DNA from: a virus
Strand: one strand, 5' to 3'
Virus record (IMG/VR): IMGVR_UViG_3300034170_000020
Span: 1 to 48,262 of that record
Length of the DNA stretch: 48,262 nucleotides
A program made the position numbers and the translations under genes. The first letter of the stretch is position 1; the number at the start of each line of letters is the position of its first letter. The notes under the pieces are model-generated. The model searched no databases and was not told the origin of the DNA. It saw only the letters and a program-made list of their open reading frames with translations. Shown one piece after another: positions 1-48,262 of the stretch.

Positions 1-127
1 TGTTGCTAAACCGCGCCCGTAATCCTCATTTCGGATTACGTCAGCCGCCGCCCATGCGATATTGTCGCATGGTTCTTCGGCCCCCCAACCTTCGATTGGA
101 TTCCACTTTTGCAAGTACGACGTAGAA
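1..127. repeat. Left copy of 127-bp end overlap (assembly redundancy)
   Basis: Bases 1-127 are identical to 48136-48262. The copy lies inside the tail-tip reading frame, and joining the two ends keeps that frame open. The length of 127 matches a common maximum assembly k-mer, so I read it as an assembler overlap of a circular or circularly permuted genome and not as a biological terminal repeat. Unit genome length is 48,135 bp. Confidence 0.93.
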
Positions 128-1338
128 ATTACCGAAAATTTGCGAGCCGTATTACTGTTGAGCGCGTTTGTCGCACGCATCGCCACAGCAATTAACGTAC
201 AATTTCCAAAAGTATGGACAGATGGAGCATAACCACGAAGGCTTGCCCAATTACATTGGTCGAAAACTCGATTAGAGCCGACGCCTGTCATTCGGTAAAC
301 ACGACATTCATATTTGCCCAAAGGTACTTCAAATTTGTAGGAACTAACCTGGGCGGTTTGTGTAGCATTTTTGATTACAGGTTGTTGTGCAAATTCCCAA
401 AGTCCGCCATCCAGATTTCGATATTCAATTGCTATTTGCACAGAATACGAAATTGTGTCGCCTTCGTCGTTTACCTGTCCAACGCCGCGAGGGTTAGAAA
501 TATCAATACCGATATAATTAATATCGAGTTCCGAACTGATAGTAAACGCAATAGGTGGTGTATAGTCGGGAGAGTCGGGCGCGAGTAATTCAATATTACT
601 AACCGCCGAAACAACAATAACGTTATCTGGAAAAAGCGTTACCGCCTCGCCAGGGTTGACGATTTGAATTTCAGCATCATCGAAACTAGTCAAATCAGTT
701 TCATCGACTAGGATTTTGTCAATTCGAAGACGACCCAACGAAACGCAAAATAGCTGATATAGATATTGTTGATTTCCACGGTATTCGCTGTACGGTTGCG
801 CCGCCAAATCGGGATAGGTTCGCATAGTTCCGTAAACACGCGGAATTGCTTCAAGCAAACGTGCTTCGTTCGATTGGGCGTTCAAATTGTAAGTAGGGCT
901 TGAAGTTTCCCTTCCGTTACCCAAGCCAGAAGTTTTAGGCGCTGGTACAACAGGCATTAAAAGCGTTGCACCAACTGCAACAGCAACACCAATTGCCGCC
1001 GAAACCGCAAGAGACATACCGAAAGTAAAGTATGCTAAAACAGCAGCGATAACGCCCATAATAATGCCGTTAGAACCGCCCCCTCCGCCTTTTGGCATAT
1101 AAAGGATTTGGATTACATCGGAATCATTAATGCAAGTATTCCAGTATTTCTGCAAAAGAACGCGACCGTTAATATAAACAAGAAACGGCTTATTACGAAT
1201 AAGACGACCCTGGAAATCATAAACTAATTTGTTTTCCGAAAGAATCTGATAGATAGTTTTGCCGGGTTGAACTTGTAACTTATTCACATCCATTTGAGGA
1301 CGGAAAGCGTTCTTGTGAATAAGTAAATTCGCGTTCAT
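1..1338 (-). CDS. J-like tail tip protein, N-terminal part (residues 1-446, continues at 48135)
   Basis: This is the first part of a 1187-aa tail tip / host-specificity protein. The frame is open from ATG 1338 to the window edge and continues without a break at 48135 down to the stop at 45910. Residues about 1-80 look like the ubiquitin-like domain of lambda gpI, ending in MPKGGGGG. A hydrophobic stretch (about 85-125) follows, then a J-type beta-rich region with the sequence ARLLEAIPRVYGTMRTYPD. The ATG overlaps the stop of the upstream NlpC/P60 gene by one base (TAATG), which suggests translational coupling. The role inferred from family and position is closing the tail tip and contacting the receptor. 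Identification as J-like is firm; the I-J fusion reading is inference. Confidence 0.88.
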   Translation of the reverse strand, partial: MNANLLIHKNAFRPQMDVNKLQVQPGKTIYQILSENKLVYDFQGRLIRNKPFLVYINGRVLLQKYWNTCINDSDVIQILYMPKGGGGGSNGIIMGVIAAVLAYFTFGMSLAVSAAIGVAVAVGATLLMPVVPAPKTSGLGNGRETSSPTYNLNAQSNEARLLEAIPRVYGTMRTYPDLAAQPYSEYRGNQQYLYQLFCVSLGRLRIDKILVDETDLTSFDDAEIQIVNPGEAVTLFPDNVIVVSAVSNIELLAPDSPDYTPPIAFTISSELDINYIGIDISNPRGVGQVNDEGDTISYSVQIAIEYRNLDGGLWEFAQQPVIKNATQTAQVSSYKFEVPLGKYECRVYRMTGVGSNRVFDQCNWASLRGYAPSVHTFGNCTLIAVAMRATNALNSNTARKFSVISTSYLQKWNPIEGWGAEEPCDNIAWAAADVIRNEDYGRGLAT

Positions 1339-1730
1339 TAATTCAACCTGTAATATTGTGTACGACCGAAACTAGCCGAACGTAACTTATAAACTGGCGT
1401 CCAGATTACACCAACGCCTTCCATTGCGTGAAGTATACCGCCGCCGTCTATATCTAGATAGATGCCCACATGGGGCGTCTCGCCGCCGCGCATGAGCGCA
1501 CCACAGCCATGAACCGGCCTTTCTAGACGCGTCCACTGACCCAGGCTTATCTGGCCTTCGAAAAGGTTCTTACACGCCACAGGATCACCCAGCGGAGCTA
1601 ATGGCATTTGAATTTTAAAGTAATTGAGTTGAATAAAGTAAAGCAGCCCCCAACAGTTAAAACTATCGGGGCCGAATGAACCATTTTCGTATGGTAAGCC
1701 GATAAAATAATTAACGTCTGAACTGTTCAT
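1338..1730 (-). CDS. NlpC/P60 tail peptidase (lambda gpK-like)
   Basis: This 130-aa cysteine peptidase domain protein lies just before the J-like gene, as gpK does in lambda-type tails. The likely catalytic cysteine is in DSFNCWGLL (C26), the histidine in PHVGIY, and a third polar residue in LHAMEG. The family cleaves peptidoglycan peptides, so the protein probably opens the cell wall at the tail tip or processes a tail component. It is only about half the length of lambda gpK and has no visible JAB/MPN metalloprotease half. It overlaps the upstream gene by 4 bp (ATGA). Confidence 0.85.
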   Translation of the reverse strand: MNSSDVNYFIGLPYENGSFGPDSFNCWGLLYFIQLNYFKIQMPLAPLGDPVACKNLFEGQISLGQWTRLERPVHGCGALMRGGETPHVGIYLDIDGGGILHAMEGVGVIWTPVYKLRSASFGRTQYYRLN

Positions 1731-2260
1731 CGCGAAAGCGCCGGAAATCTTTCAGTGGTATATCGTTTCCACGGAAACGGCCAGTTATGAACGTCGCTTA
1801 GTGTGGCTGTTCCGCTAACCGTTGTAACCGAAGCCGAAGCCGAAGTCAGTTGCATTACCACAGGTGGGTCAGTTTGCGGGATACTTGTATCAGTATTTAG
1901 ATACTGTCGATAAATTAGTGTAATTGGTTCAGTTCGTGCGATGGCTTGTTCCAGATAAGTCGCAACTAACCGGCTTACGTTAGAGATACTGAACACTATT
2001 TTTGGAACTTCGTCTTCCGCAAAACCTGGGTCGGTAATATCAAAAGGTATCGGTAGAAATTCCAGTGTCTTGCCCGGGCGCAAAGGCGCGTCAACTTCAA
2101 GCGTACACATCCAAGATTCAAATGCGCGAACCGCCAAGATACTTGTTTGGTTTCCATTTTCGTCTACGAAAGCAGGGTGAATAAGTTCGATTGTATCTAA
2201 ACCATATTCATCAACTGGCTGTGACGCGTAACATTCTTTTAACGCTTCTGTCATTGACAT
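1727..2260 (-). CDS. Minor tail protein, DUF1833-like (gpL position)
   Basis: This 177-aa protein resembles the DUF1833 phage family: an N-terminal ELIHPAF segment followed by beta strands with PIPFDITDP. In such tails it occupies the place of lambda gpL, between the distal tail protein and the NlpC/P60 gene. I chose ATG 2260 because a GGGG Shine-Dalgarno sits 6-7 bases upstream and only one base separates it from the stop of the preceding gene. The longer in-frame start is a TTG inside that gene. Structural role is inferred from synteny and family resemblance. Confidence 0.75.
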   Translation of the reverse strand: MSMTEALKECYASQPVDEYGLDTIELIHPAFVDENGNQTSILAVRAFESWMCTLEVDAPLRPGKTLEFLPIPFDITDPGFAEDEVPKIVFSISNVSRLVATYLEQAIARTEPITLIYRQYLNTDTSIPQTDPPVVMQLTSASASVTTVSGTATLSDVHNWPFPWKRYTTERFPALSR

Positions 2261-2261
2261 G

Positions 2262-3092
2262 CTAAACCCCAATTGTCACTGTTCCGATGTATTCGGTGTC
2301 AAAATAACCTTCGTCAATATAGTCGCTTAGGAATGTAGAAACTAGATCAAGATATTGCCCGTAAGTCAACATAGGGGCTTCGAATGTTTCAAGCGACAGC
2401 GTTATCCAAAATTGGCAACCTTCTGGAGCCTCGCTAGGACTATTGGATATTCTAGCACGTAATAAACGTTCCCCTAGTGAATTGGCGAAAGGGGCTTGAA
2501 AATACGCAATACCGTCTTGAACCGCATCCCTATAGAACTGCCAAAAGATATCACGTTGCTGTAGATTCATAAGAATCTTACCGCTATATGTTGTGCTTCG
2601 CGTGCGGAATCTACGCCGAACTTCTGGCAAGCCTTCTTGAATATCCGAATAAGCAGGGCCACTTGTGGGCATTATTGTAAAATCGCGTTTATCTAGAAGC
2701 GGTAAAGTAACGGGCCAAACAGCCTGTTGGATATACATATTCGGCGCCGAACGCAATTCATCAAAGGTCATTGAAACATCCCAACCCATACCAACAGGTT
2801 TATAGGATGGTTTGCCATCAACTGCTCGCATTTTAACAGTTCGGTCGGCTAATGGAATATCCGCCCAGTTTTCACCAGCGTTCAAGGTATATTCTACCCA
2901 GGCTTCAAAGATTGCCGCTTGTTCGTATAACTGTAAACGCCAAGTTAAGCTGTAGCGAAACGGTTGTGAACCCCAACGCCGAACATCTGAATATAAATCA
3001 TCATCCATTTGGAAACGGTGCCGCTTTTGTGGCATTGTTCCCTGATAGCCATCGCGAACAGGAATAGGTAATTGCGTTGGATAGTTAGCCAT
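2262..3092 (-). CDS. Minor tail protein (distal tail candidate) with two related halves
   Basis: This 276-aa protein directly follows the tape measure gene and shares a TAATG junction with it. The two halves resemble each other: residues about 24-112 (RHRFQ, IFEAWVEY, WDVSMTFDE) and about 158-245 (RRRFR, IFWQFYRD, WITLSLETFE). Both combine an arginine-rich start, an IF-x-x-aromatic helix and a closing W-x-x-x-x-FE strand. Position suggests the distal tail ring or gpM-like tail tip. I do not recognise a named family with confidence. Confidence 0.7.
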   Translation of the reverse strand: MANYPTQLPIPVRDGYQGTMPQKRHRFQMDDDLYSDVRRWGSQPFRYSLTWRLQLYEQAAIFEAWVEYTLNAGENWADIPLADRTVKMRAVDGKPSYKPVGMGWDVSMTFDELRSAPNMYIQQAVWPVTLPLLDKRDFTIMPTSGPAYSDIQEGLPEVRRRFRTRSTTYSGKILMNLQQRDIFWQFYRDAVQDGIAYFQAPFANSLGERLLRARISNSPSEAPEGCQFWITLSLETFEAPMLTYGQYLDLVSTFLSDYIDEGYFDTEYIGTVTIGV

Positions 3093-6000
3093 TATCTATT
3101 CGCCGTCTGATGTTGAACGCCATAGCTTTTCTGGAAAGCATTCGAAAGTGGACCTTGCCCGGAACTGACTTTGCTAGCCAATGCGTTTTCGATGCTATCA
3201 ATCGTAACTGTAATATCTTTTCCGCCCTGATCGTTATCAGTTTGTTCTGTAGTAGCTGTTGTACCGTTTGCATTATTGATTACGGTTACGGTGACAGAAC
3301 CGCCAGTGCCTACATTACCGCCCGCTTGAACCATTTGAACGCTAGATGCACTTGCGCCAGCCGACGGCAACGGATTACCGCTTTGAATGGCGTCCATCGT
3401 TCCGATACCCAAACGCGAAACTGTGTCGGCGGTCATTACGTATTCACCGGCATGCACGAGACCTGCTACTTTATCCACCGCGCCGTTGCCGGTATACCCG
3501 CCCGCCTGGAAACCGGCCATTGCAAAGGAGGTTGACGCCACGTTGGCCGCACTGATCGCCGCCACAGCCGGGGCCGCGTTGGTGCCAAGGGTTGCAAGGG
3601 AAACAGCAGCAGCCGCAGGCGCCCACGCGATAGCCGTAGCCCCACCCAACGCGATAGAAGACGCCACGCCAGCAGCGCCCAGTGTTTGCCCAATAGCCGC
3701 GTTAATCGCGTATTGAATACCTAACTTAATCAGCGAAGCTATAAGCTGTTGCACGGCTTGTTGCGCCACGTTACGCAAAGCATCACCGAGGCTTTCGGTG
3801 CCCATGATTGCACCAGCTAACGCATTTGCGAAACCGTCTTGCAACGTTACGAACATATCGCCAAGCGCGGTTGTAACACCCGCCGCCATACCCTGATAAC
3901 CTTCTAGCAATCTACCGAAAGTGGCTGTAAGTTCATCGCCCGGAATAGCTTGGTCCATTGCGATACGCAATTGTGCGGCTTGTACGGCTAGCGTTTGCAT
4001 TTGCGCGCCGTACATCGACATGCCGATTGTTCCGTTATCATATGCAATTTTTAAAGCATCTTGCTTTTGGCGTATCTGTTCAAGAGTACCGCCAGTATCT
4101 GAATAAATTTGGTTGTACTGTTCTTGTACACCTTGCGCATACTGAACAGCCGCCGCTTGTGCCATGAGCGCGTCAACATCAGCTTTGCGTAAAGCTGTTC
4201 CGTTTTTCAACGCCTCTTGCTCGATTTGGTGACGTGTTGTCAGCAATTCAATTTGTTGGGCGTTCTTACCGAATGTTGATTCTTGAAACTCTAGTTCTTG
4301 ACGATACTTGCGAAGCGGGTCTACCGATTGGTTGAACGCTTCAACGGCGGAATCTAATTTCGCGTTGTACTGTTCTTGACTCAAGAAACCGGATTTCAGA
4401 AGAATATCAATAGCCGACAAATTAGCCGCGTATTCGTCAGACGGGCCTTGAATTTCTTCGTAAACCTTATCCATTTCTTGCGTGACTTGTTTTTGCAATT
4501 GAACAGCGGCAATCTTTTCTTTTATAGAGGCGGCTTCCGCCGCATTCAAAGTAATTTTCTTACCGGCAAGCTGTTCTTCGATTGCGTCAAATTGCTGTTG
4601 CTGTTCACGAATTGGTTTGAGCTGTTGCATACGCTGGATTTGATTATCTAACTGCAAATTGACTTTAGCTAAAGCAGCCGCACGGGATTCTCCAGCCTTA
4701 TCCCCGCCAGCGTCGTCAAATGCTTTTTTAATTCGGTCTTGTGCACCTTTTACAGAATTCTCTTGCCATTTTTTATAAAAGTCATCGAACTGTTTAGTTC
4801 GAATTTCCATAGAATTCTTGTATGCGTCCGCATATGCTTCGGCGGCACTTTTACCTTCTTCGGCTGGTCCACTTGCGTCCATGCGAGCAATTGGCATTGC
4901 TGCAATTTCTGGAATTTTAATATTGCCGAGTTTATTCATTGCCCCGGTGATTTGGTTAATACCCGCAATCGTTACGTTTATCAACGCTTCCAAAATCTTG
5001 GCAACGTTATTGTAAATAGCTACGAAAACATCACGAAAACCAGCGGGTAACTTTTTCCAAGCATTCAAAACTACAGCGGCTGCACCGTCACTAGCTGCAC
5101 CAATCATATTAAATTCTTGAATGGTGGTATTTACAAAATCTTTGTATTGCGTTTTTAATTTATCAAAGAATGACTTTGTGCTGTCGCCTAGACCGCTTAC
5201 TTCACTTACGGTAACAAAAAATGCTTTGAAAACATCAGTCATCGTGACTACATCACCGTGCATCTTTTTAATTTGTTGTGATGTTAGCCCCAAATCTTTA
5301 GAAAACTTTTCGATTGCTGAACTTTTTGTAAGTTCCAGCGACATGATTTTTAGCCCAGCCGCCAAGGCGCCCACCGCCGCCACCAAGGGTAAGAAGGGCG
5401 CAACCAAGGCCACAGCCGCCAAGGCCATTCGACCGAGCCCCACGCCAGCCTGTGCCGCAATACCTGCAACCTGTGCGCCTTGCTGGATAAATACTGTTAG
5501 CGGATTCTGCCCACTTGCAAGCGAAACACCAACGTCTTGAATTTGGAAACCCAAGTTGACTAAGTGGTGTCTTGCAAGTTGCGATGTTTGACCGACTTTA
5601 TTCACGCTGGTGTTGTAATCTTGCCAGCCCACAGTAGTCCGCTGTTGCGCGCTGTTGACTTCGGTCACAGCAGACGACATTGCACGATCAGCCGCTAACT
5701 TATCGCGTGCTGCGCGTGTTGCCTCTTGCAAAGCCTTAATTTCTTCTTGCGTAAACTGAACCTTTCTTTGTATTTCTACTGTTGCACTGCTTTGTGCGCG
5801 TGCGGCTTCGAAAAGCGAAGTGTTTTGATCGCGTTGGGCTTGGGTAGCGGCAATACCATTTTTAGCCAGTTGCAAAAGCCGGTCACTTGCCGAACTTGTT
5901 GCCGCCGCTGAGGCTTGTTGCGCGGCTGTGTTCTTGTCAATCTGTTGTTGCAATACGCGCAAGTTAGACGCCTGCATACGCGAACTTGCGGCAGCGTCAT

Positions 6001-6217
6001 TAAGGGCGCGTGTCTGCTTTTGAATTTCGGCGTTTGCGCTTTTCATCGATGATTCGATTGCCGATACTCCGCCAGAATCCAAACTATTCAACATCTTTTG
6101 CAGACGTTCAATAGCCGTGTAACTTTGTGTCGCGGCTGTACCGATTGCGCGTATACCGCTTTCGATTTGGGTCTTTACTGTACCCTGTACCTGAATATCA
6201 ACGTTTTCGGTAGTCAT
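3092..6217 (-). CDS. Tail tape measure protein
   Basis: The 1041-aa protein sets tail length and is threaded through the tail tube before DNA. It starts with a long helical coiled-coil region (1-220) rich in A, Q and S. The LGFQIQDVGVSLASGQNP signature typical of lambda-H-type tape measures comes next, then a strongly hydrophobic block (about 250-290). Further coiled coil follows, with an alanine-rich hydrophobic segment (about 800-900) and a C-terminal AGLVHAGEYVM motif. It is the longest single reading frame lying wholly inside the window, as usual for this family. ATG 6217 has a GGGTGA ribosome site and lies 20 bp inside the upstream gene. A GC-rich patch falls within 5345-5465. Confidence 0.95.
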   Translation of the reverse strand: MTTENVDIQVQGTVKTQIESGIRAIGTAATQSYTAIERLQKMLNSLDSGGVSAIESSMKSANAEIQKQTRALNDAAASSRMQASNLRVLQQQIDKNTAAQQASAAATSSASDRLLQLAKNGIAATQAQRDQNTSLFEAARAQSSATVEIQRKVQFTQEEIKALQEATRAARDKLAADRAMSSAVTEVNSAQQRTTVGWQDYNTSVNKVGQTSQLARHHLVNLGFQIQDVGVSLASGQNPLTVFIQQGAQVAGIAAQAGVGLGRMALAAVALVAPFLPLVAAVGALAAGLKIMSLELTKSSAIEKFSKDLGLTSQQIKKMHGDVVTMTDVFKAFFVTVSEVSGLGDSTKSFFDKLKTQYKDFVNTTIQEFNMIGAASDGAAAVVLNAWKKLPAGFRDVFVAIYNNVAKILEALINVTIAGINQITGAMNKLGNIKIPEIAAMPIARMDASGPAEEGKSAAEAYADAYKNSMEIRTKQFDDFYKKWQENSVKGAQDRIKKAFDDAGGDKAGESRAAALAKVNLQLDNQIQRMQQLKPIREQQQQFDAIEEQLAGKKITLNAAEAASIKEKIAAVQLQKQVTQEMDKVYEEIQGPSDEYAANLSAIDILLKSGFLSQEQYNAKLDSAVEAFNQSVDPLRKYRQELEFQESTFGKNAQQIELLTTRHQIEQEALKNGTALRKADVDALMAQAAAVQYAQGVQEQYNQIYSDTGGTLEQIRQKQDALKIAYDNGTIGMSMYGAQMQTLAVQAAQLRIAMDQAIPGDELTATFGRLLEGYQGMAAGVTTALGDMFVTLQDGFANALAGAIMGTESLGDALRNVAQQAVQQLIASLIKLGIQYAINAAIGQTLGAAGVASSIALGGATAIAWAPAAAAVSLATLGTNAAPAVAAISAANVASTSFAMAGFQAGGYTGNGAVDKVAGLVHAGEYVMTADTVSRLGIGTMDAIQSGNPLPSAGASASSVQMVQAGGNVGTGGSVTVTVINNANGTTATTEQTDNDQGGKDITVTIDSIENALASKVSSGQGPLSNAFQKSYGVQHQTANR

Positions 6218-6647
6218 TAATCACCCGCTTTGCAATCGGTTGAATCTTCTTAATAGATAGCGCGATTGTTTGCTGAATAAACATCGCGGGCGCCTGTCGG
6301 CTTGTGCCTTCGTTAAGATCGATGATATACGGGGTGTTGTTCGATAGCCAGTAAGATTGCCCGGGTAGACCGGGTTCAGCGGCAATTTTGGCTAATTGAT
6401 AAGTGTCCATAATACTAACGAATGCGGTAGAACCAAATGCACCATAATTGTGGGCATCGATAAAATCACGAGCGGGCGTATTAATAGAAACTTGCCAGTT
6501 AGAAAGAGCGGTGGAAGTATCAACCGGTGTTGCGTCGGCGAGGTCCGCAGCTAGTTCAACGACATAGGCTTTTGCAATATCGTTAGCGATAGCTGGCAAA
6601 GAATCCGCCAGCTTTGTCATTCTGTTTGAAAGTTCGATAAGGTTCAT
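6198..6647 (-). CDS. HK97 gp10-like tail completion/neck protein
   Basis: The 149-aa protein carries hallmarks of the HK97-gp10-like family: ATPVDTSTALSNWQ, then NNTPYIIDLNEGTSRQAP near the C terminus, followed by a hydrophobic helix. Family members sit at the head-tail interface (for example tail completion proteins). The position is unusual: it lies between the tail chaperone and the tape measure, not among the neck genes at 9-10.5 kb. It overlaps both neighbours (4 bp upstream, 20 bp downstream). Confidence 0.7.
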   Translation of the reverse strand: MNLIELSNRMTKLADSLPAIANDIAKAYVVELAADLADATPVDTSTALSNWQVSINTPARDFIDAHNYGAFGSTAFVSIMDTYQLAKIAAEPGLPGQSYWLSNNTPYIIDLNEGTSRQAPAMFIQQTIALSIKKIQPIAKRVINDYRKR

Positions 6648-6985
6648 TTATCACCCGGTTTCTTTTGAAGTTTCTTAACTCGCTTCAAGTTTTCCGCGTC
6701 CATCTTTCGAAGGAAATAAACCAAATCGTCAGTTTGATCGTCATCGAAGTTAAACGCCGAAGCGTAAAGCAGCATTGACGTTGTTGGAATTCCAGCGGGG
6801 CCGAATGAATGTGTTCTTTCGCTATCCAAATCAAAATAAGCCTGTAAATAAACGTCTAATCCGGCGTCAAGTTCAGGTTTATTCTTTATAAAATCGGGGA
6901 TCGGTTGACCCCCCATTTTAGCTTGCTTTAGAATCGTTTCTTCGCTAGACCCATGCGTTAAAACGTACAAAAGAACATCTGTTAG
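6644..6985 (-). CDS. Tail assembly chaperone GT extension, reached by -1 frameshift
   Basis: This reading frame has no convincing start; its first possible start codon is a TTG without a ribosome site. It is in the -1 frame of the preceding chaperone gene and open through the A-AAA-AAC heptamer at 6991-6985. A ribosome slipping there reads on as LTDVLLYVLTHG and adds 113 residues, giving a fusion of about 252 aa. This is the gpG/gpGT arrangement of lambda-type tails, placed as expected between tail tube and tape measure. The extension probably recruits tail-tube subunits to the tape measure. Frame geometry is seen directly; slippage itself is inferred. Confidence 0.85.
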   Translation of the reverse strand, partial: LTDVLLYVLTHGSSEETILKQAKMGGQPIPDFIKNKPELDAGLDVYLQAYFDLDSERTHSFGPAGIPTTSMLLYASAFNFDDDQTDDLVYFLRKMDAENLKRVKKLQKKPGDK

Positions 6986-7401
6986 TTTTTTGCGTCAGCT
7001 TCCCGGTTCGAATCCAGAAAGTTCGCGGTTTCGTTGGCCGCGTCGGAAAGTTCCTGATATAGATCAGGCAAATCGGTCATCAGCTTTTTGGCGTTTTCGG
7101 TCGAGAACGGAAGGTCGGCGCCCTGTTCGTTGCGAACGTTTTCCCAACCTTTGAGAATATGCCCACAAAACAAGTCAAGCAGAAGGTTTTCAGCGACCTC
7201 GTTTGAAAGCGTACCGGCCTTAATTGCTTGGCGGTGTGGTTTGAATGCGCGTTCACTTGCCAGCTTGTAAGTAGTGTTCGATTTACCGGCGCGGCTTACC
7301 ATGAAAACGATTTCGGTGCCGTCATCGTTCGAACCTTTGACGATGCGTGCGCCAAGATTTTCACGGGAAGAATCGGTTTTGTACTGTTTGTAAAGCGACA
7401 T
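6982..7401 (-). CDS. Tail assembly chaperone (gpG-like)
   Basis: This 139-aa protein starts at ATG 7401, preceded by GAGGG at a normal distance; the longer start is a TTG. It is predicted to be largely helical and acidic near its end (NREADAKN). Its stop TAA directly follows the slippery heptamer, so most ribosomes make this short form and a fraction make the longer fusion. Position after the tail tube gene and before the tape measure supports the chaperone role. The family is poorly conserved, so the call rests mainly on position and the frameshift. Confidence 0.85.
   Translation of the reverse strand: MSLYKQYKTDSSRENLGARIVKGSNDDGTEIVFMVSRAGKSNTTYKLASERAFKPHRQAIKAGTLSNEVAENLLLDLFCGHILKGWENVRNEQGADLPFSTENAKKLMTDLPDLYQELSDAANETANFLDSNREADAKN
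6985..6991 (-). promoter_or_regulatory. Programmed -1 frameshift slippery site A-AAA-AAC
   Basis: The zero-frame codons are GCA AAA AAC TAA. The heptamer A AAA AAC is in the right phase for tandem -1 slippage of both tRNAs. Slippage avoids the stop two codons later and enters the 6644-6985 frame. Confidence 0.88.
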
Positions 7402-7420
7402 TTGCAAACCCTCAAGTAAT

Positions 7421-7448
7421 AAAAAAGGCCGCTCGAAAGCGACCTTTG
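7421..7448 (-). terminator. Intrinsic terminator after tail tube gene
   Basis: On the minus strand the stem AAAGGTCGCT / AGCGGCCTTT closes a TTCG tetraloop and is followed by a run of six T. It lies 13 bases after the tail tube stop and before the chaperone gene, so it probably sets a high tube-to-chaperone ratio. Confidence 0.88.
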
Positions 7449-7460
7449 TAATCTACCGCA

Positions 7461-9008
7461 TTACTGCGGCATTGCCAAGTTTGGCAGATACGGGAAGTAC
7501 TCATACTGTGCCGTATAACCGTATTTGTTTTCCGCACCGGCTGGTTCAAGCGGAACGGTAATAGGGTTATCTTTCTCAACGTTCAACCGACCGCCGCCCA
7601 GGCCGAGCAATGGAATGTCGAAAATGAAGCCGGAATTATCACGGGCGAAGATGATGTTAAAAGAAACATCAGCGTTATTACGAACTGCCCGAACAGCTTC
7701 GACTGTTGTGAACAGCGCGGTAATGTCGCCACCAACTTCGAAGTTACCAACCGAAATATCTACCGAACCAAGAACGCCAACCGCTTTAATTGGCGAAGCG
7801 TTGTTGTTGATCGAAATAGACGCTTCCGTCACATAGCCAAACAGCGAGCCCGGATTACTATTTGCTTCGTCCAGAACCGCCATTTTCATACGGTACACAT
7901 CGGAAGAAGTGTTAAACGCCGAAGCATTGCCAGTGAGCGGAACCCGCGAACCAGTCCGAAGAGTGTCACCCGCTTTGCCGGTAACGTAGTTGTTTTCACA
8001 TGCCACGTATGACATATCTACGTTAAGTTTGTCACCTTGCGGAATGTTCAAAGTGAGTTCGTTGGCAACGGCACCATCGAGGTATTCACCCTGTGTACCT
8101 TCTTCGCCTTCACCAAGCGTGCGTTCCAGCGAATAAGAACGGCGTTTGATCAAGGCTGGCTCTTTTTCGTTACGAATCACAACACCCGTAAAGAAACGAA
8201 TTGCCCCCGCCGCTGATTCGTTGACTGGTTGCCAAGTCACATCATCGAAAATCAAAGCATTGGCTTGAATCACACCGATTCGGGCGAAGCCTCGGTTGTT
8301 TACGAATGCCGAACCAGCAACATCACCGCCCAGGTAAATCCACTTACCGGGAATCAGACCGGGAACGGTAGTGAAATCGCTTACAGTACTGACAAGCGAA
8401 GCCACGCCGTTGACCACCGCCACCGATACGTCACCCGCTGGTAGTAAGCCGCCTGTACGGTTCAAGAAGGCTGCAACAGGGGGAACTTCAGTTACGAGCG
8501 CTTCAACGACCGTAACAGCCCCAGCGGTCGCGCTGGCTACCGTCTTGAGGCCATTGTTAGCCGCATTTACGAAGCCTTCGGCGTAGATCAGTTGACCGGC
8601 GGCAAGAGCGTTTGCACCCGCGAACGTGTAAGTCTTTGCGGTGCCATCAACAGCAGTAATCGCGACTTGAACAGCATTCATCGGTTTGGTTGTGAACGGT
8701 TCACGAGCATCAGCAAAGAAGAAACCTTGCAAATGCTTGTTCAAGTTCGTTCGGGTCATGTCGATATTGAACCCGCCAGAAGCGTCCATATCAACCACGG
8801 TGCCTTTCTTGTTCTGGCGCGACGGGTCAATGGGGCTACGCGCCATCGTAGTGAGTTCGCCACCAAAATCGGAATAGCTGTTCGGGTCCAAACGAATCCA
8901 TTCAGGAACGTCAGGGAGTTGTTTTAGGCATTCTTCTTCGGCAATCGACAGCCCCGTGATGTTACTGTCAATCTTTACAATTTCACAACCGCGGTTATCA
9001 ACGGCCAT
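7461..9008 (-). CDS. Major tail (tube) protein
   Basis: At 515 aa this is long for a tail tube subunit. The position between tail terminator and frameshifted chaperones, the GAGGTG ribosome site and the strong terminator downstream all support the call. Residues about 127-168 and 211-256 look like two copies of one beta-rich module inserted in the N-terminal half; both contain a G-(Q/K)-x-IY-x-x-G core followed by an N-N-x-G turn. The C-terminal half (after about 290) looks like the tube domain proper. The role is inferred from synteny and expression signals; the duplicated insert may be exposed on the tube surface. Confidence 0.8.
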   Translation of the reverse strand: MAVDNRGCEIVKIDSNITGLSIAEEECLKQLPDVPEWIRLDPNSYSDFGGELTTMARSPIDPSRQNKKGTVVDMDASGGFNIDMTRTNLNKHLQGFFFADAREPFTTKPMNAVQVAITAVDGTAKTYTFAGANALAAGQLIYAEGFVNAANNGLKTVASATAGAVTVVEALVTEVPPVAAFLNRTGGLLPAGDVSVAVVNGVASLVSTVSDFTTVPGLIPGKWIYLGGDVAGSAFVNNRGFARIGVIQANALIFDDVTWQPVNESAAGAIRFFTGVVIRNEKEPALIKRRSYSLERTLGEGEEGTQGEYLDGAVANELTLNIPQGDKLNVDMSYVACENNYVTGKAGDTLRTGSRVPLTGNASAFNTSSDVYRMKMAVLDEANSNPGSLFGYVTEASISINNNASPIKAVGVLGSVDISVGNFEVGGDITALFTTVEAVRAVRNNADVSFNIIFARDNSGFIFDIPLLGLGGGRLNVEKDNPITVPLEPAGAENKYGYTAQYEYFPYLPNLAMPQ

Positions 9009-9022
9009 AAGGGTTCACCTCT

Positions 9023-9481
9023 TTAAATGATTTCATCACGTTCGTATTCGCATACTACGTTAATGCGTTGGAAAAGACTTTCGGGGCTTAGATTTGCGTC
9101 AATCCTAGCATTCCGAAACCAAATACCGTTTTCAGTTTTGCCACCGCGCAAACGATTCTGAACAAGTTCGGCAAGACGTTTTAATTTCTCGCTTACATCC
9201 GGCCCGGTGCGTGGCCCGAATAGCTGAACAACAACACGCCCGTTGTCGCGGTAACGTCGAGTGTACGCCACCACCGAGCAAGTCGAAAGCGTGGCCTGTT
9301 GGTCGGTAAGCGACACGACGGAAAGACGCGCCCAAAATGTGGGCACCCCAGGCGGATCATTTGTTTCTATACCTTGAAAACGCATTTCGGGAACGTAGCT
9401 TACAATTTCTTCCGAACGGTCAACCCAATGAGAATAAATAAACTTTCGAATTTCATTTTCGCCGCCAACATAATCAATCAT
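9023..9481 (-). CDS. Tail terminator-like protein
   Basis: The 152-aa protein is followed directly by the tail tube gene, the usual place for the tail terminator (lambda gpU-like). An alpha/beta composition with a central helix (SEKLKRLAELVQNRLRGG) fits that family. It overlaps the upstream joining gene by 4 bp (ATGA). Assignment rests mainly on position. Confidence 0.62.
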   Translation of the reverse strand: MIDYVGGENEIRKFIYSHWVDRSEEIVSYVPEMRFQGIETNDPPGVPTFWARLSVVSLTDQQATLSTCSVVAYTRRYRDNGRVVVQLFGPRTGPDVSEKLKRLAELVQNRLRGGKTENGIWFRNARIDANLSPESLFQRINVVCEYERDEII

Positions 9482-9849
9482 GAACCTAACACCATTGTAT
9501 AAAGAATGGGTCGGCCATTCGGCGCCAGTTTATCCATGTTATATATGGCCCAGGTCTTACCCTCATGCACGACAGTGGTGGTCAAATTAACATCAAAAGT
9601 TACAGCACCCATTAGCGCAAGAACTGCACCTTTGGGAACTTCCGTATTAGGCATTAATGATAACGTTTTTAATGTTCCAGAATCCAAAGTCAAGAAACAA
9701 ATCTTCACCGTATTGGTTTCGATAACTTCGGTTGTGTGCCACGGTTCGCCGGGAACTGGAACGATACGCTTGTTTGTGACCGGAACAGAAACACCGTATT
9801 TGGCAATTAAGCGTTTTGCGGTGTTAATCTGTCGGTCATAAATAGCCAT
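9478..9849 (-). CDS. Head-tail joining protein (stopper/adaptor candidate)
   Basis: This 123-aa beta-rich protein starts with a basic helix (DRQINTAKRLIAKYG) and contains the pattern typical of head-closure proteins (VPVPGEPWHTTEV, GKTWAIYNMDKLAPNG). It sits between the gp6-like adaptor and the tail terminator. I infer a head-closure or stopper role from order and fold type; no catalytic motif is present. Confidence 0.6.
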   Translation of the reverse strand: MAIYDRQINTAKRLIAKYGVSVPVTNKRIVPVPGEPWHTTEVIETNTVKICFLTLDSGTLKTLSLMPNTEVPKGAVLALMGAVTFDVNLTTTVVHEGKTWAIYNMDKLAPNGRPILYTMVLGS

Positions 9850-10071
9850 TTATTCGGACTCTTTCTTTTCAAACTTGGGTTGTTTTACTTTATATTTTTC
9901 AGCGTATGGTTCGGGAACCATACCCATAACACCGTCGCACTTTTCAAGCGGTTCATTTTCATCGAAAAGCTGAACATTGCGGAAAAGAACTTGCCCGTCA
10001 ACATTAGACATGGCTTTCATGTCTTCGCCACTTGGAGCGAAGCCATTTACAAAAAACAAAATCTTTTTCAT
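9850..10071 (-). CDS. Small structural-region protein, unknown function
   Basis: A 73-aa protein with a short hydrophobic beta start (KKILFFVNGFAPSGED), a central acidic part and a lysine-rich charged tail (KQPKFEKKESE). It lies one base downstream of the adaptor gene's stop and abuts the next joining gene. Location suggests a virion or assembly role, but no family is recognised. Confidence 0.6.
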   Translation of the reverse strand: MKKILFFVNGFAPSGEDMKAMSNVDGQVLFRNVQLFDENEPLEKCDGVMGMVPEPYAEKYKVKQPKFEKKESE

Positions 10072-10072
10072 G

Positions 10073-10576
10073 TTATCGACTCAACAGGAAATTGATAAAA
10101 ATAGGAATAAACAGCGGGGCGAGAATTGCTTCAATTTGCGCGAGGTATGGGTTTTCAATTCCCGTTGCAATAATGGCTTCTGCGTATTCGATTTCGATAG
10201 GGCCGACCTTTTCACGAGTCACGCCTTCGTTTATGGGGGATGCCCACACTTCAATGCCGGATTCCAGAAAACCGGCCAATACCACCTGGGCAAGTTTCAA
10301 TTCTTTCGGAATCTTGTCATCCGGGTAAATCTTACAGAAACGAGTCGAACGGCTTCGCGGGTAACTCAAACCCTGATCAGACGTGGCGCGTTCGCCGCTG
10401 AATCTGTTTTCATACGATCCGATTCTATCGGCAGACACAACAAGTTGTGCCGTCAGTTCGGGGTCATCAACTGAAAGAGTAATGCCGCGCATTGCCGCGA
10501 TTTCGCGGGCTTCCACCAAACCAATATAAGTATTGGCGTCTTCAATCCCGGTTCCGTCTTCAACAATGAGCGGCAT
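10073..10576 (-). CDS. Head-tail adaptor, DnaT-like (gp6-like) family
   Basis: The 167-aa protein resembles the phage family annotated as putative DnaT-like ssDNA-binding protein: start GTGIEDANTYI, a YPRSRS segment before the second helix, and LKLAQVVLAGFLESG. In head-tail gene clusters these proteins are connector/adaptor proteins that bind below the portal, not replication factors. A TGCCCACA copy lies inside at 10241. The family match is moderate; the adaptor role is inferred from location. Confidence 0.65.
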   Translation of the reverse strand: MPLIVEDGTGIEDANTYIGLVEAREIAAMRGITLSVDDPELTAQLVVSADRIGSYENRFSGERATSDQGLSYPRSRSTRFCKIYPDDKIPKELKLAQVVLAGFLESGIEVWASPINEGVTREKVGPIEIEYAEAIIATGIENPYLAQIEAILAPLFIPIFINFLLSR

Positions 10577-10586
10577 AACTTACCCC

Positions 10587-10895
10587 TTAGTTACCGGCTT
10601 TCCAGCTAGCGCCGGTATTTTTTTCGCTTTCGTCATTTTCGGCGTCAGCAGTAGCTTTGAACGCGGCCAGATTCTTTACGAATTCCAGAATATCGGCCTT
10701 GACTGTTTTGTCTTTCGGTACTTCGGTGCCCAGTTCGGTTGCAGCGGCGCGAAGTTGTTCAACAGTCATACCGTCGTATTTATCCGGTTCGACTTCGCCG
10801 TCTTGGACAATGCCGGTATCTTGATTCGGCATGTCGGCCAGCGCTTCGGCGCGTGATTCCTTGCGTTGTTTTTTGCGTTCGGCAAGCGATTTCAT
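10587..10895 (-). CDS. Small protein with Rho-N/SAP-like helical motif
   Basis: This 102-aa protein has a very basic N terminus (KKQRKESRAE) and a central YDGMTVEQLRAAATELGTEVP ... KADILEFVKN segment. That pattern resembles the Rho N-terminal / SAP-type helix-extended-loop-helix. The C terminus is acidic and probably disordered. Similar small proteins occur beside capsid genes in other phages. Function is unknown; nucleic-acid or capsid binding is possible. Confidence 0.6.
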   Translation of the reverse strand: MKSLAERKKQRKESRAEALADMPNQDTGIVQDGEVEPDKYDGMTVEQLRAAATELGTEVPKDKTVKADILEFVKNLAAFKATADAENDESEKNTGASWKAGN

Positions 10896-10903
10896 TTAGT
10901 CAC

Positions 10904-11113
10904 CTATGCTTTTAGTGCAGCGATAATGTTATTAATCGCCATTTTGTTTACGGTTGCCAATGCAGCGGCACTAGTCGCGTCACTTGCGTCAACCACGGAT
11001 ACGGGTTGCAGTGCCATGATTTGCGCTTTTTGTGCGACAGGCTGTGCCGCTTGAACCTTGGCGTCAAAATCCCAAGCGTCCTTTATAAATTTCAACCATT
11101 TTGGCGCATTCAT
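10904..11113 (-). CDS. Small capsid-adjacent protein, unknown function
   Basis: A 69-aa protein: an N-terminal aromatic/basic helix (PKWLKFIKDAWDF) followed by an alanine- and valine-rich stretch. It lies just after the capsid terminator, so it would be expressed by read-through or at reduced level. A head decoration or minor head role is possible but unproven. Confidence 0.55.
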   Translation of the reverse strand: MNAPKWLKFIKDAWDFDAKVQAAQPVAQKAQIMALQPVSVVDASDATSAAALATVNKMAINNIIAALKA

Positions 11114-11132
11114 ATTTAGAACTCCTACAGTG

Positions 11133-11151
11133 AAAAGGGGCCGAAGCCCCA
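11133..11151 (-). terminator. Intrinsic terminator after capsid gene
   Basis: On the minus strand GGGGC-TTCG-GCCCC is followed by TTTT. It lies 12 bases after the capsid stop and marks the end of the high-level capsid transcript. Confidence 0.9.
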
Positions 11152-11163
11152 GTTCAGTTTGGC

Positions 11164-12213
11164 TTATGCTTTCGACAGAACGAATGCAATCGGCGCTTGT
11201 TTACGGTCAACAACACGGTTCCACGGGGCGGCTTTCGCCAGATCGGTCAGTACGGGGCTGAACTCGGTCAGTGCATCGGCGCCAGTTGGATCAGTCCACG
11301 ACCACCCGTAAGGGTGCAGAATCGTAGTCTTGCGTTCCCAAATGGTTTCCATACCACCACCGTTACCGGCGCGGGCTTCGCGTTCGACTTCTACAGCCGT
11401 CATCGGAACGCCTTCGCCAGCAGCGAAGCACGAACCGATTTCGGAACCGAAACCGAAGAAGCCAGTACCGATCAGGACCGACATGTAAACACGATCCGGG
11501 CCAGCGGCACCCGAATAGGTCAAAGCATCATCAACAATGACGCGCATGCCTTTATAGGTGGCAATGGTCAATTGGCCTTGGGCGTCAGGGATATAAATAA
11601 TATCCTGATCCTTAACCATTTTGGTACGAATCGCCGAATGCACAGCAATTGCGCCGAAGCCACTTGCATCCAGGGCATCACCCATAGTCGCGGCGGCATC
11701 GATAGCAGCAGTGGAATTGAAACGCGCAAGTTCACCGGCAGCGGCACTGATGTTCACAACCATGTCACCAGCGTCGTTTGCAATGTTGTCGGCAAGAATG
11801 CCTTTCAACGAAGCAATCAGACGGCGCTGATATTGGCGAGCCCAGTAGGTGCCGAAACGGTTGCGGATATGTTGCAGCGGTTCAGAACCAGAAAGTTCGC
11901 CGATAAGGTCCATCGAACTGAAACCTTGGTTCATGAACGCCTTACGAGCGGTCATCTTGCCGGTGCCAACTTTGTTCGGAACCGCCATATCAGCCGGGTC
12001 ATCGTTGGACATGTTCGGTTCGATAGACGAATCCAAGTCTTTCCAGAACGGCAAAGTTACTTGCGAACCACCGGTACGGGCAATGGTGTCCATCAGTTCG
12101 GTACGAACTACCAAACCGGCTTGCCAGAAGGCCGTCAGTTCGGGAGTGTTCAGGGCTTGATAGCCCAAGTAGACTTCGGGAATTACAACATCAGATAGGC
12201 GGACGACTGCCAT
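11164..12213 (-). CDS. Major capsid protein
   Basis: The 349-aa protein follows the scaffold gene and ends at a strong intrinsic terminator, as expected for the most abundant head protein. It begins MAVVRLSDVVIPEVYLGY and contains VTLPFWKDLD and TARKAFMNQGFSSMDL, typical of P22-coat-like or capsid-E-like HK97-fold major capsid proteins, with a beta-rich C terminus. Gene order portal - MuF - scaffold - capsid supports it strongly. A long antisense frame (11197-12198, plus) is a composition artefact. Confidence 0.92.
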   Translation of the reverse strand: MAVVRLSDVVIPEVYLGYQALNTPELTAFWQAGLVVRTELMDTIARTGGSQVTLPFWKDLDSSIEPNMSNDDPADMAVPNKVGTGKMTARKAFMNQGFSSMDLIGELSGSEPLQHIRNRFGTYWARQYQRRLIASLKGILADNIANDAGDMVVNISAAAGELARFNSTAAIDAAATMGDALDASGFGAIAVHSAIRTKMVKDQDIIYIPDAQGQLTIATYKGMRVIVDDALTYSGAAGPDRVYMSVLIGTGFFGFGSEIGSCFAAGEGVPMTAVEVEREARAGNGGGMETIWERKTTILHPYGWSWTDPTGADALTEFSPVLTDLAKAAPWNRVVDRKQAPIAFVLSKA

Positions 12214-12227
12214 GATTTTTTTACCTC

Positions 12228-12935
12228 TTAATTTTTAACCGGAAACAAACGATCATATTCAGCACGGTTCGTATTGAACAAATCAATTCGTTCAGCTTGG
12301 GAGTATTCTTCTGGTTTTTTGGAAGCATTGCCCCCAGGTTTCCGGCCAGCACCGCCGCCCGATGAATCAACGCCTTTAATAATAGAAGCAAAGGCAGGAT
12401 TGCTCAAGAACTCTTTTTTCAAGTCTTCGACAGTAAGCGTGGACGGCTGGCCGTCAGCGGCAATAACTTTGCAGGCTGGAACATCCGAATCCAAGTCAGC
12501 TACCAAACGACTTTGAATGTGGGGAAGCATAACCAACCAAGCATCGCCGGAAAGTTCACGCGCCAAACTTTGCGCACGGTCCTGAACCAGAACGCGAGAC
12601 AGTTGTTGTGTACGGCGGTCAACGTCAGCGGTAAGTTGCGTGCGCAATGCTTCGCGCTCTTGGGTCAAACGTCTTTCCAGTTCGGTTGTATTACCCGACG
12701 CCCGAAGTTCTTCACGGGCACGTTCTTCGGCTTCGGCAATGCGCTGTGCTTCGCCTTCGCGCATGAGGCGGAGTTCTTCTTTCACGCGATTGTGAGCGTT
12801 CACGAGCGCTGTCGTATCTTGATTCTGAACGTCAGTGTCCAAAACATAGCCCGCCCCGTCGCCTTTGTATTCGGCTTTAATCAATGGGTCGAGCGCGTCG
12901 TATTCTTCTTTGGTGATTTTGAACTTTAAAGCCAT
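12228..12935 (-). CDS. Capsid scaffold protein
   Basis: This 235-aa protein is dominated by a charged coiled coil (about residues 45-120, rich in E, R, A and Q), with a low-complexity GGGAGRKPGGNASKKP linker and a short basic/aromatic C-terminal helix, the usual capsid-binding end of scaffolds. I chose ATG 12935 because AGGCGGTG precedes it; an upstream in-frame ATG lacks such a site. It directly precedes the capsid gene. No protease motif is seen. Confidence 0.85.
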   Translation of the reverse strand: MALKFKITKEEYDALDPLIKAEYKGDGAGYVLDTDVQNQDTTALVNAHNRVKEELRLMREGEAQRIAEAEERAREELRASGNTTELERRLTQEREALRTQLTADVDRRTQQLSRVLVQDRAQSLARELSGDAWLVMLPHIQSRLVADLDSDVPACKVIAADGQPSTLTVEDLKKEFLSNPAFASIIKGVDSSGGGAGRKPGGNASKKPEEYSQAERIDLFNTNRAEYDRLFPVKN

Positions 12936-12951
12936 GATAAGCACCGCCTAT

Positions 12952-14115
12952 TTATTTACCAGCATCGCCGGATTGAAAAAGATCATCAGTTTTATTTGCA
13001 AACTCGTCAACTGTAATTGGTCGAACGGAGTTTACCACGTTTTCATCCCCTGGCGGTCTGTTACCTTCTGCCAAAGTCGAAGCGATTCTATTCGAAAAGG
13101 TGCCCACAATAAAGCCCCGCGACTGACGAATTAACCAAGCGATTAATTCGGGTGGTGTGAAATCACTTTCGGCCCCAATTCTAGGCATTGTGTGCGAGCG
13201 GCAGTTAGGGTGTGCCGGTGGTAACGGACCTTCACCGTATCTAAACCATTTTCGATTTAGATACTTACAAATAGCACTTGTTCTGGAATCCATAACAGCC
13301 AGCCATTCGTAACCTTTAAACACAATGCTATTCACAGCAGCCGCCGACACTTGTGACGTATGTTGTACGATTGTTGCAGTCACCGCACCCATTGTGTTGC
13401 GAATCTTTGTAACTTCACTAGACTTAGACCCACCCGGCAAATTCGGATTGCCTTCACCATTTGATTTTGAACCAAGAACCTGCGCTGCTACTTCGGCGAC
13501 TGACAGTTTATTTACCCATCCCGTCATCACGGCTTGACTCACGCGCATCATATTGGAAGCGAGTGTGGTGTTGACGTAGTTCAGCAGCAGCGCCCCTCCC
13601 GTGGGCATAGGGGCATTCTTGACCGTGGTCCATAGCTTGGCGAGCATGCCGCCCCCCACCAAGGCGCCCAGGCCATAGAGTGGTGAAGAATCACCATCGT
13701 CGTATTGCTTTTGTATAAGATTTCGTGAACGTTGCAAGCCAATCGGAAAAATAAAGAATTCGCTATCGTCTTTATTGGTTTCAATAGCCGAAAGATATGA
13801 ACCACCAATAACTAAATTCTGATTAACAACAGCTTCGGTAAATTTCTGCAAGCGTGCCAAAAGCTGACGCTGATATTTACTGTATATTACAGTTTGTGAA
13901 GCGCGTAATACCTTAATAAAATTCTGAACTTGGGCCTTACTCATTTCACCAAGGTTTTCATAAGAAATCTTATTAAGATTTTTGCGAAAGTCTGTTTCAA
14001 TTGCTTGCAAAATATCATTGAACAGTAAGGCTTCATTAACCTTAACCTGTTCAATGAACAACGCCTGACGTGTAAAAATGTCAAACAGTTTATTTTGCGC
14101 AATTAAATTATTCAT
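12952..14115 (-). CDS. Minor head protein, MuF/SPP1 gp7-like
   Basis: The 387-aa protein carries the MuF C-terminal signature: EWLAVMDSRTSAICKYLN, then GPLPPAHPNCRSHTMP, with conserved Cys and His. The N-terminal two thirds are helical. It overlaps the portal gene by 8 bp. Family members are ejected or head-bound minor proteins added through the portal. A GC-rich patch lies at 13590-13680. Confidence 0.88.
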   Translation of the reverse strand: MNNLIAQNKLFDIFTRQALFIEQVKVNEALLFNDILQAIETDFRKNLNKISYENLGEMSKAQVQNFIKVLRASQTVIYSKYQRQLLARLQKFTEAVVNQNLVIGGSYLSAIETNKDDSEFFIFPIGLQRSRNLIQKQYDDGDSSPLYGLGALVGGGMLAKLWTTVKNAPMPTGGALLLNYVNTTLASNMMRVSQAVMTGWVNKLSVAEVAAQVLGSKSNGEGNPNLPGGSKSSEVTKIRNTMGAVTATIVQHTSQVSAAAVNSIVFKGYEWLAVMDSRTSAICKYLNRKWFRYGEGPLPPAHPNCRSHTMPRIGAESDFTPPELIAWLIRQSRGFIVGTFSNRIASTLAEGNRPPGDENVVNSVRPITVDEFANKTDDLFQSGDAGK

Positions 14116-15604
14116 TACCTGTTACCTGAGGAACGTCAGGGTTGACGATTGCGAATTCAGCAGCAGTTCGCGCCAGTTCGGCGGCTTCTTTTTCTTCGAT
14201 TTCGGTTTTAACTTTGGCGTCGTCTTCGGTGGCAATACCTGCTTTGTGCAGTGCACTACGGTATTCTGTCCAACTGATAACATTAGCTTGAAATTCTTTA
14301 AGCAACTGCGCCCGTTGGGATTCAGTCATTCTAACCAAATCAAATTCGCTGTTAAGTTTAAACATAACGCTTGTTTCGGCTTCGCCCTGGAAAACCGCAC
14401 ACCATTCTAGCGCGAATTGGAATGCAGCACTAACGTTCTTCGCCGCATTGGAAATAGCAGACGTTCGGGAACTATCATTAATGGCCGCTTCGGTTGCAGT
14501 CTTTTCGGTAGAAGTTTCCCGAAGAAATTCGGCTCCCATCGACGCCAGTTGTTCTTTTTTAGAGTCCATGGCTTCTTTAGCCATTGCGTTGGGTTGAGCC
14601 TGTAGAAGTTCGGCTGTAGCATTTTCGTTAAGAACTACGCCGTTACGACTTCCGAAACGCAAAACGCACTTCATGACATCGTTCCACCACTTCTCTTTAA
14701 TACCACTTACTACAAAAGTTGGCTGGCCGATATAGAAAACACTTTCTTCGTAGTCAGCGCTGTTACGATAGTGTCCAATATTGATTTTCGCCATATCATA
14801 CATAGGTGGCATATCTGGCTTCGAATCGTTATTGATTGCACCGATAAAAGTAAACGGAATTTCAGAAAGCTGTTTTCCATTAGCTTTGGGTTCCGATTCT
14901 TCCTCTTCAACCCATCCGTTATGGTCGCCTTCACGCCACACACGTTGGCGGTAAACACCGTTACCGTCTTCGCCCATATCCAAAATTCGAAATTGGTTAC
15001 ACGTATTTAGCGAACCATCAGTTCCTCGATAATCGTGAATCTCTTTCAATACAACAAAGCAAAGAACCCATTTGGCGCCGACTTTCTTGAAATCCCAATC
15101 GATAATTTGTTCGGCTTTGTATGGAAGAATTACAGGTCGTGCCAAACCTTCGTCAACTTCGGCTTTAGTAAATGCACGTTCTGACTTTGGATAGTCAACG
15201 AGTAAAGCAAATCTGCCCACACTAAGGGCTTCGGCGCACGCTTCTTTAGCCAGTTGTTCTAGGGTCAGGCCGTCGCCGGTCACGTCTTTGACCAAAGCGT
15301 TAAGCGTGGTTGGCACTTTCAGTTCAATTTCACGGCTAAAGATTTGGCCGATGAAACCGACAAGTGTGCGCGCAACGAAGTTATAAAAGATTGCGCGCAT
15401 GACGTAATTAGTATATCGAATATTTTCTTCGGCGGTGCGGTCAGATTTTGGCTTTCCGCTAGGACAAGGCAAATAACATTCACCCAAATCTTCGACGTTC
15501 TGTTCGATAACGTCACGTATAATTTTATAGCGGGGAAGTAATTTAGAAACTTCCGGGCGCGGTGTACTAATCGAAGCTGGGGCACTAGCAACTAATTGAA
15601 CCAT
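14108..15604 (-). CDS. Portal protein (DUF4055-like)
   Basis: The 498-aa protein matches the DUF4055 type of portal: helical start, YLPCPSGKP, a central RFALLVDYP segment, and the C-terminal helical clip/crown region (EKTATEAAINDSSRTSA...). It lies between the terminase large subunit and the MuF gene. The portal forms the dodecameric channel through which TerL drives DNA. The start follows the terminase stop by 12 bp. Confidence 0.9.
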   Translation of the reverse strand: MVQLVASAPASISTPRPEVSKLLPRYKIIRDVIEQNVEDLGECYLPCPSGKPKSDRTAEENIRYTNYVMRAIFYNFVARTLVGFIGQIFSREIELKVPTTLNALVKDVTGDGLTLEQLAKEACAEALSVGRFALLVDYPKSERAFTKAEVDEGLARPVILPYKAEQIIDWDFKKVGAKWVLCFVVLKEIHDYRGTDGSLNTCNQFRILDMGEDGNGVYRQRVWREGDHNGWVEEEESEPKANGKQLSEIPFTFIGAINNDSKPDMPPMYDMAKINIGHYRNSADYEESVFYIGQPTFVVSGIKEKWWNDVMKCVLRFGSRNGVVLNENATAELLQAQPNAMAKEAMDSKKEQLASMGAEFLRETSTEKTATEAAINDSSRTSAISNAAKNVSAAFQFALEWCAVFQGEAETSVMFKLNSEFDLVRMTESQRAQLLKEFQANVISWTEYRSALHKAGIATEDDAKVKTEIEEKEAAELARTAAEFAIVNPDVPQVTGNE

Positions 15605-15616
15605 TTTTTGTACACC

Positions 15617-17131
15617 TTATACGCTGGTAATTTGAATGTTTTTAGCAAACCTATTAGGACTAGCTAGCATTCGGTATCTAATGCCGTCCCACAGGTGGTC
15701 CTCTTGTTTCGTGTCAATGTCTTCGGGTTTATCTTTATCCCGTTGCAACACTGGTAAAATATCTATAGTGGCTTCGCAATTTTCCATCACATAAAAGCCG
15801 GGGCCGTCACAGTCTAACACAGCTTCTAGCCGGTCGCGTGCAAGTTGAAATCCGTTAATGCGTGAATCTTTGCTTTTATCTGATTTGGTCCAAGCGATAC
15901 CAATATTTTCCATCATCCTAGCAATGCTTTCTGTATCGGCTTCCATATCATTATATATTTGATAATCCGCTGGTCCGGCTTCTGGTTGTGTTTTAATAAA
16001 ACCCGATTTCATCATTTCAATTTCACGGTCGCGAATACCTTCGGCAATTTTCTTAGCCGACATTTTCAAACCTTTGTTAGTACCGACTTCTTCTGTACCG
16101 TACCACTCTTTAATTAGAATCAAAGAACCAGCGGGCGGACAAAACATTTTTATTTCACCTGTGAACTTGTTAAACGTTAATACTTCTTCGCCATTTGCTT
16201 CGGCAAACCAGCCACACCAGAACGGATGGGTTGAGCCCCAGTCAAATGCACGATCAATACGCCATGACTTCGGAATATTGAAAACGGGTACAACATGCCG
16301 TCGCTTCGACCATAGGTCATCGAATGCGCCACCGCTAACGATATCCCAATCCCCAAGCAACCATGCTCTACGCAAAAGCGGGTCACGGTTTGACATTAGG
16401 GTTTGAATGTATTGCGGCGAAAGATAAATGTTTTCACGCCAAGTACCAAAAATGGCAACTTGCGAACGTGTTACAGGTTCTTCTTTCTTGGTTCGCGGGT
16501 TGAATACCATATCGGTATATCGAATGACTTTACCGTAACCGTGGTTAATGAAGCGTTTGCGCACCCAGTTATGGCCCGGCCCCGAACTGTTAGTCGTGCT
16601 GAATACTTCAAGCGGCATTTCAGGTAAGTAATACATGTTACCGTTTTCATCCCATTGAGGATGATCTTCGGGAACGAATGAAGAACGGTTACACGACATC
16701 ATCAAGTCATAACAGTCGCATGTCGCCCATTTGGTAAGTTCGTTCCAACCAATATAAGCGTATTCTTGGCCGTGATATTTATTGTATGACTTATGGTCTT
16801 TCATTTCGCGAAACAAAAGTTCTTCGCCGGTAGGCCATACCCATTTATAATCTTTGCTGTTCGACATGAAACGAGCGCCGCACTTCATTGCGTCAATCAT
16901 TCGTTTCGACTTCAAAACGATATCGTCAAGGCCACTATATTGTTGATCGAATATAACGCCTTTCCAGAATGAACCGTAGCCCATGCCCACACGACGCACG
17001 AAGCGCGCTATCTGGCAGTCGGTCTTGCCTGGGCCACGGGTGCCAGTGAACACCGTTTCGGTGCAACGCGTGTCTAGAGCAAGTTCCTGTGACGAACCGG
17101 GTATTGGTTCCCAAACCTTTTTAATCTTCAA
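15617..17131 (-). CDS. terL: Terminase large subunit
   Basis: This 504-aa packaging motor has an N-terminal ATPase with Walker A GTRGPGKT (about 30-37) and Walker B YAYIGWNELT, then an RNase H-like nuclease with AFDWGSTHPF, an acidic YNDMEAD segment and the C-terminal EDHLWDGIRY aspartate. All key acidic residues appear to be present. It overlaps the small subunit by 11 bp. Sequence alone does not tell me whether packaging is headful or cos-type. Copy 16984 of the octamer lies inside. Confidence 0.96.
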   Translation of the reverse strand: MKIKKVWEPIPGSSQELALDTRCTETVFTGTRGPGKTDCQIARFVRRVGMGYGSFWKGVIFDQQYSGLDDIVLKSKRMIDAMKCGARFMSNSKDYKWVWPTGEELLFREMKDHKSYNKYHGQEYAYIGWNELTKWATCDCYDLMMSCNRSSFVPEDHPQWDENGNMYYLPEMPLEVFSTTNSSGPGHNWVRKRFINHGYGKVIRYTDMVFNPRTKKEEPVTRSQVAIFGTWRENIYLSPQYIQTLMSNRDPLLRRAWLLGDWDIVSGGAFDDLWSKRRHVVPVFNIPKSWRIDRAFDWGSTHPFWCGWFAEANGEEVLTFNKFTGEIKMFCPPAGSLILIKEWYGTEEVGTNKGLKMSAKKIAEGIRDREIEMMKSGFIKTQPEAGPADYQIYNDMEADTESIARMMENIGIAWTKSDKSKDSRINGFQLARDRLEAVLDCDGPGFYVMENCEATIDILPVLQRDKDKPEDIDTKQEDHLWDGIRYRMLASPNRFAKNIQITSV

Positions 17132-17633
17132 TACGCACCGCCGCGATTTCTTTCAAGCCGTCTTCTTGAAGTTGGTTCTGATTAGCCACAAGTTTGCGTT
17201 CCCAATCTGACGATTCACCATGATCGGTATAAGCCATAACATGACGAACAGTTTGTCCAGAACTACCAGGGTCACTTGGTTTCTTAATCATACCTTGTAC
17301 TTCGGCATACAGTTTTGCCAACTTAACAAACGCATCGGGATCATTGCAATCTTGCATCTTTAACCAAATTGTACGCGCTAAATCATTTTGAGTTGGAAGC
17401 GTGTTTACTACTTCTTTCTGTTCATTACGAAGACGGGAAATTTCTTCAATAACTACAGGATCGGCACGCCAATGACCACCAACTAAAACAGCTCGGTTTG
17501 GATTTTGCGGGAACATTTCGAAAGCGATGTTATACGCGTCGGCGGTCGGTCCCGCTTCAAACATCAGGCGCGCAAATTCCAGCTTTTGCACACGGTCTGT
17601 GCGGTGCTGTTCATCGTTTGCGTGATTGTTCAT
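17121..17633 (-). CDS. Terminase small subunit (probable)
   Basis: A 170-aa, mostly helical protein immediately upstream of and overlapping terL. Helices such as NDLARTIWLKMQDCNDPDAFVKLAKLYAE fit a small terminase oligomerisation core. I place the start at ATG 17633; the longer frame begins with TTG inside the spanin gene and would be translated through a terminator hairpin. The ATG has no good ribosome site, since the terminator's T tract reaches it. Role inferred from position. Confidence 0.72.
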   Translation of the reverse strand: MNNHANDEQHRTDRVQKLEFARLMFEAGPTADAYNIAFEMFPQNPNRAVLVGGHWRADPVVIEEISRLRNEQKEVVNTLPTQNDLARTIWLKMQDCNDPDAFVKLAKLYAEVQGMIKKPSDPGSSGQTVRHVMAYTDHGESSDWERKLVANQNQLQEDGLKEIAAVRIED

Positions 17634-17684
17634 CAATAAAAAGGCCCGATCAATATTCGTAATGAGGCGAATATATCTCAGGCC
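17634..17684 (-). terminator. Intrinsic terminator after lysis genes, abutting terS start
   Basis: On the minus strand GGCCTGA...ATATTCG pairs with CGAATAT...TCGGGCC around an 8-base loop, with a GA/GA internal mismatch, and is followed by TTTTTATTG. It begins 11 bases after the Rz1 stop and its T tract runs into the proposed small-terminase ATG. Confidence 0.85.
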
Positions 17685-17694
17685 GGTTTGCTTG

Positions 17695-17931
17695 TCACTT
17701 GCAGCGCTTAGAAACTTTGCGATTGTGGGCAACGATTTGGCGGGCTGTTGCGGCTGTTACGTGGTCTTCACTATTGACAGTAATCAGTTTTACCCAACTA
17801 CAGGCCGTATCAATGATTACCGGATTACTTTTTATTACCGTTGTCGTTGTTGGTTGTGGTTCCCCAAGTATTGTGCAACTCGTTAAGAACATCAACATCA
17901 GACATACGGTTAACGTCTTGGTCAATTTCAT
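17695..17931 (-). CDS. Rz1-like outer-membrane spanin lipoprotein
   Basis: The 78-aa protein starts with MKLTKTLTVCLMLMFLTSC, a lipoprotein signal peptide with lipobox LTSC (lipidated Cys19). A proline/threonine-rich part (GEPQPTTTT) follows. It begins inside the Rz frame in another register and extends 130 bp beyond it, an overlapping, not fully nested, Rz/Rz1 layout. With Rz it would fuse the inner and outer membranes at lysis. Contains octamer copy 17724. Confidence 0.88.
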   Translation of the reverse strand: MKLTKTLTVCLMLMFLTSCTILGEPQPTTTTVIKSNPVIIDTACSWVKLITVNSEDHVTAATARQIVAHNRKVSKRCK

Positions 17932-18142
17932 TTGCAGAAACCACCGTTTTGTTTTGTTCGGCAATAGCCGATTGATTATTTTTAATAACCTGAACAGCCA
18001 ATGCTTCTGTATCTTTGGCTTTCTGTTCGGTCGATACGATAACCGCTTCCGACTTGCCTTTGGCCTTGGCGGCAAACCATCCGGCAAGCAAGGTGCCGAT
18101 GATGCCCAAGGCGCCCATAATTGGCCCCCACAGGCCGCTCAT
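17825..18142 (-). CDS. Rz-like inner-membrane spanin
   Basis: This 105-aa protein has one N-terminal membrane segment (MSGLWGPIMGALGIIGTLLAG) and then a periplasmic coiled coil (KAKDTEALAVQVIKNNQSAIAEQ). ATG 18142 overlaps the endolysin stop by 4 bp (ATGA). The Rz1 frame starts within its 3' half. The class II-like single-TM topology and location after endolysin make the call firm. Confidence 0.88.
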   Translation of the reverse strand: MSGLWGPIMGALGIIGTLLAGWFAAKAKGKSEAVIVSTEQKAKDTEALAVQVIKNNQSAIAEQNKTVVSANEIDQDVNRMSDVDVLNELHNTWGTTTNNDNGNKK

Positions 18143-18576
18143 TGCCAAACCCCTGTACGCATCTGCGTAGCTAAGCGTTCGGCCCGTGCTGGCGTTTGGC
18201 GAGCCCATAGGCTTTCTAGCATGCCCACACTTGCTGCCGTGTATTGACGGGCCTTGACCGAAGCCAATGTGTTCTTGAACTTCAATAGACCCTCAACGCC
18301 CATTTGGTAAGCCATATTCAGCAACACACCTTGCCGCGCTTCGTCCAAGTCTTCGAACCAAGGTAGTTCTTTACGCAAACGACCTTTAAGAATACGCATA
18401 CGGTTCTGAAAGATGAATGAACTTTCTTCGGGAAGCAAACCGCCGCCTTTACGCTGGTCAATCAGAATGCCGATACCGATAGACGAAAAACCAAGATGGT
18501 CTTTGTATTCGTGAAGAATTTCGCCTTCGTCTTCGCGAAGCTGGCTTTCAATGTCTTTAACTTTTTGGCGAGTCAT
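18139..18576 (-). CDS. Endolysin, GH24 T4-lysozyme type
   Basis: The 145-aa muramidase cleaves the MurNAc-GlcNAc bond of peptidoglycan. Aligning EDEGEILHEYKDHLGFSSIGIG with T4 lysozyme gives Glu17 (T4 E11), Asp26 (T4 D20) and Ser32 in place of T4 Thr26. There is no signal peptide or SAR segment, so export should depend on the holin encoded just upstream. The gene overlaps the holin gene (20 bp) and Rz (4 bp). Confidence 0.93.
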   Translation of the reverse strand: MTRQKVKDIESQLREDEGEILHEYKDHLGFSSIGIGILIDQRKGGGLLPEESSFIFQNRMRILKGRLRKELPWFEDLDEARQGVLLNMAYQMGVEGLLKFKNTLASVKARQYTAASVGMLESLWARQTPARAERLATQMRTGVWQ

Positions 18577-18832
18577 CTGTATTTACCTGTGGCAATTTAT
18601 TCTGTTTAACAACACGGGAAAACGTACCCATCGCTAAAATAAAAATAGGAATGAACTTAACAAATTCAGGCGGAAGAACATCTTTCAGCTCTTGCGGAAG
18701 CATCAACCAAATATTTAAGAACGCGTCGGGGGATGCCATAAACCAAGCGACAATAAGAGTGCCGATTGCAGTTAGGCGCACAGACCAAAGTTTGTACCAG
18801 ACTCGCCAGTTTTCTATTAATTGAAATTTCAT
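18557..18832 (-). CDS. Holin
   Basis: A 91-aa protein with two hydrophobic segments (LTAIGTLIVAWFM to LNIWLML, and FIPIFILAMGTF), a charged C-terminal tail and a position directly before the endolysin, consistent with a class II-type holin. ATG 18832 overlaps the preceding stop by 4 bp (ATGA). It would permeabilise the inner membrane to release the lysozyme. Confidence 0.82.
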   Translation of the reverse strand: MKFQLIENWRVWYKLWSVRLTAIGTLIVAWFMASPDAFLNIWLMLPQELKDVLPPEFVKFIPIFILAMGTFSRVVKQNKLPQVNTDDSPKS

Positions 18833-19161
18833 TTCGGCGCCCATGTTTGACGGCGTTTAACTTCTTCGATATCACGTTTCATTTCGATAATATCGCTGGC
18901 TGCTCTTTTAACATCGGAACTCAAAACATCAGTTCGGCCCTGTTGGATAATGATGTTTTGTTGAATGATATTTTGAACTTCGTCGCGCTTATCCATTTTA
19001 CCGGATAGCTCGCCAAGTTTTGTTGAAACATTGTTGGCCTGTACAGCATAGCCGCCAAACGTGAACACAATCGCGCATGTGCAACCAATAAGCCACGTTA
19101 ACGGGAATTTGTTATCTATCACGGTTTGGTGGCCTTGTTCCGTATTGGCGGATGCGTTCAT
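18829..19161 (-). CDS. Single-TM coiled-coil membrane protein of lysis cassette
   Basis: A 110-aa protein: about 20 soluble residues, a membrane segment (WLIGCTCAIVFTFGGYAV), then a coiled coil (KMDKRDEVQNIIQQNIIIQQ... IIEMKRDIEEVKRRQ). ATG 19161 has only a weak ribosome site. It is first in the lysis cassette, right after a terminator, and overlaps the holin. It could be an antiholin or a second spanin-like protein; neither is shown. Confidence 0.68.
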   Translation of the reverse strand: MNASANTEQGHQTVIDNKFPLTWLIGCTCAIVFTFGGYAVQANNVSTKLGELSGKMDKRDEVQNIIQQNIIIQQGRTDVLSSDVKRAASDIIEMKRDIEEVKRRQTWAPK

Positions 19162-19243
19162 GGTGGCAGTTTGCCTGTAGGGGGATGATTGAGCAAGTCT
19201 AACCCGAACAGACGCCCAGGCGCTACGGTGCTTCCGACAGACG

Positions 19244-19276
19244 TAAAAAACCCCGAACAATGTCGGGGTTTTTAAT
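19244..19276. terminator. Bidirectional intrinsic terminator
   Basis: AAAAACCCCGA and TCGGGGTTTTT form a perfect stem around a 6-base loop with T runs on both strands. It separates the upstream small-gene operon from the lysis cassette. No clear sigma70 promoter is visible in the 80 bases that follow on minus. Confidence 0.9.
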
Positions 19277-19296
19277 TGGCGATTTCGCCGCGCAGA

Positions 19297-19596
19297 TTAC
19301 ACGTTTTGGGCTTGACGCCAACCAACCTCAATTGGCAGGCCGGTATCCTTGAACAAGTTCGTCATGCGAAAGCCATTCGATTCAGCCAAGAGTCCGTTTG
19401 CGCGGGCCGCTTCGCTACTTCGTTCGCCGAACGCGAAAGCCAACTGAACCTTGAACTTGGTCACGGCCTTGCCGTAGCCTTCGTATTCCTCCGCGATACG
19501 GCAAACGACACGTTCGCAAACGTCAATCGCATAAGCGAACAGCGTGCAAACTGCAATTGCCATAGCGAACAGGGTAGAACAAACCCATTTACGCAT
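19297..19596 (-). CDS. Exported small protein, unknown function
   Basis: The 99-aa protein starts with a signal peptide-like segment (MRKWVCSTLFAMAIAVCTLFAYA) followed by a soluble part with two more cysteines (CERVVC). The GAAAGGGG ribosome site supports the start. It is a periplasmic or membrane-anchored protein; superinfection exclusion or a lysis accessory role are possible. No family recognised. Confidence 0.65.
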   Translation of the reverse strand: MRKWVCSTLFAMAIAVCTLFAYAIDVCERVVCRIAEEYEGYGKAVTKFKVQLAFAFGERSSEAARANGLLAESNGFRMTNLFKDTGLPIEVGWRQAQNV

Positions 19597-19620
19597 TATG
19601 AAACCCCTTTCAGGATGGAA

Positions 19621-19644
19621 GAAAAAGGCGCCTTTCGACGCCTT
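19621..19644 (-). terminator. Intrinsic terminator
   Basis: On minus AAGGCG and CGCCTT pair around an 8-base loop, followed by TTTTT. It lies 20 bases after the stop of the 19664-20293 gene. Confidence 0.78.
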
Positions 19645-19663
19645 AACCTTTGTAGCTTATGCC

Positions 19664-20293
19664 TTACTCGGCGTCAAGCTCGACGCGGAAGACGCGGGCA
19701 CCTGCTACACCGTCTTTGCTGTCGGCACGAACGATGAATTGGCGCAGTTGTTTGGTGGCCGGAACTTCGTTGCCTTTGCGGTTGGTGCGAACTTCGCCGG
19801 TCGGTTCGGAATGCTGCTTGTTGGCGTTGTTCACGGTCGAAGCCAGGGACTTTGCAGCATCACCGGACTTGAAATTTTCGTTCGGAACAAAGAACGATTG
19901 ACCGATTTCCAGGGCGTCGAATGGGAACGCGCTTTTGCGAGTGCCACGAGTTTTGGTTGGCAGTGGAACGTTTGCTTCGATTTCGAATTTTGGCACGGTG
20001 GAAACCCCTTTGGTTTTGACTGCGGCGCTATCGCCGGATTGGTTGCCATTGTTATCCGAATTCGAACCAGTGTCAACACCCGGTTCCAAATCTTTCAGAT
20101 ATTCGCGACCGGCAACACTGATACGGATTTGCGTTTGATCGCCGTCAACAGCGTTACCCAGTTCGACAACGCCCAGTTTGTTGAATTTTGCGGCTTCTTT
20201 GGTAGGCCATACAGTGCCGCCTTCGCCGAAGGTGTCCAGGGAACGCAGTTCAATGATTTGGTTTTTGTTCAGTTTGATTTCGCTGGTGGTCAT
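19664..20293 (-). CDS. Two-domain early/middle protein, unknown function
   Basis: This 209-aa protein has an N-terminal segment (NQIIELRSLDTFGEGG) that looks like a small helix-turn type domain. An acidic linker rich in G, N and S (75-95) follows, then a C-terminal domain FPFDALEIGQSFFVP...ATKQLRQFIVRADSKDGVAGARVFRVE. Related C-terminal domains recur in phage genomes as uncharacterised small proteins. GAGGCG ribosome site; ends at an intrinsic terminator. Confidence 0.65.
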   Translation of the reverse strand: MTTSEIKLNKNQIIELRSLDTFGEGGTVWPTKEAAKFNKLGVVELGNAVDGDQTQIRISVAGREYLKDLEPGVDTGSNSDNNGNQSGDSAAVKTKGVSTVPKFEIEANVPLPTKTRGTRKSAFPFDALEIGQSFFVPNENFKSGDAAKSLASTVNNANKQHSEPTGEVRTNRKGNEVPATKQLRQFIVRADSKDGVAGARVFRVELDAE

Positions 20294-20335
20294 GGTAACG
20301 CCTCTTGTTTCAAGTGATGTTGCTTTAAGGAGGTC

Positions 20336-20563
20336 TCAGTTTACCGATTTATTCTGTTCGGTCAACCATTTTTTACAACTTTTATCGAAAGTTTTCTTGT
20401 AGTCGGGGTATGTATTTTCGTGAACGGCCTTGCAATAGGCGTTCTGTTCATCTGTCAAATCCGAGGCGGTCATGCTGCCCACAATAAAGAAGGCGCATAA
20501 AACGTTAACTAGACAAATGACGCCCAGGATTGTTACGAGGTTGCGAGTTAGAAAGTCTTTCAT
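20336..20563 (-). CDS. Small single-TM membrane protein
   Basis: 75 aa: a membrane segment at residues about 9-30 (VTILGVICLVNVLCAFFIVG), then a soluble domain with two Cys (AYCKAV, KSCKKW) that could form a disulfide if periplasmic. Overlaps the upstream gene by 4 bp. Contains octamer copy 20476. Function unknown. Confidence 0.65.
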   Translation of the reverse strand: MKDFLTRNLVTILGVICLVNVLCAFFIVGSMTASDLTDEQNAYCKAVHENTYPDYKKTFDKSCKKWLTEQNKSVN

Positions 20564-20862
20564 TTGGTGGCCTTCTTGATCATTTCGTTAACGTTATGAC
20601 CCAGTAAATACCCTTGCTGCGCAAATGCCATCACTGATTCGATAGCTTCACGAGTTGGCGTGCTACCTTCCTTATCCCGAAGAATTGACAGCATTTGATA
20701 CATTGCGGGCGCCGCCGTAAGCAGATTCGGATAAACTTCGGGGTCTAAGCACATATCGTTACCGATTTGTATGCCTACACGCTTTATAGTGCCGTCCGGC
20801 ATGATCATCGGGCGAAAGGCCAACCCCATGTAGATCATGTGGGTACTTACTTCGCTAGCCAT
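20560..20862 (-). CDS. Hypothetical protein
   Basis: 100 aa, mixed alpha/beta, with a helical C-terminal half (PTREAIESVMAFAQQGYLLGHN). An AGAGG ribosome site lies in the end of the preceding gene, which it overlaps by 16 bp. No recognised family. Confidence 0.6.
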   Translation of the reverse strand: MASEVSTHMIYMGLAFRPMIMPDGTIKRVGIQIGNDMCLDPEVYPNLLTAAPAMYQMLSILRDKEGSTPTREAIESVMAFAQQGYLLGHNVNEMIKKATK

Positions 20863-21092
20863 TCGTCTGCAACCTCTTTAGTGACCTGGGTTCGATAGTG
20901 CAATGCCATTCTGTACGCTTCACGAGCCCAGTGGGGAACAGTACCGCTTTCAATGATAGAGCAGCCAATCCGAACGTAATCGTCGTAATCAGTTTCTGTA
21001 TCGATTGCGAGCATTTCCACAACCACTTCTTTTCCAGTTTCTGGATTAACAGCGGATGATCTACCAAGCAAATAAAGCGTACCTTGTTGCAT
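20847..21092 (-). CDS. Hypothetical protein
   Basis: 81 aa. I chose ATG 21092, two bases past the preceding stop, with GAGGTG five bases upstream; this ribosome site is itself the last sense codons (Glu-Val) of the preceding gene. Contains an acidic DTETDYDDYV segment and a helical C terminus. Unknown function. Confidence 0.62.
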   Translation of the reverse strand: MQQGTLYLLGRSSAVNPETGKEVVVEMLAIDTETDYDDYVRIGCSIIESGTVPHWAREAYRMALHYRTQVTKEVADEWLAK

Positions 21093-21093
21093 T

Positions 21094-21330
21094 TCACACC
21101 TCACTATTTCGAGAATTCCACCATGCTTTTGCTTTAGCGTAGTCAAATTGATTTTTAACAGTTTTTCGCTTGGCGTTTTCCCCAAATCCTTTAAAAACTG
21201 TAGAACCTTTGGTCAAAACAGGTTTTGGGGCATTTTTGTCGTGCCCCATTATACCGCCTAGCTGCCGTGCCGTAAGTCCGAATTCTTTTGCTAATTCGTT
21301 TATGTTTCTAACTGGGGGAAACTTCGCCAT
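21094..21330 (-). CDS. Small HTH-like DNA-binding protein (candidate)
   Basis: 78 aa. INELAKEFGLTARQLGGIMG reads as a helix-turn-helix, followed by a basic segment (GENAKRKTVKNQ) and a tryptophan-rich end. ATG 21330 has GAGGTG upstream, overlapping the previous stop codon. Possibly a regulator of the small-gene region; target unknown. Confidence 0.6.
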   Translation of the reverse strand: MAKFPPVRNINELAKEFGLTARQLGGIMGHDKNAPKPVLTKGSTVFKGFGENAKRKTVKNQFDYAKAKAWWNSRNSEV

Positions 21331-21331
21331 T

Positions 21332-21526
21332 TTACACCTCGATAGGTTTTCCGAATAGATCACCGATTCGGTTAGCATCGATTTTATCGGTTCTGGATTG
21401 CTTTGTAAACACCCAATCGTCGAATTGTTTGTTTAATGCGAAAATTCTATCTTGCAAACTCAATTTGTCGTCAATCATACGATTGTTATAAGAACGAATC
21501 TCAAGCATTTCCTGTTGGATTGACAT
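21332..21526 (-). CDS. Hypothetical small helical protein
   Basis: 64 aa, start chosen at ATG 21526 (AGAGGT upstream) and overlapping the preceding gene by 26 bp. Sequence is charged and helical (QDRIFALNKQFDDWVF). Its C-terminal Glu-Val-stop encodes the ribosome site of the next gene. Unknown function. Confidence 0.58.
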   Translation of the reverse strand: MSIQQEMLEIRSYNNRMIDDKLSLQDRIFALNKQFDDWVFTKQSRTDKIDANRIGDLFGKPIEV

Positions 21527-21734
21527 GGGTATAAACCTCTTTAGGTGTGTATGGCGCAACGGTGTTGCGTTGCATTATGGTCATAGAATCAATCGAATCG
21601 ACGCGAACAAAGAACCGTCCAGGCCAACGATAATCCATTTCAAGCATTACCGAATCGATATCGAAATCACTCATGGCTTTCCGCGTTTCACAAAGTAGCT
21701 TTGCTCGTTTCAGTTCGCATTGTGAACAGGACAT
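21501..21734 (-). CDS. Small CxxC protein
   Basis: 77 aa with an N-terminal CSQCELKRAKLLC, a possible half zinc knuckle, and a beta-rich remainder. ATG 21734 has a GGAGG ribosome site. Overlaps the VRR-NUC gene by 25 bp. Unknown function. Confidence 0.6.
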   Translation of the reverse strand: MSCSQCELKRAKLLCETRKAMSDFDIDSVMLEMDYRWPGRFFVRVDSIDSMTIMQRNTVAPYTPKEVYTHVNPTGNA

Positions 21735-22246
21735 TCAATTACGCCTCCCGACATGTAACGTTGAACCCAGCGGGCGGCGTCTTCCCAATTATCACATACG
21801 ACACAAGCATATGCGATATTTCGCATATCCCGACCGAACGACTTTTGCTCAAGCGAACGCTTTTTAATTTCACCGGGCTTTTTCATTTCAAGCCATAGAC
21901 CGTGATAATGAATGGTCCGGCCCAAGGGGCTAGACGGCCAAGGCAAAAAGGTATCGTAAACACCAGCTTTAACCCCTTCGGCTTTCTTCTGTGCCCCGCG
22001 AATAGCCTGTGACTGTTTAGAGTCACCCAAGCTACCGCCGTTCGGTGTGGCGTGGAACCACTTCAAAGGCCAACAAGCGTTGGCTGTCCCGTATGTCGAT
22101 TCGGCGTATTCTTGACCCCCCGCTTCGTATGTCTGCTTATCCCAAGCGCATTCGAAACCGTACATTTCTGCCATTTTAGACCATGCGAATAAAGCTCGTT
22201 GGTGGCCGTGTTCGGTCCCGCCTTTGCACAATTCCCAAGGTGACAT
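21710..22246 (-). CDS. VRR-NUC domain nuclease
   Basis: 178 aa. The C-terminal half has the VRR-NUC pattern: GVKAGVYDTFLPWP, then the catalytic-type GLWLEMKKPG (E-x-K), and EQKSFGRDMRNIAYA followed by a WEDAARWVQRY helix. VRR-NUC proteins are PD-(D/E)XK structure-specific nucleases; phage members often stand alone and probably resolve branched DNA during replication or packaging. Start at ATG 22246 follows the preceding stop and has an AAGGCGG site. Confidence 0.85.
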   Translation of the reverse strand: MSPWELCKGGTEHGHQRALFAWSKMAEMYGFECAWDKQTYEAGGQEYAESTYGTANACWPLKWFHATPNGGSLGDSKQSQAIRGAQKKAEGVKAGVYDTFLPWPSSPLGRTIHYHGLWLEMKKPGEIKKRSLEQKSFGRDMRNIAYACVVCDNWEDAARWVQRYMSGGVIECPVHNAN

Positions 22247-22247
22247 A

Positions 22248-22517
22248 TCAAACCGCCTTGTAATTAACATGCGTCAATTGAATACCTAGAACAACGTACC
22301 CTTCACGCTGTTTGTAAGTACAAACGTTAGTAACATCGGCCTGATAAGTTCTAGGGTTGTTTGGATTGTGCGAACCTTCTTCGATTATTTCCGTAACGAA
22401 AATCGTATCGCCGCGTTGAAAACCTCGGTCATCATTTTGACGAATAGCGAAATTCTCATCACCGTCGATTGTCTGTTCAAGGTAAACAGATAGTTCTTTC
22501 AAGTTGTGCCGTGCCAT
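22248..22517 (-). CDS. DUF3850 (ASCH/PUA-like) protein
   Basis: 89 aa matching DUF3850: HNLKELSVYLEQTIDGDENFAIRQNDD, RGFQRGDTIFV and the closing GYVVLGIQL. The fold is PUA/ASCH-like and may bind RNA or modified nucleotides. It is the first gene after a promoter that overlaps a terminator, and is followed by the VRR-NUC gene. Confidence 0.82.
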   Translation of the reverse strand: MARHNLKELSVYLEQTIDGDENFAIRQNDDRGFQRGDTIFVTEIIEEGSHNPNNPRTYQADVTNVCTYKQREGYVVLGIQLTHVNYKAV

Positions 22518-22520
22518 AAC

Positions 22521-22550
22521 AAAAACCCCGTTCGGTTAAGATACGGGGTT
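22521..22550 (-). terminator. Intrinsic terminator overlapping a promoter
   Basis: On minus AACCCCGT and ACGGGGTT pair around a 14-base loop, followed by TTTTTG. It stops transcripts from the 22582-22842 side. The 5' arm lies between the -10 box and the expected start site of the promoter at 22551-22578, so transcripts from that promoter would lack part of the stem. Confidence 0.8.
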
Positions 22551-22578
22551 AGTATGGCATACTGATTCGGTTTGTCAA
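22551..22578 (-). promoter_or_regulatory. Sigma70-type promoter
   Basis: TTGACA (22578-22573), 16-base spacer, CATACT (22556-22551), with an extended -10 TGC. It drives the DUF3850/VRR-NUC operon. Confidence 0.78.
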
Positions 22579-22581
22579 CCA

Positions 22582-22842
22582 TCAAAGCAACGGTTTCTGA
22601 CCTTCTGTCAGCGGCCAGTAAATCAAACGCCTACAGTTTGCACAACGCTTGCGTTCGATTGAACGCAATTCTATAAGGTCAGTTGAACCGCACTTGCGGC
22701 AACATTTAGTGCTAGGTTTTTGAATAGGCTTAGATTTAGGCCAAAAGGCGCCAGTTCGAATAACAACCATATAATCCCCTTCCCGATCCAATGCGCAAGC
22801 CGCGCAGGCACAGAACGGCGACTTGCGGCACTGGCCCGCCAT
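22582..22842 (-). CDS. Zinc-ribbon protein
   Basis: 86 aa from ATG 22842, which overlaps the preceding stop (TGATG). A shorter 62-aa start at 22770 has the better ribosome site (AAGGGG). The N-terminal CRKSPFCACAAC and the central CCRKCGSTDL...KRCANCRR give up to two metal-binding clusters; the second is a typical four-Cys zinc ribbon. Possibly a transcription- or translation-associated factor; function unknown. Confidence 0.7.
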   Translation of the reverse strand: MAGQCRKSPFCACAACALDREGDYMVVIRTGAFWPKSKPIQKPSTKCCRKCGSTDLIELRSIERKRCANCRRLIYWPLTEGQKPLL

Positions 22843-23570
22843 CAGTCGAACACGGGCGGCTTGTAGCCTGGGGCTTTCAACAGTTTGCCCCGTGGCCGTT
22901 CTGGATCGCTGTCATCAGCCGAAACGAATGCCCACACATAGACCTTGGCGTCATCGTCGGCGTCTTTTGGTGTTGCCTGGGCATTGAACATTGCTTGTCG
23001 TGACTCAACAGCAATACCCAGGCTATCGGCCAAGGCTTTACAAACTGCGGCGGCGGCGTCTTCAGTACCCTGAAAGAACTTCGAAGCGTTCGACGTGCTG
23101 ACGGCTAACATGTCCTTATCTGCGTCAATACCCATTCGGTGTGCAAGGCCGTATGTAGTAACCAACACATCGGCGATGCCGTCGCGAATTTCGATCAGTG
23201 CCGCGTCACGCCCATTTTGGGCATATGAAATTTCCTCTTCGTTAGTAGCATTGGCTAGTTGTTTTGCCGCTATTTTCATAGCTAACAAACCATTAAGCAG
23301 TTCTTCCATTTCGGAAGTAATCAAATCAAATTGTTTGTAAATCTGTTCAACGTTTGCCGCGCCCGACGCGTTACCGATCAACTCGTTAAACGCGGATACG
23401 TCCGTGAAGTTGGTTTTGTTGTGCGCGTGCAAGGTGTTTTCGATTACACCCAGGACACGGCGAAAGGCTTCACCAGACGAATGCGAAGGGTCTTCGCAAG
23501 CCTTGGCGTGTGTTGTGGGCATGACAGCTTGGGCCAGAAGGTTAGCAAGCAGTACGTTTCGCATAGACAT
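22842..23570 (-). CDS. MazG/PRA-PH-like nucleotide pyrophosphohydrolase
   Basis: 242 aa. An all-alpha NTP-pyrophosphatase core is visible: ITSEMEELL (E87, E89, E90) and ALIEIRDGIADVL (E126, D129, D133), the E-x-x-E plus E-x-x-D metal pattern of MazG/PRA-PH enzymes. Phage MazG-type enzymes hydrolyse (d)NTPs or alarmones and are thought to keep the infected cell metabolically active. Start ATG 23570 follows the TM micro-gene with one base between. Contains octamer copies 22929 and 23514. Confidence 0.75.
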   Translation of the reverse strand: MSMRNVLLANLLAQAVMPTTHAKACEDPSHSSGEAFRRVLGVIENTLHAHNKTNFTDVSAFNELIGNASGAANVEQIYKQFDLITSEMEELLNGLLAMKIAAKQLANATNEEEISYAQNGRDAALIEIRDGIADVLVTTYGLAHRMGIDADKDMLAVSTSNASKFFQGTEDAAAAVCKALADSLGIAVESRQAMFNAQATPKDADDDAKVYVWAFVSADDSDPERPRGKLLKAPGYKPPVFD

Positions 23571-23572
23571 AG

Positions 23573-23680
23573 TTAGAACACCAGTTTGGCAACGGTAGCA
23601 ACCGAGCCGTATTGAATGGCCGCAAGAACCAAGATGGTGATTGCGGTGCCGATTACAAGAGCGAATGAATAACGAATCAT
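23573..23680 (-). CDS. 35-aa single-TM micro-protein
   Basis: MIRYSFALVIGTAITILVL starts a peptide with one membrane segment and a short tail ending AKLVF. It has an AGAGGG ribosome site and is the first gene after the promoter at 23707-23734, which supports real expression. Function unknown. Confidence 0.72.
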   Translation of the reverse strand: MIRYSFALVIGTAITILVLAAIQYGSVATVAKLVF

Positions 23681-23706
23681 GGTCGAACCCTCTAAGTGAT
23701 GATCCA

Positions 23707-23734
23707 ATCATACACCATTCGTTTCGGAATACAA
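23707..23734 (-). promoter_or_regulatory. Sigma70-type promoter
   Basis: TTGTAT (23734-23729), 16-base spacer, TATGAT (23712-23707), 27 bases upstream of the TM micro-gene ATG. Confidence 0.68.
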
Positions 23735-23735
23735 G

Positions 23736-23927
23736 CTACAAACCGTATTCTTTTACGAATTCGGCGTATTCATCAGCGCTTATCACGGCCTGCTTTCGGG
23801 CATCGTTTACGCAATCGTGAACACCTTTGGTTCGGCCAATGTTGAATTGCACGCGTAGCGCACGACGAAGCATAGCTTTATCGCGAAAGGTTGCTCCGCG
23901 CCACAGCCAGGGGAATTTATTTTCCAT
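23736..23927 (-). CDS. Hypothetical small basic protein
   Basis: 63 aa, basic helical centre (RDKAMLRRALRVQFNIGRTKG) and acidic end. Overlaps the upstream gene by 11 bp in another frame; a TTGGGG ribosome site precedes it. Last gene before the 23.7-kb promoter. Unknown function. Confidence 0.58.
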   Translation of the reverse strand: MENKFPWLWRGATFRDKAMLRRALRVQFNIGRTKGVHDCVNDARKQAVISADEYAEFVKEYGL

Positions 23928-24213
23928 TTAGAAACCCCAATACTTTAGCAAATCTTTCTTCTCGTTCACTGCGTTTAGCTTTGGAAATATAGGGTGCACT
24001 TTTCAATTTCCAGGGTGTACGGTTCGGGCGCCCTTCAAACAGCTCCGCCAACCATTTCTGGTTTGGAACATATTCACCGCGAGTCCTGGCAATGTACCGG
24101 CGAAGTTTTGCCAAGTGGTGGGCCTTAGACTTTTTTCTAAGCCCGTTATGATCACGAATAGAATTCGAAAGTTTAGCGTATTCATCCATAAGCGCATAAC
24201 GATACATATTCAT
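23917..24213 (-). CDS. Hypothetical basic protein
   Basis: 98 aa, strongly basic and helical (LRKKSKAHHLAKLRRYIARTRGE; ISKAKRSEREERF), suggesting nucleic-acid or ribosome contact. 4-bp overlap with the gene upstream. No family recognised. Confidence 0.58.
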   Translation of the reverse strand: MNMYRYALMDEYAKLSNSIRDHNGLRKKSKAHHLAKLRRYIARTRGEYVPNQKWLAELFEGRPNRTPWKLKSAPYISKAKRSEREERFAKVLGFLNGK

Positions 24214-24401
24214 GATTTCACCATGTTCATGGTTTGTACGGTAGTGTGCGCATGAAGCGACGCAATAAGAAAACCGAGTGGGATACCATTTGCCTTGGCT
24301 TCATCAATTGCTTGTGCAATGGCAGTGTCGAATGCGTAAACAACCAATTCGACTTCTTTACTTATTGGCAAAGGCTTTCGAATATCGGTTATGTTGCTCA
24401 T
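24210..24401 (-). CDS. Hypothetical protein
   Basis: 63 aa, helical middle (VVYAFDTAIAQAIDEAKANG) and a hydrophobic segment LGFLIASLHAH. Linked to its neighbours by ATGA and TAATG overlaps. Unknown function. Confidence 0.55.
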   Translation of the reverse strand: MSNITDIRKPLPISKEVELVVYAFDTAIAQAIDEAKANGIPLGFLIASLHAHTTVQTMNMVKS

Positions 24402-24682
24402 TATTGACCCTTCTTTTCAAATAGTGCGTTACCTGGGCCGGTGCCGGTAGCATTCACAATGCCCGCTTCAATCAACATGCAAGCCATGTCAACGTTTGCA
24501 TATGCAACCGCCATCATGAATGTTTGGCCGTGTTTTGGATCAGCAAGCGAAAGCTGTAGCGAACGAATCATTTCGACGCAACGTGTACGCTCTTGAAGTG
24601 ACATTGAATTGATAATCGACTGAATGTTTCCGCGTTCGATTTGCGATTTGTTCAGGTTGTCCGGCGTAAGATCGGTAATCAT
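24401..24682 (-). CDS. Hypothetical helical protein
   Basis: 93 aa, several short helices (IINSMSLQERTRCVEMIRSLQL; FMMAVAYANVDMACMLIEAG). TAATG junctions on both sides. Unknown function. Confidence 0.56.
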   Translation of the reverse strand: MITDLTPDNLNKSQIERGNIQSIINSMSLQERTRCVEMIRSLQLSLADPKHGQTFMMAVAYANVDMACMLIEAGIVNATGTGPGNALFEKKGQ

Positions 24683-24921
24683 TATTCAGTTTCCTTTAAG
24701 TCGTGAGCGCTCACTTTATCCGATTCCTGGTGAATTAGCCAGGACAACGCAGCGCCGTAACGCTGTTGGCCGGTGAATCCCTGGCGCGCACAGATGCGCT
24801 CAAGCGCAGCCATCGTGCCACCGTAGGCAATGAACTTCATACGCCTACCACCAAGCCGCCGAAGGGCTTCGTTTTCCCTGGCGGTCTGCGCGGCCTTGCG
24901 TTCGCGTGGCGTCAAAGCCAT
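24682..24921 (-). CDS. Hypothetical basic protein
   Basis: 79 aa starting MALTPRERKAAQTARENEAL, an N terminus common among small phage basic proteins. ATG 24921 lies in the 3' end of the two-TM gene; the longer frame starts with TTG. GC-rich relative to neighbours. Unknown function. Confidence 0.58.
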   Translation of the reverse strand: MALTPRERKAAQTARENEALRRLGGRRMKFIAYGGTMAALERICARQGFTGQQRYGAALSWLIHQESDKVSAHDLKETE

Positions 24922-25085
24922 ACATAGCGACCGTAATAAACAACGGCCCAAAAGATAGCGTTCATCATTCGCCAAATAGCCTCGATTTCGTAACCTTTAC
25001 CCCAGCTTCGCCATGCAAACCACGCATAACCGAAAGCAAGAACGCAGATAACAAAACCCATAATCGATTCGATAATTTCAATCAT
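24912..25085 (-). CDS. 57-aa two-TM membrane protein
   Basis: The peptide has a first membrane segment (IMGFVICVLAFGYAWFAW), a basic loop (RSWGKG) and a second hydrophobic/aromatic segment (MNAIFWAVVYYGRYVWL). ATG 25085 overlaps the preceding stop by 4 bp (ATGA) and its stop overlaps the next start, so it fits the operon. Function unknown. Confidence 0.7.
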   Translation of the reverse strand: MIEIIESIMGFVICVLAFGYAWFAWRSWGKGYEIEAIWRMMNAIFWAVVYYGRYVWL

Positions 25086-25366
25086 TTCACTTTACCCCAG
25101 CGGTCGCGTGGACCCGGATTGTTTTTAATCTTGATAACTTCGCGTTCGCGAATGCTACCGATAATCTGTATGATTAATTCGTGTTGATATTCACGGCATT
25201 CATCATACACAGTAAACAAATGCAAACCATTTGCACGGCTTCGACGTTCTTGAACTTCTTCCGGTGTTTCGTAAACGATATCGTGACCTTCTTGTAACAA
25301 AAGATCAATCATCATTCGCGAAAGAATAGATGGTGCGGAATGACCGCCTATAATCAAAACCTTCAT
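25082..25366 (-). CDS. Hypothetical alpha/beta protein
   Basis: 94 aa beginning MKVLIIGGHSAPSILSRMMIDLLLQEGHDIVY, a beta-loop-alpha-beta start that resembles a small Rossmann-type or phage nucleotide-binding fold. It continues with a charged segment and a basic end. Coupled to both neighbours by ATGA. Unknown function. Confidence 0.6.
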   Translation of the reverse strand: MKVLIIGGHSAPSILSRMMIDLLLQEGHDIVYETPEEVQERRSRANGLHLFTVYDECREYQHELIIQIIGSIREREVIKIKNNPGPRDRWGKVK

Positions 25367-25491
25367 TTCCGTTTACCTTTCATTTGAGGTTGCCCGCGAG
25401 GGTACAGTTTATACCAACCGACTTGGTATTGAAATAGCTCGCTTTTCGGATTGAACAGTTTTTCCTTAACGCTTGGCTTATTTATTTTCAT
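25363..25491 (-). CDS. 42-aa basic micro-protein
   Basis: MKINKPSVKEKLFNPKSEL starts a lysine-rich peptide with an aromatic middle (FQYQVGWYKLYP). Start and stop are both embedded in ATGA overlaps. Octamer copy 25496 sits at its ribosome-site position. Unknown function. Confidence 0.62.
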   Translation of the reverse strand: MKINKPSVKEKLFNPKSELFQYQVGWYKLYPRGQPQMKGKRK

Positions 25492-25619
25492 GGCATGCCC
25501 ACATTAACAAACACAAATGAGCCGCAATGCTCGCACCCAAGACGCCAAACAAGGTTCTTAGCGTCCCATTTGCGTTTGGGCGTTGACTGTTTAAGACAGC
25601 GAAAGCAAATTCTTTTCAT
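25488..25619 (-). CDS. 43-aa zinc-ribbon micro-protein
   Basis: MKRICFRCLKQS and LGCEHCGSF give a C-x2-C ... C-x2-C zinc ribbon of about 30 residues. TAATG start and ATGA end couple it to its neighbours. Similar to small phage RNA-polymerase- or ribosome-type ribbons in size only. Unknown function. Confidence 0.68.
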   Translation of the reverse strand: MKRICFRCLKQSTPKRKWDAKNLVWRLGCEHCGSFVFVNVGMP

Positions 25620-25903
25620 TAAATGAGTCCGCGCCAATCAATTTGGCGATAGTAATTAGGTGGACCGAATACGCGTGTGGTTCGCTTACCCAGTACGGCG
25701 ACGACATAATTAAAAGGATAATACCCGTTACGTTTGCGTCCAGCCCAAAGCGCTTTCAAGTCTTCGACGTGCATAGCTTTACGTTCAGGATGATCAGCCC
25801 GAAGCGTGCAAGTAATCAGACCCTTACACGAATTGTTTCGACTTGCGTTCTTGCAAGTACAATTCTTTTCGTTGTAGGCGTCAATCCAATCCCGTTTGTT
25901 CAT
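25619..25903 (-). CDS. Cys-rich hypothetical protein
   Basis: 94 aa with Cys in CTCKN, NSCKG and ITCTL, which could bind a metal, then a basic tyrosine-rich C-terminal half. 4-bp overlap upstream, 1-bp overlap downstream. Unknown function. Confidence 0.58.
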   Translation of the reverse strand: MNKRDWIDAYNEKNCTCKNASRNNSCKGLITCTLRADHPERKAMHVEDLKALWAGRKRNGYYPFNYVVAVLGKRTTRVFGPPNYYRQIDWRGLI

Positions 25904-26214
25904 TTCTTGACCTTCACATAGATAGTCGGGCGTTTGGCATACAATGCGCTGAACAACGGATTAACACCTTCAACCATTTTCATTGCCGCTTTCGGTGACT
26001 TAGCCATAACGCGACGGTAAGTCTGTTCGCCAGTGTGGTCAAGATACGTCACGCGGTACATTTTCAGTTGTGACGGATCATTCTGACCTTTACGCGCAAG
26101 GTGTGCCCGACCTAAAAAGCCATGCAATTGCGCTTCCTGGCTTAAGTCGGGATTGCCGTAAACCTTGAACCACTTTTCGAACTTGGCCCGTTCCACTTCC
26201 GTAAATTCGTTCAT
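25900..26214 (-). CDS. Hypothetical protein
   Basis: 104 aa: acidic helical start (EFTEVERAKFEKWFKVYG), then a small beta-alpha domain (YRVTYLDHTGEQTYRRVMAKSPKAA). Coupled by ATGA both sides. Unknown function. Confidence 0.58.
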   Translation of the reverse strand: MNEFTEVERAKFEKWFKVYGNPDLSQEAQLHGFLGRAHLARKGQNDPSQLKMYRVTYLDHTGEQTYRRVMAKSPKAAMKMVEGVNPLFSALYAKRPTIYVKVKK

Positions 26215-26561
26215 TCTTCAATCACTCGGTAGCCGCGCTCTTTAGCGAATGCTAATGCGTCAGACTCACAATCAAAAGTCGAACCATTTTCGCAAACCTT
26301 GTTTAATGTTCCGTATTTTACAACGACCCATCGGTCTTGCATATTTTCATAGACTTCGCAAGTGGGCTTTGCCATTTCGGCGGCATGTTCTTTTGCAATG
26401 ACCCATGCTCGAAATAGGTGGTTTGCGTGTTCCGATGTCTTGAACTGCCAATCAGAGTTAAATTTTCTATGATATTTTCCTTCGTAGAATAAAATGCTAG
26501 CCGCATTTGGATAACACAACTTTTCAAACGCAACGCGTTCTTCTTCAATATTAATGGACAT
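26211..26561 (-). CDS. Hypothetical alpha/beta protein
   Basis: 116 aa from ATG 26561 (GAGGCG upstream); longer frames start inside the preceding gene. Contains WQFKTSEHANHLFRAWVIAKEHA and a C-terminal beta-alpha-beta (RWVVVKYGTL...ALAFAKERGYRVIEE). Unknown function. Confidence 0.6.
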   Translation of the reverse strand: MSINIEEERVAFEKLCYPNAASILFYEGKYHRKFNSDWQFKTSEHANHLFRAWVIAKEHAAEMAKPTCEVYENMQDRWVVVKYGTLNKVCENGSTFDCESDALAFAKERGYRVIEE

Positions 26562-26832
26562 TTGGCGCCTCATAATGTCGGTGGAACATTTCATAACCGT
26601 ATTCTGAACCAGTATAGTGATATAACACGCCGATTGCAATCAACTCTTTCTGATCCAAATACACCAAAGTTGACGCACCGGCTTTAATAGTGCGCATTCG
26701 CGTTAGGTAGTCTTCGAACTTTACAACAGGTGCGCCTAGACGCTTCGCAATAGCGTCTTCTAATAGCTTTCGCGTATCGTGTTCGACACAAGAGGCTATG
26801 CGTTTCAAGGCTTCTTTCCGAAGGTCTCTCAT
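26551..26832 (-). CDS. Hypothetical protein
   Basis: 93 aa with a basic helical start (RDLRKEALKRIASCVEHDTRKLLEDAIAKRLG) and a C-terminal part rich in Tyr and His. ATGA overlap with the gene upstream; 11-bp overlap downstream. Unknown function. Confidence 0.56.
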   Translation of the reverse strand: MRDLRKEALKRIASCVEHDTRKLLEDAIAKRLGAPVVKFEDYLTRMRTIKAGASTLVYLDQKELIAIGVLYHYTGSEYGYEMFHRHYEAPNVH

Positions 26833-27068
26833 TTGATCAACTCCTTACGAACCACATTGATATCACGCGGCAAGTCAAATAACATTTTTACTTGTTTATT
26901 GCTTTGGCGTTGCATTTGAATTTTCCCATTACTCATTACTTGTATAATGTCAAATGGAATTTTAGCAGTGTTGCTATTGCCGTTATGTTCGATAGTTACT
27001 AACACACTATCTTGGCCGATGTGTTTCAGTTCAATTTCATAGAACCGAGTCTTTTCAGCGTTGTACAC
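26829..27068 (-). CDS. Hypothetical small beta-rich protein
   Basis: 79 aa, beta-rich (FYEIELKHIGQDSVLVTIEHNG). The proposed start is GTG 27068 inside the preceding gene, with only a weak ribosome site, so the N terminus is uncertain. Unknown function. Confidence 0.5.
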   Translation of the reverse strand: MYNAEKTRFYEIELKHIGQDSVLVTIEHNGNSNTAKIPFDIIQVMSNGKIQMQRQSNKQVKMLFDLPRDINVVRKELIK

Positions 27069-27193
27069 ACGAACGCTTTCACCAATGCGCCACCATCAAC
27101 TACCCGCGTCATATTTGAAGTATTGCAACCGCTTGCAGCCTGAAGAATTTTCAGCATCTCGTCTTGCTCCGTTGTTCGTTTCGATGGGTTCAT
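27026..27193 (-). CDS. Hypothetical small protein
   Basis: 55 aa from ATG 27193: MNPSKRTTEQDEMLKILQAASG then a segment (NMTRVVDGGALVKAFVCTTLKRL) that could be a helix-turn-helix. Ribosome site weak. Overlaps the next gene by 43 bp in another frame. Confidence 0.48.
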   Translation of the reverse strand: MNPSKRTTEQDEMLKILQAASGCNTSNMTRVVDGGALVKAFVCTTLKRLGSMKLN

Positions 27194-27229
27194 TATTGCA
27201 AAACCCATTCGAAACATCAACCGATTTAT

Positions 27230-27418
27230 CTATTCGGGCGACGAACGGTTATCGAATGTGATTTTTAAGCTAACCGTTCTTTCGACTTGGGTGCATTCCC
27301 GGCTTCTGTTTCTATCGGCTTTTTGAGCCATATAAAGCGATAAGGCATCAAGGTCGATTTCCATTTCGGTTTCGTATTCTGTCCCGTCTTGTCGGCGGTA
27401 ACGTCTAGCTATTTTCAT
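27230..27418 (-). CDS. Hypothetical small protein
   Basis: 62 aa, basic start (KIARRYRRQDG), acidic middle (EYETEMEIDLDAL). ATGA overlap with the gene upstream. Unknown function. Confidence 0.52.
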   Translation of the reverse strand: MKIARRYRRQDGTEYETEMEIDLDALSLYMAQKADRNRSRECTQVERTVSLKITFDNRSSPE

Positions 27419-27603
27419 GATTCAATTCCCCATTCCTGTTCAAGCAAAAGTTTAGCCCGCGTGACGATACATTCGGGCGTATGTTGAAGAATACCATGAT
27501 TGTCAAGCCAACTTTCACAATGCGAACACCATTGGCCGTAAGCCACGGTATGGGCTTTCGCTACCGCTTCGGCCAGCTCTTTCGTAATCAGTAGCATTGT
27601 CAT
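27415..27603 (-). CDS. Small zinc-finger-like protein
   Basis: 62 aa with CSHCESWLDNHGILQHTPEC, a C-x2-C ... H/C cluster that could hold one zinc, between two helices. ATGA overlaps both sides. Unknown function. Confidence 0.6.
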   Translation of the reverse strand: MTMLLITKELAEAVAKAHTVAYGQWCSHCESWLDNHGILQHTPECIVTRAKLLLEQEWGIES

Positions 27604-27836
27604 ACCAAAACCCCTTTGAACGACTCACGAAAACCCAAGCGACTGCGAACAATTGCGTATGTAACGAACGTAACTGTCATATCGCCAGGATATGGATTAC
27701 GAATATCCCAATCTGGCGAAGGCTTAGGCGCTGCATTCAAATGGGTTTGCGCCCTGGGTAGATTCCGGCATTGCCCGTCAAGCGGACCCCCTACGAATTC
27801 AACCCAAACCATTTCGATTTCGTTATTATCGTTCAT
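27600..27836 (-). CDS. Conserved phage hypothetical (FVGGPLDGQ motif)
   Basis: 78 aa. The VEFVGGPLDGQ start and a closing Y-rich strand are typical of a widespread small actinophage/proteobacterial phage and bacterial family of unknown function. Overlaps its downstream neighbour by 4 bp. Confidence 0.58.
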   Translation of the reverse strand: MNDNNEIEMVWVEFVGGPLDGQCRNLPRAQTHLNAAPKPSPDWDIRNPYPGDMTVTFVTYAIVRSRLGFRESFKGVLV

Positions 27837-27839
27837 AAA

Positions 27840-27911
27840 TCACCTATTGCAAATTAGCCCCAGTATTAAGAATACGATTGCCGCCAGGGAAAGCATTTCA
27901 ACGATATTCAT
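27840..27911 (-). CDS. 23-aa TM micro-peptide
   Basis: MNIVEMLSLAAIVFLILGLI followed by three residues is almost entirely one membrane helix. It has an upstream AGGAAGG ribosome site and an ATGA overlap with the 53-aa gene before it, which argues for real translation. Function unknown. Confidence 0.58.
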   Translation of the reverse strand: MNIVEMLSLAAIVFLILGLICNR

Positions 27912-28069
27912 TTCTTGACCTTCCTGTAAACGCCAAACCCGAACAACATAAGTGCCACGAATGGAATGAAGTATTCAGCGTATTTCATGCAAAACGCAAG
28001 CATTGCGAAAATCATTAGAATGATAAGCCATTCTGAAAGTTCACTGAATATCGCTTTCAAGACATTCAT
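27908..28069 (-). CDS. 53-aa two-TM membrane protein
   Basis: Two hydrophobic segments (WLIILMIFAMLAFCM and FIPFVALMLFGFGVY) and a basic end (RKVKK). TAATG start and ATGA end fit the operon. Function unknown. Confidence 0.66.
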   Translation of the reverse strand: MNVLKAIFSELSEWLIILMIFAMLAFCMKYAEYFIPFVALMLFGFGVYRKVKK

Positions 28070-28338
28070 TATTTCACCCTTGCTACTTCATAGCAACCGA
28101 ATTCGGTATGCTTAATCACAATGAATTTGCGTTCGTCTTTCTTGTTCTGAACCGCAACCCGATTTCGCAATGTCTTTTCGTTCTTGTCTTCGAATGAAAT
28201 GATAAAGCACTGACCTGCAAGCATGGCAACGAATGGATAGCCCGTTTCCGGCGCAGCCTGGATGCCCACAATAGCCGGTTCGTTGCCGATGGTGCGCGCC
28301 AGGGCTTTAGGCGAGCATTGTTGAATTTGGTAAGTCAT
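28069..28338 (-). CDS. Hypothetical protein
   Basis: 89 aa, beta-rich with hydrophobic core strands (GYPFVAMLAGQCFIISFE; RKFIVIKHTEFGCYEV). Contains octamer copy 28263 at the start of a GC-rich patch. Unknown function. Confidence 0.57.
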   Translation of the reverse strand: MTYQIQQCSPKALARTIGNEPAIVGIQAAPETGYPFVAMLAGQCFIISFEDKNEKTLRNRVAVQNKKDERKFIVIKHTEFGCYEVARVK

Positions 28339-28533
28339 TTAAAACCCCGGATTGTTAAAACCGCGTTCAATTCGCTTTGGTTTGGCACTATCATAGCCAC
28401 GGCGATAAGCCATGTCCAAAACATCATAGCGTTCTGTCGAAGCATTGCTAGAACCGAATTCCTTACGTTGGTTGTAGTCTTGCCAACCGGCTGATTCTTG
28501 GTCTTTGATTTCTTTCTGTGTTGGGTAAGTCAT
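28339..28533 (-). CDS. Hypothetical small protein
   Basis: 64 aa starting MTYPTQKEIKDQESAGWQDYN; TAATG junction decides ATG 28533. Polar, tyrosine-rich (MAYRRGYDSAKPKRIERG). Unknown function. Confidence 0.55.
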   Translation of the reverse strand: MTYPTQKEIKDQESAGWQDYNQRKEFGSSNASTERYDVLDMAYRRGYDSAKPKRIERGFNNPGF

Positions 28534-28766
28534 TAGGGGCATTCCATACATTGGCCGTTGCAATCACAATCACCGCATTCGGGGCACGGTTCGTCTTCTT
28601 CACTTCTCTCGTTCAGCATTTCGTGTATGTTGGCAACCTTCTTACCCCAGCGGATAAGAAAGCGTTCGATTTCTTTCAATTCGGCTTCGTCGTGGAAGCT
28701 GTCACCGCTAAAAAATGCTGCGTCGATTTCCTGAATAGCTTCTAGAACTAAGGGATGAATGCTCAT
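28533..28766 (-). CDS. Small protein with Cys-rich C-terminal cluster
   Basis: 77 aa: acidic helical body followed by CPECGDCDCNGQCMEC, six cysteines in 16 residues that could bind one or two zinc ions or an Fe-S cluster. ATGA overlap upstream. Unknown function. Confidence 0.6.
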   Translation of the reverse strand: MSIHPLVLEAIQEIDAAFFSGDSFHDEAELKEIERFLIRWGKKVANIHEMLNERSEEDEPCPECGDCDCNGQCMECP

Positions 28767-29080
28767 ACTGGATTACCTTTTGGCGCTGGGTTTAGCCAAG
28801 GGCTAGTTTGTTCTGGTTCGGGATTGGGTATGGTCGGATCAGATTCGACGTATGATTCAATGTCAGCGTAGACGTTGCAAATAGTCTTCGCTTCGTCAAT
28901 GTCACATAACCCTTTCTCAACAAGGTGTTCAACCAAACGCCCGATACATTCAGCGTTCAAACGCGCTTGACCGGCTGCATATTCGACTAACCCCTGTTCA
29001 TTAGGGTATTCAGGTTCGATTGCCGAAGCCAACGACATTTCTTTGTCGTTACCACACCATTTCTTAACGATTACTTTCAT
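28763..29080 (-). CDS. Hypothetical acidic protein
   Basis: 105 aa, helical middle (CIGRLVEHLVEKGLCDIDEAKTICNVY), proline-rich end. An AAGGTGG ribosome site precedes the ATG. Unknown function. Confidence 0.57.
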   Translation of the reverse strand: MKVIVKKWCGNDKEMSLASAIEPEYPNEQGLVEYAAGQARLNAECIGRLVEHLVEKGLCDIDEAKTICNVYADIESYVESDPTIPNPEPEQTSPWLNPAPKGNPV

Positions 29081-29094
29081 TTCAGATGCCCACC

Positions 29095-29250
29095 TTATTT
29101 GCTGACGGAATAGAAACCGTTAATCCAACCGCGACCGTAGGCGTCAAGCGCCCAAAGCGGCAAAGATTTCGGCGGTGATTTGAAACGCTTAACAATGCCG
29201 TGTTGGAAACCCAACCATTGAAAGTAAGCCTTGCCTGTGAATCGTTTCAT
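29095..29250 (-). CDS. 51-aa basic aromatic micro-protein
   Basis: MKRFTGKAYFQWLGFQ starts a basic peptide rich in F, W and Y, ending GWINGFYSVSK. It is the first gene after the iteron region and 38 bases downstream of a TATGAT box. Ribosome site weak. Unknown function. Confidence 0.6.
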   Translation of the reverse strand: MKRFTGKAYFQWLGFQHGIVKRFKSPPKSLPLWALDAYGRGWINGFYSVSK

Positions 29251-29257
29251 AGCTTCG

Positions 29258-29684
29258 TATCCCGTTCGGTTTCTGTTTCGGCATGTGAATCATAGCACAG
29301 GTCGGGATAGTCGGGATACCATTCGTCGGAACTATCCCGATTTGCCTTATATTTATCCCGTTATATGAGTGGGGGCTAATACGGACGAAAGCCCCGGCCC
29401 TGTTGGTCTATATCTATATATAAGAAGAATATATTATTTTATTAAATAATTATTTATTGAAAAACCGGGGGTACTGTTTCTGTGAACGGAAATTACACAC
29501 TATCCCGATATCCCGTATCCCGATGGGATATCACGAATGAAGTGGGATATCCCGACCCCTTGGGACACCCCCAGTACCCTAATATTTTTAATACGCCTAA
29601 TATCTCAATAGAATCAATCACTTAGCCCTAATACCTGACTAATACGCGTAATATAGTTCTCAAACCCGACCAGTGGTATCCCGA
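29258..29684. other. Iteron-rich intergenic region, candidate replication origin
   Basis: The gene-free stretch 29251-29738 holds about eleven copies or near copies of TATCCCG(A/T). Plus copies start at 29258, 29333, 29354, 29501, 29509, 29516, 29548 and 29677; minus copies are at 29302, 29311, 29523 and 29543, the last two with one mismatch. Three are in direct tandem with 7-8 base spacing, and 29544-29553 is the palindrome GGGATATCCC. An AT-rich tract (29406-29460) lies between two iteron groups. A second word, TAATAC/TAATAT, recurs at 29375-29655. Clustered iterons beside an AT-rich tract are typical of theta origins; function is inferred. Confidence 0.7.
29289..29297 (-). promoter_or_regulatory. 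Extended -10 box (TGC TATGAT)
   Basis: TGCTATGAT on minus, without a recognisable -35. TATCCCGA iterons lie just upstream (29302 and 29311), so the promoter may depend on an iteron-binding protein. Confidence 0.5.
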
Positions 29685-29690
29685 AGGCAC

Positions 29691-29721
29691 AAAAAACCCC
29701 AAACATTTCTGAATGGGGTTT
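29691..29721 (-). terminator. Intrinsic terminator after P-loop gene
   Basis: On minus AAACCCC and GGGGTTT form the stem, followed by TTTTTTG. It ends the transcript of the 29739-30704 gene before it enters the iteron region. Confidence 0.85.
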
Positions 29722-29738
29722 CGGTTTAGCTTACGGAT

Positions 29739-30704
29739 TTACATCCGACGCCAGTAAACGATATCGGCAGTAGCTTGGCCTTTGCGCCATGCGAATTCAC
29801 CAGCGGTTCCGATTACGATTGCGCCGTCATCAAAGATCAGTTGCACTTTGTTACCAGCAACCAAGCCCCCGGGATAAACAGTTTCTTCGTATGTGATGGT
29901 CTGAAACCGATCAGCAATCGAAGGATTCAGCATCAACAAGGCATCAAGTGCTTTATTGTGGGCATCTGGTTCGGGGGCGCCGGTTTCGGTTTCTACTTTT
30001 GACGTAAAGATGGGAACGTATAGTGGAATCCTCACATTGCGATTGAGTTTGTTTCGATTGCGATATTCCACATCAGTTTCACCGGGCAAACGCTCAAGCG
30101 TGCTTTTTTCCTTTGGAATAGGCGTAATCAATGCACAGCGATCAACATAGCCACCCCCGGCCATAACCGGCCCTGGCTCGTTGAAGCTGGGCTGTATGCT
30201 GGCGTCTTTCGGCTCAGGCTGGTCCATACCCACAGGGTTGGCGGGTGCGTCGGCTGGCGAGGCTGTTAGCAGGGTTACGACGCGGTCTTTGGCATGCAGC
30301 GTTTCACCTTCGCGCCATTCCAAAACAGTACCGTTCGTATGATCAATAACCACTTTGAATGGCAATGGTACTGGCTTATCGTACTCATAATTGAGTAGTT
30401 CTTTCATCAATTCGGTATGGCTGACTTTCATTGAAAGATAGTCAAGCATCTTGTCAGTATCTGGATAGCCTGGAACGTTAGAATGTGTTTGCTTGGGTGA
30501 TTTCGGACCAGTGCTTTGCAGTAATTCCCCATCCAAGCTGAAAGTTACACCATCCGCAAAATAGTTTTGAAAACTGTGTTTTTGTGTAATGCCGTTAGAA
30601 ACTTGTTTTGAAAGGAATTCGCGCAGCCTGTTCATTACTAATCCTTTGCCGCTTGCGGCTGGTCCAGTGATCAAGATTTGAACGTCTACATTTACTTTGG
30701 TCAT
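29739..30704 (-). CDS. P-loop NTPase-like protein, unknown function
   Basis: 321 aa from ATG 30704, preceded by GAGGTG. The N terminus has a Walker A (ITGPAASGKGLVM), followed by short helical and acidic segments, a proline-rich middle (about 150-195) and a C-terminal beta-rich part (GGLVAGNKVQLIFDDGAIVIG). No Walker B is obvious. Position between primase-helicase and the candidate origin suggests a DNA-replication or nucleotide role. A GC-rich patch spans about 30155-30290. Confidence 0.68.
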   Translation of the reverse strand: MTKVNVDVQILITGPAASGKGLVMNRLREFLSKQVSNGITQKHSFQNYFADGVTFSLDGELLQSTGPKSPKQTHSNVPGYPDTDKMLDYLSMKVSHTELMKELLNYEYDKPVPLPFKVVIDHTNGTVLEWREGETLHAKDRVVTLLTASPADAPANPVGMDQPEPKDASIQPSFNEPGPVMAGGGYVDRCALITPIPKEKSTLERLPGETDVEYRNRNKLNRNVRIPLYVPIFTSKVETETGAPEPDAHNKALDALLMLNPSIADRFQTITYEETVYPGGLVAGNKVQLIFDDGAIVIGTAGEFAWRKGQATADIVYWRRM

Positions 30705-30718
30705 GCAACACCTCATTT

Positions 30719-30734
30719 GGGGCCTTTCGGCCCC
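30719..30734 (-). promoter_or_regulatory. GNRA hairpin upstream of P-loop gene
   Basis: On minus GGGGCC-GAAA-GGCCCC, a six-bp GC stem with a GAAA tetraloop, without a T tract. It lies 7 bases before the GAGGTG ribosome site of the P-loop gene; a role in mRNA stability, processing or translation control is likely. Confidence 0.6.
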
Positions 30735-30744
30735 GGTTATGGAA

Positions 30745-30861
30745 TTAGGATTTCTTAATAGTACCGCAGTGTCCGCAGCACTTATTACCTTGAACAATGA
30801 ACCATTTATGTTTGCTTTTGCCGCCGTTCATTGCACCGCACTTAACACATACATTTTTCAT
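30745..30861 (-). CDS. 38-aa zinc-ribbon micro-protein
   Basis: MKNVCVKCGAMNG and CCGHCGTIKK form a C-x2-C ... C-x2-C ribbon in 38 residues. AAAGGA ribosome site and a promoter at 30901-30929 directly upstream support expression. Function unknown. Confidence 0.74.
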   Translation of the reverse strand: MKNVCVKCGAMNGGKSKHKWFIVQGNKCCGHCGTIKKS

Positions 30862-30900
30862 TTTCTAAATCCTTTTCAGTTGATTTCGATTTGTGAATAC

Positions 30901-30929
30901 ATTTAAGCATTCGGAACCTGAATCGTCAA
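30901..30929 (-). promoter_or_regulatory. Sigma70-type promoter
   Basis: TTGACG (30929-30924), 17-base spacer, extended -10 TGC TTAAAT (30906-30901). It lies between the PrimPol terminator and the zinc-ribbon/P-loop operon. Confidence 0.65.
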
Positions 30930-30945
30930 CACCTTTCATCGGGCA

Positions 30946-30981
30946 ATAAAAACCCCCGATTCCATACAGGCTGATCGGGGG
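30946..30981 (-). terminator. Intrinsic terminator after primase-helicase gene
   Basis: On minus CCCCCGAT and ATCGGGGG form an 8-bp stem around a 13-base loop, followed by TTTTTATTG. Confidence 0.9.
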
Positions 30982-31015
30982 TCGAGGGGTTGCGCATGAC
31001 CGCGCAGGATTGAGT

Positions 31016-33367
31016 CTACGCCAGGATAGACGTGTTCACAACCACATAGCACACGGCGCGCATATCGTACTCACTTGCCAGGGTAGCGCGGCTCACTTCC
31101 TGAATGTCGCCACGTTCGACCATCGTTCGCAATGTCTCCTTAATGGCAGTGGTTGCACCGCGTGGTTCGTTCTTGAAACATGCCACGTTAAGCAAACGAC
31201 GACTTAGGAACGAATACGGAATGATTCGTTCGGCGTGCAATCGGCTAGCGTTCACACCTGCCTGAGCACAGACTTTCGGCCATGGGGATTCGATGTAGTA
31301 TTTAAAAGTATCTGCCATTTTGGTTAGTTTTGTCTGTTCAACGTTGCTCGTTACGATTTCACCAGAACGGAAACGAGCAATAACGTTTCGGGCGTCTTCC
31401 ATAACAATATTGATTGCCCACACTGCCATATAACGGTTAACCACGGGATCGGTCATTTCACAACCCACTGCCACTTGGGCACTAATACGCAATGCCTTCA
31501 TGTGGGCACGGTTCCACAATTCGGATAATGTGTCTTCAACCTCGGTTTTTGCGTTGTTTATCTGATCATCACAATACAGGTTAAAACGGTCCATTTCACT
31601 TTGTGCTTCGCTATCCATTTGAACAACAATAGCTTTGTTCTGAACGTTTAGAGCTTGGCAATACGCACATAGTTGGGCCAGCTTATCAACAAGGTACATG
31701 GACGGGCGAACGTTCTTCGCATCTGGATTACCAGCAACGCGTGGACCTTCGTATTCGATGATGGTAAAGCGACTCAACAACCCTTCACGGATCATATCGT
31801 CAGTCAACGCACCGTAAAACGTGTGCGGTGTTGATTCACCAATGACGCTAAAATTCGGGGAATGTAGAATAGCCGTGTTCTTTTCCGAATCAGCATAGAT
31901 TGAGGGGCGAACTGTTTTGTTAGCGCCGGATTTGTTGTAAAGATCAAGCATAGTTCGCTTGAGCATTTGCATGTGCGGACTGGCGTTTTCAGCAGCCATG
32001 TTCTTTAAATAAATACCGAATTCGCCAACGATGCTAACGAATGAACTTTTACCTTTCGACATGTATTTGAGCAATGCTTGCGCCGATGCAATGTCACCGG
32101 GGCCAATGATTTCGTTCGCCTGGGGTAACGTCTTAACGACTTCGCTAATCAGGTTGTCTATTCCACTTGCGATGGCTTCTTTTCCGCGACCCGTTTTCGC
32201 AAGGACGAGTGTGTAAGTGTTCAGACCTGAACCGGTGTTAGTGTTATATGCCCGTCCTGTAATTCCAGCCATAAGCCCGAGCGCCCCAGCAAGAGCGATT
32301 TCAGGAACTTGCCTTGGGGCACTGTTGTAAATGTACTGTGCAATTTCTCCCATGAGTCCTGGGGGTACAGAATAAACGCTTCGTTTTCCCAATAACGCGG
32401 AAACTTCTTCGGCGGTTGCAAGTTCTTCTTCCGGGACTGTTTCGTCTTCGATTGCATTTTGCTGACTCCGGTTAAGCATCGCGATATTTTGAGCAAGAAA
32501 GGCTTCCATTCGGTTGCGCAAACCATCCATGTCCAAAGGCGGAAGCATTTTGTCAAAGCATTTACCAAGCATGTACTTGACGTAATCCGAACGCTGGGCT
32601 TTATCACGCTTACCTAACGAACTAGCACGGAACATACGAACGATTTGTTCACGGTTCTGCGTATAAAACGCAATTATGTTAATCAGTGCAAGGTCGGCTT
32701 CCGATTGCGATTCGTAATGCTTTTGCCAGTCACCACCATAAAGGTCACGGAACTTATCACCGTTGACAGCCGTAGCGGCCATATCAAGAACAGCTTCGTC
32801 CTCAATAACCTGGGGGCTATCACCATACATCGCGGCGGCATTAGTCGAGCCTGCCCCCATCTGATCATACAAAGCGTTAATCAGTTGGTTAAAATCATTA
32901 ATAGGTGAATTACGAATAACGTTACCGGTCATCGTCATAAACCGGGCGTCTGAATAGATTTCGATTTTCGAACGGCGACGGCCCGACGGAATCCATCCTT
33001 TAATAATGATGTGACAGCCTATCCCCGATGGAGACCATTCGGAGTAACTCTGAAATTCGTTATAGATAAGCTGTTGTCGGTCGCCGACAGTAGTATCACC
33101 ATTCGAATCGTCAAGGTCGATAAATGTGTATGGGTCATCTTTGGTCAATACGAAACCTAAACCAGCATACATACTGTTAGGCTGATTAAGTATTTCTATA
33201 CATTCTTCGAACGTTCCCCAATTCTGAACGTCTTGCACAGATACACGTTTATGCGTTTTCGGGCTATATGGTACTTTTGTTGGTTTTGGTGCGTCGGTAT
33301 CTTCAAACCGCCAGACAATCCACTGGCGATATTGCTTCATTTCAGCCGGGATATTCTGGAACATCAT
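31016..33367 (-). CDS. Primase-polymerase fused to DUF3987-type helicase
   Basis: 783 aa. The N-terminal AEP/PrimPol domain has the metal motif FIDLDD (D84, D86), the nucleotide-binding SGIGCH (H119) and KIEIYSD (E136) followed by RFMTMTG. The C-terminal part has a P-loop (LAKTGRGKE) and helical sequence of the DUF3987 type, a likely replicative helicase. Known relatives prime and unwind at the fork in one chain. Start at ATG 33367 overlaps the HTH gene by 4 bp; an alternative ATG is three bases later. Contains octamer copies 31415 and 31501. Confidence 0.86.
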   Translation of the reverse strand: MMFQNIPAEMKQYRQWIVWRFEDTDAPKPTKVPYSPKTHKRVSVQDVQNWGTFEECIEILNQPNSMYAGLGFVLTKDDPYTFIDLDDSNGDTTVGDRQQLIYNEFQSYSEWSPSGIGCHIIIKGWIPSGRRRSKIEIYSDARFMTMTGNVIRNSPINDFNQLINALYDQMGAGSTNAAAMYGDSPQVIEDEAVLDMAATAVNGDKFRDLYGGDWQKHYESQSEADLALINIIAFYTQNREQIVRMFRASSLGKRDKAQRSDYVKYMLGKCFDKMLPPLDMDGLRNRMEAFLAQNIAMLNRSQQNAIEDETVPEEELATAEEVSALLGKRSVYSVPPGLMGEIAQYIYNSAPRQVPEIALAGALGLMAGITGRAYNTNTGSGLNTYTLVLAKTGRGKEAIASGIDNLISEVVKTLPQANEIIGPGDIASAQALLKYMSKGKSSFVSIVGEFGIYLKNMAAENASPHMQMLKRTMLDLYNKSGANKTVRPSIYADSEKNTAILHSPNFSVIGESTPHTFYGALTDDMIREGLLSRFTIIEYEGPRVAGNPDAKNVRPSMYLVDKLAQLCAYCQALNVQNKAIVVQMDSEAQSEMDRFNLYCDDQINNAKTEVEDTLSELWNRAHMKALRISAQVAVGCEMTDPVVNRYMAVWAINIVMEDARNVIARFRSGEIVTSNVEQTKLTKMADTFKYYIESPWPKVCAQAGVNASRLHAERIIPYSFLSRRLLNVACFKNEPRGATTAIKETLRTMVERGDIQEVSRATLASEYDMRAVCYVVVNTSILA

Positions 33368-33585
33368 TCGCCCTTTTTAGTGCGCTCGCCAACATAAGCA
33401 ATCAGCTTTTCGATGGTTACGACGCCAGGATCGTTAATCGAACCAAGCGCGAAACGGCGAAGCCATTCGGGGGTTTTGTTGATAGCTTTGGCGACTTCAA
33501 AAACCTTTATATAGGCGGGGCGCTGTGTGTAGATACGAATGGCGAACGCTCGCAATCCTGGGGTGTTTGTTTCCATTGGAGTCAT
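33364..33585 (-). CDS. Small HTH regulator (Cro-like)
   Basis: 73 aa from ATG 33585 (or 70 aa from 33576; neither has a strong ribosome site). A helix-turn-helix is visible in FEVAKAINKTPEWLRRFALGSINDPG, followed by VVTIEKLIAYV, like many phage XRE/Cro-type proteins. It is transcribed away from the plus-strand early operon, and the 18-bp palindrome at 33618-33635 overlaps its own promoter, so autoregulation is likely. Confidence 0.75.
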   Translation of the reverse strand: MTPMETNTPGLRAFAIRIYTQRPAYIKVFEVAKAINKTPEWLRRFALGSINDPGVVTIEKLIAYVGERTKKGE

Positions 33586-33608
33586 CCGGTAATGTGGGCA
33601 ATGCCGCG

Positions 33609-33637
33609 ATGGTACACGCCCAAATATTTTTGGGCAA
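33609..33637 (-). promoter_or_regulatory. Minus-strand early promoter
   Basis: TTGCCC (33637-33632), 17-base spacer, TACCAT (33614-33609). It would drive the HTH regulator and primase-helicase. The -35 and spacer are covered by the palindrome at 33618-33635. Confidence 0.6.
33618..33635. promoter_or_regulatory. Candidate operator palindrome
   Basis: GCCCAAA-TATT-TTTGGGC is a perfect 7-bp inverted repeat with a 4-bp centre, placed between divergent promoters beside an HTH gene. It overlaps the minus promoter and ends 17 bases before the plus -35. Confidence 0.68.
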
Positions 33638-33652
33638 CCGCAAAATTTTATG

Positions 33653-33680
33653 TTGACACGCTGGCCGGTCGCGCTATGAT
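33653..33680 (+). promoter_or_regulatory. Plus-strand early promoter
   Basis: TTGACA (33653-33658), 16-base spacer, TATGAT (33675-33680): the best sigma70 match in the window. It drives the plus-strand replication operon. An octamer TGCCCACA begins directly after the -10. Confidence 0.85.
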
Positions 33681-33716
33681 TGCCCACATCAACCACGCAC
33701 CAATGAGGCAAACGAC

Positions 33717-34166
33717 ATGACCTTTGGCACCGCAAACCCTACCGCCGCCCGTGACGCATTGATCGTTGACTGGCAAGACAAGGCCCGCCGTCTCCAGGCA
33801 CTGAAAGAAGAAGAATTGCTTGCCCGTAATAAGGTTGTCGGTTTCTTTTTCGAAGAAACTACCGACAAAGCGGGTACTGAAAACTTTGATCTTACGCATG
33901 GTTACAAAATCAAACTTACGTTTGCTCAAAACCATTCGGTGCCATCGGCGAAGAACGGCGAAGCTGTTAAAGGCGTAATCGAAAAACTGGCGAAGCTGGG
34001 CGAAGACGGTAAATTCATCGCCGACCGCTTGTTCCGTTGGAAGCCCGAACTGTCGAAAACCGAATGGGATGCCCTTTCCCCTTCGATGAAACGTATCGTG
34101 GCTCCAATTGTTACCACGAAAGCGGCACAGCCAACGGTCGAAATCATCGCACCGAAGGCCGTATAA
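33717..34166 (+). CDS. First gene of plus-strand early operon, unknown function
   Basis: 149 aa with a GAGG ribosome site 8-9 bases before the ATG. Helical, charged N terminus (DWQDKARRLQALKEEELLARNKVV), a middle segment HGYKIKLTFAQNHSV, and ELSKTEWDALSPSMKRIV. It is the first gene after the strongest promoter and precedes the Sak4-like gene, so it may be a recombination partner or host-takeover factor. I do not recognise the family. Confidence 0.68.
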   Translation: MTFGTANPTAARDALIVDWQDKARRLQALKEEELLARNKVVGFFFEETTDKAGTENFDLTHGYKIKLTFAQNHSVPSAKNGEAVKGVIEKLAKLGEDGKFIADRLFRWKPELSKTEWDALSPSMKRIVAPIVTTKAAQPTVEIIAPKAV

Positions 34167-34167
34167 A

Positions 34168-34857
34168 ATGGATAAACGAATTGTTGCGGCTAATCAGTTG
34201 GCCGGACAATACGGTATCAAAACGGTAATTACCGGACCACCTGGGTCCGGTAAGACTCCGCTAATGGGTACAATGCCGCGTGGAATTACGTTAGCTGTTG
34301 AACCCGGATACCGTTCTGTTCGAAATCAAAACTTCCCATGTTGGAACGGAATCAATGATTTAAAATCTTGTGACGATTGGTTTGATTGGGTTTTTGGGTC
34401 CAACGAAGCAAAAGCATTTGATAGCGTTGGTGTTGATAGCCTTTCGCAGTATTGCGAATTAGTTTTGAATAAGTACAAAGCTAAAAACGCTCATGGTCTG
34501 AAAGCCTTCGGCGAAATGGCCGAACACGTTTACGGCAAGATTGAACGGCTTTTTTACCTTCGCGAAAAGCATGTGGTTCTTAACTGCAAACAGGAAACTG
34601 TTTACATGCCAGGGCCGGGACCGGACCCGATTCAATTTTCACGCCCGTATTTTCCAGGGAAAGCACTTATCGTTCAAATACCGCATTTGTTCGATGAATT
34701 CTGGTCATTAGACGAATTTATTGTTCCGGGTGTAAACGGTAAGGTTTCGGCCTTGCTAACAAAGAAACGAAGCGATAGAATGGTTCGAAGTCGAAGCGGT
34801 AACTTGAACGAATACGAACCGCCAAACTTAACCGATATTTTCGCGAAAGCGATGTAA
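34168..34857 (+). CDS. Sak4-like RecA-fold ATPase / recombinase
   Basis: 229 aa. Walker A GPPGSGKT (about 23-30), a Walker B-like FDSVGVDSLS and the following helical LKAFGEMAEHVYGKIERLF match phage Sak4/AAA_24 proteins, which assist single-strand annealing together with an SSB. The SSB-like gene is next. ATG 34168 follows the previous stop by one base; a longer frame would lie inside that gene. Ribosome site weak, suggesting translational coupling. Confidence 0.82.
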   Translation: MDKRIVAANQLAGQYGIKTVITGPPGSGKTPLMGTMPRGITLAVEPGYRSVRNQNFPCWNGINDLKSCDDWFDWVFGSNEAKAFDSVGVDSLSQYCELVLNKYKAKNAHGLKAFGEMAEHVYGKIERLFYLREKHVVLNCKQETVYMPGPGPDPIQFSRPYFPGKALIVQIPHLFDEFWSLDEFIVPGVNGKVSALLTKKRSDRMVRSRSGNLNEYEPPNLTDIFAKAM

Positions 34858-34884
34858 ACTAAACCACAAGCGAGATACTGAATC

Positions 34885-35604
34885 ATGGCACAACTTAATT
34901 TCGACGCATCGCAATACAACCCGGAACAGGGTGGCGGTCAACTTTCCGTAGGTCGTCACCTCGTAGTTATCGAGAAGGACGAAATCAAGAAAGCCAAAGA
35001 AGGGGCGGGCGGTTATCTTGAATTCCATCTGAAAGGCGTTCAAGCGTCCGAAGGCGAACGCGGTCTGTATCGTTTGAACCTTTTCAATGCCGGTGCAAAC
35101 GCGGCTGTAACCATCGAAGCGGCAAACCGTCAACTTTCGGCAGTCTGCCACGCAACCGGCATTCAGGGTATTGGTGGCGATACTTCTGTCCTTTGGAACC
35201 TTCCTTTCGTTATCGAAGTCGGTTATCAGAAAGGCCATGCCCCTGGCGATCCTGATGCCAAAGGCTACACCCAAGTGAACCGCGTTTACTATGCGGACGG
35301 CACCGATATCGTTCCGGGTAAATACGGTTCCGCTGGTGGTCAACAACAGAACCAAGGCGGTTTCGGTAATCAGCAGCAACAAACCGGCCAGCAAGGTCAA
35401 CAGCAATTCGGCCAGCAGAACCAAAATCAAAACCAGCAAGTTGACCCAAACGCCGGTCAACAACAGGTCAACAATCAACCGCAATTTGGTCAACAGAACC
35501 AAAGCGGCAACCAACAACAGGGTAATGCCGGTGGTGGTCAACAATGGCAACCGGGCCAGGGTCAGCAACAAGGCGGGCAACAATGGACGCCACGCACTAA
35601 CTAA
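34885..35604 (+). CDS. DUF669-type ssDNA-binding protein with Q/N-rich tail
   Basis: 239 aa. Residues 1-150 match DUF669 (FDASQYNPEQGGGQLSVG, GGYLEFHLKGVQ, GYTQVNRVYY), an OB-fold-like phage SSB family that pairs with Sak4. Residues 151-239 are a low-complexity Q, N and G tail. It ends in ...QWTPRTN and lacks the acidic D-D-I-P-F tip of bacterial SSB. Such Q-rich linkers can drive condensation. Role inferred from family and neighbour. Confidence 0.84.
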   Translation: MAQLNFDASQYNPEQGGGQLSVGRHLVVIEKDEIKKAKEGAGGYLEFHLKGVQASEGERGLYRLNLFNAGANAAVTIEAANRQLSAVCHATGIQGIGGDTSVLWNLPFVIEVGYQKGHAPGDPDAKGYTQVNRVYYADGTDIVPGKYGSAGGQQQNQGGFGNQQQQTGQQGQQQFGQQNQNQNQQVDPNAGQQQVNNQPQFGQQNQSGNQQQGNAGGGQQWQPGQGQQQGGQQWTPRTN

Positions 35605-35621
35605 GTCGGTTGCGTAAATAG

Positions 35622-35649
35622 CGGGGTCTTTATTGACCCCGTTTTACTT
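35622..35649 (+). terminator. Intrinsic terminator after SSB-like gene
   Basis: CGGGGTC / GACCCCG stem around a 6-base loop followed by TTTTACTTT. It lies 17 bases after the SSB-like stop and probably makes the first three genes more abundant than those downstream. Confidence 0.85.
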
Positions 35650-35662
35650 TGGGGAACGCAAC

Positions 35663-36190
35663 ATGTGGAAAAAAGAATATTTACCGGAACCTGATAAGTG
35701 CGATGTTTGCAAAAGTCATGTTAGTTACAGCGAACATCAACAAAAGTTCGGCGTAGTCGGACGCGAAAGAACTATCGGTATTTGGAAATGCAAATCCAAT
35801 AAATGCCGTGCGCTAGTTAGCTGTCACCCTGGAACGAAAAATCCAGTGGGTTACATGGCACAAGAACCTCTTCGCCGCATGCGTACCGAATGTCATAAAG
35901 TATTTGACCAGTTGTGGTGCCATAATGATTCACCATTTACCCGCCACAGCGCATACTTCTGGATGTCGCAAGTTCTAGGCATATCCGAAGATGTCGCCAA
36001 TATCTCAAAACTTACCGAAGATCAAATTCGAACTATTATGGTAGAATCGTGGCGTATGATGCAAAAGCATAAACACGACTCGGAAGCAGAACGCAAGGGT
36101 TCACGGCATAGCCTTCGGGATAAAAAGATTCAAACGGTTCGAAAGTCTAAAGTCAAAGTCAATGCCCGTAATTGCCAAAATTATATTTGA
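35663..36190 (+). CDS. DUF3268-like zinc-finger protein
   Basis: 175 aa from ATG 35663 (GGGG upstream). CDVCKSHVSY, IWKCKSNKCRALVSCHPG, LRRMRTECHKVFDQLW and SAYFWMSQVLGI match the DUF3268 pattern, a zinc ribbon plus helical domain found in phage replication regions. The C terminus is strongly basic. Probably DNA binding; exact role unknown. Confidence 0.78.
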   Translation: MWKKEYLPEPDKCDVCKSHVSYSEHQQKFGVVGRERTIGIWKCKSNKCRALVSCHPGTKNPVGYMAQEPLRRMRTECHKVFDQLWCHNDSPFTRHSAYFWMSQVLGISEDVANISKLTEDQIRTIMVESWRMMQKHKHDSEAERKGSRHSLRDKKIQTVRKSKVKVNARNCQNYI

Positions 36191-36198
36191 GGTCTAAA

Positions 36199-37107
36199 AT
36201 GTCAGAACAAAATGGAATGTCGTTTAACCTTGCAAAAGAAGCAGACCTTCAACGGTTAGGCGACACAATATTGGCAGACATTGATAAACACGCACAAGAA
36301 ACAATGGATGGGGGTCATCGTCGCCACCTGGGCGCTAGTCAAATCGGCGAACAGTGCCGCCGCAAGTTGTGGTATCAATTCAGATGGTGTTCGCGTGAAA
36401 CATTTGTGGGGCGAATTCTTCGTTTGTTTGATCGTGGGCACCGTGAAGAAGAACGAAATAACACATGGCTACGCGCAAAAGGTTTCGAGGTTTACGACTT
36501 TGATTATTCGAAGCCACAGAAAGCCGATGGTTCATACCCACAATACCAAATTAGCGGTTGTGGCGGTCACTTCGGGGGTTCAACTGACGGGGTAATCAAG
36601 TTTCCTGAACGTTACAACATCAACGAGTTTTTCTTGCTGGAGCATAAGACGAACGGAACCGGTGCGGGCTTTAATGGATTGCGCAATGATGGTATGCCGA
36701 AGCACAAGCCGCAACACTGGGCGCAGACTTGCACCTATGGCTATAAGATGGGCTTGAATTACGTCTTGTACATGAACACCAATAAGAACGACGATGATAT
36801 GTTTGTGCGCCCCTACAAACTTGACCATAGTGTGGGCCAACATATGGAAGCTAAAGCCGAAGCGATTATTATTGCGCGTGAAGCCCCTAATCGTCTTTCG
36901 GATAACCCAACAAACTTTCAATGCAAAATGTGCTGTCATGCTAAGGTTTGCCACGCTGGGGAATTACCCGAAGTTAATTGCCGCTCTTGCAAACATGCTG
37001 TTCCGGCTGATAACAAAGAATGGTTTTGCGAAGTTCATAACGCAAATATTCCCGAACATATAATTCCAGAAGCGTGTAACTCATATGAGCCAATCACAGT
37101 TTGCTGA
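36199..37107 (+). CDS. Cas4-like PD-(D/E)XK exonuclease
   Basis: 302 aa from ATG 36199 (GAGGT upstream). The RecB/Cas4 pattern is GASQIGEQCRRKLWY, then GSTDGVI (D130), LLEHKT (E148, K150) and the Q-x-x-x-Y-type QTCTYGYKMG. C53 together with CKMCCHAKVC could hold an Fe-S cluster as in Cas4/AddB. A second Cys cluster (CRSCKHA ... FCEVH ... EACNSY) follows. It would supply single strands for the Sak4/SSB pair. Overlaps the helicase start by 23 bp. Confidence 0.85.
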   Translation: MSEQNGMSFNLAKEADLQRLGDTILADIDKHAQETMDGGHRRHLGASQIGEQCRRKLWYQFRWCSRETFVGRILRLFDRGHREEERNNTWLRAKGFEVYDFDYSKPQKADGSYPQYQISGCGGHFGGSTDGVIKFPERYNINEFFLLEHKTNGTGAGFNGLRNDGMPKHKPQHWAQTCTYGYKMGLNYVLYMNTNKNDDDMFVRPYKLDHSVGQHMEAKAEAIIIAREAPNRLSDNPTNFQCKMCCHAKVCHAGELPEVNCRSCKHAVPADNKEWFCEVHNANIPEHIIPEACNSYEPITVC

Positions 37108-38845
37108 CCGCTGGTATCAGTCCGAAGGTGTTGAAGCATTTGCAAATTATTTCTTAAATGGTGGCAAGGGCCACCCTTTGGGCGTTTTTCCTACAGGGAC
37201 GGGCAAGTCTGTAATTATCGCAAAGCTAATCCGTAGGCTTATGACTTTGTGGCCTTCTGTTCGGTGCATGATGATTACACATGACATGCGCTTAATTGAT
37301 CAGAACGCGTCAAAGTTCCGTAGTATTTGGCCTGAATGTCCATTAGGTATTTATTCTGCTGGCTTGGGCGGTCGCGATACTTTGTTGCCTGTTATTTTTG
37401 GCGGTGTTAAGTCCATAAGCCTGGAAATTCAGAGGGCTAACGCGGGGCAGTTCCCACACTTTGGTTGGCGAGACTTTATCTTTGTTGACGAAGCACATTT
37501 GATAAGTCAGAAAGAGGATTCCGATTATCATTTTGTTATTCGCGAACTAACTAAGATCAATCCAAACTTACGCATTATCGGGTTTACCGCAACCCCATTC
37601 CGTATGCGCCAAGGTATGGTTACAGATGGCGGTATGTTTACAGATATTGCCTATGACATTTCCGGGGTTGACGCGTTTAACCGTCTTATTGACGAAGGCT
37701 TTCTATGTACTCTTATTGCACGTCCACCTAAAACTAAAATGGATGATTCGCAACTTGTTGTGCGTGCCGGTGAATATACCGAAGCAAGTCAAGAGGCTGC
37801 AATGAGTGAAGAAATGCTTTATAACGCTTGTGTTGAAGTTGTTCAGACCGGAAATGATTTTAACCGCTGGTCTTGGCTGACTTTCGCACCATCTATTAAG
37901 CGTGCCGAACTTATCAATGAAATTCTGACTTCGCTGGGTCAAGACTCTACAGTCGTACATTCACAAGTAAAAGAAAAAGGAAAATCCAAAGATAAAGTAA
38001 TTGCACACCGCATTGAAGAATTCAAACGCGGGTACTATCGAAGCATCGTTAATAAAGACATGTTGACCACCGGGTTCGACCATGCGCCTATTGACATGAT
38101 CAATATGTTTCGAAAGACGCGCAGCCCTGGCTTACACGTTCAAATGAATGGACGCGGAACACGCCCGTATAACCCGCAAAACCCCGGTGACGTTGACGCT
38201 AGTTTTTTCGTAAACGGAAAGGCTTATTGTATTGTTAACGACTTTGCTCGTAACGTTCAATTGCTTGGCCCTATTAACGACCCAGTAATTCCACGTAAGC
38301 CAGGGGAACAAGGTGGTGAAGCACCTGTACGGATATGTCCCGAACCAGTCGAAGACGGAAACGGTGGTTGGAAGGGAAAGACTGACATTAACGGCAAGTT
38401 TGGTTGCGGTACACAAAACCATAGCAGCGCGCCAACTTGCGTGTTTTGCGGGTTCGTATTTCCAAAGAAAAAGGAAGAAGAATATCGAATTTCACATGAA
38501 GACGTTTTTGTCGCACCGCCTAGCACAAAGGTTCAGAAAAGTAAAATAGAATACTGGAACGTAGCGCAAGTGTTTTATACATTGCACGTTAAAGCTGGTT
38601 CAGCACCAATGATTAAAGTAACATACGCCTGTTCAAATGGTAAAAGTATGAATGAATTTGTGTGCCTGGAACACGCGGGACGGTCTGGAAAGCTAGCCCG
38701 CGAGTGGTGGCGTGATCGTCATAGCGGTGATGTTCCATTGACAACACAGATTGCTCTACAACAAGTGTCACAGCTTCGTAAACCGGCCTCACTCCGCGTA
38801 GAGACGGCCGAAAAGTATCCTAAAATATTGTCAGTGGAGTGGTGA
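37085..38845 (+). CDS. SF2 DEAD/DEAH-box helicase
   Basis: 586 aa. Motif I FPTGTGKS (about 35-42), motif II FVDEAHLI, motif III FTATPFRM, motif V TTGFDHAPID and motif VI QMNGRGTRPYN are all visible, as in phage UvsW/RecG-like SF2 enzymes. A four-Cys segment (FGCGTQN...APTCVFCGF, about 435-457) is probably a zinc finger. It ends TGATG with the next gene. Likely acts in branch migration or origin melting. Confidence 0.92.
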   Translation: MSQSQFADRWYQSEGVEAFANYFLNGGKGHPLGVFPTGTGKSVIIAKLIRRLMTLWPSVRCMMITHDMRLIDQNASKFRSIWPECPLGIYSAGLGGRDTLLPVIFGGVKSISLEIQRANAGQFPHFGWRDFIFVDEAHLISQKEDSDYHFVIRELTKINPNLRIIGFTATPFRMRQGMVTDGGMFTDIAYDISGVDAFNRLIDEGFLCTLIARPPKTKMDDSQLVVRAGEYTEASQEAAMSEEMLYNACVEVVQTGNDFNRWSWLTFAPSIKRAELINEILTSLGQDSTVVHSQVKEKGKSKDKVIAHRIEEFKRGYYRSIVNKDMLTTGFDHAPIDMINMFRKTRSPGLHVQMNGRGTRPYNPQNPGDVDASFFVNGKAYCIVNDFARNVQLLGPINDPVIPRKPGEQGGEAPVRICPEPVEDGNGGWKGKTDINGKFGCGTQNHSSAPTCVFCGFVFPKKKEEEYRISHEDVFVAPPSTKVQKSKIEYWNVAQVFYTLHVKAGSAPMIKVTYACSNGKSMNEFVCLEHAGRSGKLAREWWRDRHSGDVPLTTQIALQQVSQLRKPASLRVETAEKYPKILSVEW

Positions 38846-40101
38846 TGAAAAAAGAACTTCTTTATCACGCCGAATCTGATTGTTACCTTTTTGATTATTG
38901 GTCAGATAAATTATCATGGCAATTAGTGGAACCCGTTGGGCATTTGCCCGAACACGTCATAGAAGCTAAAAATCGAGGTATTACGATGGAAATCGAAAGT
39001 GATGTTAAGCCGCCTGAATTCTTCGCCGAAGAACCAGTAAAGAAAGGGCGAGCTAAGGCAACACCTAAAGCCGTTGATCAGGTTATGGAAAACTTGAAAA
39101 TGCTAGGTCAGATTATCAAGAAAAACGGCACCGTTCAGGAAACCCACATTAGTATTTATGATGGTTTCGCAACCGCGTGCATTGGTGAACTGACAATCGG
39201 TTGCCCGTTCCCGTTCAATGTGAACGCTATCGTGAAGCATCACGATTTGCTTGAAGCGAAGAAAGTGGCCGGTACTGAATTCGCTTGCACGGCCAACGGG
39301 GAACAACTGGTGATCGTCGCGGGCGAAGTACGGATGGTCATTGCAGCGGACTACAGCCAAGTGTGGGCAAGCCCTCAACCCGATAGCCCCATAGCACCAG
39401 CAACCGACCGCCTACGCACAGCCCTGAGCGCTGTGGCCCCCTTCGCGACAGACGACCGCCCGATAATCCAGGGCGTTCTGTGCCAAGCAAATACAACCGT
39501 CGCTACGAACGGTCATGCAATACTTGAAGTGTGGCACGGTGTCGATATGCCGCCGAATTTGCGTTTGCCTGTGTCATTCATTAAAAAGCTAGAAAAGATT
39601 AAACGCGCCATAACACAATTTGGTTTCTCCGAATCATCATTCACGGTATGGTTTGAAGACGGATCATACATTCGGACAGCTATGTATTTTGGTCAATACG
39701 TCCAATACGGCCAGTTGTTCAGCGATACGAATGAATACGAATTAGTAGACTTACCGGACGAATTTTATAAAACGTTGAAAGCTATTCAAGCATTCGCAAA
39801 AGATGGTGTTGTGTATTTCCGCGACGGCCAAATCTATACAGCAAAGAACGCCGAATCAGCATCAAGTTTTAAACTGGAAACTATACCCAATGGCTTTGGG
39901 TTTAACATCAAATTTTTGCTTTTAATTGCGGGTCACGCGCCGACCGTTAAGTTCATGAACAGTTGTGATAAGGTTCAGTTTGAATGCGGAAACGCACGCG
40001 GTGTTGTGATGGGCATTGATATGCGCCCACCTCAAAAGATTGCACAGCCTGTACCCGATGATCAGTATAACGATAATTTCGAAGACGACATTCCGTATTG
40101 A
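38845..40101 (+). CDS. Beta-clamp-like protein with SSB-type C-terminal tip
   Basis: 418 aa from ATG 38845 (GGAG upstream, TGATG coupled). Residues about 85-405 resemble DNA polymerase III beta: LRTALSAVAPFATDDRPIIQGVL followed by VATNGHAILEVW (second domain), and a third domain closing FNIKFLLLIAG...RGVVMGIDMRP, like the M-P-M-R end of DnaN. An N-terminal extension of about 80 residues is specific. After the clamp end, a polar linker leads to NFEDDIPY, nearly the E. coli SSB tip DFDDDIPF. No clamp loader gene was seen. Confidence 0.75.
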   Translation: MKKELLYHAESDCYLFDYWSDKLSWQLVEPVGHLPEHVIEAKNRGITMEIESDVKPPEFFAEEPVKKGRAKATPKAVDQVMENLKMLGQIIKKNGTVQETHISIYDGFATACIGELTIGCPFPFNVNAIVKHHDLLEAKKVAGTEFACTANGEQLVIVAGEVRMVIAADYSQVWASPQPDSPIAPATDRLRTALSAVAPFATDDRPIIQGVLCQANTTVATNGHAILEVWHGVDMPPNLRLPVSFIKKLEKIKRAITQFGFSESSFTVWFEDGSYIRTAMYFGQYVQYGQLFSDTNEYELVDLPDEFYKTLKAIQAFAKDGVVYFRDGQIYTAKNAESASSFKLETIPNGFGFNIKFLLLIAGHAPTVKFMNSCDKVQFECGNARGVVMGIDMRPPQKIAQPVPDDQYNDNFEDDIPY

Positions 40102-40112
40102 GGGTTTAAAAC

Positions 40113-40319
40113 ATGGTAGGTTGGCCCGATCCATTAGAAAGCGAAACCGCAAATTTTATAAGAAATAGTACGGAAGTTGACACAAAAATTCGTGACCTTT
40201 TTGACCAATTAGAAAGAGAAATTATGCTGCATAGGAATTATAAAAAAACCAACCGCTGCCATAATTGTTTAAAAGCTATAGACTCCGATACTTGGTTTTG
40301 CAATTGCGAGGGTAAGTAA
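40113..40319 (+). CDS. Small zinc-finger-like protein
   Basis: 68 aa: acidic helical start, then NRCHNCLKAIDSDTWFCNCEG, a four-Cys zinc cluster. GAGG ribosome site; its stop abuts the polymerase ATG. Possibly a polymerase accessory protein; function unknown. Confidence 0.66.
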   Translation: MVGWPDPLESETANFIRNSTEVDTKIRDLFDQLEREIMLHRNYKKTNRCHNCLKAIDSDTWFCNCEGK

Positions 40320-42422
40320 ATGGCCGTTTTTCAAGGTTTCATAGAAGGTAAACGCGACCTTTCAGGTTCTAAATACGACCTGTCAAAGTTGGCGAAGAAA
40401 GTAAAACCTGTTCGGTATATGACTGACGAAGAATTAATGTCCATCCCATCAGGTACACCATTCGTATACGACATTGAAACTTATCCGAATTGGGTAGCCT
40501 TTGGCTTTAAAGAAATCGGCGGCGAAGGTCGTGTTGTACATTTGGAACTTAGCGAAGAATCGCCAGAAATGGACCGATTGAAGCTAGGCTACATGCTAGC
40601 CAACTTTTTGTTAATTGGCTATTTCTCTAATAACTTCGATAAATATTTGTTGATTGCTGGCATTCAGGGTTTAAGCCTTGAAGAAATTAAAGAAATGGCA
40701 GACGACATTATCAATCGCGGAAACGAAGCGCGAAACGGTGTTGGTAAACCAATGTACTCCCGCGAAATTGAGGCTAAATATCGAATTAGTGTTCCTGACA
40801 TGAATCATATCGACTTGATCGAAGTATGCCCGTTGTCGGCCAGTTTGAAAATGTATGCCGCTCGTTTGCACTATCCAGTTATTCAAGATTTACCATTCGA
40901 CCCTACCGAACCACTTGCCGCTGATGAACGTGAAGTCGGGCGCATGTACCTGGGCAATGACTTGGGCATGACTGAATTTGTGTGGTTAAACTTACTTGAG
41001 CAAATGAAACTCCGCATCGATATGTCAGCTCAATATGACGTTGACCTTCGTAGCAAGTCAGATGCTCAAATAGCGGAAGCGGTTATTTGTAAAGAACTAG
41101 AAAAGGCTTTGGGTTTTTATCCAGAACGTCCACGCTTACCAGCCGACTATACGTTCAAATATAAAATTCCTGAATACATTCAATTTCAAACACCATTACT
41201 ACAAGAGTTTCTTGTTAAAGTCGGGCAAGCCGAATTCCCATTAGATAACGGCGGTGGCCCGGTTCTTCCTGAAATGTTAGACGTACTATTGCCAATCGGT
41301 AACAGCGTTTACCAATTCGGTATTGGCGGCTTACACTCCACTGAAAAAACGAAAGGTGTGTTCAAAGGTAAAAAACGTAAACAAAAAGATATCGATGTTG
41401 AATCATTTTACCCTAAAATTATTCGTAACCAGCGGTTATACCCTGCCCACATTGGCGAAGGTTTCTTGCTGGTGTACGGCGACATTGTAGACCGTCGAGT
41501 CGCGGCCAAGCGTGCTAAAAACAAAGTAGTGGCTGACGCACTAAAGATTGTTATTAACGGGTCATTCGGTAAGTTTGGTTCGAAGTGGTCGGCCTTCTAT
41601 TCACCCGACCTTATGGCGCAGACCACAATTAGCGGTCAACTTTCTTTGCTCATGTTGATTGAAATGTTTGAGCTAAATGGTATTTCTGTAGTGAGTGCAA
41701 ACACTGACGGTATCGTTATTGTTTATGACGACCATCAAGAAGAACTTTGCCACAACATCCAGAAAGGATGGGAAGCACATTGCGACTTCAAGCTAGAGGA
41801 TACAAATTATTTAGCTTTGCTTAGTCGTGACGTTAACAATTATATGGCCGTTAAAGCCAAGTATGACAAAGAAACCGAAACCTATTTGGACATTCCAGAC
41901 GGTATCAAGGTCAAAGGTGCTTACGGTAATCCGTGGGATGATAAAGATATGGCTATTTTCCGATTCCACAAGAACCCGGAAACAACCATTTGTACAATTG
42001 CCGCGCAAGAGTACATCACGAAAGGCACACCAATCAGCAAGACGGTTCGCGAATGCCAGGACATTACCAAGTTTGTGGCCGTGCGACAGGTTGACGGTGG
42101 GGCCGTGTGGCTATCGAACGGCACAGCCTCGACAGTTACGACCCACGGTAGTTTCGACCGCCAGGGGATAGGTCAGAGGCCCGACGATGGCGAGTTTGTG
42201 GGCAAGGTGGTGCGCTGGTACTACGGCAAAGGATCGCTTTCTACCCTGAACTACAAGCGAAGCGGGAACAAGGTTCCAAAGACTGACGGGGCCATTCCGA
42301 TTATGGATTTCACCGTTGGATTCCCAACCGATATTGATTATGATTGGTATATTCGCGAAGCTAAAGATATGCTTTACGATATTGGGTATAAACGTAAACC
42401 TACGACTTTGCAATTGATATAA
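40320..42422 (+). CDS. DNA polymerase, family B
   Basis: 700 aa. The 3'-5' exonuclease has Exo I VYDIETYPN (D51, E53), Exo II YFSNNFDKYLL and Exo III-like MYLGNDLGM. The polymerase has motif A DIDVESFYPKI (about 357), motif B LKIVINGSFGKFG (about 410) and motif C SANTDGIVIVYD (about 460), where Asn replaces the first Asp of the usual D-T-D. No protein-priming TPR2 insert is obvious. It is last in the plus operon, beside clamp-like and zinc proteins, and ends at the convergent terminator. A GC-rich patch lies at 42060-42260. Confidence 0.93.
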   Translation: MAVFQGFIEGKRDLSGSKYDLSKLAKKVKPVRYMTDEELMSIPSGTPFVYDIETYPNWVAFGFKEIGGEGRVVHLELSEESPEMDRLKLGYMLANFLLIGYFSNNFDKYLLIAGIQGLSLEEIKEMADDIINRGNEARNGVGKPMYSREIEAKYRISVPDMNHIDLIEVCPLSASLKMYAARLHYPVIQDLPFDPTEPLAADEREVGRMYLGNDLGMTEFVWLNLLEQMKLRIDMSAQYDVDLRSKSDAQIAEAVICKELEKALGFYPERPRLPADYTFKYKIPEYIQFQTPLLQEFLVKVGQAEFPLDNGGGPVLPEMLDVLLPIGNSVYQFGIGGLHSTEKTKGVFKGKKRKQKDIDVESFYPKIIRNQRLYPAHIGEGFLLVYGDIVDRRVAAKRAKNKVVADALKIVINGSFGKFGSKWSAFYSPDLMAQTTISGQLSLLMLIEMFELNGISVVSANTDGIVIVYDDHQEELCHNIQKGWEAHCDFKLEDTNYLALLSRDVNNYMAVKAKYDKETETYLDIPDGIKVKGAYGNPWDDKDMAIFRFHKNPETTICTIAAQEYITKGTPISKTVRECQDITKFVAVRQVDGGAVWLSNGTASTVTTHGSFDRQGIGQRPDDGEFVGKVVRWYYGKGSLSTLNYKRSGNKVPKTDGAIPIMDFTVGFPTDIDYDWYIREAKDMLYDIGYKRKPTTLQLI

Positions 42423-42426
42423 AAGT

Positions 42427-42450
42427 AAAAGGCCCATAACGGGCCTTTTC
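42427..42450. terminator. Bidirectional terminator between convergent operons
   Basis: AAAAGGCCC-ATAAC-GGGCCTTTT, with A and T runs on both sides, lies between the polymerase stop (plus) and the fibre-assembly stop (minus). Confidence 0.92.
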
Positions 42451-42849
42451 TTATTGCGGCGCGATTGGTCGTTTAGTTGCGTCGGGAAAGCCTGGGTTTC
42501 CGCCGTCAACCCACTTGCGCAGGGCGATGCGGTAGTCCATCCACTGCCGTGCCGTGCCAGGCTCCGCGTCGGGGTCGCCATCCTCAAGCATGAGCAGTTG
42601 ATTAGCAATGCGCGTCATTTGCGCTTTGCGCCATTGGTCCTCAATCGGGGATTGTAGTTCCTGCCAGGTAGGGGCTGGAATTGGTACTAGAATTGGACCG
42701 CCAGTTTCCTGGTCTAACTCTATGGTGTTTCCTTGGCCGCGCCCATCCAGAAGCTGCCCGTAATATTCATCGCTTAAAGGATAATAACTTGGTGGGCTAG
42801 TATCCTCCGATTGAAATGTCATAGTTGCTGTATCGAAAAACATATTCAT
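42451..42849 (-). CDS. Tail fibre assembly protein-like
   Basis: 132 aa following the tail fibre gene. Polar N terminus (FFDTATMTFQSED), then EDQWRKAQMTRIANQLLMLEDG and a C-terminal YRIALRKWVDGGNPGFPDATKRP, typical of Tfa/XkdW-type fibre chaperones. Overlaps the fibre gene by 4 bp. GC content is higher than in neighbours. Confidence 0.78.
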   Translation of the reverse strand: MNMFFDTATMTFQSEDTSPPSYYPLSDEYYGQLLDGRGQGNTIELDQETGGPILVPIPAPTWQELQSPIEDQWRKAQMTRIANQLLMLEDGDPDAEPGTARQWMDYRIALRKWVDGGNPGFPDATKRPIAPQ

Positions 42850-44939
42850 TTTCCTCGTGCATACCAGTTATGGTCCAATGGTGTTACAGAAAAACCAGAA
42901 CTAATACGGAACTGTGAGAGGGATAATGCAGCATATCCACTGTTTGCCTCTCCCGCTGTAGCCCGACCAAGAGACCGGGGAGCGGCGTTGAAGTATTGTA
43001 CTACGCTTAAGAAAGGCGTATTGAATGAAAAAACAATACCTGATGCTGTATTAGCTACAGATACAGTTCCCCATTGTTCAGTTGTGCCATCTGAATATTT
43101 GCGCCACCCATTAGTATCAGTCCCGCCTGTACTTATTACGGAAAGTTTAGTTTCTATGGCAGTTCCTTGTGCGTTCACTGTATTCGACAAAACAGTCACG
43201 TCAACAGTTCCGGTATTTGCCCCTACCTTAGCGACGGTAGTGCACCAAATGACAGTGGAGTTTGCAGGCCGTGTTTCAGTACCTGATCGCGGAGTGCCAT
43301 TAACTCCATCTGTGAACGGTGCGCTATTTCGCTCGTAACCATTGGAGATAGCAGTAGAGCCCGCAGGGTAGTAGCCTTGACCTGTCCCACCCGCGATAGC
43401 ACTACTAACAACTCCAAAGGCGTCTGATGTGCTGTTATTGGCGTGCTGGTTTGATGCAGTACGAAACCCCTGGAATTGGTCCGCCTGATGCAAGCCAGGA
43501 GTTCCGGCCGAGTTCTTGCCATCACCACGTAAAACCATCGCAGCAATGGTGTTGCCATCCGCATGCTTGGCGTTATCGTCCGGCATGCGGAAGTCTGTAG
43601 TGCCATTACCCAGCGAGAACATGCCACGACTTGTATACGGCGCAGCAAGCCACACGGCATCAGTAACACAGAAGGGCTGGATCAGTGCCCAAAACTCGGG
43701 GTATAGAGTTCGGCCGTTCGTTACGATCTGCCCATCGTTCGGGAGTCGTCCGCCTGGGATGGTCGCACGGCTAAATTTCCAGGGCTTGATATCACCGATA
43801 TTATCGCCACCGCCGCCCGCCGCTTCTTCAAAAATACCTTTATCCGAAAGGAATTTAGGATTTGCACCCAAAATGCCAGGGGCTGGAACTAAACCCTTTG
43901 TACCTGCAACACTTGAGGTTGCGCCAACAACTGTGGGTAAACCATCACGAAGCAAACCGAAACCAGTTGCATCTATAGCAGTTAGTCGGGTTATATCGTT
44001 GTTTACACCCTTCATTGCACGGGCTGTGATTTGGGCTTGCAATTTGCCCATCGAAACCAGAAAGCTGTCACCTGCTACAATTGCGACGGCGGAAGTTACA
44101 TCCAAACCAAGCAAAGTAACAAGGCGAACAGCCGCCGCTAAATCGCTGATTGTTGAAGCGAGTTGTGTTCCGGTATGTGTGGAACGGTCGCGCAATTGGG
44201 CGTTAGTTGCGTTAGCGGTAGCCCCGTCAGCAATACCGCCCAACTTAGTTTCTTCCGAATCAGTAAACGCATTCGTATCAGGGTTCGATTCGTAAAGGGT
44301 TTTAACTTGTGCGGCAGTTAAAGAAGTTCCCGAACCAGAAGAAACCCATACACTATCCGTAACATCCCAAATATATCGAATGGCATCTGTGCCTGTTCCC
44401 TCGTCAACATCTGCGTAATCACCGGCCAACGGTGACGAAACACCGCCTGTTAAAGCCGAAAGGCTGACAAACACACCACGGAAATGACTATTTTCTAATC
44501 CGGCAAGTTTAGTTTTTTCTGGATCAGTAAAGTCATTTGAACTAAGAACTTTTCCCGATACTTTGTCAACTTTCTTATCAAGTTCTATTTGGGTTGCTGT
44601 TGAAACTGGTTTATCGGTATCTGCGGTATTAGAAACATTGTTTAAAGCAAGCGCAATTTTTAAAGCACTATCTGATTCATAACCAATAAGCTGTAAGCCA
44701 TATGCTGTGATTGGTTTTACTTCTAGAGTATTTGTGCCTGTCAAATGCAAAATACTATTAGCTGCCCACACACTAGCCGCAATTGCCGTCAGCTTTTCAT
44801 TGGACGTTTGCTTGCTTCCTAGTTGGCTATCGAGGTATTGGTCGTTCGCGACCAATAGTGACCAATTCGCATCACCTTCCGCCCAAGTTAATGGGCTGGT
44901 TTTATTTGAACGAAGTGTAACGTTTATAGAAATTGGCAT
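42846..44939 (-). CDS. Tail fibre with collar-like domain
   Basis: 697 aa. N-terminal virion-binding part, fibre repeats (DFTDPEKTKLAGL near 135; AFTDSEETKLGGIADGAT near 225), and from about 385 a tail-collar-like domain (GDIKPWKFSRATIPGG, YPEFWALIQPF, FRMPDD). A C-terminal receptor-binding type end follows (WGTVSVANTASGIVFSFNTPFLS). Probably trimeric, binding the host surface. Overlaps the assembly chaperone gene by 4 bp. Confidence 0.88.
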   Translation of the reverse strand: MPISINVTLRSNKTSPLTWAEGDANWSLLVANDQYLDSQLGSKQTSNEKLTAIAASVWAANSILHLTGTNTLEVKPITAYGLQLIGYESDSALKIALALNNVSNTADTDKPVSTATQIELDKKVDKVSGKVLSSNDFTDPEKTKLAGLENSHFRGVFVSLSALTGGVSSPLAGDYADVDEGTGTDAIRYIWDVTDSVWVSSGSGTSLTAAQVKTLYESNPDTNAFTDSEETKLGGIADGATANATNAQLRDRSTHTGTQLASTISDLAAAVRLVTLLGLDVTSAVAIVAGDSFLVSMGKLQAQITARAMKGVNNDITRLTAIDATGFGLLRDGLPTVVGATSSVAGTKGLVPAPGILGANPKFLSDKGIFEEAAGGGGDNIGDIKPWKFSRATIPGGRLPNDGQIVTNGRTLYPEFWALIQPFCVTDAVWLAAPYTSRGMFSLGNGTTDFRMPDDNAKHADGNTIAAMVLRGDGKNSAGTPGLHQADQFQGFRTASNQHANNSTSDAFGVVSSAIAGGTGQGYYPAGSTAISNGYERNSAPFTDGVNGTPRSGTETRPANSTVIWCTTVAKVGANTGTVDVTVLSNTVNAQGTAIETKLSVISTGGTDTNGWRKYSDGTTEQWGTVSVANTASGIVFSFNTPFLSVVQYFNAAPRSLGRATAGEANSGYAALSLSQFRISSGFSVTPLDHNWYARGK

Positions 44940-44948
44940 ACGTGACCT

Positions 44949-45632
44949 CTAAATATCGGTAACATCAATCATTAAGTACGAAGGTGTTCCCCCACCACCG
45001 GTATAGGCAATGGTTCCGGTAATTGTGTAATATAACTGCTTCATTGATAAAGTTGCCACATTGGACGATAAAAATTTTGCACAGCTTCCGCTAATAGCAA
45101 CGTTATATATTGGTGTTCCGCCCGGGTCTTCTAACCCGACGAATTGTATTACAAACATTCCGTTTTGTGCTATTGCGTATAACCTATTTGCATTTCCCGC
45201 AAGAGACACGTCATTAGATATTAGTGAACCGGTGGTATCCATATACATTGACGTTGGGCGCATATACGGAAATAACGCGTCAAAAACTAATTTACCCGCC
45301 GGATTAAAAACTTGATAACCATACGTGGAACCACCTAAAACAGGTTCATCAAACACCCAATAACTTATGCTTTGGCTTGGATTATATGAACCCAAGCGAA
45401 ATGTCCATGTGCCATTGTTGTTATTCTTTTGACTAACCAAATAGGCATAATCAGTAGTACACCTGAATGCAATTAATGGATTAACACATGTCAAAGTCAA
45501 ATCGACTGTATAGTGAAAATTGGCTGTGGAAGTTGTAGTTATTGCACCTTTATAACGCAAAGCAAGATTCATATAATTAGAATCAATTATTATTTGGTTA
45601 TTTCCGTTGTATATCTGAACCCCGACTTCCAT
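44949..45632 (-). CDS. Tail-tip accessory protein, paralogue of next upstream gene
   Basis: 227 aa, beta-rich. The N terminus (GVQIYNGNNQIIIDSNYMNLALRYKGAITTT) resembles the 91-aa protein encoded upstream, suggesting duplication. Aromatic/glycine-rich beta segments and a GGGGTPSYLMIDVTD end follow. May belong to the DUF6453-type tail family, but I am not sure. Position between J and the fibre suggests a tip or receptor-binding accessory. Confidence 0.65.
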   Translation of the reverse strand: MEVGVQIYNGNNQIIIDSNYMNLALRYKGAITTTSTANFHYTVDLTLTCVNPLIAFRCTTDYAYLVSQKNNNNGTWTFRLGSYNPSQSISYWVFDEPVLGGSTYGYQVFNPAGKLVFDALFPYMRPTSMYMDTTGSLISNDVSLAGNANRLYAIAQNGMFVIQFVGLEDPGGTPIYNVAISGSCAKFLSSNVATLSMKQLYYTITGTIAYTGGGGTPSYLMIDVTDI

Positions 45633-45907
45633 TAAAATAACCCATAATCTATAATTAACGATCTGGTCGCTGCGGTCCAGCTTATGACATTACCGTTTAA
45701 AGTAAATTCGGGGTATGTTGCATTGGAAAACATACCTGCCGAATTCGGGTCTTTTGCATAATAAAAAGGAGTTCCCGAACCTACAACCGTAACCGAACCG
45801 GCCACGTTTGCAGTGGTCGTGATAGTTCCAGAAATTCTAACAAGTCTAGTCGTTATGCTTATTTGTAGAACCCCAGTCGGGCCGTATACTTCAATACCTG
45901 CGGGCAT
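45632..45907 (-). CDS. Small tail-tip accessory protein
   Basis: 91 aa from ATG 45907, four bases after the J-like stop; the longer frame uses TTG. GIEVYGPTGVLQISITTRLVRISGTITTTAN matches the start of the 227-aa neighbour. Beta-rich throughout. TAATG junction with the next gene. Confidence 0.66.
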   Translation of the reverse strand: MPAGIEVYGPTGVLQISITTRLVRISGTITTTANVAGSVTVVGSGTPFYYAKDPNSAGMFSNATYPEFTLNGNVISWTAATRSLIIDYGLF

Positions 45908-45909
45908 TT

Positions 45910-48262
45910 TTACCAAATCCCATCACGAAGACGCAAAACATTGTTTCCATCGTAAACCCTTTTACCCAAACCGTCACGTTCAACACGACCGACACCGGAA
46001 ACAATACCACGGCTTACAATCGCACCGGTTTGAAAGTTAAGACTAAGTATGGGGTTCCCGCTGCCGTCCACGGCTACTGAGTTCAATGTTGCGCCAATTA
46101 AGGCGGTAACGATAGTAGCTTGCTGAATGAATGCTGATTTAATGTAGGTATTATTCCCGTCAACCATAAAGGGACTACTAATAACACCGCTGTTATTGTT
46201 GATCAATGCAAACTTATCAGCGAGCATAGAAATGGTTGTAGTGACGGTTCCCGTTTCATTTGAGACGCCGATACCAATACCGGCAATATATGGAATGCCC
46301 CCCACTGTCAATTGTGTTTTGATTGTGTACATTGCAGAAAGCGAGCCATTTGTATTGGCAATCGATTGTGCGTTAACTTGGGTTGCCGCCATAGCCCCGT
46401 TAGCAATTGCGGTTGTTGAGTCAATTGTCTGTGCCAATGCACCGTCGCTGTTTTCCCGAAGAATTCGTTCTTCGTCAATTGCGGCGTATACCGGACCCAA
46501 ATCAACATCGGGTGATTCGATTTCGGCAATAAGTTCTGCGGTTAATTGCTGCTTACTAATTTGGTCTGTCAGGTAATCAAGCATTTTGTCAGGATTAGTA
46601 TCGCTTATTTGTGTAATGGCCGCTTGATTATTAAACCACGGGCCGAAACGCCCAGCCGTATCAGTGCAACGAGCCCAAAAATAACGACGTTCCGAAGGCC
46701 CAAGGTTGTCCACACCAGTTTTACTTGCTGGATACGGAAGCGTAATTAACAGCGAAGAACTAGCGAATACGTCAGTTATACCCATGCGTATTTCGATAGA
46801 TTTAGTAATCGTTGACATTTCAGGATCGAAAGCCCAATTCAAATCAATGCCAAACAGTTTCGATGTGCCCACAAATGCTGTAAGGCGTGGCGTCGGAAGG
46901 CTTGTAGCTTCGATGGTGCCGGTCCAACTGGCCCATGGCCCCTCGATACGACCGACGCCACGAACGCGCACGGTCCACTCTCCAGGCGACAGATTAGCAA
47001 CCAGTGTGGGCACATCTGACGTACCTAAACGTTGCCAATCATTCGTACCCGTCTTAGCTTGAAATTCGTAATAGATTGCGTTGCGCGTAACCGTAGCAAC
47101 GATATTCTGAACTCCAACGGTAATTGTATAAACCACAGTGACCGAATCAATTACAGGACGATCATTCAAACCGGGAAGATTTGATTCAGGCGGTAGCGGT
47201 GGAGTAATACCGCCGTTTTCGGCAGTGTAAACACTATCTGCATAGTTAATACATGTGATTGCAACACGACCTTGGGAGTCGGGACGGCATTTTTGAACCA
47301 ACGCCAAAATACCACGCTGTTCAGAAGGTCCAGCGCTATAGTGCGTGTAATCTTCTTTAACACCGTTGCTTATATAAATCTGTGCTTTTTCTAGTTCGGT
47401 CCCGACCAAGATAAAACCAAACTCATTTGAATCAGAGTCTAGCGTTGAATCCGCAATAATTGAATACGGGCCGTCTTCCGCACCGTTTCGTTTACGAAAA
47501 GCAACCTTGTATTCGCCTGTTGGATCAAATGGAACCGGTTCAGTGGTTCGCACTTGTCCGGTGGTTCGATTGAAAGATAGAACGCGACCGCCATAACCCC
47601 ATTGTGGAACATCGTGCATCACACGTATTAACGAGTTGTAGCCCGGAATCAAGCCGGGTTTCAATGTCGAAAACTCAATACTTTTTCTTCGGTCACGGTT
47701 GGACGCAATCATTGACATTCCGAGTTTGTAAGCCTGATCGCGACTTTTGCATCCTTTAACGGTCACTCGTGTGGGATTGCGTTTCAAAGAATCGGGAAAA
47801 GCGCAAGTTACTTCGGCAGTTTTATAACTTGTCGGATCAGTATATTCGATAACTACATGATCCGGGGTTTCGTGGTCATGAAACTGATAGGTTAGGTTAA
47901 ACGAACCCTTTACCATAGTTGCCGGACTAAATTGAGCTGTAACTATTGATTGCGGTTCATCGCGAATAAAGTCAATAACACCAGCGTAATACATTGGCGT
48001 TGCACGACCACACATTAGGATAACTTTCAAGGCTTCCCATAGTTGCGAAGTCGTATCGAAAACGCCGTGAAACTTATCGCCACGAGTTTCCCAAATTTGA
48101 TCCAAACGATATAAGTTTTCAATATTAAAACGACTTGTTGCTAAACCGCGCCCGTAATCCTCATTTCGGATTACGTCAGCCGCCGCCCATGCGATATTGT
48201 CGCATGGTTCTTCGGCCCCCCAACCTTCGATTGGATTCCACTTTTGCAAGTACGACGTAGAA
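45910..48262 (-). CDS. J-like tail tip protein, C-terminal part (residues 447-1187)
   Basis: Continuation of the gene that starts at 1338; bases above 48135 repeat 1-127. It continues the J-type body (WNPIEGWGAEEPCDNIAWAAADVI, GKFHGVFDT-like core). Two fibronectin III-like domains follow around VTVVYTITVG...WTVRVRGVGRIEGPWASW. A DUF1983-type central fibre end closes the protein (IDEERILRENSDGAL, ADKFALIN, SSPFMVDGNNTYIKSAFIQ). The last domain is usual for lambda J relatives and may contact the receptor. Two octamers (46866 plus, 47005 minus) flank a GC-rich patch. Confidence 0.92.
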   Translation of the reverse strand, partial: STSYLQKWNPIEGWGAEEPCDNIAWAAADVIRNEDYGRGLATSRFNIENLYRLDQIWETRGDKFHGVFDTTSQLWEALKVILMCGRATPMYYAGVIDFIRDEPQSIVTAQFSPATMVKGSFNLTYQFHDHETPDHVVIEYTDPTSYKTAEVTCAFPDSLKRNPTRVTVKGCKSRDQAYKLGMSMIASNRDRRKSIEFSTLKPGLIPGYNSLIRVMHDVPQWGYGGRVLSFNRTTGQVRTTEPVPFDPTGEYKVAFRKRNGAEDGPYSIIADSTLDSDSNEFGFILVGTELEKAQIYISNGVKEDYTHYSAGPSEQRGILALVQKCRPDSQGRVAITCINYADSVYTAENGGITPPLPPESNLPGLNDRPVIDSVTVVYTITVGVQNIVATVTRNAIYYEFQAKTGTNDWQRLGTSDVPTLVANLSPGEWTVRVRGVGRIEGPWASWTGTIEATSLPTPRLTAFVGTSKLFGIDLNWAFDPEMSTITKSIEIRMGITDVFASSSLLITLPYPASKTGVDNLGPSERRYFWARCTDTAGRFGPWFNNQAAITQISDTNPDKMLDYLTDQISKQQLTAELIAEIESPDVDLGPVYAAIDEERILRENSDGALAQTIDSTTAIANGAMAATQVNAQSIANTNGSLSAMYTIKTQLTVGGIPYIAGIGIGVSNETGTVTTTISMLADKFALINNNSGVISSPFMVDGNNTYIKSAFIQQATIVTALIGATLNSVAVDGSGNPILSLNFQTGAIVSRGIVSGVGRVERDGLGKRVYDGNNVLRLRDGIW
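48136..48262. repeat. Right copy of 127-bp end overlap
   Basis: Identical to bases 1-127; see the left copy. Remove one copy to obtain the 48,135-bp circular map. Confidence 0.93.

Follow-up and report, generated by a model that had tools for sequence, protein, structure and literature searches.

The window analysed here, the full 48,262 nucleotides of the IMG/VR virus record IMGVR_UViG_3300034170_000020, contains a repeated octamer, TGCCCACA (reverse complement TGTGGGCA), together with the genes of a replication module. A PrimPol-type DNA primase of 783 aa, the proposed reader of the octamer, is encoded on the minus strand (31016..33367; PHROG 3022 DNA primase, E 3e-246). Encoded on the plus strand are a phage single-strand DNA-binding protein (SSB) of the replication module (34885..35604; PHROG 6015, E 3e-43), a Cas4-domain exonuclease (36172..37107; PHROG 1990) and a superfamily II helicase (37085..38845; PHROG 16, Pfam ResIII), both alternative readers that we disfavour, a DNA polymerase sliding clamp that tracks the octamer in presence and absence (38839..40101; PHROG 947), and a DNA polymerase excluded as reader (40320..42422; PHROG 1252). 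Searches for tRNAs and Rfam families across the window returned no matches.

The primase is predicted to consist of an archaeo-eukaryotic primase (AEP) catalytic domain (residues ~1-180), a helix-bundle domain (HBD, ~190-275) and a C-terminal NTPase/helicase-like domain. Residues 221-262 match the Pfam NrS-1 pol-like HBD (PF22763, E 5e-9, above the cut-off), and the PDB entries matched by sequence are 7ola, 6k9a and 6a9w. D84, D86, H119 and E136, which we take to represent the AEP motifs DxD (D84/D86) and sxH (H119) and the acidic residue (E136), are invariant in alignments of 45 and 61 relatives. The AlphaFold model (pLDDT 92.6) places helices at 190-273, and Foldseek matched its fold to NrS-1 N300 (6jon, E 3.5e-18), the pRN1 primase (3m1m, E 1e-7; also 9aam); TM-scores are low (0.45-0.47 for NrS-1, 0.30 for pRN1) over two flexibly joined domains. 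Judged by its motif residues, HBD match and predicted fold, the gene belongs to the PrimPol (AEP) family with an NrS-1-type HBD.

The octamer TGCCCACA occurs in 27 exact copies between 1463 and 47012, 16 on the plus and 11 on the minus strand, the same number and coordinates as in the first-pass annotation. The chance expectation given there, about 1.5, agrees with Markov models of orders 1-4 (1.54, 1.20, 1.41 and 2.11 copies), and the Markov-corrected count proposed there as a check puts TGCCCACA first among the window's 8-mers for enrichment, at 24.6 on a -log10 Poisson scale under the order-3 model. Counted with its complement, it is also the commonest octamer (the runner-up has 16 copies), and the reversed-word control occurs once in the window. 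Directly 3' of TGCCCACA, G is found in 0 of 27 copies, and T is preferred at the second base (16/27); these flanks contribute little beyond the octamer. Inside listed ORFs, which hold 26 of the 27 sites, the word is read in either orientation and in each of the three frames (Val-Gly, Trp-Ala, Ala-His, Pro-Thr and others), so protein-coding constraint, already doubted on first reading, is ruled out as its cause. As originally proposed, the octamer is a word recognised genome-wide by a DNA-transacting enzyme, neither a codon effect nor a loose regulator site.

Sites are given here by the strand on which TGTGGGCA reads, TGCCCACA reading on the opposite one. On the plus strand, TGTGGGCA lies at 2664..2671, 6449..6456, 9338..9345, 17724..17731, 23514..23521, 29957..29964, 31501..31508, 33593..33600, 39362..39369, 42197..42204 and 47005..47012. 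On the minus strand, it lies at 1463..1470, 7160..7167, 10241..10248, 13101..13108, 15214..15221, 16984..16991, 18222..18229, 20476..20483, 22929..22936, 25496..25503 (the sole site outside listed ORFs), 28263..28270, 31415..31422, 33681..33688, 41444..41451, 44763..44770 and 46866..46873. Along each strand of the window the sites thus recur about every 2-4 kb, and their spacing, with each strand taken separately, is much more even than chance. The coefficient of variation (CV) of within-strand gaps was mostly 0.26-0.67, versus ~0.9 for control k-mers, and in 16 of 17 genomes it fell below label-shuffled values (P<0.06); in one per-genome count the row for phage ciri, where overlapping registers were double-counted, was left unused. 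Held-out records gave P 1e-9 against uniform placement and P 7e-6 against label shuffling, and such combined values are overstated because the pooled genomes are kin. A rotation test revealed that placement on the two strands is independent. The terminase-coding strand carries a uniform excess of sites, and no strand switch at an origin, as in simple bidirectional replication, was seen, with sites everywhere on both strands. This strand-specific spacing is compatible with Okazaki fragments and matches those of T7, which average ~3 kb with a range of 1-6 kb (PMC12839067).

Even spacing on each strand independently argues against scattered phage-repressor operators like the stoperators of mycobacteriophage L5, as does the position of 26 of the 27 sites within genes and in both orientations, rather than mostly between genes and oriented with transcription. 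The number of sites per genome does about equal that of L5 stoperators, and many relatives have a gene for an HTH protein next to that of the primase; however, an HTH homolog was undetected in several octamer genomes (small proteins possibly being missed), and we regard repressor operators as scarcely probable.

The first-pass annotation held the word to be exact. Near-cognate words are indeed rare, but positions 7 and 8 are relaxed in long same-strand gaps. On the plus strand, the gap 9338-17724 contains TGTGGGGA at 12518..12525 and CGTGGGCA at 13600..13607, the gap 17724-23514 contains TGTGGGTA at 20838..20845, and the gap 23514-29957 contains TGTGGTCA, the exact Nipunavirus version of the word, at 26034..26041; CGTGGGCA at 36433..36440 and TGTGGGCC at 36831..36838 lie in the gap 33593-39362, and TGTGGGTA at 43932..43939 in the gap 42197-47005. 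The minus strand has AGTGGGCA at 5508..5515 and TGTGGGCT at 5626..5633 in the gap 1463-7160, GGTGGGCA at 29087..29094 and TGTGGGTA at 30227..30234 in the gap 28263-31415, and TGTGGGTA at 36535..36542 and TGTGGGAA at 37451..37458 in the gap 33681-41444, while the single-mismatch word TGTGGACA at 46707..46714 (minus) adjoins 46866 and fills no gap. The single-mismatch forms originally listed at 5508, 13600, 29087 and 36433 were recovered, the one at 30225 being corrected to 30227, and all of them fill same-strand gaps. Mismatches at octamer positions 7 and 8 are enriched 4.1x and 3.1x, respectively, and the words bearing them are placed in same-strand gaps (z 7.1 each), with no such placement in opposite-strand gaps; core-mismatch words are neither enriched nor placed in same-strand gaps. 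When exact sites and near-cognates are taken together, no gap on either strand of the window exceeds ~4.1 kb. Some looseness is therefore tolerated in the octamer, at positions 7 and 8, where one strand would have a long gap.

This pattern bears on the possibility of a site in duplex DNA that is recognised, nicked (as in T5 or phiKMV-like phages) or modified (by a methylase or as a self-protection mark), which would suit a sharp, non-palindromic word spread genome-wide through all modules. A duplex mark, however, needs no even per-strand spacing with independent strands, and graded near-cognates in same-strand gaps are unexpected for a modification site. A scan of window proteins, which took in some but not every small ORF, found no methyltransferase. 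The modification role suggested earlier is not borne out on these grounds, and we judge a duplex site of any kind to be very improbable.

The octamer is no peculiarity of the window phage, and many related phages use slightly different versions, or dialects, of it. Of the 11 related full genomes in the initial set, 9 have TGTGGGCA as their top-ranking octamer, and so does the fragment L001; the word ranks second, by a register shift, in Yazdi-M, and the one exception, ply2008005c, uses TGTGG[ACT]CA. Related full genomes carry 14-26 copies of TGTGGGCA, versus 0.2-1.1 expected, and metagenomic records carry 12-31 octamer copies, versus 0-3 for the reversed control; the two such records that lack the main word (L083 and L086) use the dialect TTGTGGGG. 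TGTGG is common to the dialects of more distant relatives (TGTGGTCA, TGTGGTTA, TTGTGGGG and CTGTGGW). TGTGGTCA reaches 34 copies in NP1, 44 in CA8 and 31 in JenP2, TGTGGTTA occurs 41 times in GottfriedDienst, VpKK5 has TGTGGCCA and TGTGGTCA at 19 and 18 copies, ciri has 28 copies of TTGTGGGT, and RHEph04 uses CTGTGGW. The first-pass annotation had proposed conservation in relatives as a check. Sites are conserved above same-composition octamers between phages 73 and KL1 (9/12 versus 21%, P 1e-4) and between 73 and FtMidnight (6/9 versus 10%), but not in the comparison of L014 with L017, a pair with different dialects. Literature searches for the octamer words or for such arrays found nothing in the journals covered, coverage being incomplete.

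The hosts of octamer phages (Pseudomonas, Burkholderia, E. coli, Rhodobacter, Sphingomonas, Paracoccus and Acinetobacter) cover alpha-, beta- and gammaproteobacteria, and the occurrence of the same word across these classes excludes a host-driven word (Chi, uptake sequence, host restriction); host Chi is unlikely because the octamer follows the phage clade across host classes. To find the gene that the octamer follows, gene content was compared across genomes. Octamer presence and absence track the PrimPol-type primase with its HBD, not the polymerase, the terminase or the Cas4 cassette. The polymerase is rejected as reader on two counts: RcAqua and AXY1, with only the polymerase in common, lack the octamer, and Kimi, PmaS-R3, ply2008005c, 2.117.O and ciri carry it although they do not have this polymerase. 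The terminase/portal, DUF3268 and HTH proteins are rejected since the octamer was found without a detected homolog (a small HTH protein possibly being missed). A packaging or DNA-compaction word for the terminase or a virion protein, also suggested earlier, would fit the genome-wide distribution, but the same core persists in NP1 and RHEph04, where no homolog of the window terminase was detected, and RHEph04 is contractile-tailed; we give this reading next to no credence.

The first-pass annotation had also raised Chi-like control of the exonuclease, in which the Cas4-domain exonuclease and helicase, running from a DNA end, would read the octamer in one orientation and switch from degradation to recombination. 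This too predicts strand-specific, regularly spaced sites, all octamer genomes compared for gene content have the genes for the Cas4 nuclease, helicase and Sak4 close together, and GTGG is part of E. coli Chi as well. Against it, Mcat31 and 1N2-2 encode homologs of the Cas4 nuclease, helicase, Sak4, SSB and DUF7173 without this primase (that of 1N2-2 is of the Toprim type) and have no TGTGG octamer, which speaks against all five proteins as readers. Gene content, an indirect measure, thus offers no sign that the recombination nuclease and helicase of the same system read the word. In addition, the helicase was the worst predictor of dialect (AUC 0.64) and Cas4 reached 0.79, compared with 0.85, 0.84 and 0.83 for the HBD, C-terminal and catalytic (PP) parts of the primase, 0.81 for DUF7173 and 0.67 for Sak4. 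Chi-like control is accordingly unlikely. AUC separates neighbouring genes only modestly, these genes have a common history, and the HBD did not stand out in a multiple regression of dialect on genes.

In presence and absence, the sliding clamp is as good a marker of the octamer as the primase. Together with the AUC of DUF7173, this would favour strand-specific sites read by another replication-module protein (clamp, SSB, DUF7173 or an unrecognised small protein), for example for loading or pausing. Mcat31 and 1N2-2 nevertheless have DUF7173 and SSB homologs but no octamer, we know of no clamp or SSB that reads sequence, and the octamer core equals what this primase family reads in NrS-1 and pRN1; there is little chance that such a protein is the reader. 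The octamer thus appears to follow the primase, though Listeria PSA, phiSP119-3 and 9NA, which have the primase catalytic domain and HBD with a different C-terminus, showed no TGTGG octamer. In RHEph04 and ciri the HBD profile was unmatched, and the catalytic and C-terminal parts of the primase do match.

Characterised primases supply the closest parallels. The primase-polymerase of the Nitratiruptor phage NrS-1 shares with the window primase the PrimPol-HBD fold and family and, going by the site proposed here, an 8-letter template word and a GTGG core. It uses TTTGGTTA, one letter off the Seuratvirus dialect TGTGGTTA, and works more efficiently on GTGG/GTGA; synthesis begins at the base 5' of the motif (PMC8718748). 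The NrS-1 enzyme is itself the replicative polymerase, whereas the window phage encodes a separate DNA polymerase and clamp. With only two copies of TTTGGTTA in its genome (PMC7102993), this best-studied cousin lacks the genome-wide array, in contrast to the 27 exact copies evenly arrayed on each strand of the window. The HBD of the ORF904 primase of the Sulfolobus plasmid pRN1 reads GTG in single-stranded template; it binds GTGCTCA, which resembles GTGGTCA/GTGGGCA, and the first primer nucleotide is an A opposite the base 5' of GTG (PMC8076596). There, a trinucleotide suffices, no genome-wide array is described, and the C-terminal helicase is different. The T7 gene 4 primase likewise primes the lagging strand sequence-specifically, but is of the DnaG/Toprim type with a zinc domain, and its GTC sites are very common (504 in the lagging region) and chosen by their flanks, unlike the rare, long word that is regular on both strands here. 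Chi, KOPS and other bacterial genome-wide octamers are oriented 8-mers spread in coding DNA by selection. They resemble the present word in orientation and coding location, but are read by host recombination or segregation enzymes, whereas the octamer here follows neither the host nor the Cas4 cassette but the phage primase.

Together, our results make it highly likely, from genomic comparison and analogy with these enzymes, that the octamer marks sites where the PrimPol-type primase encoded by the phage initiates, on either strand while that strand serves as single-stranded template; the first-pass annotation had not listed this role. This reading is supported by the enrichment, the clade-wide occurrence, the TGTGG-core dialects, the strand-wise spacing, the filling of gaps and the tracking of the primase; Chi-like, nick, modification and packaging readings fit less well. 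Counting against primase initiation are the few copies in NrS-1, PSA, phiSP119-3 and 9NA without the octamer, the equal tracking by the clamp, and the L014-L017 comparison. We infer that the primase binds the octamer and primes there. TGTGGGCA would be the template recognition octamer of the 31016-33367 product and TGCCCACA its complement; the HBD would bind GTGG plus the 3' flank in single-stranded template, and the catalytic domain, by analogy with pRN1, would initiate opposite the invariant T directly 5' of GTG, so that primers would begin with A. The genome would keep one priming site per 2-4 kb on each strand, with a perfect octamer where possible and a weaker variant where one strand's gap would grow too long; either strand could thus be primed throughout when single-stranded, whether as a displaced strand or as lagging-strand template.

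Selection on primase start sites is seldom visible in a genome, since most such sites, like T7 GTC, are too short and too frequent. Because the sites are long and rare here, their number, spacing, orientation and mismatch tolerance can be read directly. A PrimPol family with differing 8-letter specificities also offers candidate enzymes for primer-free DNA synthesis. Questions that become testable in well-studied laboratory phages include the distance allowed between lagging-strand priming events, the use of one or both strands as lagging template, the co-evolution of a primase reading domain with dozens of sites, and the specificity of uncharacterised PrimPols. On balance, we think it probable that phages of this large clade encode their lagging-strand priming map in the genome through an octamer array that is regular on each strand, with graded back-ups against drift and a word (dialects of TGTGGNNA) that changes with the primase reading domain. 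Both a likely Okazaki map and the specificity of an uncharacterised primase may then be readable from sequence alone.

Counting in the window reproduced the 27 exact copies of the octamer TGCCCACA reported in the first-pass annotation, 16 on the plus strand and 11 on the minus strand, at the coordinates it had given. Markov models of order 1–4 predicted 1.2–2.1 copies, and the runner-up octamer occurred 16 times. Listed ORFs contained 26 of the 27 sites, in all frames and both orientations, in agreement with the earlier claim that the word is read in different frames within genes; none of the 27 was directly followed by G. Because the meaningful orientation is the reverse complement, the site is written here as TGTGGGCA. 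Two copies of the octamer, at 33592–33602 and 33679–33689, form a perfect inverted pair of 11 bp (ATGTGGGCAAT) with 76 bp between them, in the divergent region that separates the primase operon from the replication operon; the minimum of cumulative GC skew is close by, at 33410.

The window ends in an exact 127-bp terminal direct repeat (1–127 and 48136–48262), and the record is therefore circularly closed at 48,135 bp, despite being classed as linear; the reading frame of a J-like tail gene continues through the junction. The phage is distantly related to Septimatrevirus-type siphophages (73, KL1), with which it has replication genes in common, DNA similarity being limited to a tail gene in the half of the window searched. 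The minus strand encodes a PrimPol-family primase with a helix-bundle domain, HBD (31016–33367), and the plus strand encodes, in order, Sak4, SSB, a Cas4-domain exonuclease, helicase, sliding clamp and DNA polymerase (34108–42422). The primase matched PHROG 3022 and the Pfam NrS-1 HBD, and its PDB sequence relatives were the NrS-1 primase and 7ola. An AlphaFold model of residues 1–310 (pLDDT 92.6) had NrS-1 N300 and the pRN1 primase as its best solved matches. The intergenic stretch 29081–29738 holds about ten TATCCCG words, seven of them TATCCCGA, some as inverted pairs, arranged around an AT-rich core; the cluster resembles iterons or operators and may mark an origin or regulator region. In phage ply2008005c, a similar CTATCCCC cluster lies on both sides of the primase gene (L010, 4154–4168 and 6651–6891).

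Relatives were collected via the primase, most being 41–56% identical over the alignment. TGTGGGCA was the most enriched octamer of their genomes, with 0.2–1.1 copies expected and 19 found in phage 73, 18 each in KL1, AH03, Kimi and PSV3, 16 each in FtMidnight and RcHartney, and 26 in PmaS-R3. AB_SZL7, whose primase is 36% identical, carried 24 copies, and Yazdi-M 14, its top octamer being this word in a shifted register. Since the hosts cover alpha-, beta- and gammaproteobacteria, the word goes with the phage rather than with its host. The picture was similar for 80 metagenomic loci around related primases; together with the named phages and the window, 94 sequences of at least 9 kb were available. 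A TGTGGNNA word was the single most enriched octamer in 51 of these; many of the remaining sequences had a shifted register on top (TTGTGGGC, ATGTGGGC, TTGTGGGG) or such a word at a high rank, while some short loci showed little. The 24 whole records counted contained 12–31 exact copies versus 0–3 of the reversed control, except two using TTGTGGGG.

More distant relatives, with primases 25–41% identical, carry variant words, or dialects, every one of which contains TGTGG: TGTGGTCA in NP1 (34 copies), Vibrio CA8 (44), JenP2 (31) and ART (24), TGTGGTTA in GottfriedDienst (41), TGTGGTCA/TGTGGCCA in 2.117.O and VpKK5, TGTGG[ACT]CA in ply2008005c, TTGTGGGG in loci L083–L086, CTGTGGW in RHEph04 and TTGTGGGT in Rosemountvirus ciri. 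In phages with 7-deazaguanine DNA modification genes (L010, L013–L017, L103, L108), T, A or C replaces G at position 6 (dialects TGTGGTCA, TGTGGCCA and TGTGGTTA), which may be a matter of lineage or a way to avoid a third modified G. The contractile-tailed RHEph04 (L101) has the same replication module and TGTGG core as the siphophages, which points to module exchange across morphotypes.

A gene-content matrix excluded the polymerase, terminase, portal and DUF3268 protein as readers of the octamer and argued against the small HTH protein, the octamer being present without each of them; the polymerase alone, in RcAqua and AXY1, came with no octamer. The first-pass annotation had also listed Chi-like control of the exonuclease among possible roles. 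Mcat31 and 1N2-2 encode homologs of DUF7173, Sak4, SSB, the Cas4 nuclease and the helicase without a window-type primase (that of 1N2-2 is Toprim-type), and neither has a TGTGG octamer; nuclease and helicase without the octamer argue against a Chi-like role for these two proteins. By gene content, primase and clamp remain the candidate readers. Of the two, only the primase family is known to read sequence, and it does so with the same core, which favors the primase. The NrS-1 enzyme was found to use TTTGGTTA, and GTGG or GTGA more efficiently, with synthesis initiating at the nucleotide just 5′ to the motif (PMC8718748); the pRN1 HBD binds GTGCTCA and requires GTG, and the first primer nucleotide is an A across from the base that lies 5′ to GTG (PMC8076596). 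The dialects thus have their core in common with NrS-1 (GTGG) and pRN1 (GTG). Dialect difference was best predicted by primase divergence (AUC 0.85 for the HBD, 0.84 for the C-terminal domain and 0.83 for the catalytic domain) and worst by helicase (0.64) and Sak4 (0.67), the differences being modest. In RHEph04 and ciri, whose words are shifted at the 5′ side, the HBD profile is the primase part that no longer matches. In the NrS-1 genome the enzyme's word occurs just twice (PMC7102993), unlike the 27-copy array of the window, and PSA, phiSP119-3 and 9NA, with PrimPol, HBD and a different C-terminal domain, have no octamer; the array therefore belongs to this primase clade rather than to HBD primases in general. 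A minus-strand ORF of Salmonella phage 9NA contains a dense AGCAGCAT/AGCATAAGC repeat array (L018, 3167–3446; >20 copies in ~280 bp). Computation nominates the primase as the putative reader.

Sites on each strand were spaced far more evenly than random, with a coefficient of variation (CV) of same-strand gaps of 0.45 and 0.51 in the window, 0.28/0.29 in PmaS-R3 and 0.34/0.26 in RHEph04; control k-mers of equal count had medians of ~0.9–1.0. Shuffling strand labels over the same positions destroyed the evenness in nearly every genome (n = 17, mean z −2.2), and rotating one strand against the other left it unchanged, so that each strand is regular and the two are mutually independent. Seven metagenomic records outside the hypothesis-forming set repeated the regularity (P 1e-9 against uniform placement and 7e-6 against shuffled labels), pooled spacing P-values being optimistic because the genomes are related.

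Single mismatches of TGTGGGCA at positions 7 and 8 occurred at 4.1 and 3.1 times the expected frequency and sat in same-strand gaps (z 7.1 each), irrespective of the other strand; those at positions 2–6 were neither enriched nor gap-filling, and position 1 was intermediate. When single-mismatch words outside the GTGG core were counted with the exact sites of the window, the longest gap on one strand shrank from 8386 to 4124 bp, a value matched by 0 of 5000 random placements, and that on the opposite strand shrank from 7763 to 4045 bp (P = 0.04); core-mismatch words did not help. Alternative dialect words within one genome likewise fill each other's gaps in JenP2, NP1, 2.117.O and ply2008005c, but not in ART.

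Mean gaps were ~2–3.5 kb on most strands, with maxima mostly of 3–7 kb, resembling T7 Okazaki fragments (mean ~3 kb, range 1–6 kb; PMC12839067). The terminase-coding strand was denser in sites in 10 of 10 genomes (nine relatives and the window; 197:119), and in seven genomes examined the denser strand did not switch, the excess lying on both genome sides. Such a bias would fit most forks moving in the direction of late transcription, the other strand still needing sites.
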